DNA of 64,000 nt from Bryum argenteum (Eukaryota > Streptophyta > Bryopsida > Bryales > Bryaceae), in assembly GCA_037043015.1 (NCBI GenBank), contig CM073321.1, forward strand, positions 39,638,420 through 39,702,419, read 5' to 3'. Made by a program: the position numbers and the translations under genes. Shown here piece by piece: positions 1 to 64,000 of this stretch. The notes beneath the pieces are model-generated. The model was not told the origin of the DNA. It saw nothing but the letters and a program-made list of their open reading frames with translations, and ran no database searches. Numbering within the stretch: position 1 is the stretch's first letter; each line of letters begins with the position of its first letter.

Positions 1-369
1 ATTTCGTGGCCGCTGACCACCCCTGCCCAAATTCCACTCGAGTTCCACGTCAAAAATAATTCCCGCCATATGTGGTGACATGAATGCCATATCAGAAAAT
101 CTAGCCATGTCAACAGCCACATAGGATGCCCGCGACGGATGAGGGGAAATGGATGAAATCGCAATCATAAAAAAGGTACGGATGAAGCTGCAGTCATATG
201 GGCCACATTGCCCATTTGATTATCTGTTAATGACTACAATCTCTAATTTGGCGTTGCAGTCATTTACAACAGATTTTGGCCCAAATGACTGCAAATACAG
301 TCATTTAGCCTAGTCATTTAATGCCCATTTTCTACTAGTGATTCATGCGGACGTACAACAGCACCTTGT
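1..369. other. non-coding flank, no gene seen
   Basis: No plausible coding frame was found. The stretch from about 180 to 330 repeats short words such as GACTGCAA and CAGTCATTT, resembling diverged forms of the repeat at 50.6-51.1 kb. It may be part of the same old repeat into which the retroelements inserted, but that link rests on short words only. Confidence 0.4.
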
Positions 370-413
370 ACCAACCATCATGTGTATGGATACCAACCAT
401 CATGTGTATGGAT
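370..413. repeat. 22-bp perfect tandem duplication
   Basis: Two adjacent identical 22-bp units beginning ACCAACCATC. No function is evident. Confidence 0.9.
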
Positions 414-1380
414 CGGTTTGGGCTGGTGGTCCGGACGTATGTGGCGGTTTACGTCGCCGGCTTGGGCTCTCGACTTCTCTTTCGTCATCGTGAGATTGAT
501 AGTCTCGCGGCCTGTTGACGATACCATAAAATTGGGAAAGCGAGTAGGTTGGGTTCCCGAAAGGAGGGGGCAGTCGGTGCTACGAACTCCGTTTTTGGAC
601 GGCTGGGAGGCTGCTGCGCTGCCGACCCCTGTTGGTGATGTCGGACGCCGGTAGGGTTTCGAAAACCCTTGTCGGCGCCGTGCAACTGCTTCTAGCGTCT
701 CAACTTCTGGTGCCGGCTTTGAAACGTCGGTTGGTCCAAACTCTGCTCGGCCGCCAGGCGGTGCCTCCGAAACCCTAATAGTTGCTGCCAGACGAAGTCT
801 GTCGATGTTGCCTAAACCAGCGCGCTTGTCTCGTGATGTGTTCGCACTCGCGACCTCCACTCGCGGCTGCTGCCGTATGTCCAAACTGCGCACCGCTCGC
901 TCTCTACAAATTCTTATCTTTGTGCAAGCGACCGCTGAGCGCCTGTGCTGCTGAAGGTCGGTTGCTCCAAAACACTTGCCACGCGTCACTTGTCTACTCT
1001 GCTCCGGCCGACACTCATACGAAGAACATCGGTAATTCTGTCTGTGCTCTACAACGTCTACGTGTATACTGCGCTGCTGACCTACAACACTCTGAAAACG
1101 ACTACCTTTGCCCAGCTCATTGCGGCAGAAAGAAACACTTTCACAAACACTCAAGTCGCAGAGCACGAGCGCCGCTACTTGCAGCTTGTGCGAGGGCAAA
1201 AATACCAAAAGAGAGGGTGCATTAGGGTTTTCTATGAGCTTAAATACTTGTTGAAAAGATGATGTAGATTTTTTTTTCAAACTCGAAGTGGCAACTTCGA
1301 CGGCAACTGCTAAATGGGCAACTCGGAGTGGGAAGGTAGTGGACCGGCGGTGCTTAGGCAGTCTTTTTTGACCTAACTGC
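414..1380. other. GC-rich region without convincing gene
   Basis: Long open frames exist on both strands, but they have unbiased composition and no recognisable motif. The stretch contains scattered AAACCCTAAT and TTAGGGTTT words typical of plant promoters and untranslated leaders. It could be an old gene 5' region; I cannot support a product. Confidence 0.4.
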
Positions 1381-1383
1381 CAG

Positions 1384-2274
1384 TCAACGACCTGTTGAAT
1401 TTAGGTCGGCTGTTGGCTGTCGGATCAGGTGTTCAATTTCGCTGATAACACCTTGTATAAACCGGAATGGGTCGACCAGAAACTGTTGGCTCGGGTCGTG
1501 TTGATCGATCCGACAGAAACAGGTCCAGTGCTTGGAAGCTCGTCCTCGTTGCGTAAGACCATGTTCTTTATTTCTGACTTGCTGAGTGTCAGCTCCGGGA
1601 ATTGTTATGGAATGAGGTCTTGGGCCACTTGGCATAGTTTGAGCTTTCCGACATTGACGACGACGGGTCGGGGTCGAAATGTTGGATGTTGACTCGTAGT
1701 GCCGTGTTGTTCGGGAGAACGTATTGAATGCGGTATGGTTCAAACCACTTGCCGCGTAGTTTGCCAAAGTACATAGTCACTAACATTATACTGCGTGATT
1801 GGTTCTTGTGTCTGAGCTCATTGAGGCCTATTCCACTACGTTGCTCCATGCTGGACTGCAGGAGTATATCGGGTCTCATCCAACTTTTCCAGGTCGGTAA
1901 CTCTAGCGGTGAGAATCCGCCTGGGGTGTAAATCTAGAGCACCTGTTGACCTATGAGTCGGTACGACATATTATGTCGGCATGAGAGGGGTTAGTCCTTA
2001 GACCAACTGAAAAGGTGAGTGACCCGTTACTGCCTTGTAGGCAGTCTTGTATGCAAACAGGACCGTGTGTAGCTGAACATCCCAGTCGGTTCGGTGAGTG
2101 TCGACCGGTTTCTGCAGCATGCGCCTGATCACCTTGTTGGTCGACTCCGCCTGCCCATTTCCGTGGGAGTAGTACGTTGTGGACATTGTATGTTGGAGCA
2201 GGAAATGTTCCATCAGGGTCTCGATGGTCTTGTTGATGAAGTGTGTCCCTTGATCGCTGACCAGGTACAAGCAC
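1384..2274 (-). pseudogene. Ty3/gypsy integrase C-terminal fragment
   Basis: Reading leftwards from 2270, the fragment begins inside the integrase core with the second catalytic Asp in LVSDQGTHFINKT. It continues through GNGQAESTNKV, which carries the catalytic Glu, and then the TDWDVQLHTVLFAYKT segment. At 1879-1600 comes the C-terminal part with GKWFEPYRIQYVLPNN, the GPY/F-type module that follows Ty3 integrase. The first catalytic Asp and everything upstream are missing. Stops and frame changes fall near 1950 and 1880. It is closely related to the integrase of the + strand element at 8.1-9.2 kb but lies in the opposite orientation just left of that element's LTR, so it is a separate older relic. 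Confidence 0.85.
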
Positions 2275-2459
2275 TACTAAGAATTGTCGTATTTATGTCT
2301 TGTAGAAATGACTCTATTTCGAGTCATACGTACCAAAACTGGTCTGGATATGACTATTGGTCGTTTCAATATTTTTTGTCATTCTATAGTCATAGGTACC
2401 AAGTCTTGGCTCCCCCATGGTACATAAGACTGCGATTCCATCCATCCTCACGTGATTGC
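2275..2459. other. insertion-site flank of the + strand Ty3 element
   Basis: Short AT-rich spacer between the integrase relic and the LTR. It ends in ATTGC, which nearly matches the ATCGC just after the right LTR, so this is the probable target duplication (one mismatch of five). Confidence 0.55.
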
Positions 2460-3048
2460 TGTTAACGGAATATTCGCAGTATATTCATTAGGCTATTTTT
2501 AGTCTAGACTATATCCGGCAGTTATAGACTGGTAATTGATACCCGGTAGACGTCAGCAGGTCGGATGTCTAGTTGGCTGTTTCAGAGTCCCAGACTCAGT
2601 TTAGAACATTCGACGTGTTAGGGACTAGTCAGTTAGGTAGGTTGACCTATCATGATCAGCTGGATCTGACAGCCAGTCAGACCCAACCGACTATATGTAC
2701 CACTCTCTTCTACATGAGAGTTGTTGCTTGCTAATCTACCCTTTTTGGCCAGTAACCTCAGAGTCTCGTCTGGTCGTCTCTTCTGTTCTCTTATGTTGTA
2801 TGTGTGAATGAGTTAGTCGACCATTGTCTGTAGAGTCTTTGATTGTTTGCTAGAACTCCCTGTTTGCCGTTCTCTCTCGATTGGAGGAACCGATGTAGAA
2901 CTGTCGGTTTGGACCCTAGTCATTGACTAATCAAGTAAACTAATTTGCTCTGCTCTTTGTGAATCATAGTTCTAAGGGACCAACGTGTTCGTGACTAGTA
3001 GTGCAATTCGTTTACTTGTGTTAGGGTGTTCCTGAAAACCCCTTAACA
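2460..3048 (+). repeat. left (5') LTR of Ty3 element 1
   Basis: Direct repeat of 49921-50510. It starts TGTTAACGGAATATTCGCAG and ends CCCCTTAACA, with the short inverted terminal bases usual for LTRs. It should contain the element's promoter and polyadenylation signals; I did not assign individual sites. Confidence 0.92.
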
Positions 3049-3665
3049 TTTGGCGACCATGCAAAAGTCAAAGTCCAGCGCCTAGGACTATCACGATCTC
3101 AAACAGATTGTAGCGCAGCCTTAACATTAGGCAGCCTAGCGGAAGTCGCGTCTGTTCTCCGTAGACTTCCACTCAGAAATCTGACCTTGTTAGGATGGTC
3201 TACAGACACTCATAGGCCGTTTCTTCCACATTGCTCATTTCGCTCTAGTGATTAGATCTAATTGAGTTGTGTATAGACACTCAAAGGTCGGTTGGCGAAC
3301 ACCGCTCCTTTCGAGTAAAAATCTAGATCTAGAAAGTTGCCTACAAACGATTACACGTCGCCTGGCGCACATCGCAAAACAATTCCATGCGTTCGAGAGG
3401 ATAGAGGCCGTTTAGCGTATAGCAAAAATGGGTAGACCGATCATACTTGCTAAGATTAATCGACTAGGGAAGAGACAGTCGACACGTACTAGAGCGATCT
3501 GCATAAGAGCAGCGTGTGGAAAAGGTTTGCAGTGTCAACGAGCATTCTAGCAACACCACTAGAACCCGCTACAGCAGACCTTAGTTGCGACTCCCTCTAG
3601 TTCCAGATCAAGATCTGCAGATCCAGATCTAGATCTAGATCTGAAAAGTTGCCACGTCAGCAGAA
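3049..3665 (+). other. primer-binding site and untranslated leader of Ty3 element 1
   Basis: TTTGGCGACCATGC directly after the LTR fits a tRNA primer site of the TGGCG type used by many plant Ty3 elements. The rest is a non-coding leader, with AGATCTAGATCTAG-rich stretches near 3320 and 3605-3645 that could fold on themselves. Confidence 0.65.
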
Positions 3666-5690
3666 ATGTCGCGAACACGTACGCGTGCTACTGGCTCCCC
3701 ACGACCACTTGAATCCACTACCGATCAATTTAGCAATCTGCGGGTAAACAGGAAATGGCGAAATCTGCAGGCAACAATCCACCCGACACATTTTGACCAG
3801 GTCCCGTCCACAGAGGTCGACTCTACTCCGACCCACGATAGCCAAAGTCAAGCCGTTCCGGCGAGTTCTAGTAAGCCGACCCTGTATCACTACCTAGGGG
3901 ACACACAAGGCTGGATGGATACCGCCGAAGGTGCCATTTTTTACAAGACGACCGTACCCATGAGTCAATGTACGTTTTCTCCCATTCTGAGGAGTTCTAA
4001 TCCGCAAATTATTCTAACCAAAAAAAAAACAGTAGAATAGAGGTTGTGATCCAATCGGCTTCCAACCCTCCAACCCCCCGAGGTTGGCCTACCGATAGGT
4101 AGTTGCCACCCGACCATCCACGACATCATAGCTCCTTGTCGGACACATAACCAATTCGTCTTACGAACTTGGTGATGTGCAGTCCAAAATTGCTAGGCTG
4201 CGTAGAAGTCAGATTGAACTAGAGTCTCAACTTCAAAATTTGCTAGTTACGCAGGCCCAACTACACGACCCTAATTACTCGACTACAAAGTCGAGTCGAT
4301 AGACTCGGCCTTCGGCAAATAACTCCGAAGCGAATGCCGTCATTTGAGCACCTAGTCGACCAGGCACTGCTCACGGTATTTGGTAGCCAGTAACTTGTCG
4401 GGAAAATTTTTCCCCTTGCCTAATAAGTCAAATCCGAGAAGTATTTAACACTATCCAAGGAGTTGATCCAGTTAGACCTGAACATAACTTACCTCGCATT
4501 TGGACGCAGTTGCCTGAGCCGGATGTCCTTAACCTGGAAAACCCACGTGTGACCTAGTCAACCATAACGCAAGGGCAATACCAGACGGACCTCGGTTGGC
4601 TGGGTCATCAACCGAGGGATCCACGTCGGTTGCCTCAGAGTCATCCACAAGAGGTTTTTGGGGTGCCAGCTGAGTCGGCCTCGTACCTGACAAGGTCTAC
4701 CCTGAATCTGACTCTGTCGGTACCGCAAATTACGGTAAGTCACGGGATAGCGCTTCAGCCATTGACCCAACCATCCGTCAATGTTCCAACTTCGCGATCG
4801 TTCATCGCGGGTTAAGCCCAGTACCAACCAGTAGCGACCCTATGTACCGCCTGCGGTAAATACGGTCACTTGACTGATTATTGTCCCTACTACATTCCTA
4901 ATCGAACGACCGGTCATGCACCAACGGCAGTACCAGGACTACCGACACCCGGCTACCTGCCTCCTAACCCGCAACCACGGACTATTGCACGACAACCACT
5001 TGTTATGCTGACCTATAAAGAGGGTAAGTGTGCTCTCACTCATGTCAATCGGTTGTTAAATGCGCTTATGCTGAATTGGGAAACCGACCCTATAATGTGT
5101 ATTGCATTGTTTGGGAATTCACTGGTAGATGCAAACAATTATAATTGGTTAACTAGTCAGCCGTTGTCCCTACTCTACCAGGACCTGCGGGGTCTACTCG
5201 AGGCCTTTAAGTACCGGTACCAGGACGTCATAACGATGACCAGGCCTATCTACTATTTTGTAGTCTCCGCCAAGACACTAAAGAGTCAGTCGATGATTAC
5301 TTTGAAAGAGTGGCTAAAGTGGTTGGCTCGTTCAAATTCTTCCAACCGATAATTTTCTTCTAAGCAATTTTTGAGCTGGTCTGTTAAAGTATTTGCAGGT
5401 GGCAACAGTTGGCCTTCCTAGGCCGACTCTGGCCCAAGTAAAGCAGTCTGCAAAGCTAGCAGAGAGCAAACTCCCGAAGGAGCCCGATTCGTCTACTGTT
5501 CCTAGCCGACTCGATCCAGTCGGTAGACCAAAAAGCGTTTTCTGTACCCTATGCAAGAAACTGGGTCATTGTCAACGCGACTGTTGGCATAATTTGGAGA
5601 GTGCATACGCCAAGAAACGTGCCGCGGCGACATCGATAATTGCTGTAGCAGACCCGACGCCTATCCAGCCACCGTCAAGCTCATAGAGCC
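3666..5690 (+). pseudogene. gag of Ty3 element 1 (decayed)
   Basis: Gag packages the retroelement RNA. Several open segments in changing frames share a composition rich in Pro, Ser, Thr and Gln. Two CCHC zinc knuckles are visible: CTACGKYGHLTDYC near 4850, and CTLCKKLGHCQRDC near 5540. Both fit C-x2-C-x4-H-x4-C, the nucleic-acid-binding motif of nucleocapsid. The first open segment starts at 3666 with MSRTRTRATGSPRP and stops at 4038. The capsid part is recognisable only at 5020-5340 (hydrophobic and aromatic, ending near LKEWLKWLARSN). At least four frame breaks or stops make this non-functional. Confidence 0.8.
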
Positions 5691-5749
5691 GACGTCCACG
5701 TCGCATATTCCCGTGCTACCTATGTAAAAGCATCGACCACTCAACACAT

Positions 5750-7099
5750 TTGTGCCCTATGCTACGAGACCCAAGGGTGGTCAAATTTTTAGGTCAGCAA
5801 ACGAAGGAGACCACATCGGGTACATCTATTGTGGTCATTGAGGATGCCCCAAGCACTATTGTTGGCGCCGTTTACGTAGTGGCCATTACAAGGAGCAAGT
5901 CGACACCAGACCCCACCCGACCGGCAAGTACACGAGCCTAGCGACTGGCCAGCTCAGGAGGTTTTGCGTGACTGCATGATGGATGAGGTCCGCCAGCTCC
6001 AAGCCGAACTGGAACCTACAATCCCGCCCGACAATCCGTTACCGGCTTGACCAACCCCATTTTGGGATTCGTCAGCGTTACCTCAGCAATCGACCACACC
6101 CGGTCCGCCGTTCACCCCACCGCATATCCCTACAATCAACATGCTAGAGTTGGCATTGCAAACCCTGCACCAGAACATCTGGGACAAGGTTCAAGACTGT
6201 AAGCTCCGGGATGACGTTGAAGGATCAACTTCAATTATCACCAGCTCTCAATTCATTGGTATGCAGGTGACTAGAGCGACAATCACTACCCAACCTGACA
6301 GAAGACGTAATGATTGCCGCAGCCGAGACAGTCAACCGACACATGCCGGTCATTTAATTGTTGGTTGGTCGGAATGTCATCGACGATGCCCTGATCAATG
6401 GTGCCTCAGGAGTAAATGTCATCACGGAGGAAGAAAGACGACGTTTGGGACTATCCAAAGCCTCTCCTGCACCATTCAACCTAAAGATGGCCAACGACAC
6501 ACTAGCTAAGCCGAAGGGGTTGCCGAGGGATGTTCGGATTCACATCCATGGCATTTCATACATAGTGACTATAGTAGTACTTGACTGCTCGACAGTCAAG
6601 TCGGACTACCGACTACTACTCGGTCGACCATGGCTCCGTCATGCCAAGGTCGTACATAAACTAGGGTAACAACGAGGTGCAGATTATGGGCAACGGGACC
6701 GTGAAGACCGTCAAAATTAACCGAAAGTTGGGTTACGAGGCGTTCACACCACATGCCCTAGTTTGTTACAACTTTGTAGAAGGAATAACAGACGAAGAAG
6801 AGGCCATACTTCTGGCATCCGACCCTGACCTTCATCCGCTGGGTACCATCGATTGGAATCTTCTAACGACCGCCTCACTGGTGAACCAATCGGAATCGAT
6901 CGACCGATCCTTGCTTTTGCCAGACTCATCGTTGGTTGCCCTGTCAACCGATCTGACACAGGCGCTAATAGTCGACCCACCGGTCGACACAACATGCGAG
7001 TTGTCAGCGCTCAAAACACCCCGACCATCACATGTTGACATTGCCTACACGCCAAGTTCAATGCCGCTGGATGAGATACCCATCCAACAAAAGTTCTAG
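5750..7099 (+). pseudogene. protease region of Ty3 element 1 pol (decayed)
   Basis: The recognisable part is at 6358-6669. DDALINGASGVNVIT occupies the position of the aspartic protease active site, and LLLGRPWLRHAKV matches the conserved protease C-terminal flap-side motif of plant Ty3 elements. The usual catalytic D-S/T-G is replaced by N-G-A, so activity is unlikely. The following open segment to 7099 is the protease-RT linker, rich in Asp, Pro and Ser. The stretch 5750-6357 has broken frames and no motif I can name. Confidence 0.7.
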
Positions 7100-7102
7100 T
7101 TC

Positions 7103-8160
7103 ATGGACATTGTCCACTGGAACCACAATGAAGAAGATCGACTCGACCTCGTCAATGTCGGTGCCCCTACCGACCCGAAGCTGCTGAAGCTCAATGCCAA
7201 CCTAAGCCCAGATATCCGGCGGGGAGCTGAGTCTCTTTTCACGGAGTTTATCAACATCTTTACCTTCTCCTACAATGACCTACGCGGGATTCTAGAACAC
7301 ATCGCGACACATCGGATCGATCTCGACCCAACTATGTTGCCACTAAAAAAGATCTGTACCTACTACTCTTCACAGATGAGTTTCTCGACGACTTCAATGT
7401 CTACAGCGACATGTCGACCCACTTACCAAAGTTGCGTCTGGTGTTCGAAAAATGTCGGCTATACAGGGTGAATCTCAACCCCGAGAAATGCATTTTTTAT
7501 GTACCGACCGATGTCATCCTAGGGTACATTGTCGCTAAGAAAGGCAAGTTCCTTGATCCAAAAAAGATTCAGGCACTAGTCGACATGCTGGCTCCCAAAA
7601 ACGTCAAGGCCATCTACGAGTTCAACGGCTTGGCAGTCTCCAATTGCTGTTTAATCCGTAACTATGCAGCCATTATGAAACCCATCACTCGACTGACATG
7701 GAAGAATGAGCCCTTTTTCTGGTCGACCCAATGCGAAGCAGCCTTCCAAACCATGAAAGAAAAGTATACAACCGCACCCATCCTAGTCGGGGTCAACTGG
7801 TCGCTGGAATTTCACATTCACACCGACTCGTCGGACAAAGCAGTCGGTGCAGTGCTGGCTCAGAATCCAACCGGCAAAATAGACCAACCCATCGCTTATG
7901 CATCAAGGTTACTCAACAAGGTTGAGTAGAATTATACGACGACCGAGAAGGAAGCTGTGGCGATGGTGTACGCCATCAACAAGTACCGACATTACTTGCT
8001 CGGTAACAGATTTGTGTTCTATGTTGACCACCTTGTCTTATAGTATCTGGTCAACAAACCGAAAGTATCAGGTCCACTGGCAAGATGGCTACTATTATTC
8101 CTAGAATTTGATTTTTCCGTGGTTTATAAACCTGGAAAGTCACATAGAGTTGCCGACGCT
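7103..8160 (+). pseudogene. reverse transcriptase-RNase H of Ty3 element 1, RT core deleted
   Basis: The N-terminal side (HRIDLDPTMLPLKK) runs almost directly into FTDEFLDDFNVYSD, which carries the F-L-D-D version of the RT catalytic box. About 130 residues of fingers and palm that normally lie between are missing, so an internal deletion lies near 7350-7360. The thumb and connection follow (LGYIVAKKGKFLDPKKI). The RNase H begins at FHIHTDSSDKAVGAVLAQ with its first catalytic Asp, has TEKEAVAMVYAINKYRHY, and ends near GKSHRVADALSQN. Stops fall near 7928 and 8041. The element cannot have moved autonomously in this state. Confidence 0.85.
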
Positions 8161-9170
8161 CTGTCACAAAACGAGGGGGCGGAACTACCAGTCGGGATTC
8201 CCGACCAACCAAGCGTCGCCCACCTGTTTAGCATCGAACCTGACTGGATGGCCCCGATAGTCGACTACCTCAAGTACGGTACATTTCCGTCTACCATGAC
8301 CAAAGAGGCCCAACGATGCCTTGCTTATAAGGCAATTCCTTTCCAACTCATCGAAGGTCAACTTTATCGACTAGGCAAAGACAACCGCACTGTACGGGTA
8401 CTGGTCGGTACCCAACCAACCGCCATTATGCGGGAACTCCACAAGGGCAACGCCGAGGGACATTTTTCAACTGACATCACCGTTCGGAAAATTCTGGATG
8501 CAGGATACTGGTGGCCGAAACTCTACCGCGATACGCACCAATATTGCCTATCATGCCCCGACTGCCAGATGTCGGGTGGCCTCAAGAAGTTGGTATCAAC
8601 AAAATTGGTTACACTGCTCCCAGCCAAACTATTTATGAAATGGGGACTCGACTTCATAGGACCGCTTGTAAAGGTCCGACAAACCGGATGTCGGTACATC
8701 CTGGTGGCAACCAACTATACCACCAAGTGGGTCGAGGCCCGAGCCCAACGTGGGAACACTGCCCAGGAGCCTGCTCAATTTCATTCCAAGGTAATCCTGA
8801 CCAGATTTGGATGCCCACTGCACCTGGTTAGTGATCAAGGCGTTCACGTCATCAACAAAACAATTCACACTCTGACAGAACATTTTCTGCTCTGACATAC
8901 TACGTCCACAACGTATTACCTCTAGGGGAGCGGGCAAGCGGAGTCAACCAACAAGGTGATCGTGCGCATGCTACAGAAACTGGTCGACACTCATCGGACT
9001 GACTGGGATGCTCAATTATATACGGTCCTGTTTGCATATCGGACTGCATACAAGGTAGTGACTGGCCACTCACCTTTTCAGTAAGTCTATGGGTTAACCC
9101 CTTTCATGCCGACAGAATATGTTCTACCGACTTATAGGTCGACAAGTGACCTAGACATGCATCCTAGGCT
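8161..9170 (+). pseudogene. integrase of Ty3 element 1, C-terminus cut off
   Basis: The zinc-binding HHCC domain is visible as HKGNAEGHFS followed by CLSCPDCQMSGG. The catalytic core has all three acids: Asp in WGLDFIGPL, Asp in LVSDQGVHVINKT and Glu in SGQAESTNKV. A stop lies near 8895 and another near 8925. Homology to the relic at 1384-2274 continues through TGHSPFQ and MPTEYVLPTYRS. It breaks abruptly at about 9170, before the GPY/F module, where the inner elements begin. Confidence 0.88.
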
Positions 9171-9748
9171 ATCAATCGAACCTTGTTCTACAATACTTTA
9201 AATTTTATTGCGTGTTTAGGGTTAAAATGAGAATTTTAGCGTTTGGAAATAAAGACCGGATAGTTAAAACCGGTTCGTAGATAGCGTTTTTGTTTTGTTG
9301 TTCATCCAGTTGGCCTTAGTAGATTCTAGAGCCTACCCAATCGTCGTGGACCCCTTTGGTTTCCCCTGGGAATTCCGAGTGACCCTGTTTTTCTATCGAA
9401 TGGCTACCGGAACGGCCGCTGGAGCCCACGTACGGCCGGACAGTCCACTCGCGCCCGTAAGTATCACCGACGGCCCACTCGCACGTGTAAGTATCACCGG
9501 CAGCCCACTCGCGCCCGGAGGAATAACCGGTGTACCTCCCGAGGCCGGGGTAATGATGTCTCGGGAGGAGGTCCCTCGATTATGGCTCTTAAGCGCTGCC
9601 GCCACCATTCTTTGCCATTCTAAGTTTGATCCGCGCGCTCTTAGTCGCCATACGACACCGCGCGCTCAGTAGAGCCGGAGTAGAGCACCAATGAGCGAGA
9701 TTAGTTAGCATTCTGGGAGGTAGGGTTTCCACCGAAAGGAGTCCGGAA
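9171..9748. other. junction segment, with a 30-bp coding-phase repeat
   Basis: Sequence after the integrase break. At about 9440-9530 a roughly 30-bp unit is repeated three times (conceptual SPLAPVSITD-like decapeptides). I found no copy of the LTR seen at 48.2-49.1 kb here, so the left boundary of the inner element is unresolved. Confidence 0.45.
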
Positions 9749-11370
9749 TTGCAGATTTTGGCGACCGAGTCCAAACGCCGGAAGAGAAGGCGCAACATTA
9801 GTGCGATGACGAGAAAAAGGGACACAGAGTTATGGAGGGTGAGGAAGCCGATCCCCATCAAGATGGTGAAGTCAGACTTTTCCCGGACGACGCGCCATGA
9901 AGCGGAACTGAAAGAGAACCTCCTCCGGATGGAGTGCGCCCGCCTTTTCGACGTTCCGTGGGATCTTTCCATCGAGCTTATCATCGTGGAGACGGTCAAC
10001 AAGCGATTCTCGGACCAGTTCGTGAAGCACTGGTTGCGGGGGAAGCCGGAAAACTGGGCACCGCGCCATTGGAGGGCGACGTACCGGTCTCCGGAGTCTG
10101 TTGTGGGCTACATCACGCTCAAGGGTGACGAAGGGCTATGGAGCCGATTCTGGAAGTTGTCGGACACGAAGGACGGCTTCAAAATCGTGTACTGCAAGAG
10201 TGACCGGGAGATGCGGGTGCTCTGGTTCCTTGTGCCCATCCTCAACCCGGATAAGCCGACGAGCTGCACCATAAAGCTGATGAAGTCAATTTTGTAGAGC
10301 TACGATGATAAGCAGCAGATCAGGTGGCCTCACAACATTAGCCATGTGGTGTAGCGGGAGGTTGCCAAGATTGGCAACCGAAAAGAGTGTCCTCTAACCT
10401 CCTTCTTTTTCCATCTCTACGCCCGCTTCGGCCTCCTCACTGACCAGAAACTGTGCGTTTGAAGCAATATCCAGCCGATGCTGTCCGGAGAGCCGCAGGA
10501 GGACATCTCAACATAGTCCGATGATGAACAACCAGGGGTGCAGCCAATCGACTTGGAGGGTTCACCGGAACTGGCGGGTGAGCGGAAGAGGAAACAAACA
10601 AAGGTGAACCAAGCCGAGCCCAACAGCGCACCCTGGAAAACCACACCAAAGAAGAAGAGGAACCGGGGGCCTGCCACCCGGTCAAGCAGGGCTACTCCGG
10701 CCGTGCCGTCCTTATTCATGCCCTATGGGGATGACGAGGAGGAGGAAGAGGACGAGCAAGAAGAACGTGTCGACCCGGAGGAGGAGGAAGAAGAGGAAGA
10801 GGAAGAAGAGAACACCCCTCCCCCCACCCGAAGAACAAGGGCCCAGATAAGGAGGGCCGAAGCAGTGGCAGAGGCTGGTGGGGACCAGTCCGAGGAGGAG
10901 GACGACCAGGAGGATGAAGATGAAGAGCAAGAGACCCCTTCCTGACACAAGAGGCCATCGCGAGATGTAAGAAGGAAGAGCACTTCCGGGTACGGTAGAA
11001 TGCGTACTTCCATCCGGCCCCTCCTGACAACGCAGGAGGCATCCGGCTCAGGAGCCAGGCCTGAGGTCCGTACTGGAGTTACACTAGTAGCTTCACCGAC
11101 CGCCCCACCGACCAAACAGGCACCCCCTGGAGGGAGGGTGCCATATCTCAAAGTCAAGGCCAAGAAGAAGAAGCGGTCGGCGAGTCCGGTGGTGGCTACC
11201 CGGGCTACGGAGAGTAAGCGAGAACCATGCCTCTACCCGACTCTGATGCAAGAAACTGGAGCCGATTTCAGTAGTAGAGCCCGAACCGGTGAGTTCTCCC
11301 ACGCCAGCTCGAACCAAACCATCAAAGCAGGCGGATGCTCCGACCCCCTCAACACCAGTAGCGAGAGTGG
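9749..11370 (+). pseudogene. unrecognised acidic, coiled-coil protein of a retroelement, 5' part
   Basis: I do not recognise a family. The segment at 9749-10297 is charged and structured-looking (LLRMECARLFDVPWDLSIEL; HWRATYRSPESVVGYITLKG) and ends in a stop. After several stops the frame continues at 10538-10945 as a lysine-rich then strongly acidic stretch with runs of six to ten Glu. Further segments reach 11370, where a 34-kb insertion interrupts it. The sequence resumes at 45366 as a helical segment. It lies convergent to the minus-strand gag at 45.9-48 kb, like the antisense extra ORFs known in some plant Ty3 (Tat-type) elements; that comparison is inference. Confidence 0.55.
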
Positions 11371-11398
11371 AACACATAATTCGTTATAATGGGAATAT
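11371..11398 (+). repeat. left terminal inverted repeat of the 34-kb element
   Basis: 28 bp starting AACACATAATTCG. It matches the reverse complement of 45334-45361 except at positions 6 and 10. The preceding GTGG is the candidate target duplication. Confidence 0.85.
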
Positions 11399-11887
11399 TC
11401 AAACTCTCAAAAACCAATCGACCTAAATTCCAACATATATATCAAGCTAAACGCGCGTGTTTTAGAGCGAAACGCGCGTGATGTAGAGCTAAACGCGCAT
11501 GTGGTAGAGCTAAACTGAATACAAAAGATGATGAAAGTAGCAAAAGCAAAATGCATCCTGACAGCAATTTGCAAAAAGAGCACAATAAAACGATAAACTC
11601 AATTAAACTGGGAATCGACAATCCACTCCGAAAATTTACAAACACTTGAATTGTTGACTTTAAGGCATAACAACTGTACCAATACTAAACTACGGATATC
11701 TATCGCTAGCAAAGATAAGAGGTAGGACTTCTACGTGCATTTCTAAGATGAATGTATTGGCAAAAAGTCACGACACGATAAATTGATAGCTCAAATTGCA
11801 CTGAGGTCACTTAGCTCGACTAGAGCTAAATTGGCATGCCCAAATAAAGTAGGGATGTCAGGCTACTCCTCTCCACCGTCGAACCGC
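11399..11887. other. subterminal region of the 34-kb element
   Basis: No gene was found. At 11447-11510 there are three copies of an AACGCGCGTG/AACGCGCATG word spaced about 25 bp apart, each next to a GAGC(T/G)AAA word. A degenerate copy of the element's palindrome lies at about 11811-11833 (TTAGCTCGACTAGAGCTAAA). Such iterated subterminal motifs are typical of transposase-binding zones; that role is inferred. Confidence 0.5.
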
Positions 11888-12990
11888 TCAATACTTTGTT
11901 TGATGATGTCGATTTGACGCTCCGATAATGAAATAATGGGACGCCGAGAGCCAAGTTTTGCACTTGATTTCCATGATGTAAAAAGCAGCATGAAGCCATT
12001 CCGGAATGTGAGTGTCTTCAACTTTCCATTTGAATGTCTTCATCGTATCCCAACCAGCATAGGTTTCCTGAACAACACTATTTTTTGATGCAGGTTGAAA
12101 ATATTGCATTTGAATACAGCCTGGATAGTTGTGATCAACATCGAAATCAGTTAGAGCCCTAGCAATCCAGAAAGGACGAGCATCCCCATTAGCTGGACGT
12201 AGAGCTACAAAATATCCAGCAAAAACATCTCGACCAACCCGAAACGACTCTCTTGGTCTATCACACAACCGTCCGATAAAGTGCAGATCACGCCCATATT
12301 CCTCTCGCAATCCGCCAGTATTTAAGATATCTCGTGTGGCAGGTTAAACTCGACTCGAGCTAAATGGGCATACCACTCCGTTGCAGGTTAAGCCCATTTA
12401 GCTCGACTCGAGCTAAATGTGCTTACTGCTCTGATTCAGTGCAAGCCTATTTAGCTCGAGTCGAGCTAAATGGGCCTGACCTTGTTTAAGGTCTGTGACC
12501 ATTTAGCTCCACTCGAGCTAAATGGACTTACTGCCCTGTAGCAGTTCAAGCCCATTTAGCTCGACTCGAGCTAAATGAGCTTGCACTGAATCAGAGCAGT
12601 AAGCCCATTTAGCTCGAGTCGAGCTAAATGGTCTTCTAATGAATCCTGAAGTATTGGACTTCATGAGCTTGTCCATATTTCAAGCATTTGTTATATGAAA
12701 CGGCCTCGATATTCGTGCACAGCAAATACTAAGAATCGTTCTTGGGAACTGTGCACAAGTAAAACATTATCTTTGCCTCCATTTCCGTGCACAACTACTC
12801 CGACTATATCCACATTGCCATCAGGAATGCACCACGATGAACGCAAGATATGACCAATCAACAACAAATTCTTGTTATACATTGACATTGCGGATATAGA
12901 TCGAACTTACCCTCACGCCGTGCTTGACAGCTGCAATACTTCAACGAAGGCCCTGAGCATCCTCAAACGCGGCACGCGCATCGACTCCAG
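11888..12990 (-). pseudogene. minus-strand gene of unknown function with ARPFWIARAL motif
   Basis: The 3' exon (12310-11888) encodes about 140 residues ending ...GASNRHHQTKY. The motif DARPFWIARALTDFD followed by a WKVED-x5-PEW segment resembles a small beta-rich module I have seen in plant mobile-element proteins, loosely like BAH or Tudor-type readers. This is weak recognition, not an assignment. An upstream exon (12888-12691) encodes LLLIGHILRSSWCIPDGNVD and VVVHGNGGKDNVLLVHSS, and a further one may lie at 12990-12905 before a GTAAGT donor. The interval 12690-12311 is a probable intron packed with six palindromes. Exon boundaries are uncertain and at least one stop lies in the first exon. 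Confidence 0.45.
12340..12632. repeat. intronic array of six palindromes
   Basis: Copies start near 12345, 12395, 12448, 12499, 12551 and 12605, about 50-53 bp apart. Each has arms TTTAGCTCGA and TCGAGCTAAA (or close variants) around one base, usually extended by GCCCA/TGGGC. The spacers near 12421 and 12578 are inverted complements of each other (CTTACTGCTCTGATTCAGTG versus CACTGAATCAGAGCAGTAAG). Confidence 0.9.
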
Positions 12991-13500
12991 AGCTTCTAAG
13001 AGTCCCAATCCCTAATCAAAATTTGCAAAACCGGAAGCACTAATGGTAATAGGGAGTTTAGGCGAAACGTAGTGTACAGAGACGAAGGGCAGAAATGCGA
13101 AGGTGCGGAGGTGAGGCGAAGGGCAACAGGAGCGGAGCACGATAGGAGCGGAGAGAGCACAGGAGCGGAGCAGGAGCGAAGGAGCGGAAAGAGCACAGGA
13201 GCGGAGCAGGAGAGGAGCGGAAAGCGCATAGTGCGCAAATGAGGAGAGAGCCAGAGCAAGCGGGAAGAGAAATGGCGGCAAAAAAGAGCACGAACTCAAG
13301 AGAGAGAGGGCGCCAAAAAAGGCCAGTAACGGTTGTGAGTAAATGCGATGTGGTTGGGAACTTCGGGGGGAACGGGGAACTTCACGAGGAACGGGGAACT
13401 TCGCAAGGAACGAGGACATCTTGGGAACTTTGGGAGGAACGAGGACATCTTGGGAACTTTGGGAGGAACGAGGACATCTTGGGCCAGTAAAAATCATTTG
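12991..13500. repeat. purine-rich minisatellites upstream of the minus-strand gene
   Basis: At 13110-13230 short GGAGCGGAGCA-type units are iterated on the + strand. At 13410-13480 a 27-bp unit containing GGAACGAGGACATCTTGGGA recurs about three times, with shorter GGAACTTCG-type units before it. This may be the promoter or leader of the minus-strand gene. Confidence 0.6.
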
Positions 13501-16500
13501 AAGTTAAGTCACCAAGAAATCTGGAATATTTCTAAAAATAGAAATGACATAATTGTAATGAAAAAAACCGGATTCGCGAGGAAAATGGATAACCCAAACT
13601 CAAATTAACAAAATAATCTCATATTGGGCACTAGAATGTTAACCCCTAAATGCGCCAAATGTCAAAATACGATATTTTGGATAGAAGGCAGAACTTTGAA
13701 TAGCCATATCTTCTTCATCCGAGGTCCGTTTTGGATGAAATTACTTGGGTATTGTTCCAAATCAAGTCTAGTTTGTATTCTAAACCTTGCAATAAAGTAT
13801 GAATCAATGGAATGCACTTTAGTGAAGACACCTCTTTTATTTTATTGAAAATTAATCAAGTTTACATCAAACCATAAAACCGTAATGAAAAACTCTAGTC
13901 CCTAGTCCATAACTAACTTAACCTTTGATATTATATAAATCAATAACTTTAATATCAATACTTTTACCATTGTTGCAAACATTTTTTACCACAATTCATC
14001 CGACTACACAACGAGAAAATAAAAAAGTTCAATTTAGTTGTTAAAGAGATAGTGTCATTTGTTATTTGAACCATAGTTTACAAGATTACCTTAAATAGAG
14101 TATAGGGAGAATAATAGAAAATGATTAAATTACCTGATATTTATACTAACTTATTAAATGTTTAGATGGAACACAAAGTGTTCTCGTCGTGTACCTTGAA
14201 TTCATGTAGTCTTGAATGACTTAATTTTATTTCATACTAAATTAGAGCAGTAAGGTACCGACAGGTGATGTGAGGTATTGTAACATTCGCACTTACTAAA
14301 ATATGTGTAATATTAAATGACTAATATCTTGCACTTTACAACGGTTATAGTAAATATAATATTGAGTTTTTTAAAATGTGATTCTATAAGATTAGTTTCT
14401 ACCTAATTAGGTATGCTATATTAAGTATGATATTCAATAGGTTGAATGTATTATTTTACAAATGCATGTTGTAAATACAATATTCAATATATTTATGTGA
14501 GATACTATTATATAAGTATTTAGACAGTGAATAAGTTGAGGAATTATAAGTTTAATACCTAGCTTTTTCAAGTGTATTATTACCATATATGATATTAGAA
14601 ATATATAATTATTGGTTTAGAATTAAGTCTTGTTAACATTCAGTGAGTAAATATATTTTACAGGTTTAATATTCTATGTGTGATATTCAAACTTAATAAT
14701 ATTTAGTTTTACTTCAATTCTTATGCTAAGATGATTTTTTTAGTATGGTATTCTAAACTTGTTTTCAAAAATTTAGAATGTATCCGCATCTACGCTTTCT
14801 TCCACAAAGTTGCTATCTACTCTTTACATTTCAATCCTAAATCATTATCTTTAAAATTAATTAACCCTTAATCCTCAACCCTATACACTATAACTAAAAT
14901 CTTAATTTGTAAACTCTAAACCCTAAATTCTATACTAAACCCTTAACCCTAAACACTTAACTTTGAATCATAACTACCACACTATAAAAGATTATAAACT
15001 TGTCTGGTAGTTACTTTGAATTCCAATCCGTATCAATGGAAAAATATCGAAAAACATAAATTTTAGAATTCTTCCGTCGAACACTATATAATTTTTGAGG
15101 AAAACTAGTCAAAGGTATTTATTAGTATTACGTAAATTTTTTAAGAATCTCAAGATTAAATTGTTTTATAGAATAAATAATAAAAAACAAATGCAAAAAA
15201 AAATAATTAAACCAAGTTTAAATAAAAAATTTATTAGATAATAAACTATGTTAAAATTATTATAATGTTAGGCGTATATTACAAGTTGTGGTATAGGAAA
15301 GAATGCAAGAATTTTCTCAAATTTACAACAATATGTGATCAATCAGATTTCGTGTTTCAGTATTGCAATCACTACTCAGAAAGAGGGGGGTTTGCAATGA
15401 TGCAATGAAACATTGAATATCCAAGTAAGAAATGTCTGTAACATTGGAAACCCTTTTTTTGCAGTACTGAATTTCAATAATTACTATGAATTTTTCAAAT
15501 GGTCGGTTTACTTTACACAAAGTTTTATAGTTTTATAGTTTTTTAACCTATATCAAATCAAATTAATTATTCAATTATATTAAACTATATTAATTTTTAT
15601 TCAATATACTAATATGTTTTATTTTACTATATTATACTATATGAAAATATATTTCTTATAAATGTATATTAAATATTACGGAAAATGCTTATAAATTCTA
15701 TTTAACTTTCTTAAATTATATTAAAATAAATATTATTATATCATATCATGTTAAATTATGTGATATTAAACCATCATATATTAAATATACCTAAATCATG
15801 TTTGGTCCATACAATCATGGACAACAATCTATCAACAATAAATTACAATATTATAACATTTACAATGGATTTTGGATCTTATAAAATTTTGTTATAATAG
15901 AAGATAATAATGTAATAAAGGTAAATTATAAAATCATTACATCACCAACGGTGTATATCAAACATCGTGCATGTTTTACTAAAGAGAGTTGTGTAAGAAC
16001 AATCGAAAATGTTTTTCCGTAATTCTGTACCTTACAATCTTGAGAATCTTAAGTTTGCCCATGTGTATTTGTTCTGGCAGCAGCGAAATCGCAAACTTTG
16101 TAACAAAAAGCGTTGTACTTTTGTGGATCTAACAGCTCCTAAGCAATAAGAAAGCAGCGCCGATTCTCAGTGCACATGGTAGAATGCAAAACATTCGAGT
16201 GTTTGCTTCAAACTTTACGCACCAAATTGAAACTTAAGACAAGTTCCGTGTCGTCCCTCATATTTCCTTTAAGGAATGTAAGCAATCGGAATAGAAAGCG
16301 ATGTAGTAGAAGCGCAAGTGGTTCTTCTGGTATGATTCAAATCTTACAATTTCACCCGTTACATTGGGCGTACAATTTTCCTCCTGAATTATGATCGTCA
16401 GGAATGAAAATATAAATAATACGCTCTTAATTGTTTAAACTTTGGTTCCATTCACTAATTTTGATAAAATCATGAAATTAGATTTCTAAGATTCCATTGG

Positions 16501-17248
16501 GATTTGTCTTTTGAATTTAATATTTAAACATAAATAAGCGGATTATATGTAAATTTAATTGGACTTTGGTTCTATGCATTAATTAGATAAAATGATAAAA
16601 TTAGATTTCTAGAATCACTTGGGATTCATATTTAGTTCTTGGGTGTCCCTAAAGTGCATTTGAAAACAGAACACAGGCTTAAACATGTACATATTAGTAT
16701 GGTTATCAATCTATAATATATCCAAAACTTTTACCATTGGTAACTTACTAGATCAGGTAGGCAAATATTTGTAATTGATATTGTTTATAACTTTTATAGT
16801 GACACATTGAAACATGCGAAATTTTGAGTCTACTTTGCTGCTTTAAGAATAACTGACATGTTTAGTTCTAATTCAATTAAATTGCTTTCATTTCCCATAT
16901 TTAAATAAGTTTAAGATTAAACAACATAGACAAAATCTAGGAACATCTACAAAGATCTAAAAAATATAATTGAATAAATAAATATAAATTTCATGAATTA
17001 TTAACTGTTAATTTAAAATTAATGGTAATTATTGTCCTGCAATTTACAGGTGATCAGTACTTGTTCATACACTCAAATGAACAATAACTGACAATACAAC
17101 AAATTTTATGCTGAAAAGGGAGCCTAAGAATTGGCTCAAAAATCTAAGGAAGGCATACATGTTTCACAATTCACCATTCATTAAAAGGTAAGGTTTGGGG
17201 CTATTTTAAAACAATGATCGTGAATATTGCACAGAACTGCAATATATG
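13501..17248. other. 3.7-kb AT-rich stretch without genes
   Basis: Strongly AT-rich compared with both sides, with short open frames only and no motif. From about 14870 to 14960 there are scattered CCCTAA and AACCCTAAA words, like degenerate plant telomere or promoter motifs. I see no palindromes of the family here. It may be ancient intergenic DNA captured by the element or an unrecognised insertion. Confidence 0.5.
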
Positions 17249-17872
17249 CTACATTAATTTCAAAGTTTGTCTAAAATTATCTCTTTTGAAAAAAGTGATG
17301 AAACTTATAGAAATCTGTATATTTAATAAAAAAAAAAAGAAAAAAAAGAAAACCAACCCCAGGGTAGCCGGGTAGGCCAGGCAGCGCGGGCAGCCGTCGA
17401 ATGGCGGCGGGCTTGTAAAGGCCGGACAGCTTCCTCCTTCGCCTGCGCTCTTCCCAAACGACAGCTTCCTCCTCCGCCTTCGCGACCCTCCTCTACGCCT
17501 CCGCGATCCTCCTCTTGTCCGCCTTCGCGATCCTCCTGCTCCGCCTCTCTTCCTGCTCTCCGCCTTCGCGATCCTCCTGCTCTCCGCCTTCGCGATCCTC
17601 CTGCTCTCCGCCTTCGCGATTCTCATGCTCTCCGCCCTTGCTGTGTGCCCGCGCTTGTTGTTGCGCTTGTTGTTGCTTCCGTGCCTCCTTCCTTTTGCTC
17701 TCGTCCTGCTTTTTGTGCTTTTTTCGAGGTCCTTCCCCTGCGGACGCTTGTGGCTCCTCCTTTTCTCGACTGCATTTCCACGCGCATCATTGCTGCATCT
17801 ACAGCGCATTTCCTGATGAGCTTCATTGTATGTTGCTACTTCTTGAGTTTTAGGTTCTTGATTCAGTTCCAT
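17249..17872 (-). other. low-complexity basic ORF, doubtful gene
   Basis: The open frame of 207 codons is dominated by Arg, Lys, Ser and Glu. An octapeptide-like unit (RIAKAESR) is repeated three to four times, corresponding to a 24-bp minisatellite at about 17500-17640. It ends in a run of Phe encoded by an A/T homopolymer. Repeat expansion explains the open frame better than selection. A basic, disordered element protein cannot be excluded. Confidence 0.3.
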
Positions 17873-17997
17873 TTTCGTGGCATTTTCAGTACGATGCAGG
17901 GCACAATGCTATGAAATGTTGCTCGCTCAATAATGGAGGTCTTCCGATTTGTGTTTTTCGCGTCAAAATTTGTGTTTTTCTGCTCATCTTCAACTTT

Positions 17998-18775
17998 CAG
18001 CTCATTTAGCTCGGTGCTCATTTAGCTCGGTTCTCATTTAGCTCGATGCCCATTTAGCTCGATGCCCATTTAGCTCGATGCCAATTAAGCTCGATGCCAA
18101 TTTAGCTTCATTAAAGTATTTAATTCTCCAAGACCACCAAGCCCATTTAGCTCGAGTCGAGCTAAATGGGCTTGACCTGCACCAGGGCAGTAAGCCCATT
18201 TAGCTCGACTCGAGCTAAATGAGCTTACTGCTCTGATTCAAGGTAAGCCCATTTAGCTCGACTCGAGCTAAGTGGGCCTGACATCGCATGAGGTCCGTGA
18301 CCATTTAGCTCGAGTCGAGCTAAATGGGCTTGACTGCTACTGGGCAGTAAGCCCATTTAGCTCGATTCGAGCTAGATGAGCTTACTGCTCATTAGCAGGT
18401 TAAGCCCATTTAGCTCGACTCGAGCTAAATGGGCCTGATATCGAATGAGGTCCGTGACTGCACTGTGGCTGGGCAAGCCCATTTAGCTCGACTCGAGCTA
18501 AATGGTCACGGGCCTCATACGATGTCAGGCTGATTTAGCTCAAGTCGAGCTAACTGGGCTTCCATTGAATTAGAGCTGTAAGTTCATTTAGCTCGAATCG
18601 GGCTAAATGGGCTTACTGCCCTGTAGCAGGTCAAGCCCATTTAGCTCGACTCGAGCTAAATGGGCCTGATCTTGTTTGAGGTCCGTGACCATTTAGCTTG
18701 AGTTGAGCTAAATGGGCTTACTGCCCTGTTGCAGGTTAACCCCATTTAGCTCGATTTGAGCTAAATGATCTCGCC
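17998..18775. repeat. regular array of 12 palindromes plus half-sites
   Basis: From 18001 to 18115 about seven half-sites (CATTTAGCTCG) recur every 17-18 bp. From 18141 to 18770 full palindromes start near 18141, 18194, 18247, 18299, 18351, 18404, 18477, 18529, 18582, 18635, 18687 and 18740. The spacing is 52-53 bp except for one 73-bp step. Cores are about 31 bp (GCCCATTTAGC...GCTAAATGGGC) and the central base varies. Spacers fall into three families that occur in both orientations. The array lies just upstream of the first large gene and could act in its promoter or 5' intron. Confidence 0.92.
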
Positions 18776-18887
18776 ACTTAATCTAAACATGTTACAGTTC
18801 TTTCCGGTTTGATCGTCAAGATAATGACGATGTTCTACTGCCCCTGTGAATCTTACATTGTGATTCTCATTTTTTGAATGACAGTGA

Positions 18888-18991
18888 TGCCGAGAACCAA
18901 ACAAACTGCCAGAATTGTTCAGATGGCTGCGAATGCACCTTCCGAGCCTAATATCGACATGGAAGTGGAGCAGCAAGAGTCTGTTCCTGAG
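18888..18991 (+). other. exon encoding a histone H3 tail-like N-terminus
   Basis: ATG follows an AG acceptor-like site (TGACAG|TG). The translation begins MPRTKQTARIVQMAANAP and continues acidic to VPE before a GTAATA donor. RTKQTAR is identical to histone H3 residues 2-8, and the Met-initiated position is the same as in H3 except that Ala1 is Pro. The exon joins exon 2 in phase 0 (GAG|GTC). Confidence 0.75.
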
Positions 18992-21348
18992 GTAATACTC
19001 CACTTCATATCGATGTTCCCATCTGCTGTGTCCATTTAGCTCGAATCGAGCTAATTCACTTTCGGTTATTTTGTTATCCACAGGTCACTTATAATATGCA
19101 AGCCCTGGAGGGATTCCTTGCACCATTTCAACTCGAAGCACCAGACGATCCGCTTGCAACTATTGCTGTGGACGCGCAATGGAGGAAGTTGTGGACCCCC
19201 AAGACGAATTCCATCAAGTCTTGGTCGATTTGTCCGATGAACAAGAACCATTTCTTCTTCTATCAACAATCGGGGTCTCACGGGGCATTTTTGCCTCTGT
19301 GTCTTGATGCCTTCATCGAACTTGTTTCTTATGAAGACGAATTCCTCCAAATCAAGTTCGAAGCAGTGGCGGTCGAAGGTTTCGTCTTCACTATTGTTTT
19401 TCCCCCCAATGAAGTCCGTTTCTCCCACGACTTCATCCGCAACATATGGTCGAGAAGGTCGATCCTACTCGGCTTCTTCATATCGACACGAGATTGCAGC
19501 CCAATGTGTCTTCGACGAAAGCCTTCGTCAAATCGTACATTCCATACACTGCGCAGATCTGGAAGGCATTGTCTGATTTCGAGACTGCAAAGAAGAAAGG
19601 CAAGGCTCCGATGAAACGGTCCGGGAGTCTACTGTTGCAGGCTCCATCCGAGAATGCTCCGTCGGGTCTAGGCACTCCAGAGGGAAGTCTAGGCGTGCAG
19701 GGAACGAAGCGGCCAAACCCGATCTCATCCAGCTCTGGCTCCAAGAGGAGCAAATCCTCCGGCAGCGCACTTACGTTCATGAACCCTACAATGAATGTGG
19801 CTGTCTCGGAGAAGGAGATCAAGTATGAGGAAGCGACGAAGTCTCTGAAGGACTATTGGGACAACTGTGCAGAGTGTTATGTCTTCGGTCGTGACAATCC
19901 GCTTGACGTGTCGATCGACCTGCTCGACCCTGCCGAACCAAGGTTTATCGTACGATCTCTGGAACCGGCCGGCATAGAGCATTACAAGAACATCTTGATG
20001 AATTCCCTCGATGTTACTTCCAGGCAAACCATCATCATTATGCCGAAGATTAAAGATGAGTCTGAGATGTGGGATTGGGAAGATCTGGTCCAATCTTGTC
20101 GTTTCCGAATTATCGACGGGCAGCACCACGCTGAGGCTGCGAAACAGTTGATTCGTGACAAGAAGATCGACGACTCGAAGATCCTTGCCCTTCAGACATG
20201 GAAAGCCCATGTTGTGTGGCATTCCGACATTCGCAAGATTCTCGACGAGTCGGCCATGGCCAACAAGACAAACAATGCTGGGACGTTCATACCTTCCTGG
20301 GCAACGAACATCATGGGCGCCAGAAAGGTTTGAGAAGAGTATGGCCGCCCTCAAAAACTAAAGAAGCCGCATCGACGTGAAACACCGGTTGAAGTAGATA
20401 ACCGTAAGCGTTATGAGGTATGAGATTACTTGTTCTTTTCTTTTTCTGGTTGGCGTTGTTTGCATTGTCTGTCGAAGTTTTTGGGGACGTCGTTTTAGCT
20501 CGACTCGAGCTAAAACAGCATAGGTTGTTTCCTAATCGTTTGGCTTTGGTGCAGGCATTCGCGGCTGCTATGGTGAAGAGGTTCATCAGCATCAAGACTG
20601 ACGCGAAGGACAAGATCGTCAGACCGTCTGACCTTCGCAACAAGCTCCTCATCATCACATCTCCGGACGACGTCTACGAGTTGTGGAAGAGGTTCATCAC
20701 AGACTACAGTCTTGGAGAGCTGATCGACCCCGACACCGAGCTCCCATTCAATCAGGCGAAAGATTGGGAAACCGCCTCAAAGAAGTTCACCTCGAACAGG
20801 GAGTTCTTCAACGGAATGGGGCAATTAGACGCTGAGAACCTCAAGGTGTTGGCAGAGCACTTGCTGAACGAGACTCCGGATCGAACGTTGCCCTACCCGA
20901 AGGTGGCCGTGAGAAAGCCTGCGAAGAAATACTTCCAGTGTATGAGTGCGAAGTAGTGGGTCGAGAATCGGAAGAGGAAGAACACTGTTGCGAGGGAATT
21001 GCACAACCTCAAGCCCTTGTTGGATTTGTTCGACTCCGAGTGGCACTTCGACGTCGACAACTGGAGGAAATTTAAGGTGGAATACAATTTGACTCGTCAG
21101 ACTATGTCCATGCTTCTCTTGGTCCCGGGCGACTCGTTCTTCACCCTCTACCGCCAAAAGCAGACGAAGAATAGGAGTGCAGCAGAGATTTTCGGAATAT
21201 GCAGCCGAGTTCTTCAAGAAGTTTCTGGATGTCAAAGGGACGTTTGAACCTCCTGCATCGATTGTTTACACGCGGCTCTTCCGAATTCAAATTCGGGATT
21301 TGGGACAAGAACTACGCATGGAACCAATCTAGCAAGTGTGATATAGGC

Positions 21349-22932
21349 TATCGCGACCCTAATTACTCCCACTCATTTTTCTTCTCAACCGGCCACAAAA
21401 TGCGGGAAGAAAGGCTTGATGCCTTCTCCTTGAGCTCCTTGATCTCTTGTTGCAAGACATGAAGAGTTTTGACAAGCTCATGGAACATTTCCTCTCGTGC
21501 CTAAACCGCTTGTGGCCGTGTTTCCCGGGAACGGGACTTAGGGGATTTTCTTCCTCCTCATGGTGAGTGTCCTCCTCACAACTAGCAACTTCTCTTTGGT
21601 CTCCTTGGTCCTCTTTTATTTCCGCCGGCTCCTCCGAAGGACCTTAAGAAGACTCCTTGAGAGGAGTACCCGGCCTCAAAGGCTTAACTACGTGTCTTCG
21701 GGCCACATCACGAGCTTCCGGCCTCTCATGCCATCCTACTCTTGATTGGATCCCGTAACGTAGCCTGCTCTGATACCAAGTGTCGCGACCCTTATTACTC
21801 CCACTCATTCTTCTTCTTAGTGAGCCTTACTTGGTAGCGGAAACAGGAATCCGGCACTAGTTTTCCCGGGGACTAGTTTCGAGCGGGACTCTTTCCAACC
21901 CAATGTTGCGGGATGCTCAAGAGCATCCCACAATGCCCAAGATGTAGAAGTGAGGCTTCCTTTCCATGCCTCACCTTCTTGAGCCATTCACGGTCACTCC
22001 CGGGAACCGGCACTACTTATCACAGGGACTAACTTGGAGAGGGACACTTCTCAACCCCATGTTTAGAGATGCTCCAAAGCACTCTCCATTTTCCACAAGG
22101 TGCGGGAGTGAGGCCCCATCCCAAGCCTCACCCCTTGGAGCCACCCCGGCTCCTCAAGGCACCATGTGCAAGTGAGGAGGGAGACCACCCCTCCTCATAG
22201 TACTCTCTAGAGTCTTTGGTAGGCCCCCCCCTCTTGTGTTGAGGGGCCTTCCGTGACACACTTTTGTTTTGGAAGACCACCCGTTTTTGCCTTAGTCTCA
22301 AAAACGGGCTGTATCTTCTTTTCGGGCTAACTTGTAGCTCAGTCATCCAAATGGGACGTGCAAGCCCATTTTCGACATCTACTCTTTGAGTAGATGTCGA
22401 TAGAATCCTCACTTGTCCCAATCGGAGCTTCCATGTGGGAGCTATGCTCCTCTGAACATTCGGGAGTCCCGGGAGGCAGCAGTCCCGAAGTCCCGATGCT
22501 TCGGAGAGCCATATCTCCCAAAGCATTGTTTTGCTCCTCACGAGCCTTAGCATTTTGGAAAGCTCATGTTCAGAGCTTTCCAAAGACATGCAACATGCCG
22601 CCATCCATGAAGGACGACATTTTGAGTCCCAAAAGACAAACTCCCAAGTCCCGGAGTGTCCCGGAACGCGCTCCAACTTTGGAGAGTCATATCTCATGAC
22701 TCACAACTCCAAATCGCGCGTTCTGTGGACCCATGGGTGCGTGCTCAAACAAGGTTTCCAACCATGTAAGACACGCTACCAAGTTCGTCCCAAGCACACT
22801 GCTATTGCGTGCTGTTTGCTCGGGACTCTCCTTGGTCTCCTCACCTTGTCTCTTGCCAAGCCCGGGGCGTCACTCCCGGGGTCCTCTTGGCTCACCACGA
22901 TCTTCGGGCATCCTTTGGAAAGGGATGTGACA
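21349..22932 (-). mobile_element. LTR retroelement remnant with iMet primer site
   Basis: Flanked by the perfect pentamer TAGGC (21344-21348 and 22933-22937). Removing the element and one TAGGC restores the gene frame (C-D-I-G-L-I-D-L). A full LTR lies at 21781-22932 (TGTCGCGACC to GGATGTGACA in + orientation). Just outside it, at 21767-21778, is GCTCTGATACCA, the complement of the plant initiator-Met primer site TGGTATCAGAGC, so the element reads on the - strand. The other end keeps only about 60-70 bp of LTR (TATCGCGACCCTAATTACTC), and the roughly 400-bp interior has no pol motifs. It is a deleted or non-autonomous element. Confidence 0.82.
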
Positions 22933-23477
22933 TAGGCTTGATTGATTTGCAATCTGTCCCAGGGAGTGGAAGTAGAGTGGACGACACGGAGAGTCCATAC
23001 TTCCAAGAATTCCTTGATGTGTGGGCAGACACAGTGACCAATCCTCACATCAAGAATCCCGAGGTTTGGATGTTCATCACCTCCAACGTCGACCGTCACT
23101 GCCAGGCAATGGTTTACGTCGACAAGAAGTTGAAGGACGAGTACGCTCGCAACGCAGCCAACTACATGCCTGCCAGCAATAAGCGTTTCAACGGCATTGC
23201 AGAGGGAAAAGCTTCAGAGAAGCACTTGCTCCCCCTCCTCTTCCTTGTCAAGAAGAGCAGCCATGCTCAGAGTGTGTTGGATGCGATACCCTCTGTATTC
23301 TACGCTCCAGAGTTGCCCCTCTACTCGAAGTCCGGCGCGTACAGAGAACACGACCTTGGTCTCAGTGACACCGAGCTGCGATTGGAGTTCTATTGTTCGG
23401 TGTTGAAGATGCTCTCATCTCCGGGAGGGAAGTTTTTATCGATAATGGGTGGCAGAAAGCCACTGTTGGCTGGAATC

Positions 23478-23757
23478 GTAAGTACCTCGCACCATTCCTT
23501 CAATTGGAACTGCTCATGCTCGTTTAGCTCGAGTCGAGCTCAACACTCTCATGCTCGTTTAGCTCGACTCGAGCTAAACACTCTCAAGCATGTTTAGCTC
23601 GACTCGAGCTAAACGGTCTCCTGCTTGTTTAGCTCGAGTCGAGCTAAACGGTCTCATGCTTAAATCTCTTCAATTTGTTTTTTGTCTATGGCCTTTTAGC
23701 TCGAGTCGAGCTAATTCTTCTTAGTCTTCTTATAAGTTTCGTCTCCTTCTAAAACAG
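23478..23757 (+). other. intron with five palindromes in copy 1
   Basis: Donor ATC|GTAAGT and acceptor AAAACAG|ATG. Palindromes start near 23525, 23558, 23591, 23627 and 23693. Their flanking bases are CGTTTAG.../...CTAAACG or near variants, unlike the CCATTTAG form used in the upstream array. Confidence 0.8.
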
Positions 23758-24062
23758 ATGTGCCAGGCCGAGACATATGTTGTTATCAGCTAGACCGAGG
23801 CGGAGGCTTATACAAATGCTGCAACGGACTACCAACATGTGGACTACAACGATATCAACGTCGCAGCATACGTAAATCCGGAAGCTAATCGCGGTCCCAA
23901 GCCTTCTACTGAAGGGTCGGGGAAGGGAAAGAAGAGGAAGTCTAAGAAGAAATCCACCCAGCCTGTAAGCGACGACTCTTCCGCTTCTGAGCACGAGCGT
24001 GAAGATGAAGGTGGTCCTTCTTCTCCGGCGGGGATGAATTCCCCCATGGATATAGCTGTTCC

Positions 24063-25222
24063 TCGAGCTAAACTAGACTTATAGATTGGAGAGATAACCA
24101 TTCAGTTTAGCTCGATTCGCTACATTTAGAGTCTAAGTAAGACTAAATTTACTAAAAATTAGAGTGAGGTAATGAAAACAATCAAATCCTCAAACTCTAA
24201 AGTTTAGCTCGAATCGAGCTAAACTAAACGATTTCAATAAAATCATCTGAAATCTGGGAAGTTCAGCTCGAGTCGAGCTAAACTGTAGATCCGTTTAGCT
24301 CGATTCGAGCTAAACTAGGACCCTACGTAAGTCTGAATGTAAGATAGCTAATGTAAATATTCAAGTCCTCAAAGTCTAATGTTTAGCTCGATTCGAGCTA
24401 AACTAAACAATTTCATTACGCTTATTTGAAATCTGGTAAGTTTAGCTCGAGTCGAGCTAAACTGAGGCATCCAACTCGCCCAATATGAAACTCAGTTTAG
24501 CTCGAGTCGAGCTAAACTAAGACCCTGAGTAAGTCTGAATGAACCAAAATAAAGTGAGGTAATATTTGTTTTCTAATCCTCAAACTCTGAAGTTTAGCTC
24601 GAATCGAGCTAAACTAAACGATATCATTACAATTATTTCAAATCTAATTCGTTAAGCTCGAGTCGAGCTAAACTAATGAATAAACCTCGCCCAATATCTA
24701 ACTCAGTTTAGCTCGATTCGAGCTAAACTGTGACGCTAAGTGTGTCTGCAATTACCCCGAAAAAGGACTGAGCTAATGTAAATTTTCTGATTCTCAAAGA
24801 ATAAAGTTTAGCTCGATTCGAGCTAAATAAAACATGTCAATAACAGACTATTGTGATCGAGCTAAACTGAAGTAACCAACTCACACTGTATTAAACTAAG
24901 TTTAGCTCGACTCGAGCTAAACTTTGACCCTTCGTTTCTAGGATTATACCTTCAATATTTCTTGTTATGGATTTATTTCTTGTTAGGATTTAGCTCGATT
25001 TGAATATGCATACTCTTGTCGAGGTAGTTTAGCTCGACTCGAGCTAAATGCAGCCTACAAACTCGCTCTAATAGCTCACTCAGTTTAGCTCGAATCGAGC
25101 TAAACTGCGACCCTAAACAAGGAATCACAAAATATGAAGTTTAGCTCGATTCGAGCTAAACTTCACGATCAGAAAAAAGACTGATGATTACTAGTCAGTT
25201 TAGCTCGAGTCGAGCTAAACTA
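24063..25222. repeat. higher-order palindrome array between gene copies 1 and 2
   Basis: About 17 full or half palindromes with AGTTTAGC/GCTAAACT flanks. They are organised in units of about 190-210 bp, recognisable by a GACCCTAAGTAAGTCTGAATG-like word near 24129, 24320, 24523, 24733 and 24926. Each unit has about three palindromes with different central bases. The array begins with a lone right arm (TCGAGCTAAAC) exactly where copy 1 of the gene is truncated. Confidence 0.85.
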
Positions 25223-26667
25223 TAACGGTCACATCAAAAACATTCACTGAACTCAAACATTTCTTGATGAATGCAGTGAGCAGAGAGTGAAGGGCTTGCT
25301 CGGCCACTTCTTCAAGCCAAGGGCACCGGTGGATCAAGACGATGATGGCGATGATACCTTGAACCTTGATTGCTACGAATTCAAGGACGCAAGCAAGGTC
25401 AAAACCTGGATAGCACTTTGGGCTGCGCACACGTCACACCTTACGGTCGGTGTAAGCTACCAGGGTCCCGTAGCTGATCATATGACAATCGATGTCGACT
25501 CGAAAATCACCGAGCTTGATTGCGAGTCGCCGGAGGTGATCAAGATCATTTGCTCTTCTCCAGGGTCGACCCCTTACAATTTCATCCTAGCCATTAACAC
25601 AGTAGCGACGCCCTTCGATGCTGTAGCAATGGTCGAGAGTTTAGAGGCATCACATTTCGACGAAGTCAAATCCACTCTCAGGGCTGAAATCCTTGAAGGA
25701 AAGTGGAGGTCGAAGAACGATGGGCCGCTCAAAGCTAAAGCTCTGTCCTTCATCGGTTGCAGCAAAAGCAAAACAAGTAGCTCAGCGACCTCTTTTCGAG
25801 CGTTCAGGCCTTACCGGGACAGGGAGTCCCATAGATAGCAGGACCACCACACGAGTCCAGCCATCAACCCCCAGGGTAACATCCACAGGGGCGAATAGTT
25901 CTGGAACCCCTGGATTGTCATCGCCTCAAAAGAGACGGTCGAGGAAGCTAGCTGATGACGCGAGACGCAACAAGCTCATATCCGAAGAGGATTTGGCGAA
26001 CGCTATCAACGACGACGTCTCAGAGATCCCTATGATTGTCGACAAGGTAGAAGACATTGACTACACCAACTGCAATGTCATATACCAGAAATTCTTCTCG
26101 AACTGCCAAGACGCATTTGTCTTCGAAAATAATCCCCAGCGGAAATTGGAGATTGACACCATGAAGATGAAGGAAGCACCGGCGTCGTGGACAATCCGGG
26201 CCTTCGAGAAGAGGGGGCAAACCAGCCTCCTGAACTACCTCATTAATTTGCCGGACCGGTCACACAAGCAGACTCTGTGCGTCATGCCCGACTTGAAGTT
26301 CAAGCCCAAGGACGAATGGGATATGACGGACTGCGAATTATACATCATTAACGGCCAGTACAACGTGGCTGCGTCGAAGGAGATGATTCAGAAAGACACC
26401 GTCCCCGAGCCTATTAAGAAGGACTTCCGGACTTGGAATACGTACATAGTCTGGACAAAAGATGTGGACAAGCTGCGAAAAATTTCAGCTTTTTATAACA
26501 GAGTGAATCACTTCGCTTAGTTTAAGCCGACGTGGGCAACAAATATCCTCGCCGCTCGGAAAGTGTGGGTAGAGTTCGGGTGTCCTCCACCAAAACGCGA
26601 TGCAACCGGGGTGGCAGGGCAACGAATAAAGCCAAAGCGCGCTGCAAGCCAAGCAATCGCTTACGAT

Positions 26668-26986
26668 GTAAGCATTTTTGATCCACTGTGTCAAATGTTT
26701 AGCTCGAGTCGAGCTAAACTGAAGATGCAGTTAAGTTTAGCTCGAATCGAGCTAAACTGCACATGCAAGATCGCTTGTTTAGCTCGAATCGAGCTAAAGC
26801 TGCAGATGATGCGATTGATTTAGCTCGAATCGAGCTAAACACTACTGCATCTGCAGTTTAGCTCGATTCGAGCTAAACTTAAAATGCATTATTGTGAACA
26901 TGAATCCCTTTGGTTTAGCTCGATTCGAGCTAAATTGTATAGCCACAGTCGATACTTACTCGAATTACCTGTATTCGATTTTGCAG
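26668..26986 (+). other. intron with six palindromes in copy 2
   Basis: Donor GAT|GTAAGC and acceptor TTTGCAG|AAA. Palindromes start near 26699, 26735, 26778, 26818, 26856 and 26913, about 36-57 bp apart. Their central bases are G, A, A, A, T and T. Confidence 0.82.
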
Positions 26987-28349
26987 AAATTCTTCTTGGT
27001 ACATAGCGAGAGGTTCTCAATGATCGACGTTGTCAATCATCAAAGGGAACTAAACAAGAAGGGCGGCAAGAAATTGCTTACCCTTACTAATGAGATCAAG
27101 ATCATCACCGCACTGGAGAGAACCCGTATAAGCTCGGGAATGCGCGATTACTTGCTTGACCCAAGGAGACCTCGTCGACCCCGAGTCCATGGACGGATCC
27201 AAGTTCAAGGACAAGGAGGGCTTTATTCGGACAAAGATACAACTCTCAATCGAGAGTTTTTAAATTCCTTGGCAACCTCTCCGAGAAGGACCACGAGAAG
27301 CTCAGAGGCACATCTTGAACGAGTCGGGGCCATCAAGGAAATGAAATACCCGAAGGTTGTGCTCAAGCGACCTAAGTCTCATCTCGAGGATCGCACGTAT
27401 GGAAGGATTACGTAGAACGATTGAAGCGCAAAGCTATCGCCTTGACTCGGCTTCACAAGATCGATCCTACGCTCGGTATTTTCAAGGGCGACGAACTTGA
27501 CGTTCAGGCGTGGAAGAAGTTTAAGCAGGACTACCACGTCACAAAAGCGTCGAAGCGAGTGCTTCTCGAGTGGGGTGTTCCGGAGTCATACTACGCCAAC
27601 CAGAAGGCGACTATGCACCGGAATAGCAGCTGCGAGGTTCTCTCGCCATACGCCAAAGAGTTCTTCCGCGTATTCCTTGAAGTCCGAAAGAAATTCGAAC
27701 CTACGAGTGGAATTGCTCATACTCGGTTCTTCCAAAGGGAGAACCCGATGAAGCTTCATGATCGGGAAGCGACTTCCGGAGTAATGACGGCGAGGACATC
27801 AATTTCGGGATCATCGACTTGGACTCGTTCTCGGAGTTCTTTGGAAAGGCGAAGTCTACTATCGAGAAACCGTTCTTTGAGATTTTCATGAAAGTTCTCG
27901 GAGGACAAGATAGGCCTTCTCTAAAAGGTCATTCTGTCTGGTCGTTCATATGCGGGGATGAGAAGGACCTTGAGCATGTACAAAGACTTTGCCAAGACCG
28001 ATTCGTTCTTGAAGGTGTGGAATACGAGTTGATCCGATCCATTTACGAGCCTGCCGCCAACGAGCGTCTTGGAGGGTTTGCCGCTAAGAGTAGGCAGCAC
28101 TCGGAGCCCGTGCGACTTCTCTTCTTCAAGCACACATCCGTGAGGATCCGGGGAAATAAAATCTATCTACATGGCCCCCCAAACACATTCTGCATACGAG
28201 AAGCCCCGAAAGTACAATGAGGTGGAGTATAGCATGTTCCCCAACGAGTGAGAATGGAATTCTACCTTCAAGTCATCAAAGCTTTCTGCGGCCCCAATGA
28301 GTCTATCTCGCCTTATCTATTCCGGATCAAAAGCCACATAAAGAAGCAT

Positions 28350-28779
28350 GGTAAGATACAGCCCAGTTTAGCTCGACTCGAGCTAAACGGGGTCAGTACC
28401 CTTTCCTTCCCTGAATCACTTCAATTCCTCTGACATCATTGAAATCCGGTCGGTCTGCTCTGCTCGTAATATAGTTTAGCTCGAGTCGAGCTAAACTATG
28501 TCATTCCATGTCCCTGAAGCCGCATTTCTTCTATACCTTGATTGCATTCTTGAGAATGAAGTTTAGCTCGAATCGAGCTAAACTCAGATAGTTGCATGCT
28601 TCGAGACATGAATAGATTCCTTCACATGTAGTTTAGCTCGAGTCGAGCTAAACTAAGTGATACCTCTGATACTTCTGATTTCCTTCTAAGTTATGAACTC
28701 GTTCATTTCCTTCGTAGCATGTAGTTTAGCTCGAATCGAGCTAAATGCCTTTGTCTGACTTCTCATCGTCTTCCTGCAG
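28350..28779 (+). other. intron with five palindromes in copy 2
   Basis: Donor CATG|GTAAGA and acceptor CCTGCAG|ATG. Palindromes start near 28366, 28474, 28560, 28631 and 28723, about 70-110 bp apart, with AGTTTAG/CTAAACT flanks. Confidence 0.82.
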
Positions 28780-29879
28780 ATGGTAGCTTCTGAATCGTTT
28801 GTCATAGCCGACAAGGACGACTCCGTTGACATACACCAGGCATATCAGATCGGTGTTAATCTTGATCCGAATGACTTCAGCATCAACGGATATCCTGTCG
28901 ATGCTAATACCTTCCCTATCATCGGAAGAGCCCTCCTGAAGGGGAAAGCTAAGGTGGAAGCTGATGACGATAGTATGAAGGGCGATGACGGTGAAGGAGA
29001 AGAAGATGATGATGATGTGGAAGAAGTTGCCTCTAGCGCCGGGGAAGACGAAGCGGAAGGCAGTGCGCGCCTAGCAGGGTCGGCTGAGTAGACGCCTCTC
29101 CTGTGCGGATCCGACAGCCCGATTTCCAGAACCTCCCGCAGGACAGCTCCGACAATCTGCGCAATACCCCGGAATCGCGTAGCGGTTCAGCGCGTGGCAG
29201 GGGCTCCGCAAGTCGAAAGCGGAAAGGCTCTGCAATGGCCAAGGAATCACCCAAGTCAAGGTTCTCCGAAGCTGCGGTGATTTCAGAACTGCAGAAGAAA
29301 CTTGAGGAAGAGCAAGCCGCGATTGTCAGAATGGCTGATGAGTTTCGCGCTCGCGACGCTCAGCGCGAACAGGAGGCTAACAAAAGACACCTGGATATAA
29401 TGGATATGTTTAGTAGAGCACTAGGTGGCTTAAATCCATCTGCACTTCCTCCTCCTCCTCTGCCTTCTGCAATTGCAGTGCCTAGTACTCAAAGTTTAGA
29501 TGCAGGTACTTTCCATGGGGGGCAACGCCCTCTTCCGACGACATCGCACCTCCAGCCCCATTGCTATCGTCGAGCCAGCAGCGCATCCACCTACGTCAAT
29601 TCCGCGGAATACTGACTCTGAGGCTGAGGTGCAAGAGAATACCACAGGTCCCACTTCTTCTTAGATAATGGGTATACTGTATAGTTATTGAGTTGTAAAA
29701 CCGGTAGAACACTTTTTTGATACAAACTCTCAAACATTTTTTTGTAATTAATACAAAGGCGTTACCACGTTCATTTTAGCTCGACTCGAGCTAAATTGCC
29801 AATCACCACATAGGCATTCTTCGGATTCACACTCCTCCTTCCACCACACGTGTTTGCACGATTTGGTGACCTTGTATTG

Positions 29880-31025
29880 CGTTGAGCAGATGTAGAGGAT
29901 GAGCATGAAGATATCGATACTCCGGTCATGGAAGATGTATTTGTTGATCTTGTTCGCCATGACTCGCATCCTCCCGAGGACACTCCCATTATTACATGAA
30001 GCATCGCTTCTCGGCAATGATCCTACATTGGGTGATGATGTAGATTGCACCCAACAGTCGCTAGGATCAATGGGCCTTCACGACGATGACGAGATGAGCA
30101 ATGACGATATCCAGGTACTTTTCATCAATCCATTCTTATCTTTAGAGATCATCGAATATTTGTACTACAAGATGTTGTCTTTGAATTTATTAAACCTCTC
30201 GCAGAGAAACCTCGATAATGTTGTCTGTTGCGACGTGCTTGCTATCCAGGTTAGGAACGCCACGGTCTCTGAAAATTCTAGTGAAGAAATAGGTTTTATT
30301 CCAAGAGAGTCAGGCAAAGCTTGGTTAAATGTTGTCATCGACCTCAATGGGATCCTCTGTTATTGTTCCCCAACTTGGGAAGCTAAGGGATCCAGAAACC
30401 GTGACATCCAAGTACACTCGGCCGCGGTGCCAACTGAGGTGGGGAAGAAACTTGTGTGGGTAAGGCCCGGTTGTAAAGACTTCCTCTCCGGGTTGGCAGC
30501 GTTCGCCACTATCACGGTTTGGAGTTCTATGATGACAACAACGACTCAAGCAATTTGTGATTATCTCTTTGGTCCGATAAAACCTATTAAGCCATTACGA
30601 ATTCTCGGTCAAGAAGACTGTGATAGAGTGCTCGTGCGGAATGTTGGGGGCGAACTATCTTCATGAAGGAACCAGAACCCAAAAAGATATTTTCCTCAAG
30701 ACCATGTCTCGCCCACCTTTTTAATAGCTATGATGGTCTATATACAGAGGCCAATACTCTCTTTATTGACGATAGTCCGATTAAGCACATGTTAAATCTT
30801 AGTGAGAATGTTCTTTTACTGCCTTCGTGGACTTCCAAGGTCAATAGGGCTGAAGAGGACTCCGTTTTACTAGACGAGATTTTGCCATATCTCATAGAGC
30901 TACACGAGTTCCCAGGATCACTCAAGGAGTACCGCACTTCCCATCTTTTTGGGCGTCCTATGTTTTACGATGATAGAACAACTTGTTCTATATATGCTGA
31001 CATCCTAAGGGCCATGTCAGATTAG
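29880..31025 (+). pseudogene. FCP1/NLI-type phosphatase-like gene, copy A
   Basis: HAD-superfamily FCP1-homology domain. WLNVVIDLNGILCYC at 30326-30370 is the nucleophile motif; it reads D-L-N-G, with Asn at the second acidic position. I recall that substitution in a land-plant branch of this family. Motif II follows as WVRPGCKDFLSGL...ITVWSS. Motif III is TLFIDDSPIKHML, followed by LLLPSWTSK and the ending HLFGRPMF. The reading frame shifts at about 30663 between motifs II and III. An acidic N-terminal part (from about 29880) contains a likely intron at 30114-30202. One palindrome lies just upstream at 29772-29796. Canonical members dephosphorylate RNA polymerase II CTD or other phosphoproteins; activity here is doubtful. 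Confidence 0.75.
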
Positions 31026-31298
31026 CAACGATTCTATTCTTCTTGCCTACTGAGTGCTGTACATCCAGTTTTGTTTTAGTTTTGTATTTTTTCACCCTGG
31101 TTTCGTTTTTCCTACATTGTAATTAACAAGTTTTGTTAACTGTATAGATCAGAGTGAAGTGTAATTAGGAGTCTAATTTTGAATATTGTATGTTCTGAAT
31201 GAGCTCAATCGACAAATCGTTTATATCGTCGATTATCGTGTCAATCATTTATAATAGGTTCCGCAGGGGGTTGTCGTGCTTGGTAGATTCGTTTATCA

Positions 31299-32056
31299 AT
31301 GGGGAGGAGTAGGGCCAACACTCCGGAGTAGAGGTCTATTAATGCGATCACCGCAACGGCTCGATCAACCATGGATTTCTCCACCATGGTCGTGGACGAT
31401 GGAGTGGTAAAGCGATCCCCGTGGCGACTGTCAAGTGCACGTGACTTGGATAAGTCGCCTTCGCCCGTGAGGTCACTTCGATGAGGTCATAATGTTAAGC
31501 GGATCGAGAATAGATGTGGGCGAACCAATCGCGTGTTGTATGACGACTTGGACGTTACTCAAGATTTGTCACCAAAGGTTAGTTTTCTTCTCTCTTTCGA
31601 AGCATTGTTTCCGATTTATTTTAATCTGTGCTATGAAAATGGTTTTAGGTTCCTAAAGTATGAAGTACAATGCTTTTGTTACGAGAGCTTATATTAGCTC
31701 GAGTCGAGCTAACTTCGATGTCGCGCAAGATACATGAATAGGTATGTTACACGATTGTAATCTCCTTAATTTGCGGAATTGATATCTAAGACGGAGTTGA
31801 ATTCATTATGTGCGGGAAGGACCTTGAGCCCGAGTGCCCTCTTGGTTTCTCGGCGAGATGTAAATGAAGCGACTAGGAGCCTTTCCGAAACGCGCCGCCA
31901 CTCACTTCCTAAATCAAGCATCGAGGATAATCGAAGACGACGGTTGCAACGACTGCTGGATAGCCCTATGATGCAAGATAATGATTACGGATGGACACGT
32001 CAGCGTCAACGTGCGTTCATAAAGTCTCGTATCATCGCATATGGTGGAACGCCTTA
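31299..32056 (+). pseudogene. small two-exon basic protein gene, unknown function
   Basis: Exon 1 begins MGRSRANTPE and stays open in one frame to SPK at 31578 except for TAG at 31329 and TGA at 31482. A GTTAGT donor and a CTAAG acceptor define intron 31579-31789. Exon 2 then continues in the same phase with TELNSLCAGRTLSPSALLVS and ends SRIIAYGGTP-stop at 32056. The product would be about 180 residues, rich in Arg and Ser (RRDVNEATRSLSETRRH). I do not recognise a domain. A palindrome sits in the intron at about 31694. Confidence 0.5.
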
Positions 32057-32321
32057 GGTAGTGATAGCTGGATTACTTTTGAATACAATGAATAAACTAT
32101 GTATTAATTACTCTTTGAGTAATTTATCATATATAAAGTTCGGAGATTTCAATAATATTCTCAAACTCCCCTCTTATACTATGGCTTTTGTGTCGATTTG
32201 CACTTTCCAACAACACCTGGAACGCAATGCAAGTGCCAAGGAGGAGGCTACCTCGAGAACTTGATACTGCCGACAAGAGAGATTGTCGATGAGGGCATCG
32301 ACGCTCTTTGATGGGGGTGGG
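32057..32321. other. spacer before the solo LTR
   Basis: AT-rich 3' region of the small gene, then a short unexplained segment to the LTR boundary. No gene was identified. Confidence 0.4.
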
Positions 32322-33648
32322 TGTCACATCCCTTTCAAAAGGATGCCCAAACACCATGGTGAGCCAAGAGGACCCCGGGAGTGACGTCCCGGGCTTGGCA
32401 AGAGACAAGGTGAAGTGACTAAGTGGAGTCCCGAGCAAACAGCACGCAATGGCGTCGTGTTCGGGACGAACTTGGTGGTGTGCTTTACATGGTTGGAAAC
32501 CGTGTTCAAGCACGCACCCATAGGTCCAAAGAACGCGCAATTTGGAGTTGTGAGTCATGAGATATGGCTCTCCAAAGTTGGAGCGCGTTCCGGGACACTC
32601 CGGGACTTGCGAGTGTTACCTTTCGGGACTCTAAATGTCGTCCTTCTTGGATGGCGGCATGTTGCATGTCTTTGGAAAGCTCTGGACAAGAGCTTTCCAA
32701 AATGCTAAGGCTCGTGAGCAGCAAAGCAATGCTTTGGGAGATATGGCTCTCCAAAGCATCGGGACTTCGGGACTCCGGGACTGCTGCCTCCCGGGACGCC
32801 CGAATGTTCAGAGGAGAATAGCTCCCACATAGAAGCTCCGATTGGGACAAGTGAGGATTCTATCGACATCTACTCAAAGAGTAGATGTGGAAAATGGGCT
32901 CGCACGTCCCATTTGGATAACTGAGCTACAAGTTAGCCCGAGAAGAAGATACGGCCCGTTTTTGAGGCTAAGGCAAAAACGGGTGGTCTTCCAAAACAAA
33001 AGTGTGTCACGGAAGGCCCCTCAACACAAGAGGGGGGGGGGGGCTACCGAAGACTCCAGAGAGTACTATGAGGAGGGTTGGTCTCCCTCCTCACTTCCAC
33101 ATGGTGCCGAGGAGAGCCGGGGTGGCTCTAAGGGGTGAGGCTTGGGATGGAGCCTCACTCCCGCACCTTGGGCACTATGGGATGCTTGTGGTGTGCATCC
33201 CAAAACATTGGGTTGGAAAAGTGTCCCGCTCCAAACTAGTCCCCGTGTAAAGTAGTGCCGGTTTCCGGTAATGTCCCGAATGGAGAGTGTAGACATGAAT
33301 GGAAGGGGACTAGTGGGGAGTTGGACAATATGCAAGGGCGGTTAGCTCCGGGGGTGAGTAGTGCCACCCTTGGGAGCTTGGACATGTGTGGAAGGCCGCC
33401 CCGTGCCACCAAGTGGCATGCCCATATGTTTTGTGGAAGTTCCGGTTTACGGGTTCCGGGTAATGAGTTGGAGGAGTCAAGGTGGGTTGGACACCTTGAC
33501 TAGAAATGGTGCTAACATTGTGTGTGCTTGGCATGTGCAGTGTTAGCTAAGTTGTGGCCGGTTGCTACCAACAAAGTAAGTCGTGATTCCGCTACCAAGT
33601 AAGGCTTACTTGAAGAAAAAGGAGTTGGGAGTAATTAGGGCCGCCACA
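32322..33648 (+). mobile_element. solo LTR in opposite orientation to the one at 21781-22932
   Basis: 1327 bp from TGTCACATCCCTTTC to AGGGCCGCCACA. It is homologous over most of its length to the reverse complement of 21781-22932, with an additional stretch around 33250-33480. No target duplication is visible (GTGGG before, CTTGT after). The right side abuts a truncated gene copy, so this is probably a recombination junction and not a simple insertion. Confidence 0.8.
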
Positions 33649-36066
33649 CTTGTCAAGAAGAGGAGCCATGCTCAGAGTGTGTTGGATGCGATACCCTCTG
33701 TATTCTACGCTCCAGAGTTGCCCCTCTACTCGAAGTCCGGCGCGTACAGAGAACACGACCTTGGTCTCAGTGACACCGAGCTGCGTTTGGAGTTCTACTG
33801 TCGGGTGTTGAAGATGTTCTCATCTCCGGGAGGGAAGTTTTTATCGATAATGGGTGGCAGAAAGCCAATGTTGGCTGGAATCGTAAGTACCTCGCACCAT
33901 TCCTTCAATTGGAACTGCTCATGCTCGTTTAGCTCGAGTCGAGCTAAACGAGCATGAGACCGTTTAGCTCGACTCGAGCTAAACGGTCTCATGCTTAAAT
34001 CTCTTCTATTTGTATTTTGTCCATGGCCTTTTAGCTCGAGTCGAGCTATTTCCTCTTAGTCTTCTTATAAGTTTCTGACTCCTTCTAAAACAGATGTGTC
34101 AGGCTGAGACATATGTTGTTATCAGCTAGACCGAGGCGGAGGCTTATACAAATGCTGCAACGGACTACCAACATGTTGACTACAACGATATCAACGTCGC
34201 AGTATACGTAAATCCGGAAGCTAATCGCGGTCCCAAGCCTTCTGCTGAAGGGTCGGGGAAGGGAAAGAAAAGGAAGTGTAAGAAGAAATCCACCCAGCCT
34301 GTAAGCGACGACTCTTCCGCTTCTGAGCACGAGCGTGAAGATGAAGGTGGTCCTTCTTCTCCGGCGGGGATGAATTCCCCCATGGATATAGCTGTTCCTC
34401 TCGTGTCTCCTCCCGCAATTGACTGGGCTGCGGTGGCAATTCCGTCCAGTACTGCTCGTGCTCCCTCTCGTGGTCGTGGTACTGCTCGTGCTCCCCCTCA
34501 GGGTCGTGGAAGCGGTCGAGCTCGGTCTTCTGCGTCTCATGGCCGCGGTACAGCACGCGCCCCTCCGCGCGAATCTACCAAGCGTTCTTCTTCTGAGGCG
34601 CAAGCTGGAGAGGCTTCTCGGTCCAGAAGCGCTACTGTGCCTCAAGCACAGACGGCGCTCGAAGCCAACTATGGCGCCTGCGATGTCGTCGGGGACATTG
34701 AGAGCCCCCCCCACCCGCGCTTGCGTCGTGGTCGACCATCGGAGGAGGATTCAGCTCGAGCCGAGCTAAACCAGCAGTCTCCTGGGGCCGCTGGGACTTA
34801 GGTTCAGCACAGGGTTCCACCCCCGGGGTTTCGAAGGGAGGTTAGTTCAAAGAACTCGAACGATCGCATCTACCGGGATCTCTTTGGCGAAAACGATGTA
34901 GTACCTGGGCAAGAGCGTGTGCCACGGGATGCATCATCATCCGACAGCTCTGACTCGTCAGACAATGACGATGTTGAGGGTTCGAGCGATGGCGACGGGG
35001 ACAACGATGACCAAGCTGATGATGCTGATCTCGCGGCCATGACCTTAGTCGACGAGGTGGCTCCTGATCCATCCCAGGAGGAGACTACTTTGGCGCCTCC
35101 TCCCCAAGGCCAGCAGAGCGCACCCAGGAGGCAGATTGAGAAGGGGAAGTACGACAAATGGTTCGTGAAAGGTGTTTGGAAGCCCGAGGACGAGCCGGAG
35201 GATACTATAGAAATCCGGTATTACGACTTCTCGGAGGAGCCTAGTTCTCCAAAGCCTTTGAGGGCTGAGGATGATCCTCTTCTCCCTGTCGTGCCTCTGC
35301 TCAGGGAAGAAGGAGAGCCTTCACAACCACCAGTGAAACTAGAAGTTGTCGCCCCCATGCTCACGAAGGATCAGAAGTGAGCACAGAAGCGGCAAGAGAA
35401 GAAGGCGCTGAAGGCTCGCAAGGCAGAGGAAGAAGTGGAGAGAGAGAGGCAAAGGTTAGCAGACATCGCAGCTGCGAATGCTCGAGTTGACAGATTGGAG
35501 TCCACATTCCTGAGCTCTCAGTCCGAAACCCGCATGGCACTAGGCAAGATGGAGCAGATGTTTCAATCATTCGGAAATATCTTATCCCAACTGCCTAGTT
35601 ATCCTAAACCCATTGCCTCCATCAACCCGGATCAACCTCACCTCAGCATCTGTGATGCGAGTCCACCAGCCATCGTCGGGCCTCCACAACCTCCTATTGT
35701 TGCTGAACCGGAAATCGCACCCCGCCCCATACCCCTCGAGATTTCAGAGAAGCCGACGAAAGAGGATGAAGTCCCGATTGAGGCAGCGCCGACGCCGACC
35801 CATCACACCGCTGCTGTCGCATTGGGGGAGCATGCAGAAGTTGCTCCTACCCATGACTCTCCCGTGGCTGCAACTGAGACGGCTATAACTTCACCGGTAA
35901 ATCCAGAGGTTAGTTACTATCCTTTCCTTCTCTTTGTCTTTGTGATCGTTGATGGTCATGGCAGTTGCTCTGCTATTCCCTCATGTCTTGAAGTTTTCAC
36001 AGTTAGTAATCTTAAAGCCGGCGCTCCTTGTTTGACAGGAGTCCGGCACCGATGTCGGCGAGTAGG
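33649..36066 (+). pseudogene. ParB-like/methyltransferase-like fusion gene, copy 3, 3' part only
   Basis: Nearly identical to copy 1 from 23247 to 24062 (AQSVLDAIPSVFYAPELPLY, GGKFLSIMGGRKPMLAGI), with the same last intron (33883-34093). It then continues past the point where copy 1 is cut. The extra tail is Ser/Arg/Pro-rich with GRGTARAPP repeats. A strongly acidic stretch follows (SDSSDSSDNDDVEGSSDGDG), then a charged helix (QRLADIAAANARVDRLESTF) and a Pro-rich end. The terminal exon is ESGTDVGE-stop after intron 35908-36039. Stops lie at 34799 and 35378. The 5' two thirds of the gene, including the ParB-like part, are absent and replaced by the solo LTR. Confidence 0.6.
33918..34050. repeat. 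extended hairpin palindromes in the copy 3 intron
   Basis: Two perfect inverted repeats overlap by eight bases. One spans 33918-33958 (20-bp arms, central G). The other spans 33951-33995 (22-bp arms, central C). A third, shorter copy lies near 34031. The flanks beyond the common 10-bp arm are different in the two but complementary within each. Confidence 0.92.
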
Positions 36067-36711
36067 TCGACGAGTAGTCTCCAAATTATTGGATGCTGTT
36101 TCGCATTTTGTACATAGTACAATTATAATCGCTGTACTTATTTGAAACATCATTCAATAAAATTGAGACTCTTTTATTTCACATCACTTTTTATCTTCAG
36201 TGAGTCTGCGTCCTTCTCATCACAAGGCCCTAAATTTCGTCCTTTTCTACCAGGCCCCCCTTCTGAATACCTTGTTCCGTCCGATTGCTTCAAAATCCCC
36301 CGCCAACCACCTCATGTTACCTCTGGGTGTGGCGGTTCAGTACCCAATCAGTGCTGGCAGTTCTTTGCATACTTCAGCATTTTGCAAGGTACACACCCTC
36401 TTGTTTTAATACCATTTGCCATTGTTACGTGTTCCCTCACTGCAGGCAGGACCGTCCAAACATCCCAAACAGCGTATCTCGCCCGAGCTACCCATTACGC
36501 ATATCTCTCACAGTCTTTTACGGTCCAAGCCCAAGTGGTTGAATGTGATGTTGGAGTTGGACGGGGTTCTATGTTCGATGGCCTCTGTGTCTACCCCAAC
36601 GCCTGCAGAGTGCATGTCTTTTCCGGATCCCAATAATCCTCCGGTGTTTTCCTCCACCGTCCCAATCTTAGTTGCCGGTTGGGTCGTCTACTGTCGTTCC
36701 GGGTTGACCGG

Positions 36712-37761
36712 TGTCATAAAGATTGTTGTGCATCCGGGTAAGCGCGGGGCTTCTTGGTACGGTAGTTAGTGTGACTTATGGAGGTGAATCTTCTATCAAC
36801 CTATTCACTTCAACCTATTCAACACTTTTACAACCTCCCGGCCACTTCAAGCCTTCATTTCTCCTTGCTCCAAATAGCTCCTTGCATGAAACCACCTCTC
36901 ACAAGTAGAATATCTTGCCTTCTAACACCTCTTAAAATCTCTCCTCATGAAACCTCTCCAAGCAAAAGATACGGCACAAAACGTAAGATGAAAAGTTTGT
37001 TCTCTTTATAGCTCATGAGAGAAGATACAAGCTAGATGCTTTGTGCATCTCTCACACCCTCCAACCAAACTCAACACCTTCTAAACCTCTATTATTGAAG
37101 AATACTTAGAGACACTCAAAATCCCACTCCAACTCACACATACCCACTAATCACTTGTTGTTCATGCCCAACTCCAAACTCCTAGCCAATTTATACTAAT
37201 CTACACCCAAGCTCTAACCAATAAGAAACCACCACATATTAGGTTACACAAAGAGGATTTTTGCAAGATTGGTCCAATGAGAAGCCTCCACATCGCCAAC
37301 TTGATGTTTTACCTTAATCGGTCCAATGGTAAGCCTCCACATGGTTGACTTTAAGCCTTCCTTGGTTGGTCCAATGGTAAGCCTCCACATGGTTGACTTT
37401 AAGCCTTCCTTGGTTGGTCCAATGGTAAGCCTCCACATGGTTGACTTTAAGCCTTCCTTGGTTGGTCCAATGGTAAGCCTCCACATGGTTGACTTTAAGC
37501 CTTCCTTGGTCGGTCCAATAGCAAGCCGCCTCCTTCGCACCACCTTATCCAACTAAATATCTAACTAAATATCTACTCTATCTAACAACCAAACGTCGGT
37601 TCTCAACCTTAATATCAACATAAACAAAGGCTAATCATGATCTCAACATAAACTAAACCCTAGCCACAACATAAAATCAATCCCACATTAACCACATATA
37701 AATTAGTACTAAACACCACTAAATAAATAATCACAACTACTAAACGGCCCACATCACGACA
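36712..37761 (-). repeat. 3' LTR of Ty3 element 2
   Basis: Coding-strand start TGTCGTGATGTGGG, end CTTTATGACA. A 48-bp minisatellite (GGTCCAATGGTAAGCCTCCA...) is repeated about four times at 37318-37510. It is present identically in the other LTR, so it predates insertion. Confidence 0.95.
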
Positions 37762-37780
37762 TCCACCCCTTCTAAACTTG
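37762..37780 (-). other. polypurine tract of Ty3 element 2
   Basis: The coding strand reads TTTAGAAGGGGTGGA immediately before the LTR start TGTCGTG. This is the expected primer site for plus-strand DNA synthesis. Confidence 0.75.
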
Positions 37781-37830
37781 CACATCTCTTAGAATGTGCA
37801 AATTTGGTTGAATAACGATGTGGGCCTACA

Positions 37831-38960
37831 TCAATGTTCAATGTAGTCAACTTGGTTTTCATCTTCATCAATCTCCCTCTCGACGTCTTCATCTACATCT
37901 TTAAAATTATCACCACGCCTTTTAAACAACTTGATTCGTTTTCCCGCAATCGGTAGCTTTAAGGTTGTACCGTCGAGCTCTCGCAAAGAATAGGTAGCAT
38001 TGTCGTGAACCAATTTGACAACATACGGCCCAAACCATCTCTTGGAGAATTTCTTGGTCGTACTATGTTGGTTGTCCAAACTACTATCGTAAACCAACAC
38101 CCAATCATCCTCTTCAATAGCTTTAGGCCGCAACCGATGCTTTCGGTCAAACCTCTCTTTGTTCTTCAATCTTGCTTCCTTCAACCGCTTGATAGCTTTC
38201 TCAATGTCCTCAGTCCTCCTTTCAAGTTGTCGAATCCTTAATGCCAACAAGTCCTCCCTTGTAAGACCATCCTCCCATGGCAAAATACTCCAAGTTGGAA
38301 CCACCTCTTCAATTGGCATAATTGGTTTTTGTCCAAACATCAACTCGCCGGCATATATCCCGTAACGGTGGTGCTATGAGTGGTTCGATCCGCCCACAAT
38401 GCAAATGGTAGTAATCGAGGCCACTCAAGCATCTTACCATCACATGCTTTAACCAATGCTTTCACAATTGGCGAATGCCCCCGCTCACTTTTACCATTAG
38501 CCTCCGGATTATATGCCGTTGTCAATGCAAGTTTAATACCCAACTTGCCAAAGAACTCTCGTGCTTCCTTCGCGTCCAATTCACCTCTATCCGCCGTAAT
38601 CTTCCCTACACAACCGTAACGGCAAATTACATCCTCCAAAAGAAATCGACATACTCCTTCGGTTGTCTTCGTTCGAAGCGCCCTTCCTTCCACTTGGTTA
38701 GACAAATCCTCCCGAGCAAGCACCAAATATTTCTTTTGTCCTATTCCCATAGGCATAGCAACCAAGTCCACAACCCACTTGTAATGCATCGTTAGTGGAT
38801 AGGTTGGATGTAACTCATCTCTATGACGAATACTTGAATAGACTTGGCAAGTCTCGCAAGATCCTACAAAGTCCGCCACATCTTTATAAATGCCCTTCCA
38901 CCAATATCTCTCCTTCACTTTGGCAAATGTTGCCCAAACTCCACGATGACGGCCCACCAA
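37831..38960 (-). CDS. integrase of Ty3 element 2
   Basis: Integrase inserts the element's cDNA. Reading leftwards from 38960, the zinc domain ends in CETCQVYSS. The core has Asp in YKWVVDLVAMP, Asp in ITADRGELDAKE and Glu in NPEANGKSERGH. The C-terminal part from 38343 carries KRWFGPYVVKLVHDNATYSL, the GPY/F module, and ends acidic (EREIDEDENQVDYIEH). One frame change lies near 38342 between the core and the C-terminal part. Otherwise it looks almost intact, consistent with a young element. Confidence 0.9.
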
Positions 38961-41224
38961 CCTTCATGAAACTCCTTGATGATTCGTTCTTGAGTTTCAA
39001 TTCCACATACAACTCTTTGTGGAACTCCACCCCTTAGCTTCGGATGCTTCCACAAAAATCCATTTCGAAGAAAGTAACCATAAGCCTTTCTTCGAATCCT
39101 CTTGAATTCTTGATCACTCCAAGTCTCTTGCTTCTTCAAGGAACTCAAGTATCTCCCAATATTTAGCCATTCTCCTTCATACAAGTCTTCCACAAACGCC
39201 TCAAGTGGTGTAGCCAAGCACAATCCTTCTTTCTTCACTAACGCCATGGTATAAAAATTGGTTCCAACATCTTCATCTTCGTCCACCATGTGCTCTTCAT
39301 CCTCGTACCTTGCCCGCGACAACATATCCGCCACCGCATTGTCCTTCCCCGCAATGTGCTTGAACTCTGGATTCATTGACTTGATGTAGGCTATCCACCT
39401 TAACATAGCAATATCCGGTGTAGAACAACTTGAAATCATCCCAAGTAGTGGTAGACAATCCGTTTCGACAACCACCGATGCACCAATCAAATACTCCTTC
39501 TCATGCTTCATAGCCGTAACAATTCCCCAAAGCTCCCTCTTCACTTGTGCATAGGCCCGTTGGCGAGAGTTCAAAACCTTTGCACCAAATCGTACTACAA
39601 ATCTATTTCCTTTACCATCATCTTGGCCAATTGCCCATCCAATCCCTATTGGGCTTGCATCCACCGTAATCACCACCGGTCTTCCCGAGTCGTAGTCAAC
39701 CTTCTTCAATGTTGGTGGAGATGAAAGAAGCTTCTTCAATTTCTTCATGGACTTGCTTTGCTCCACCCTCCATTGAAACTTTTGTTCCTTCCTCAACAAA
39801 AGATATAATGGATCCGCCACATGTGCAAAATGTGGTATCCAAATATGATAAAAGATGCATGCTCCCAAAAATCTTCGTACCTCCGTCGTGTTTGCGCACT
39901 CCTTCATCTTTTGAATGGCATCCACCTTCTCCATGGATGGCTTGCGACCATATGCTCCACACATATGCCCTACCACCGTAATCTCTTCAACTCCAAACAT
40001 TGATTTCACCCCCGATAAAGTTAAATGAACCTCCTCTAATCTTGTCAAGATCTTGTCACAATCGGCAATGTGATCCGCAACAAACTTCCGGCACCCCTTC
40101 AAATCCAACGTCTCATCTTTGTCCTCTTCCGCACATCCTTTGATAGGCACGTCATCAAGAAATGGCATAGTCTTTTCCGGAATAAAATCCCTCAAGACCT
40201 TGTTCATTCCATTCATCATGTGTGCCACGGAATTAGTAGCTCCTTGCGGTAATGTGCACATCCTCACCAAACCTAATGGCGTCCGCATCGTAGTCAAATC
40301 TCTACTCTCACCACCGCCAACTGGAATTGGTCGTATCCCGAATAAAGATCTCCCATCGAATAAATTGATCTTCCCGCAAATGCCTCCGCATACTCATCAA
40401 CAATTGGACTTGATCCCATGTTCGAATAGTTACCTTGTTCACGGTTGCATGTCTTGAATAAACCTTAATGCTCCATTTTTCTTTGGCACCGTAAACCACC
40501 GATTAGAATATGGTGCAATAGACGGCTCCAAAATTCCCATCTTGATCTTCTCGTTCAACAACTCCACAAGCTTTGGCAAATGAGCTTTAGGCACGGGAAT
40601 CGGTCGTAAATTCCATGGTGTATGCGAAATGGTAAAGATTACCATTGGCGCTACTACACTTGGATCAACACACCCAATTTCGTACGGCTCAAATGCAAAT
40701 GCCTTCCCATGCCGTAAGAGCATCTTTCGAAAAGACTCCTCCTCCATCTTGGTCAAAAAGTCTTCATTGCCAACCTTCAATCCATCCAACGCCGCCTTGT
40801 TCACGAATTCGTGGCCTATCTTCCTTGGATCTCTCAAATTTGGTTGCATAGATGCCTTATCAACCTTCTCCTCACAATCTAATGGTAGTGGCAAAGCCAC
40901 CGGTCTAACCTTCTTCGCCACGGTTTTGTACTTGGTCTCCACCCGTACCTCATAACTATCCGTGAATTTCTTCACCTCGTCATAAAACTCCTTGGAGTAA
41001 ACTCTCACAACCTTATCATCTTTTCCAACACCCGAATACAACAACACTTGTAATTCACTCATGGTATCACCCAAACATACTTCTTCAAAGACTCCCGAGA
41101 TATACTCACCTCCGTCAAGCACTCCATCCTCTTTCAACTTGTGCTCTACACTTTGGACACGACGCCTCTCTACTCGCTCTAATTTTTTGATGTTTTTAAA
41201 TAAAATAGAACCATCCCTAGACAA
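38915..41224 (-). CDS. reverse transcriptase-RNase H of Ty3 element 2
   Basis: From 41224 the pol frame has WNLRPIPVPKAHLPKL and YSNRWFTVPKKNGALRFIQD, the RT fingers region. A frame break lies between 40440 and 40300. The palm continues as RTPLGLVRMCTLPQGATNSV and TMPFLDDVPIKG, with F-L-D-D as the catalytic box. RNase H has VVITVDASPIGIGWAIG (first Asp), RELWGIVTAMKHEKEYL and ETDCLPLLGM, ending near GKDNAVADMLSRA. One or two sequence changes would be needed for continuous coding, so it is nearly but not fully intact. Confidence 0.92.
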
Positions 41225-41307
41225 ACCAACAACCCCCGTAGAAATGGCTTCTTGTGGTCTCCTTCCATGCGGGAAGCTATCAATCTTTTTACCATCCCAA
41301 TCCCGCC

Positions 41308-42330
41308 TTAGAATGGCATGTGGTGAAAATCCCTTCGGTCTTCAAAGTCTCGAAATTCCTTGTGCACCTTTGGTAATGGACGCTCCCTTAAACCAATCCG
41401 ATTTCTCTCGTGGTTGGCACAAACCGTCAAGAATTGAATAGCCTTCTTCCCATCACGGCTTCTAATCCTTGCGTACGCCGATCCGTTGTCCATCACCTTC
41501 GTTTCCATCCGTGTAGCGGTGATGTATGGTTGTCCAAGAATGATGGGATATGTCGACCTCTCTTGAACAAAGAAATGTTGTTCATCTCCAACATCTCCAA
41601 TTGTGACCTTCACATTTGGACATGCTCCATACAAATCACCCCTTGAATTGTTCGCCGCACGTATCAACCATCCATGGTCCAAATCTATGGGCCAATTTCC
41701 TTTTTCGTGCAACTCCTTTGACATCAAATTGATCTCCGACCCATGATCAATTAATGCCACAATCGGCTCTTCAAGAGCTCCCAACTTCACCAAAGTCTCC
41801 GTAGTTGCCCTCGCCCAATGATTGTTAGCATAATGACTTGGTGTTCGGTCTTCGCTCTCCTCCAATGCATTTGCAAGTTGAGAAACATGTCCTATAGGTT
41901 GGTCATCATCATCTTTTGCCACTCTCGCCACACGAACATTAGATGGAATAGACTCACCCGTAGTTTGCCTCTTCCTTTTGATGATATCAATGATGACTTC
42001 ATGAAACTCTCGCTTCGCAATGCCTAGAACTTCCCCCAAGGTAAACTCCACCTTTCCGCTCAAAATACGATCCTCCAAAACTTTTCTCAAATCCGTGGCC
42101 GCTTCAATGTCGGATTGCAATTTGTAAGACGGCGCCTTCCCCTTGTCTTTTGAAGAAGGAATTGCATCATGCATGGACTCCTCACGAATTGGCACCGTTT
42201 GTCGCGTCTTGTCCGCCCTTGTTGTCCTCTTTGATGCCCCTTCATGTACGTCGTCTCGCTTCCGCTTCTCCTCCATTATCGCCTCATGTTGGACTCTTGC
42301 AATATATGCATGAACCGACAAGGCATCCAC
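41308..42330 (-). CDS. protease region of Ty3 element 2
   Basis: 340 codons. EEPIVALIDHGSEINLMS gives the active site as D-H-G-S, a form found in a group of plant Ty3 proteases. TYPIILGQPYITATRMET matches the conserved later motif. The N-terminal half is a charged linker with KRKRDDVHEG. It lies between gag and RT as expected. Confidence 0.85.
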   Translation of the reverse strand: MDALSVHAYIARVQHEAIMEEKRKRDDVHEGASKRTTRADKTRQTVPIREESMHDAIPSSKDKGKAPSYKLQSDIEAATDLRKVLEDRILSGKVEFTLGEVLGIAKREFHEVIIDIIKRKRQTTGESIPSNVRVARVAKDDDDQPIGHVSQLANALEESEDRTPSHYANNHWARATTETLVKLGALEEPIVALIDHGSEINLMSKELHEKGNWPIDLDHGWLIRAANNSRGDLYGACPNVKVTIGDVGDEQHFFVQERSTYPIILGQPYITATRMETKVMDNGSAYARIRSRDGKKAIQFLTVCANHERNRIGLRERPLPKVHKEFRDFEDRRDFHHMPF

Positions 42331-42495
42331 CGGATCGTCCCAACCGTAGTTTCCCGAATGGATTTTCCGGCATGAATGAGAACTTCTTCATTGATCTTCC
42401 CATTCTCCGCAAACTTCTTAGCACTTGGCCACAACATACTTACTTGCTCCGGCGCGTCGATGCTCACTCCATATGTCTTTGCCTCCTTCGTCACG

Positions 42496-43580
42496 CTAAA
42501 GACCAATGCCTTCATACCTCCTCGACCGAAGTTTGTCTCCAACGGCTCCGTACCATCCTTCAAGTGAATCTTCCTTCTTTGAAAACAACAATCTTGTTGT
42601 CCAAAGCTTCGTAAACTCCTCACAATCTCTTTGCGAGTGTGCAAAACTATCACACCACATACACCTCAAAGGCAAGCCTCTCCCCGTTGGTGCCGACTTG
42701 ACCCTAAAGTCCCCTTCAATGCTCCTTCGATGGATGACTCTTCTCTTCAAGTTTGGCCATCTTAATCTTCAATTCTTGAATTCCCTTAATTAACTCATCC
42801 ATCGTTGAGCCATCAACCTTTGAAAAAGCATTAGTTGATTTGCTTGAAGATGGTGGTTTGACATCACATACCACACTTTTGTCCCTTCTTCGTTGTCGCC
42901 GCAAGTAGTGAAACCGCACCTACCACCTCCTTCCAATCCGTCTTCAATCCGCGCTCCGCTTCTCGATCCTCCAAAAGTGGTTCAAGCTTCTCTTGCAACT
43001 TTGGGTCCGCCGCTTGAATGAATAACTCGATTTTCTCGACATCCAAGGTCGTTCTTTCAATTGTCGACAATTGTCCATATTGCCGCTCAAATTCACGCAA
43101 GAGCTCACTTGCTCCTAAGCCCTTGTTGGGGCGCGTTATCCACTCTAGGAATGACCTCTTGGTTACCCTCTCCGAGTCCTCCATGAAAAACTCTTCCTTC
43201 AAAGCTTGGGAGAATGTTTCCCACGAATCTTGATGGGTCTCCTTCAATCCCTTGATCCTCTCTCGAATCTCGGGAATGGAAGCAAGTTCAAAGCTTTCCA
43301 CCATCTCATTCTTTGAAACATTGTTCAACTCCATCTCTCTTGTATAGATTCGTAAAAAACGAGTGACATCACGACCATCAAATTGATCTTCTTTATCAAC
43401 AACGGAATGTAATGCTTTGCTTACAAAAGCTTCTCGTCGTTGCATTCCTTGTCGTCGCTCCATGTGGAGTTGGAAAACTTCAAACATCCGCATGGTTTGC
43501 TCCATGTTGACTCCAAACGTCGCGTTCCCTTGACTGGCTCCTTCCATCTTCCACACTTCACATCCACCACAAACACACAA
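42496..43580 (-). CDS. gag of Ty3 element 2
   Basis: The capsid part (43580-42864) has DQFDGRDVTRFLRIYTREME and WETFSQALKEEFFMEDSERV, the retrotransposon gag fold that assembles the particle. After frame changes near 42890 and 42720 comes CMWCDSFAHSQRDC, one C-x2-C-x4-H-x4-C zinc knuckle. The start is probably the MEGASQGNATFG methionine and not the first ATG of the frame. Confidence 0.9.
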
Positions 43581-43599
43581 CTACCGCCCGGATATTCAC

Positions 43600-43618
43600 G
43601 TCGAGTTCACCAAAAATA
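43600..43618 (-). other. primer-binding site of Ty3 element 2
   Basis: The coding strand after the 5' LTR reads TATTTTTGGTGAACTCGACG. TGG followed by GAACTCGAC is the complement of a tRNA 3' end terminating in CCA. I do not assign the tRNA. Confidence 0.6.
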
Positions 43619-44668
43619 TGTCATAAAGATTGTTGTGCATCCGGGTAAGCGCGGGGCTTCTTGGTACGGTAGTTAGTGTGACTTATGGAGGTGAATCTTC
43701 TATCAACCTATTCACTTCAACCTATTCAACACTTTTACAACCTCCCGGCCACTTCAAGCCTTCATTTCTCCTTGCTCCAAATAGCTCCTTGCATGAAACC
43801 ACCTCTCACAAGTAGAATATCTTGCCTTCTAACACCTCTTAAAATCTCTCCTCATGAAACCTCTCCAGCAAAAAGATACGGCACAAAACGTAAGATGAAA
43901 AGTTTGTTCTCTTTATAGCTCATGAGAGAAGATACAAGCTAGATGCTTTGTGCATCTCCTCACCCCTCCAACCAAACTCAACACCTTCTAAACCTCTATT
44001 ATTGAAGAATACTTAGAGACACTCAAAATCCCACTCCAACTCACACATACCCACTAATCACTTGTTGTTCATGCCCAACTCCAAACTCCTAGCCAATTTA
44101 TACTAATCTACACCCAAGCTCTAACCAATAAGAAACCACCACATATTAGGTTACACAAAGAGGATTTTTGCAAGATTGGTCCAATGAGAAGCCTCCACAT
44201 CGCCAACTTGATGTTTTACCTTAATCGGTCCAATGGTAAGCCTCCACATGGTTGACTTTAAGCCTTCCTTGGTTGGTCCAATGGTAAGCCTCCACATGGT
44301 TGACTTTAAGCCTTCCTTGGTTGGTCCAATGGTAAGCCTCCACATGGTTGACTTTAAGCCTTCCTTGGTTGGTCCAATGGTAAGCCTCCACATGGTTGAC
44401 TTTAAGCCTTCCTTGGTCGGTCCAATAGCAAGCCGCCTCCTTCGCACCACCTTATCCAACTAAATATCTAACTAAATATCTACTCTATCTAACAACCAAA
44501 CGTCGGTTCTCAACCTTAATATCAACATAAACAAAGGCTAATCATGATCTCAACATAAACTAAACCCTAGCCACAACATAAAATCAATCCCACATTAACC
44601 ACATATAAATTAGTACTAAACACCACTAAATAAATAATCACAACTACTAAACGGCCCACATCACGACA
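43619..44668 (-). repeat. 5' LTR of Ty3 element 2
   Basis: 1050 bp, nearly identical to 36712-37761, with the same 48-bp minisatellite at 44226-44417. Confidence 0.95.
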
Positions 44669-45333
44669 CCGGGTTCCTTTGCTTACTAAATTTGTTTTGC
44701 CACATCCACGTCTGGAGTACCCTAGAGCCTAAGGTTGTCCATGGACTCTGCTGCTTTTTGTTCTCGAAGTCAGACGCTGCCCCTGGACTTGTCTTGGCTT
44801 CCAACCAATGCGATAATCTGTTGTTGAAGAATTACGCATTGCCAAGTACCCCGGCACGACAAATCCCATCCTCTTAAAATATCCTCGACGGCGGTTGTAT
44901 CCTAGGAAGGGTGCCAATTTCAATGACGATAACTTGCTCATTGTCAATTCCAAGCCTGAGACTTGCAATGCGGTTCCCACAAAGAACACACTTTTTACTG
45001 TTCCGTGGAACCATTCCTGTCCGGAGGATGATACTTACCTAAGAATGATACTTCTGGTGATACCTCCTCTCCGCCACGTCGTAATTGGTAGATAATATAG
45101 TGCCTACCTGTTGGAGGTCTACAATTACACCAATAAATTGTATTTGTGCTTTCATATGAATAAAATTTTCTCTTGGGGGAGCATATTTCTTAGCTTGCAT
45201 TATGAAATCTTTTTTATTTTTGTCTTTTTATATTGAGAAAATTCATCATTATCAGTAAAAACCTGGTGATTTGGTAACTAATCAGGTCAGAATCGATCTA
45301 AATGGAAGTCTCCCTAATTACCAAAATCAGTAT

Positions 45334-45361
45334 ATATTCCCATTATAACGAGTTACGTGTT
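45334..45361 (-). repeat. right terminal inverted repeat of the 34-kb element
   Basis: Reverse complement of the left terminus with two mismatches; ends ACGAGTTACGTGTT. It is followed by GTGG, then the interrupted ORF resumes. Confidence 0.85.
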
Positions 45362-45365
45362 GTGG

Positions 45366-45862
45366 CCTTGAAGTCATCCTACCGGGGCATGGCAACTTCC
45401 GGGACAGAGACCTCAACTCCGATGCTCCCTCGGCCATTTTAACGGATCCCTACCGAGGGCATCCTGAAACCTATCCGGGTGGTGCTCGATGAGGTCGAGC
45501 AAGAGACGCGCCAGATGTTTGACGCCATCTCCCAGCTCACGATTCTGTTCCGGACGCAGAACGTAGCGCGGGTCTTGGAGTTTGTCCGGAGCCTGCAAAC
45601 CAAGGTGGAGGAGCTCCAGATCGCAAAAGTGAAGGCGGAGCAGGAGGCGCACGCCCTCAAGAAGGAGATCTAGGAGAAGGATCGGGCGATTTGGGAGTCG
45701 CATGAGATTGACCGGACAGTTCTGCAGTCCATCAAGAGGCTACCGCAACCGGAGGCGGAGGCCCAGACCAAGGCCACCTTCTACAATGCCCGGATCGGCA
45801 TCAGTGAGTCGCCCCAATCGACAGAGTTACTCCGAAGGCACTCGGTGGGGGTCAACCAATAA
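45366..45862 (+). pseudogene. 3' part of the interrupted acidic/coiled-coil ORF
   Basis: Continues in frame from 11370. After a stop near 45440 it encodes a long amphipathic helix (QETRQMFDAISQLTILFR; LEFVRSLQTKVEELQIAKVK), probably a coiled coil. It stops at 45671, then a further open segment runs to HSVGVNQ-stop. It faces the minus-strand gag end to end. Confidence 0.6.
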
Positions 45863-45903
45863 ACCAGTGTCTAAAGGAGTTCCGGGTACTAACCGGTAAG
45901 CTC

Positions 45904-47956
45904 CTACAGGCCCTTCCTCCTACGGGTTCGCAGGATACTGCCACCCCGGTTGGTGGAGTACCCATACGGGTTACCAGAACCTACTAAAGCATCGGTTGAA
46001 GAACCGGTGTCCCTGGAGAATAGGGAGGTGTCGACACCTGCTCTAGAGGACCCGGCTGCCCTGGAACCAGAGGGGATCAAGGATGTAAGACCGGAAATGG
46101 AGGAGGTAACGCCATCGAGGACTAACAAAGCCACGTAAGTGGTGGAGGGTGTCGTATTATCTACTACTACATCCTTGGCCGGATTGTCAGAATCCGTCTC
46201 CTCACTGCTTCCTCTACAAGACCATCTTCTACTACGTCTATTCTTCTGCTTGCGAGTAGAGCTGCGGGTAGCTATCCTAAACACGTCCTCTCCGTCCGCC
46301 AACTCCACATCCAAACATCATTTGTCCGGCCGTTCCGTTCCGACCGTATGTGCGTACTTGAGGCCGGTATGCTCCCTCGGTAGAATCTGCACGTGTTTGA
46401 CTTGCGCTTTTGGAACCTTTGATTCCGAACAATTCTTCTCGTCATGCCCGTACTTCTTACAATGTTGGCAAGGTAGCACCAACTGTGAACCACCACCCAT
46501 TTCTTTTCTCCATGGGCAGTTATTGGCGTAATGCTCACCACTTCCGCAAAGACAGTAGAATCCGACCTGCGTCCTTGGTCCAGCGTACGTACTCGGAATT
46601 GCATATGCTGAGCCGTCTTCTAAGGTGGAGCCGGCTTTACTTGCGTTTTCCCTCTTCCATATGATTGTTGGATTTGGAAAACCGGGAACATCTCTTCCAT
46701 TTCAGCTGCTTCCTCCTCATACCAAACAGCATCCTTTGCATTCACAACCTGGACATTCTTTATACGGCTTGGGCACTCCGTCGCAAAATGCCCTTGCTTC
46801 CCGCACAGTACGCAATAGAAATGTGCCCTTGTGACCGGAATCATCTTCCTTGGTTTTTGCTCTTCTGCGAAGTTTACTCAATAGCCTCGAGAGTCTCCTG
46901 GATGCCTTTCAACAACTTCGTGGATTCATCTTCTTCATTTTTTACTTTCGAGGCGAGCCGTGCACTACGATCTCTCTCCAATCTCAGGTCCTTGCATTTA
47001 TGTGACCTTTTAGACAACTCCGGTCGTCTCTCCGGAGAAGAGGATTCCGGATCTGAGTCAAATCCGGATCCGACCTTGCTGTCGCTATCATGCTCTGACT
47101 CATCCAAACTCCGATTACGTCTCCTGCTCCGCCTCGCAGCCTCCTTTTCTTTCTCCTTCTTCTTCTCAGCCTTCAGGACGGATGACCAGAGATTCGCAGA
47201 ATTTTCATAATTCTGAGCAAACTCCATTGCTTCTCGGAGTGTGGCCGGCCGCGTTTGTCGGATCTGGAATTCCATCTCCTTTGGTAATCCGGCCACATAC
47301 CAAGCAATCAAGATCTTAGGTGAAACATTGTCCGTCAGTTTCTGGATGAGTGCTTTTACTCTCTGGCCATACTTCCGGACAATCTCATTCGACATGAGGT
47401 ATATTTTGCTGAGTCGTCCCAACGCTCGATCGTCTCCTCTGGCATCTCTGAAAGTTCGTAAGAACAATGGAATCAGGGTTCCAATTTGCCTTTTCAGCTA
47501 CCTCAGTACCTCCAGATCTTGGTACCACCTCAATGCTTCGCCCTTGAGTAGTCCTTGGAAAATCCGGTGTTTTGAATTCAGTCTCTCGTCATTGGCAACG
47601 GCCGTTGCCTCGAATTCTCCATAACAATCGTCTACGTCCGTCTTTCCAGTCCCCCGGAACTGCTTGTATTTAAGACGTGTATGGGGCACCATCTTGACCA
47701 CTTCTGGTACCGGTTCCAATATTCCCGCTTGTTTGGAATCCGGAACCAAGAAGGTTACTTTCAACCTCAATTCCTCCACCCTCATGTTGACCGTCCTTCC
47801 GTCTAAGAACACGTATACAATACCTTCTTCTTCCCTTGAGTTGGATGCCACGTTCGTACGCTGGATTGTCGCTGGGGTTTTTGCTTCTTCCGTCCTCCTA
47901 GCACCAATCAGGAGAGACCTTCTTACGTCCTGCACCTCATGTGCTTTTTGACTCAT
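45904..47956 (-). pseudogene. gag of an LTR element on the minus strand
   Basis: From 47956 the N-terminal part includes YKQFRGTGKTDVDDCYGEFE and LLKGEALRWYQDLEVL, the typical start of the retrotransposon gag domain. After a stop it continues (47467-46874) with IAWYVAGLPKEMEFQIRQTR and a Lys/Glu-rich region. Two or three zinc knuckles follow: CVLCGKQGHFATEC near 46800, and CQHCKKYGHDEKNC near 46450, with a partial one between them. The tail to 45904 is Ser/Thr/Gly-rich. There are at least three stops or frame changes. No pol belonging to this element is present, so it is either a non-autonomous gag-only element or a fragment. Confidence 0.85.
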
Positions 47957-48131
47957 AAATAAATGACTGGATAAACCTCCAGCACTTCATCTACAACAAT
48001 AGACACAGACCCACACTTGTAGCTTCTATATATACGCAGAAATATTTTCACAAGTAGGTCGGATTTTAGGATACTCAAATCGAGATCCGTCCTGACGTAC
48101 TAACACTACCAGACTTCGTCAGCTGTCAGAA

Positions 48132-48151
48132 TCTCCGGTAGCGGCGCCAAA
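48132..48151 (-). other. primer-binding site of the minus-strand LTR element
   Basis: The minus strand reads TTGGCGCCGCTACCGGAGAT, very like the TTTGGCGCCGTTGCCGGGGA site of Tat/Athila-type plant Ty3 elements. It lies about 180 bp before the gag start. Confidence 0.85.
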
Positions 48152-48160
48152 ATTTCTACA

Positions 48161-49150
48161 TGTCGGATGCCATGTATCCACGTTGTCTTCCCTTACACGT
48201 TTATTAGTGTAATACCCGTGTTTAGGTGACTCGTGTATCGTTCCAGGGATTCTGTGAAGTGACCTAGACCAAATAGTGCTAAGACAACCAACCACAAACC
48301 GTTCTATCCTCAAACTTATGTTTAACCTTGTTTGACAAGGGTATCTCTTTGAAAGAGGGGATGCACAAAGACTCTTTCCCTTATGTTTACAGTGGCGCAA
48401 ACTTCCACATCTAAACTCTATTCACGCAAACACACACACACACACAGGCATACATTCCGTCCTCACAACTAATCTGTTGTGTCCGTCTGGATTAGCAGGT
48501 CACGCAGGCCGTCCTGATTGCCCTATCACACTTACAACAATGACAATCTCCAAGAGATCCAAATCCCGCTAGAAGACGTCTACACGTATTCCGGTCACGT
48601 ATTGTTCTTCATTCGTCCCCTGAGACTACAGAGGGACCCAAGGCTGTAGCAGTTGGAGGTCGTATTGGAATCCGACCTCGCACCCTTTACTCCCAGACCC
48701 TCCCAAACCGTAAGGTGTTTACCACAGTAGTTTCCTTCTCTTAGACACCTAGACGAGCTCAAGACACAAGGCACTCGCTAATACGCCCAGCACGACCTCA
48801 TCTCCACAAATACAATCTAGCAAGGAATTTGGATTCCTAACCCCCAACTTACAACTCAGAGACAGTAGATACGACTTCTAAGCACTCGACCTCAAAAGGA
48901 AGACAGAGCAAGGATCACACTGAATATGCGCATAAGAGGTTGTTGATTAAAAAGTAAGGAATGTTTTAGGTGACAAACCATTCACCTATAAGTACTTCTA
49001 AGTCAGCGACTAGAAACCTAACTAGATTGCGGCGGCCGACCTATACGGCCTACTTCGCAAAAAGCGACTAGCTTCCCAAAAGATCCTACCTACTGTTCTA
49101 ATCGGACTTCCTAACCCTAGGCCGGATTCTAACTTACGGATTCTGAATCC
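48161..49150 (-). repeat. probable 5' LTR of the minus-strand element
   Basis: Inferred from position. The + strand begins TGTCGGATGCCATG directly beyond the primer site, so the LTR end on the coding strand is GCATCCGACA. A short CA repeat lies at about 48430-48446. The outer boundary near 49150 is approximate, and I could not find a second copy of this LTR in the window, so its partner is lost or lies elsewhere. Confidence 0.5.
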
Positions 49151-49905
49151 GTCCTACCTCTTCCTCTTCGAGCTCACTCCATGCTTAGGCCGTTTCGGGG
49201 GTGTTGGTGCAATCAAGCCCGCCTTGACTCTCTTGCATGTGTCGGTTACGAACTCCTCGTCACTCTCGTCCTCTTCTGTATCAGCATGGCTCTTCAATTC
49301 TTCTTCTTCCAAAACGTTGATGCCGATCTCGTGGAGCTTCTGAGCGGTTGGGGATTTCTCCCATTATTCGTCCGTAAGCCACCTAGCCAGCAAACGGGTG
49401 TTGTTGGTCGGAGAATCAGCTGGGCGGGGCTACGCCTTCCTCTATCTTCACCTTGCCCTTGGGATTGGTTGGATTCGAAGGTCCTGCATCCGACCTCTGA
49501 ACTTCGACCAGATTGGGCCACTCAACTAGACGAACTGGAGACCTAGAGGAAGCGACCCTCGTACCCGACATCATCGCTGACTTCTCCGAAGGTCGAGCCC
49601 TGGCACCCGACGGGACGCCTTCCGCGTTCCCCTTCTGCTCTCGTCCTCCCACTGCAAGAGTCCACCACCCTGAACAGGATTCCACCGCGTCCAGCGACGC
49701 ACACGATGTTCTTGAAGGCTCCGCCATTATCTTCCACGACGGCAGCAGAAAAGGCACGGGACGAGCCAACACCGCTAGACAGTCCACCATTAGATATCTC
49801 CACATTATCCGAGCAGCAACATTGACGTCTAGTCCGGTCTCTTTACGGCCAAACTCTACTGATCGACCATCAGTTTAGGCTACAAGTCCACAAAGGTGTA
49901 CTTGG
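49151..49905. other. 3' region of Ty3 element 1 with minus-strand coding-like segment
   Basis: On the minus strand at about 49400-49160 a segment reads KSPTAQKLHEIGINVLEEEE and ends VSSKRKR-stop, preceded by stops and frame changes. It looks like the C-terminus of an acidic then basic protein but I do not recognise it. The + strand at 49600-49905 is open in places and leads into the polypurine tract. The exact point where Ty3 element 1 resumes is not resolved. Confidence 0.4.
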
Positions 49906-49907
49906 CT

Positions 49908-49920
49908 TAAAGGGGGGCAA
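49908..49920 (+). other. polypurine tract of Ty3 element 1
   Basis: AAAGGGGGGCAA immediately before the right LTR start TGTTAACGG, as required for second-strand priming. Confidence 0.8.
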
Positions 49921-50510
49921 TGTTAACGGAATATTCGCAGTATATTTGTTAGGCTATTTTTAGTCTAGTCTATACCTGGCAGTTATAGACAGGTAGTCGA
50001 TATCCGGAAGACGTCAGCAGGTCGGATGTCTAGTTGGCTGATTCAGAGTCCCAGACTCAGTTTAGAACATTCGACGTGTTAAGGACTAGTCAGCCAAGTG
50101 GGTTGACGTATCATGATCAGCTGGATCTGACAGCCAATTAGACCCAACCGACTATATGTACCACTCTCTTCTACATGAGAGTTGTTGCTTGCTAATCTAC
50201 CCTTTTTGGCCAGTAACCTCAGAGTCTCATCTGGTCGTCTCTTCTGTTCTCATATGCTGTATGTGCGAATGAGTTAGTCGACTATTTTCTGTAGAGTCTT
50301 TGATTCTATGCTAGAACTCCCTGTTTGCGGTTTTCTCTCGATTGGAGGAACCGACGTAGAACTGTCGGTTTGGACCCTAGTCATTCACTAATCAATTAAA
50401 CTACTGTGCTCTGCTCTTTGTGAATCATAGTTCTAAGGGACCAACGTGTTTGTAACTAGTAGTGCAATTCTTTTACTTGTGTTAGGGTGTTGTTGAAGAC
50501 CCCATTAACA
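49921..50510 (+). repeat. right (3') LTR of Ty3 element 1
   Basis: Homologous along its length to 2460-3048, with scattered substitutions. Ends CCCCATTAACA and is followed by ATCGC. Confidence 0.92.
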
Positions 50511-51127
50511 ATCGCCTCCGCTGCCAACGTGGATTCTCACATGACGGGATCTTCCGACGTGGCTTTCAACGTGGAACTGAAGAGGGATTCGGATAGGGGG
50601 GTAGAAATCCGACATGGAGGCGCGAGAGATGACGTGTCAACTTTTTTCAATATTTTATTGCAAGTGAGTTATGACTGTATCTAGTAGGCATGACAGCTGA
50701 TGTGGCCGACTATGGTTGGTCCAAATATGACGTGGAGGCGGGAATCCTGACGTGTCTAGTTTTCTACGGATTGATAGTGTGACTGATTTATAACTATAGT
50801 TGTTAGGGATGACTACTGATTTATGACTATAGCATGGCCGTGACTGCTGACGTGGTTGGTACCGATTGGTCGACTTCTGACGTGGAGGCGGGAATGATGA
50901 CGTGGCTATTTTTTTGGACTTCATAATATGACTGATTTATGACTATAGCTTTAAGGCGTGACTGGTGATTTATGACTATAGAGTGGCCATAACTGCTGAC
51001 GTAGCCGACTTTGGTTGGTCCAAATCTGATGTGGAGGCGCAAATGATGACGTGGCTTGTGTTATGGAATTCATTAAATGACTGATTTATGACTGTAGTTG
51101 TTATTCGTTACTACTTATTTATGTCTA
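50511..51127. repeat. tandem repeat of about 150-165 bp
   Basis: Units begin GTGACTGATTTATGACTATAG near 50766, 50929 and 51080. Each includes TGACGTGGAGGCG and GGTTGGTC words, with a less complete unit from 50645. Similar words occur after the MULE at 63838-64000, so this repeat was the target region of that element. No gene. Confidence 0.75.
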
Positions 51128-51857
51128 GAGCGAAGACGGACGTTGCTCGTATGCGAGCGTAGAGCGGAGAGCTTAGAGCGTAGAATTTTAGATTTGCAAG
51201 CAGAATTTTTTTATTTTTAGTAAACAATTTACTTTAAATAAAAAATAATAAAAAATCGAGAATATTTTTAAGAATATTCCAATATTATGTACCCATGACC
51301 GCGGAAAAGGGTACTCTTAACCGTGTCATTTAAGATTCAACTGGGCCTTCCTCATCTTCATCCTCTTCATCGATTGTTATCAGATTTTCTACACGAGCTC
51401 AAGTGACCCTCCTACCTATTTTAGGATGCGAAAAGTTTACAGTGTCTGGTCGATGAGTTTCTTCCTCAGCTCCAATAGGAACATCCGGCTTTCGTGGCTT
51501 CAAACCGAACATCTCAGCTCCCTCTAGATGAGTATCTCGAGAACAACATTGTACACCTTGAGGCAACTCCATTATGGCAGTAGTGAGGCCTGATAGATCG
51601 CTGGTACGATGTGCTTTTTCTTGGGCTTTGCGTAGCAATGGTTATGCTAGTTTAGGTCCATCACCGCCATAGCCAGAGCAGTTGAAGTGATCGTAAGCTA
51701 CCACCTGCATAAATGCTCGAACATAATCATCTACCGCTGCAACGTATAGGTCCATACCTTTCTTCCCCGAAGCTTGAAGCCACTTGTTGTGTACGGTCAT
51801 GGCGAGGTTACAAGATGGCATCTCCGCTATCTCCTCGGGAGTATATTTCTTCTCCTG

Positions 51858-52140
51858 TTATCAAAGTTAGGGAGAAGTCGGAGTTGGCAAAATCGTTGAG
51901 GGAGGGGATCCTCTTGATCTCGAGAGGACCTCCAAGGGGGTCCTCTCGAGATTGAGAGGACCTCTAAAAATAGATTTTTAAAAAATAAAATAAATTATTA
52001 ATTATAATTTTTTTTCTTTCTCGTGAAATTAAAATCAACATTTTACTGACATCTATAGTAAGTGCAGTAGGTAGTAAAAACATGATGGTAAAAGCATAGT
52101 GGTAAGAATGTACTGACAAATTCCATGAAACCTCCCACTA
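51858..52140. other. intron-like spacer with a short hairpin
   Basis: Lies between the last two transposase exons. GAGAGGACCTCCAAGG faces CTCTCGAGATTGAGAGG at about 51920-51955, forming an imperfect inverted repeat. The rest is AT-rich. Confidence 0.4.
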
Positions 52141-52254
52141 GCGATATCGAAAATGCCAGAATCCTAGCCAGAAGCCCAACCGTGTTGCGCCTTCTTCAGA
52201 TGCTGCCCCTGATGATGTCCACTATGTTTTGATTGCTAAATATCGCGTCTCCGC

Positions 52255-52593
52255 CAAGGTTGTCAAACTGGGCAGGCACGTTGCAAGCCCGCCCGCCCGA
52301 CTTTCTTGCCCGATTGAGTTGTGGCTCGCCCGATAGGGTCAAATGGCTGTTGACTTTTAGTTTAGGTAAAAAAAACGACGACGTAGCAAGGGTTAGGTGA
52401 AAATTAAACCACTTAGCAGCCACGTACGGGCGGCGTAGGACGCCACATATTCTATTTATTTCAAAGTTTGTTACCCACAAAAAATTACTCACCCCCTACA
52501 ATCAAGGTGGGCAGGCACCCCTACCTGTTCGGGACAACTAGTCCGCCCGGTTGCCCGCCCGATCACCTAAACGCGCCCGGTTTGACAACCTTG
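52255..52593. mobile_element. hAT-type MITE, 339 bp
   Basis: Terminal inverted repeats begin CAAGGTTGTCAAAC at both ends, a form common in plant hAT elements. The 8-bp flanks are GTCTCCGC and GTCTCTGC, a target duplication with one change. It has no coding capacity. It interrupts the transposase coding sequence, so it inserted after the MULE. Confidence 0.85.
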
Positions 52594-54421
52594 GTCTCTG
52601 CCTCCTCCATTGACGATGCATTCTTGTATTGAATGCATAAATGCTTATCTTGCTCTTGCATCTCATGGACGATGTATTGTTTCGTGTGCTTTTCTAAAGA
52701 TTGGGCCCAATATAAGAAGCAAGTCTTCTCACGACCTTCAAGTGGCTCAGCAGGATTGTCTGATCCATAGACAATTCGAATAGCATTCCATTTGGCATGT
52801 GCACTATCAGCCATGAAACCTTTAAAGTATGGCTCAGGAATACCGTGGGAGGACATCACAAGGTTAAGGTTTTTCCAAAGTACAATTTGAGCTTCTCTAT
52901 CTTCAGATTGAAAATCACAACAAGCAATGGTGAGTACTCGTTAGAATGTAGTGTCATACATGTAGCACGCCATGGTTGTCCACCAGCCACCCTTTTAACA
53001 TGATCAAACATCATCCATGCATTTTCAAGGGATTTTTCGGGCTGCATATTTTGGACTAGGTCGACGTCGCTACCCGGGCCAAGCTCTGACATCTTGAAGA
53101 TGAAGACTTTGTCACCATCGTCTCCTTGCCCTGGGAACTGGTTTTGTTGAACATACGCCCAATTACTCAGCTCCCTTAGCTTTGTGATGCCATCCATGAC
53201 TCCGTATCGGCGCAAGTATCTGAACCCGTATATCCGATTCCTCACACTAGGAGAGTTCAACTCCTTGCAACTATCAAATAGAGGTTCTAACTGATGCAAT
53301 GAAAGTTGTGTTTGAGGCTCACCGTCTTGACGAATGAGGAAATTACCTAGAAGGTCCTTGGAAGTTTCCATAACAATCTTAGAAACTGTGGCTTGGGGAT
53401 TACGCTCAACATGTTTCTCCAACAGTTCATCTATTACTCTACGCGTGTCTCTGTACTCACCAACCCTAACCCGGTGGTGGTGAGTCCCAATGTGAACACA
53501 TGCTCTCTCCTAGTGTTCACTTCCAAAGATGTAGAAAATCTTAGCACTACACGATGCAACATAAACAGGGGGCTCCTTACAGATTTGGCAGACGATAGTC
53601 GATGCAAGAGGAGGCGGGCCACCAACAATGAAGCTATCTTTCGAGAAACCCTCGAACTCGAGTTCATTCACGCCAGCCGTTCGTTTAGGTCGATGTAGAA
53701 ATGCACAACATTGATTGTGAAACTGAATTTGTCCGATGCAGTTAGAAGATCTGAAACTCAACCCCATAGTGTTGGCAATATTCGTGGTCATAGTTCTGGT
53801 CCAGAGATGTCCGTCGTATCGTTTGTCCATGCCCTCTATATATTTTGCTTGTTTAACAGCTGCTGTTGGATGACCGGGTGGTAAAATGAAGAGGATGTCG
53901 CCATTGAACGAGGGAGGAAGAGTCTCGACATGTAGGGTTTGCAAATTTGAGTTGGGTTTTACTACCTGGCATACTACCTAGTTTGCAGAGGGAGCGAAGA
54001 ATGTTTATGGGTTTTATGGATTGTGTGGACTGAATGGAGGAAGGAGTAGATCTTAGAGAGTTACCGGAAATAGACGATGAAGATTGAAGCTTCATAGAAC
54101 CTTAACATGAGCAAGTAAGGGAGCAGCGGTGGAGAGAGTCGACTAACTACGAGGAGTAAGGATATGAGTGGAAGCGTTCATGATAGACTCAGTCATGCTA
54201 TAAACGCGATACTTCTCAACCTTCAATTTCCATACGGTTGCGCTGTTATCTAAGAAGACAGGTTTGACAATTATGGCGTATTGAACCTTAAGAGTGACGG
54301 GGTCAATGACGTTGCTTTCTAACCACAGAGAAGCAGTATCGTAACCAAGTCGAATGCCAAGCCACTGAAGTGTGAAATCTGCTACACCATCCGAACTTGG
54401 AGAGATGCATGCAGGTACTAC

Positions 54422-55012
54422 ATGGGCACTAGACCTAATTTCGATGAAGAGAGACCACCAGAAGCGTCCAGGCGGAATGTGCAGATCCGCTCCTTCAACT
54501 TAGATGTAGTCCAAAAGAGTGACGAAGCCGATGAGGAGGAAGAAGGTCAAAGGTCGAAAGTCCTGCGAGAAGATCATGAGACTAAGGAGACGTCTGCATC
54601 AAGTGAATACTTGAACGACTTTCTTGAGGATTGTGGTGGAGATGTCGAGTGCGGTAGTCAGGTAAGCACTAAAATGATGTCTGATGCATGTGTTGTTGGT
54701 TTGGTATACTAACTGTGGTTAATGGATATAGCCGTAAAGATGCCCGATCGTAGAAATCGCGTTGAGGAGATCGATGCAGACATCGGTGCAGACATTATAG
54801 AGAAACGAGTAATTGAAGAAATCTGGATCAGAGCCCAAAGGGTCGGCATTGAATCCTTAGAAAGAGTGGATGACAAAGAAGGGACAAGTGGACGGAAGGA
54901 AGAGGAAGAGTTATTGGAGAGGCATTTTTTCTGGGTACCATTGAGAGAAACCGGATATATCATATATGCTAAAATTCTATGTCGATCACTAATAAATGAC
55001 GGGTACATTTGA
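54422..55012 (+). pseudogene. short acidic ORF divergent from the transposase
   Basis: An open stretch from MGTRPNFDEERPPEASRRN to the acidic LNDFLEDCGGDVECGSQ meets a GTAAGC donor at 54664. After a TAG acceptor-like site near 54732 a second charged stretch reads RRNRVEEIDADIGADI and ends SLINDGYI-stop. Simple splicing puts the two parts out of frame, so either the boundary is different or a base has been lost. I do not recognise a family. Part of the first exon overlaps the start of the transposase on the opposite strand. Confidence 0.35.
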
Positions 55013-56093
55013 ATCTACGTAATATTTGATTCATGTATTGAGTATGATAATAGGATTTTTTTCTTTGGTAGTATTTTGGGTTAGTGTTAAGTGCAATAAT
55101 GTAAATGTTAAAGTTATATATTGCAGGAGTTGAACAATTTATACAATACCAAAAACATGGCTCAATAAATAGTATGTGGAAATGAAATTTATGTATGCCA
55201 AATTCATATGTATTTTGCATGTATATAGAAATTGCAATTTAGCCAAAAATTAGTACTGTAGACTAGCCCATTGTACAAGACCCCGGTATCAATGTCTTTA
55301 GTATCGGTAGATGACCGGCAGTGAACCTGTCTTGGACAATGTCTGTGCACCGAAGTAGGCCCGTGAATGATCGTAACTAGCTGCACCAAAGTACACCAAA
55401 TAGGATTATTAGTATTAGATACAGTAATTTAGATAAACATGTTATAAGTTTTTATTGTTGGTTAAAAATTTTCCACTCTACATTGGCTAGGATGTCGATT
55501 CTTCTATAGTATTAGAATCAATACTCATGGTAATTTTTTAATCATAAGTAAAAACTTATAGCATTTTCTCCTCTTATAAAAATCTAACACTACTATACCT
55601 ATTTAGGATAGTTTCAACAAAGACCCGTCTTTCGCAGGTATAACTGTAGTAGTCCAGGTATACAACCAACCATGGGCAGGTATAGGACCAATATAGGGCG
55701 AGTAGAGTATGTACAGGGGCGACCAGAGTATTCCTAGTTGAGACCCGCCCAATGAACGGGTGTATGAGCAAATGCCCCAGGCCGGGTATAGGGCCTCAGC
55801 ATGGTAAAGGAGACGGCTGGGTATAGGTCGGCGCCCGGGTATAAGGCTCCTGTGCCGAGGAGGCTCATGCGGAGTGCCGAGCTGACTCCTGTGGCTGCCT
55901 TTGGCGTTTCTATCTGTTTCTGATTGGGGTCGCAGCTGCCATTTCATGCGCTGACAAGAGTCGTTCTATTTTGCAAGTAGCCTTATTGGGATTATAGTTG
56001 TTATTGGATCGCTTTTCCTTGGTGTGCTGGCTTTTTTGATCAGTTAGGGTTTCGATCTTCACGTAACATCTTGTCTTGTTGTGAGATTAAGCA
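55013..56093. other. no gene seen
   Basis: AT-rich up to about 55560. At 55610-55860 the word GGTATA recurs irregularly (for example CAGGTATAGGACC, CGGGTATAGGGC), suggesting an old short tandem repeat. No promoter can be assigned. Confidence 0.4.
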
Positions 56094-58620
56094 ATGGAGA
56101 TCGTAGATGCTCTACATGCAAGATTAGAAGTAGATATTCACGATATTGGAGTTCTGACAATGAAAGAAATTAGGGTAGAAGTCATGTCAGAGCTAGACTA
56201 GGTGGCTATGATTAGCAATTCCAAAATGGAATCGGACAGTAGGGAAATGGAAATGAAGAACTTCAACATAATGGTGGAAGTAGTGGTTTCGGAATTGAGA
56301 TTGTTGAGTTGGGAGTTTTGGGATAGGCTTTCATTTGTGAATTGCAAAACTTGGGACAATGGCGCAACCGAATCAACAGGTCGGAGCAAGGACGGGACGA
56401 GGAGCGAACTCACAATCAATTGGAAGTGTTGCGCCGACGGAGCATGTTACTCGACTGGAGGAGAACGGGAGCAGCATCAATGTCGACGTCGATATGGTGA
56501 GCACAAATTTGATGAACGAGTACTCAAATGTGACACCACCGATTGAAGTTGGAGCCATGGTTGAAGAGAACAACACGAATGAAGAGGTAAGTTTTTCGAG
56601 ATGTGCCCTTCCTGCTCTCTCTGCCTTCTTGTTTGTTGTGGTTCCTCGTGATTGTTGGCTTGTCGTGGTTCCTCACTTCTTTCCGTGTGGAGGCTGCTGA
56701 ACCAAAACGTCTTGCTGGTCCTTGTATCGTCGCCATGATGGCCATTCTTTACTCGCTGTGGTGCCCTAAAGTCGTCTTGGTGGTCCTTGTGGTGGCCTTG
56801 TTGGTCGTATCGTGAGAAATAGATCATGATGGGGAAATTGAGACCATGAACCCAAACGAGCTTGCTGGTCCCCGAAGTTGCCATGCCGCTCTTGCTGTTC
56901 ATCACATCCTCGCAGTGATTACCGCCCTCATATCCTGATCCTCATGTCTTGCTAGTCCTTGTGGTGGCCTTGTTGGTCGTATCGTGAGAAATGGATCATG
57001 ATGGGGAAATCAAGACCATGACCCTGATCAGGCCTCTTGGTCCTGCTCGTCCTCGTATCGTTGCCATGATGGCCATACTTAGCTTGCTGTAGTGCCCCTG
57101 GTCCTCGTGGTGGCGGTGTTGGTTGTATTGTGGTAATATGGATCATGATGGGGAAATCGAGAGCATGAACTAAAACGTCCTGCTGGTCCTTGTATTGTCG
57201 CCATGATGGCCATCTTTTGCTCGTTGTGGTGCCCTAAAGTCGTCTTGGTGGTCCTTGTGGTGGCCTTGTTGGTCGTATCGTGAGAAATAGATCATGATGG
57301 GGAAATCGAGACCATGACCCTAATCAGGCCTGCTGGTCCTGCTCGTCCTCATATTGTCGCCATGATGGCCATCATTAGCTCGTTTCAGTGCCCCAAAGTC
57401 GTCATACAGGTCCATTTGCTGGCCGATTTGGTTGTATCCTTGCCGTAACGGCTATTTTGTGGTGGCCTTGTTGGTCGTATCGTGAGATATAGAGCATGAT
57501 GGGGAAATCGAGACCATGAACCAGAATGCGCCCTAATGGTCCTCGGGGTGGTTGTGTTGGTCGTTTCGTGATATATAGAGCATGATGGGGAAATTGAGAC
57601 CATGAACCCAAATGCACCCTCATGATCCTACGGGTCTTCTTATTGTTGCCGTAATGGCCATGTCGTGTTCGTTGTGATGCCCCGAAGTTGTTCTGCAGGT
57701 CCTCCAAGTTGTCATGCTGCTCTTGCTGTTCATGATATCCTCGCCGTGTTCACCGTCCTCATACGCTGATCCTCATATCTTGTTGGTCCGCGTGGTGACA
57801 GTGTTGGTCGTATTGTGAGATATGGATCATGATGGGGAAATCGAGAGCATGACTCCAATGCGCCGTGATGGTCCTGCTGGTCCTCGTATGGTCGCCATGT
57901 TGGCCATGTCGTGTTTGTTGTGGTGCCCCGAAGTTATCCTGCAGGTCCCCCAAGTTGCCAATCTGTTCTTGCTGTTTATGACATCCTCGCGGTGATCGCC
58001 GTCCTCATACCATGATCCTCATGTCTTGCTGGTCCTTGTGGTGACGGTGTTGGTTGAATTGTGAGATATGGATCATGATGGGGAAATCGAGAGCATGATC
58101 CGAACATACATTGATGGTGTTGCTGGTCCTTGAATCTTTGTCCGGTAAATGGCCATCCATTGCTAGCTGTGGTGCCCCAAAGTCGTGTGTTGGTGTTGTG
58201 TTATTTTGTGTCTGGTTTTAGTGCACTTGAAAGCGTCGAAGTGGTCGTGTCTGAGCTCGAAGTTGCCATGCTGCTCTTGTCATGATCCCCGTCCTCATAT
58301 CTTGATCCTCATGTCTTTCTGGTTCTCCTGGTGGCCGTATTGGGGAAATCGTGAGCATGATGGGGAAATCGAGAGCATGACCCCGACTAGTATGGCTGGA
58401 GAAATTGTCTCGCTAGTATTTTATTTGTACTAAATTGATTTCTACTTACGATACTTTTGTTCTTTTACTAGTACATATATTGAGTCTAATGTTTTAAGTT
58501 AAATATACTAATGTTTACATTCTTGTTGAAATGTGTGCAGATAAACTCGGAGTATTCGGAGGATAGTATGGAGGAGGTTATCGAATCCGAGACGGAGAGT
58601 TCTGATTTTGAGGAGATGTG
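56094..58620 (+). CDS. small acidic protein gene with a 2-kb minisatellite intron
   Basis: The clearest reading starts at 56359 (MAQPNQQVGARTGRGANSQS) and runs to ENNTNEE, then GTAAGT at 56586. A TGTGCAG acceptor at 58540 leads in the same phase to INSEYSEDSMEEVIESETES and SDFEEM-stop at 58620, giving about 100 residues with a very acidic end. Upstream, from 56094, another open segment (MEIVDALHARLEVDIHDIGV, one stop at 56199) is in a different frame and may be a broken 5' part. I recognise no domain. VIESETES resembles IIESEE at 60570 in the next gene. Confidence 0.45.
56600..58430. repeat. intronic complex minisatellite
   Basis: The phrase GATCATGATGGGGAAATCGA recurs at least nine times (near 56825, 57000, 57142, 57292, 57489, 57577, 57830, 58073 and 58347), at irregular steps of about 85-285 bp. 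The accompanying words GCTGGTCCT, GTTGGTCGTAT and GCCATGATGGCCAT are shuffled between copies. It fills almost the whole intron. Confidence 0.85.
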
Positions 58621-60534
58621 AAAAAGACTTTTAGAAACCGTAGGAAAACGTGCTTTGATTATCGGCTTGCCAGCAACTACTCCTATCCGTACGAGTGTTT
58701 ATGTCCGTTGTAGCAAACCAATTTCTACTCTTAAGCTTACCATGCCTAATACAGCTCATGAGCTTACCATGTTTGATACAACTCAAAAACTTTACATACA
58801 ATGTTGGTATGCAAACGTGAAACTGAAGCATCTCGCAGCGCGCGAGGCGGCCCGAGTCACTTCTAGGCGATCTCCTAGAATAGCCTTTAAACGTGACTAG
58901 ATTACAAGGATTCTAAAATGCATGTTTCTATTATGTACTGTGAACCCTCGATATCGTTCACTTGATTGGGAAGTCTTTCGCATAGCTTTGAGACATGCTT
59001 TTCTGCATTGTGTTAGCCTAATTTAGGCTTCTTATGCTATCTAGTAGAATGTCTGTTTTGAATTGTGTTGGATTAATCGTCGTAGTCTTTTTATGAGGTT
59101 TTCCTTATTATCTGATATTAAGCAGCTCGCGGTGATCCTTATTATCTAATATTTAGCAGCTCGCGGTGTTCCATAATTATAGTTATGAGAATTTACTTAG
59201 GAGTTTGGTTGGCTTTGCTTGTTGTTCTATTCTAATTACCGGGCCTAAGTGTGCTATAAGTTTTTATTCTAAGTGTCCTAGGGGTTAGGGTAAGCAAGGA
59301 ACTTAAGCTTAGAGAGGGGGGTAAGAAAGCTAGATGGATGAATTTCGACTAATGGATTTCGTCTGGGCAAAGCGGATGTAGAGTTTTCTTGTGATTTCCA
59401 TCTATTGCAAGGTCTCCGGAGGATGTGTGAGAGAGTGTGTGTTCGTTTTGTAGGCTAGATCTAAGTTTGTGGGTATGGATCGAAGAGTTAGGAAGTTTTT
59501 TGTGAAGAAGGGCTGGATCTAGGTTTAGGTTGTGATTGACCATTGTTTTGAACCTTGCTGTTGAAATTTGAGGGGAATTGGCGGGAGTCGCGACATGTTC
59601 TGGAGGACAGCAGTGGAGAGCCAACTTTGCAAGGCGAGATCTGGAGATCTACATTGAAAAGGAGGACAGGCCTTTGGAATCACAAGCGTTGTTAAGTCTT
59701 CTTTGAGACAAAATCAAGTTCTCTCCCAACGGATCTAAGACAAGGGAGCAGTAGCCGTTCGCGTAAGGGAGGTCTGCTGTGGCGGCTGATTTGGTGTACC
59801 AACTTTGCAAGGCGAGATCTGGAGATTTACATTGAATTAAAGAACGGGCCTTTGGAATCACAAGCGTCGTCAAGGCTTCTTTCAGACAAGGTCAAGCCCT
59901 CCTCCAACGGATCTAAGACGAGGGAGCAGTAGCCGTTGGCGTGGAAGAGGTCTGCGGTGGCGGCAGAATATTTGGTAGGGAGATCCCTTCCTCTTCTTTT
60001 TGCTCCATTTTGATCCATTTTTCCTCTAGATAACTGGTAATTGAAGTTGATAGAGAATTAGAATTTCTCTTAACTTGAAAATGGCAATTTAATTGCCCCA
60101 AAAGTTGTGTGGTTTGCGTGTACGGGTTGGATGCATGCAAGCTTTGAGTGTTTGTTTGTAGTTGATGTGTGGTTGCTAGTAGTTGCATTTGCTTGTGTGG
60201 TTGCATGTGTGTTGAATGTTGGTGGTTGCTCATCATCTTGGTCCTTGAGGTTGGTTGGACTTGGGTTGTAAATGATGATGAAATTAACTGCATGTTTTGA
60301 TTCCCTTGGTGGATTTTTAATTTCAATTGCATATTGTATGAACGATTTGGGTGTCTATTGGTTAGAAGGCTACATAAGATTGCACACTACTTCACGGCCC
60401 ATTATAATCATGTGTTGTTATTTGGTTTTTTAATTGATTTACCTTCTTGTTCACTAATGTTTACATCTCATAGTTTATTGTGATTGTGAAATTGTGGCGT
60501 GGTTATATTTCTAAACCAGTTTTGTTCTTGTAGT
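58621..60534. other. spacer with a 181-bp tandem duplication
   Basis: No convincing gene. At about 59617-59797 and 59798-59980 two copies of a unit beginning ACCAACTTTGCAAGGCGAGA follow each other with several differences. The rest is AT-rich. Confidence 0.6.
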
Positions 60535-62944
60535 TGGAGACAGCACTCGTGACGAGTGTAGCAGAAATTATCGAATCCGAAGAGATAACCGTTGCGTGGG
60601 ATGTGGGAGTACTTAGACCGGAAGACTATGTTGAGCATTGGAGACTTTCTCTTTAGAATGGAGGTTACCGAGATTTTCTGTCACCAACTGCCCATGAGCC
60701 CATCCCAAATTCATAAGGTCCAATGACTTGAATAAGTTCAAAAATGGGAAATTGGCAATCAATCGTCTTATCTACATGTTGGAATTTCAACATCATTAGC
60801 GCGATAATTTATATGTTGAATTCACTTCTTTCAATTCTAACATTTATATCTCCTTAGGTACTTCAAAAGGGAGTTGGTGGCCAAGGGTGCCCTTGCAGCA
60901 TCAGAGCTCCCTCCTATCTTCCTTGATGTCACAGATCCAGAATCTCTGACAAATGTTTTCACTAAGGATCAACACGAACGCTTTGAACCTAAACAACTAG
61001 AGACTGGAGCGTGGTTCTTAGATTGCTCTGGCAGCTTCGTCCCCAATGACGAAAAAGATCTTGCGCTTTCTGTTGGTAGCGTCCCCGTTAAGCTCGAACG
61101 CATTGATCTTGGGGATGATGGCGACGACGATGATTTTGCAAGCGAACAGCCAAGCCAGACTACTGGTGGAAATACCTCCAAACCTATGAAGCAGCAACAT
61201 GCCACGACTAATCTACAATTGCATGCAAGTGCTTCTTCTACTCGAGCAAACACAACACCACTATCTATTCAAGCACCTGGGGACCCTGACAACCTTACCC
61301 AAGCAAGCCAAGGTGTTGAGGCCGTAGGTGCTGCGTCTCCATCCGCAGCAGCACGTTTAGCCCATGTTGCTTGTGCTCGAGAAGCAAAGCGTCCCATTCT
61401 CCCCGATTCAGATAAACAAGCAGAGTCCAACTTGCCTCTTTTTCTAGAGTTTGGGAATATGGCCAAACTAATCAAAATGGATAACGTTAAGCAGCGCACG
61501 GAGCCACAAATGAAGAGCATCCTGAAACACATTTGCAAGGTACATTAATTTTTTTTTTTTGCAACTCGTATTCAAAATTAATTGTTACAATTTTTTAGAC
61601 TAACTTCAAGTATGTTGCTTGTAACTCAGGTTGGTGCACGTTGAGAGAAATCATGCAAAGCTATGAGAATAGAGCCAAAACACGTTGGCATTGATCTCAT
61701 CATTGCAGACGCACCCGAGGATCTTCCCGTCCCTCTCGTAAATCCAGCTTTCGTGCCAGAATGGAACACCCAAGAAGAAGATTTCTTTGAGATGGTATTT
61801 TGCTTTGCAGATTACAACTTGACCGATGATGGAGTCATACTTCTCATGCACCCTCAGGACAAGAAAATCAAAGAAGAGTTGGACACGCACGCCTTTGAGT
61901 ATGACTTCAAGGTTGTTCGAGATTGGTGGGGCTACAACCCTCTCCGGTTGTCGTCAAAGCTTTATGCCAACAAGACCGTAAGTCATGCTTTGCTTTAAAC
62001 CAATGTCTTGTAAGTTTTATTTGTCACCGTATCTAATTTTAATTGCTTTTCTATTCACTTATCTTATATCTACAGACTCAAAACTTTCACATCAAGGTTT
62101 TCGCACAGATAAAGACGCAATTTGAAAGGAAGTGCTTGAACGGTCTCTAGGGCCAACTTGATATTTTCCCAGATGACAACGACAACCTATCCAATTTCAC
62201 CACCAAAGACGATCAAATCTAGCGCCCAGACGGGACTCCATGGCACGGAGCTCGTATGAAGCATTTAGATTTCATCGAGTGCTTTATTGAGTGCTTGACC
62301 GATCCGTTCGACATCGTGTTTGATTGGAGTGCCTCGACAGCTTTATGTGTATTATTTTTTCTGTCCATGTTCGTGTATTCTCCAATTTGGTGTTTTCTCT
62401 AATATATGTTGAGTTCTTTGAAGGTGCTTCCGTCAAGGCTTGTCAACGAACCAATCGCTATCTAATAGCCGTGGAGAATGATAAGGAGATCTTTGACGTA
62501 GTTCTTAAAGCATCTGTAGAACCGAGTCGATGTGGGTCACGGCCAGAACCTTCCAACAACGACTCAACAAGTGAGGAGCCTAGGAAGAAGAAGGCACGCC
62601 GTTACATGGGTGGGTTGATTTGAAATTGAATGTATTTATTGTTAAATGAGTGGCATTTGATATTTTTTCCCGAAACTAACTTGAATTTGGTATTTAGTAA
62701 CGCAGGATTAGATGAACGTGTTCACCGCCACGCCGATATCGTTTGAAGTTCTCCGGTCTCATTTGCAATACCTTCGTATGCAAAGCGTCTAGCTGAGAGG
62801 TTCGTAGCAGCTCCATCGCCTCTCCGGGCGTTAGCCGATGCTCCACCTATTCCTCGCGGCGTTCTTCGCTACCTTGATTTCAAAGCGGACCAATGTGATG
62901 AGTCTTTCGACGCTCCCGAAGTTGGCGGAGCTGATTCCAGTTGA
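60535..62944 (+). pseudogene. beta-class DNA methyltransferase-like gene inside the MULE
   Basis: Exons: 60535-60650 (VAEIIESEEITVAWDVGVLR), about 60850-61537 (ELPPIFLDVTDPESLTNVFT), 61631-61978, 62077-62339, 62445-62607 and 62706-62944. Motifs appear in the order typical of beta-class N6/N4 methyltransferases. First is GIDLIIADAPEDLP, where the catalytic (D/N/S)PP(Y/F/W) should be. Next come DDGVILLMHPQDKKI and DGTPWHGARMKHLDFIECFI. Last is FDIVFDWSASTG followed by ACQRTNRYLIAVENDKEIF, corresponding to the D-x-F-x-G-S/T-G cofactor motif and its following helix and strand. The catalytic Pro-Pro-aromatic is lost (D-A-P-E) and the glycines are partly lost. Stops lie at 60653, 61646, 62150 and 62221. 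The splice site at 62340 has CT instead of GT. Confidence 0.6.
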
Positions 62945-63826
62945 TCTAATATATGGATTGGTATTTTATATTTGGTTTAGTGTTTGGTTTTGGCATTTGA
63001 GCACCTAGTAGCATGTAGCCCTTTTTATTCATAGTGTGGTGTGCTTATGATATGTTTTTGACTCGTTCTCAAGTTTGTAGTATTTATATATACTTCCCGC
63101 ATATTTATTATGTTCTAGTATTTTGCATTAAATGTCACATTTGATTTGAATATTTGCCTTCGTTACATAGTGTCAAAAAAAATTGGTAGTTTAAAAGAGA
63201 GTGCTATGTGTTGTTTTATTGATTCTGAGATTGTACTCTTGTCACAATGTTAATGGAATTGGGGTTGTTATTTTCTATCTCTCTAGCTCGGGATAGCGTC
63301 AAACGCGGGCTCATTGCACGCGAGTGCTCAAACAAGGCCATGGGGATTCGAACCCGGACCACTGCGTTACAACGACATATGTCCAATCAAACCCACCTTG
63401 CATTGTATCAGAAGCAGGCTTGAGCTGATGATTATTCCATGCGCATTAGGGCCATATAAAACCGGCCGAGTATGCTTTCTTTTAAACTTCGAGTATGGAA
63501 TTAAATACTAGTGATTGCTTATGACGCTAGCCCTAATTGTGGAGAGGTTTGAAGAATTTATGCAAATTTATTTTATGTTTGTGTGTATGTAATTGATGAC
63601 GTCAGCCCTAATTTAGTAACTATGTTATAGATATTAAGATTTTTATAAAAAAAAATCCAGGGAATTAGGAGCCGTTATTTTAAGACAATAATTTTGAAAC
63701 ATATTATTTTTTGAATTTTTTTTGGGTAATAGGGTACATTTGTTTCTAAATCTCCCGAAAAAATCCTTGTAAATTTCTCTAATTTCTCACCGCTCTACGC
63801 TCTCCGCTCGCATATGTGTATTCTCC
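62945..63826. other. 3' flank of the MULE cargo; possible pol III B box on the minus strand
   Basis: No gene. At 63344-63354 the minus strand reads GGTTCGAATCC, a perfect consensus B box of tRNA-type promoters, within GTGGTCCGGGTTCGAATCCC. I find no cloverleaf and no convincing A box at the usual distance, so a degraded tRNA-derived SINE is more likely than a tRNA gene. Confidence 0.35.
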
Positions 63827-63837
63827 GAGCGAAGACG

Positions 63838-64000
63838 TGACTCATGACATAGAGGAATGTGGTTCGTTGACATACGAAGTAGATGCGAGAGAGACAGCAT
63901 GGCAAACTCGTGTCTGATTATGGTTGGTCGAATTGTCCAGATTTTTCTTTTAATCCTCTGTGCTGACGTGGAGGAGTTTTGATCGTCCATGTAATACCTG
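63838..64000. other. target repeat continuing to the right of the MULE
   Basis: Contains TGACTCATGAC, TTATGGTTGGTCG and GCTGACGTGGAGGAG, resembling the tandem repeat left of the MULE at 50.6-51.1 kb. It is therefore the other half of the pre-insertion site. Confidence 0.55.

Follow-up and report, generated by a model that had tools for sequence, protein, structure and literature searches.

A nested, transposase-deleted giant DNA transposon in the moss Bryum argenteum and the possible reading of its palindromes by a ParB-like protein

A 64,000-nucleotide stretch of Bryum argenteum contig CM073321.1 (the window) contains a 34-kb sequence with inverted ends, ParB-like genes and dozens of copies of one palindrome, which raises the question of what kind of mobile element this is and what its cargo does for it. 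We think it probable that the window copy (W; other copies are named by letter or number: D, E, I, K, L038, M) is a nested, transposase-deleted member of a family whose ParB-like protein binds the palindromes, keeping the element's genes transcribed or unsilenced. The features of W are collected in Table 1.

Limits and build-up of the window copy

The limits proposed by an earlier sequence-only reading are exact: 26 of 28 terminal positions match in inverted orientation, placing W at 11371 to 45361, and GTGG stands at both ends. It had also been claimed that a host reading frame rejoins upon excision; a frame is indeed open once W and one GTGG are removed, but two frames are open across the joint, so that an open frame says little by itself. 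When the joined, W-free target (300 bp) was searched against the genome, 29 matches were obtained, 14 of them spanning the junction, at 72-82% identity, and in one example (C1:38173226-38173436) the length equals that of the query stretch; the junction-spanning matches are element-free paralogues of the target. The 28-bp terminus, with at most 2 mismatches, occurs 922 times in the genome (464 + 458; control 0). Perfect 4-bp duplications flank all 18 core-type end pairs whose flanks were read, and in the related K-type a duplication is present at seven of nine end pairs and absent from two. The second copies and empty sites set beforehand as checks were accordingly found, in the form of hundreds of termini, duplicated core-type pairs and element-free paralogues. 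W is a real mobile element, with the matched ends, fixed-length duplication, element-free target and many copies of a cut-and-paste DNA transposon.

The end-to-end span of 34 kb stands, but it is inflated by a Gypsy element of about 8 kb, a second element of about 9.6 kb (counted with its flanking duplications) and an insertion of about 1.6 kb; nine of the ten other fetched copies measure 17-21.5 kb. W as a single 34-kb unit is ruled out by these nested insertions. The Gypsy LTRs (36712-37761 and 43619-44668) are 99.5% identical, with a 4-bp flanking match, CCGG. Within the second element, the stretch 25133-31530 shares 92% identity with L038, and copy I is located elsewhere within sequence of this insert type. 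Part of the insertion of about 1.58 kb is present again, inverted, at 32322-33283 (90%). W is a transposase-less derivative whose size grew with the later arrival of a young Gypsy element and of a related ParB-carrying element.

Table 1. Features of the window copy and its target site (positions in the window)
Feature	Positions	Strand	Remarks
GTGG target site duplication, left copy	11367..11370		
Left 28-bp terminal inverted repeat	11371..11398	+	
C-terminal remnant of DUF7869 (PF25273) candidate transposase	11866..12343	-	rest deleted in W
Deletion junction	12344..12364		core position ~1265 jumps to ~4290 (copy E numbering), at palindrome; BLAST boundary
Palindrome array TTTAGCTCGANTCGAGCTAAA, transposase side	12385..12628		
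Palindrome array upstream of ParB-like gene 1	18134..18765		mostly 52-53-bp spacing
ParB-like gene 1 (core type)	19027..20420	+	tblastn span; frame broken near 19444
'Methyltransferase-like' region 1, first part	20417..21357	+	probably spliced to ParB
~1.58-kb insertion dividing 'methyltransferase-like' region 1	21350..22925		12-bp near-duplication GTGAYATAGGCT
'Methyltransferase-like' region 1, remainder	22926..23594	+	
Second element-type insert	24064..32321		inferred limits
Palindrome array of insert, upstream of ParB-like gene 2	24093..25220		
ParB-like gene 2 (insert type)	25251..26586	+	
'Methyltransferase-like' region of insert	26819..28511	+	
Acidic/low-complexity protein of insert	28759..29612	+	
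NIF/HAD phosphatase-like gene of insert	29896..31022	+	PF03031, E=1e-8; motif I DLNG
Duplicate of 23244-24064	33649..34400	+	88% over 822 columns, gaps included
Acidic/proline-rich core protein	33983..35941	+	
NIF phosphatase-like core gene, 5' part	36410..36727	+	motif I ELDG
Gypsy-type LTR retrotransposon	36712..44668	-	
NIF phosphatase-like core gene, 3' part	44668..45029	+	
Right 28-bp terminal inverted repeat	45334..45361	-	
GTGG target site duplication, right copy	45362..45365		

The candidate transposase and the superfamily

W had been described as devoid of a recognisable transposase, and it has no intact gene, but the C-terminal tail of a DUF7869 protein remains on its minus strand. 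In other copies the DUF7869 gene, with a longer frame, occupies about 3 kb that W has lost, and the protein is encoded by several of the ten other fetched copies (copy D, Pfam PF25273, E=2.7e-44); no transposase was found in the 23.5 kb of copy K that were read. Acidic residues are near-invariant in the motifs HDKMD, LDN and HTHEDID of the DUF7869 protein, which is likely the family's transposase and would catalyse its transposition. Since only the tail is kept, W is transposase-less and presumably depends for its mobility on the DUF7869 protein of its relatives, acting in trans, as the earlier suggestion of a non-autonomous element had it. This would suggest a transposase role for a Pfam domain without known function, for which a literature search gave no match. 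The AlphaFold model of the candidate has a mean pLDDT of 64, with residues 407-573, where the catalytic domain is expected, under 50; a fold search with this low-confidence model gave no relevant match, and PDB profile searches returned one irrelevant match (A1) and none (A2). Among 120 transposase relatives listed, the seven that bear organism names are all from mosses, which makes the supposed plant nature of the element plausible, short of proof.

Ginger transposons possess an integrase-like transposase with an rve domain. In the candidate transposase an integrase domain is absent, PF25273 alone lying above the cut-off (copy D, P0001, P0008); Ginger, one of the types that had been considered, is thus not supported and was rejected. 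A 4-bp target duplication has been reported for Sola2, in the passages cited here (PMC3627910), and the Sola superfamily shares this length with the present core and K types; Pfam, in contrast, gives the candidate transposase no class other than DUF7869, so the likeness is one of duplication length.

Cargo genes and the question of self-modification

Three ParB/methyltransferase-like genes had been counted. Two ParB-like genes were found in the element, along with two adjoining regions and one duplicated fragment; the supposed third gene corresponds to ORFs at 60841-61995, which lie outside the element and match neither a cargo protein nor, with E allowed up to 0.1, any Pfam family. ParB-like gene 2 is about 29% identical to the type of gene 1 over the matched stretch. 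In a Foldseek search with the copy D protein, the best 21 of 405 matches were ParB, Noc, KorB or sulfiredoxin structures (probability 0.84-1.00; best E 0.006; TM-scores to target 0.30-0.51), the query model having a mean pLDDT of 58.8, so that a ParB fold of the central domain is supported by a low-confidence model. Pfam ParBc was not matched by P0121, P0122 or the L037 ORF, and matches to the PHROG ParB-like partition protein were below significance (E 0.06-0.26).

The label 'methyltransferase' for the region that follows ParB did not survive. DNA N6A/N4C methyltransferases carry the motif (D/N/S)PP(Y/F/W), which is found in none of 13 homologues of this region, and nothing above the cut-off was obtained in Pfam (two copy D parts, L038) or in PHROGs (L038); methyltransferase activity as an established function is rejected. 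What is conserved instead, in 9 of the 13, is GIID(L/F)RxVPG or a close form. Two phosphatase-like genes, in contrast, are present as claimed, both NIF-like (PF03031, E=1.3e-5 in copy D of the core type, 1e-8 in the insert and 9.1e-13 in a further search). The catalytic motif of NIF/HAD phosphatases is DxDx(T/V). Motif I is readable in 14 of 15 NIF-like sequences, with the first D replaced by E in 11 and DxN in three, and the catalytic form appears in none of the 14.

These absences bear on an explanation already proposed for similar elements. The cited passages of the Ectocarpus study describe Sola1-1_Ec32, a 21.5-kb giant Sola-1 transposon with a ParB-like plus methyltransferase protein, and cite parallels in red and green algae; they also describe nested insertions, as well as giant families that lack a transposase. 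The authors proposed, for Sola1-1_Ec32 and its algal relatives, that such a protein binds and methylates the transposon's own DNA (PMC12477816). The Bryum family resembles Sola1-1_Ec32, as far as it is described there, in being a giant DNA transposon with nested insertions and a ParB-like gene on the strand opposite the transposase (here, the candidate). Self-modification is nonetheless quite unlikely here, given the missing family match and motif and the different conserved signature. In view of those passages, the claim of an undescribed family with a cargo foreign to Sola or Ginger was too strong: as a giant Sola-1 element with a ParB-methyltransferase gene is already published, the present family is a variant. 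It differs in its NIF phosphatase-like gene, acidic gene, genome-wide palindrome arrays and a post-ParB region without the methyltransferase motif; the main text of PMC12477816 has no occurrence of 'palindrom*', and the arrays, like the absence of the enzyme motifs, appear to be new.

The cargo might also consist of host-derived passengers without function for the element. Many scored ParB-like copies contain stops, partly because the match extends into an intron, and dN/dS reaches 0.69 between some close copies. Between the more divergent copy pairs with defined dS (D-M, insert-K, K-L038), however, dN/dS is 0.14-0.32 for ParB, the adjoining region and NIF (D versus M: ParB 0.22, adjoining region 0.22/0.16, NIF 0.29, transposase 0.29; insert type versus K: ParB 0.14), and gene order is equal across divergent lineages. 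These ratios show the cargo genes to be maintained under purifying selection, and a mere passenger role is most improbable.

The palindrome and its possible reader

The dozens of palindromes that had been noticed amount, within the window, to 41 exact 21-mers and 50 cores of 17 bp, and none of the 50 is outside the element. Matches of at least 15/20 number 59, compared with 0-1 in 10 mononucleotide shuffles, and the 21-bp form occurs 5,878 times exactly in the genome (control 0). Single sites were found at three places in prokaryote contigs (genome_contigs) and none in IMG/VR. In the copies examined, most TTTAGCTCGANTCGAGCTAAA sites are placed upstream of cargo genes or in the gaps between them. 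The 100 places listed form 10 clusters when sites less than 10 kb apart are joined; seven of the 10, those that were read, have a ParB-like gene inside or adjoining, and the other three hold 1-2 sites each. The stretch read at L058 lies between two arrays and holds no module gene.

The palindrome is also shared by lineages that have about 30% identity between their ParB proteins; across six sets that include them, its fixed positions are 80-100% conserved and its centre 32-66%. Some flanking bases are conserved too in the core type, up to 97%, since the units there are tandem copies. A fixed sequence with a variable centre is the pattern expected of a binding site. Perfect palindromes in dense arrays could instead act, with no protein dedicated to them, as DNA or RNA structure (a cruciform, hairpin transcripts, or a signal for replication or recombination), and the W rearrangement junctions at 12344 and 24064 both fall at palindromes; a stem, however, requires pairing and not a fixed sequence, which makes this explanation unlikely.

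ParB, Noc and KorB recognise palindromic, parS-like sites, and the predicted fold of the central domain, in the low-confidence model, is like theirs. Fold and arrays together could point to a partition or copy-number system that maintains the element in an extrachromosomal form, but here the setting is a eukaryotic transposon with several arrays and many sites per element, sited at genes, and a Pfam search with ten proteins found no ParA-type ATPase; we regard partition as very unlikely. A closer likeness, in manner of working, may lie in VANDAL21 of Arabidopsis, where, in the passages cited, an element-encoded protein is paired with short-motif arrays in non-coding parts including introns and upstream regions, and VANC21 binds the 9-base motif YAGTATTAY (PMC5735166, PMC10398659). 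VANC target repeats diverge rapidly (PMC10398659, as cited), whereas here one 21-bp palindrome is common to divergent lineages and the candidate reader has a ParB-like fold, in the low-confidence model.

That relatives in this genome combine a ParB-like gene of bacterial type with dozens of palindrome copies suggests a self-made system by which the elements recognise and control their own DNA. The family carries a conserved module in which a ParB-like DNA-binding protein is joined to, or stands ahead of, an enzyme-like region that lacks a catalytic signature; an acidic protein and a NIF/HAD phosphatase-like protein complete it. In the mechanism that we favour, the ParB-like protein would bind the palindrome, much as ParB does with parS, or VANC with its arrays of motifs, and would spread or recruit partners, such that the element's own genes stay transcribed or unsilenced in a sequence-specific manner, by anti-silencing or autoregulation. 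More tentatively, and with somewhat less than even confidence, it may be proposed that several diverged giant transposon lineages of a plant-lineage genome hold in common a ParB-parS-like code, one exact 21-bp palindrome arrayed at the genes of each lineage, where that lineage's ParB-like protein reads it, and that the attached region and the phosphatase, having lost catalytic residues, recruit or shield in a common anti-silencing or self-identification. If the palindrome is bound, one 21-bp code would serve several diverged transposon lineages at thousands of sites in one genome; sequence-specific self-regulation by transposons would then extend beyond VANDALs, through a bacterial-type DNA-binding fold, and would offer a handle on the role of ParB-type accessory genes in algal giant transposons.

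Some palindromes are read in frame within an apparent coding frame. The peptides so encoded (LAR.EL or FSS.RA.) occur in 4 of the 142 homologous proteins that were fetched; these carriers, which were not counted as cross-species evidence, are all relatives of the 'methyltransferase-like' region, and shuffling the set 200 times gave 7 matches.

Element ends and target sites

The element of the window (W, 11371-45361) is real: its two ends match in inverted orientation at 26 of 28 positions and are flanked on both sides by GTGG, as had been described in the sequence-only reading. With at most two mismatches, the 28-bp end has 464 forward and 458 reverse occurrences in the 258.8-Mb genome (reversed control, 0). 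Apart from W, end pairs were chosen by position only among the 40 best ends of each side; every one of the 18 pairs examined (ten 2.9-21.5 kb apart, seven 25-69 kb apart, and W) has a perfect 4-bp duplication. The duplicated sequence is not fixed, and one case, AAAA, is weak taken alone. The related copy M carries a 4-bp duplication read as TACA. The W target, once joined, has 29 matches in the genome, 14 of which cross the junction at 72-82% identity and are element-free paralogues of the target. Further copies with both termini, which the sequence-only reading had proposed to look for, are thus present, as are element-free paralogues where it had asked for an empty site. Two core-type ends (the type of W) also lie in inverted orientation 151 bp apart at G000:C1:24448644-24448794, a possible tiny derivative.

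Build of W and the candidate transposase

The single 34-kb element of that reading keeps its ends, not its unity: comparison with copies A-J from the same genome resolves W into one core plus insertions, and W is atypical of its family. Nine of these ten copies measure 17.0-21.5 kb, and relative to them W has lost ~3 kb following 12344 and a further ~1 kb close to its right end. The Gypsy-type insertion is young. Copy F (L027) is a compact, non-autonomous internal-deletion derivative of 2.93 kb that retains the two ends and is flanked by a 4-bp duplication, TGGT. The rearrangement junctions of W at 12344 and 24064, boundaries taken from BLAST, both lie at palindromes, as if palindrome arrays had promoted deletions. 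The ~950-bp sequences may represent one small element present twice; the first is accompanied by a 12-bp near-duplication.

Features within W
Feature	Position	Remark
C-terminal tail of DUF7869 protein	11866-12343	kept in W
Insertion, ~1.58 kb	21350-22925	
Duplication	23244-24064	repeated at 33649-34400
Second, related element	within 24064-33649	25133-31530 is 92% identical to L038, another fetched stretch
~950-bp sequences	21984-22932; 32322-33283	inverted relative to each other, 90% identical
Gypsy-type LTR element	36712-44668	LTR identity 99.5% (1,051 columns)

In other copies the ~3 kb missing from W holds the gene of the likely transposase. The absence of a recognisable transposase, stated from the sequence alone, holds for W, where only the tail is kept, not for copies C and D, in which a minus-strand frame is open over 636 and 755 aa, respectively, that of D matching PF25273 (DUF7869; E = 2.7e-44). 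Among the best 120 of 209 homologues, the longer ones are mostly of 935-990 aa, and the seven organism-named relatives belong to Physcomitrium and Ceratodon. An alignment of the query with 45 of these 120 (46 sequences) revealed near-invariant acidic residues within HDKMD, LDN and HTHEDID, the pattern of a DDE/D enzyme; since fold prediction failed at precisely this part of the protein, catalysis can only be inferred.

The cargo module and the palindrome arrays

The module consists of a ParB-like gene followed by a "methyltransferase-like" region, an acidic protein and a NIF phosphatase-like gene. Foldseek gave 405 matches for the ParB-like frame of copy D, the first 21 of which are ParB/Noc/KorB/sulfiredoxin structures (probability 0.84-1.00), at E values of at least 0.006 and TM-scores to target of 0.30-0.51, from a model of mean pLDDT 58.8. 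The frame had no match in Pfam, reached the ParB family in PHROGs at E 0.06-0.26 only, and has nine homologues in the protein database. Searching the genome with the ParB-like protein P0121 gave 93 scored matches out of 1,039 candidates (81 at 71-81% identity, 12 at 53-57%), and with that of the related K type 105 out of 925.

Substitution ratios (dN/dS by NG86) show the cargo to be conserved. Between D and M they were 0.29 for the candidate transposase, 0.22 for ParB, 0.22 and 0.16 for the next region and 0.29 for NIF; between E and M, 0.44 for the acidic protein and 0.54 for the last frame. Closer copies gave 0.13-0.69 for ParB, NIF and the next region, the last frame reaching 1.19. The element nested in W (insert type) gave 0.34 (ParB) and 0.63 (NIF) against L038, and 0.14 (ParB; dS 2.7, saturated) and 0.32 (NIF) against K; K against L038 gave 0.26 for NIF, dS being undefined between these two for ParB and the next region. 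The motif (D/N/S)PP(Y/F/W) is absent from all 13 homologues of the "methyltransferase-like" region, nine of which carry GIID(L/F)RxVPG or a near form. Phosphatase motif I, readable in 14 of the 15 sequences scanned, has its first Asp replaced by E in 11 and its second by Asn in the other three. The methyltransferase label of the sequence-only reading is not supported; being under selection yet without these catalytic residues, the "methyltransferase-like" and phosphatase-like genes may have binding roles. For P0074, a DUF7869 protein, and P0140, a homologue of the "methyltransferase-like" region, the longest contig given is 109202 in each case, and the two are perhaps from one record.

The identical palindromes first noticed in the sequence-only reading recur in the genome, the 21-bp TTTAGCTCGANTCGAGCTAAA having 5,878 exact copies (reversed control, 0); the prokaryotic genome_contigs set holds three single sites and IMG/VR none. 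In six sets of sites (copies A-E and G-J; W core; W insert; K; L038; M) conservation is 80-100% at the 20 fixed positions (91-100% in four sets) and 32-66% at the centre. Selection of sites by a 15/20 match inflates inner conservation; despite it, most sites have 0-1 mismatches (lowest share in M, 20/30), and 25 of 28 in the W insert have none. Beyond two or three flanking bases the insert and L038 sets drop to about 33-69% conservation; the core, W-core and M sets keep some highly conserved flank positions (up to 97%), which tandem units would be expected to show. There are arrays upstream of both the candidate transposase and ParB, others separating ParB from the next region, and more beyond it; a few palindromes are inside open frames. 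All three other clusters first fetched (L037, L038, L039) contain the module. When 100 listed places in the first 1.32 Mb of contig C1 were joined at less than 10 kb into ten clusters, a ParB-like gene was in or beside seven, the remaining three having 1-2 sites each.

Giant ParB-carrying DNA transposons are already known. The 21.5-kb Sola-1 transposon of Ectocarpus is described as encoding, on the strand opposite the transposase, a 1104-aa protein with ParB-like and DNA methyltransferase parts; its authors, citing Iyer et al. 2011 and Petroll et al. 2025, suggest that proteins of this sort may bind the transposon that encodes them and modify it (PMC12477816). Sola2 duplications are given as 4 bp (PMC3627910). 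The elements described here are of this kind, in a form that looks new: the candidate transposase belongs to a domain of unknown function, the four-gene module lacks the catalytic motifs that were sought, and several lineages share one exact palindrome. VANC proteins are reported to bind arrays of motifs in the non-coding portions of VANDALs and to induce loss of silent marks (PMC5735166, PMC10398659). We infer, as the most likely mechanism, that the ParB-like protein would bind the palindromes of its own element, and that this binding would serve self-regulation or anti-silencing. The searches, which covered open-licence papers, turned up no description of transposons combining palindrome arrays with ParB.

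Lineages and genomic distribution

At least two sets of ends exist in the genome, core (AACACGTAATTCG...) and K type (AACCCCATATTCG...), the latter with 69 + 69 matches (control, 0) and duplications in seven of nine pairs chosen by position. No DUF7869 gene was found in the 23.5 kb read from K. Another stretch, L059, adjoining a palindrome array and ~7 kb from a K-type ParB, carries one that is 38-51% identical to the core gene over matched pieces, and all of this is probably one K-type element. DUF7869, ParB and the palindrome thus seem to have stayed together through deep divergence.

Contig C1 (44.1 of 258.8 Mb, 17% of bases) is where the elements concentrate: it holds 75 of the 93 scored ParB matches, 47 of the 66 K-type termini that have one mismatch or none, and all but one of the 40 best K-type right ends. 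Possibly C1 is a sex chromosome, or a chromosome rich in repeats. Two K-type ends lie in the same orientation 0.9 kb apart at G000:C1:18378587-18379465, and near position 6058 of K (L040) a short run of TTTAGGG, the plant-type telomere repeat, is found near the array of the K-type element.
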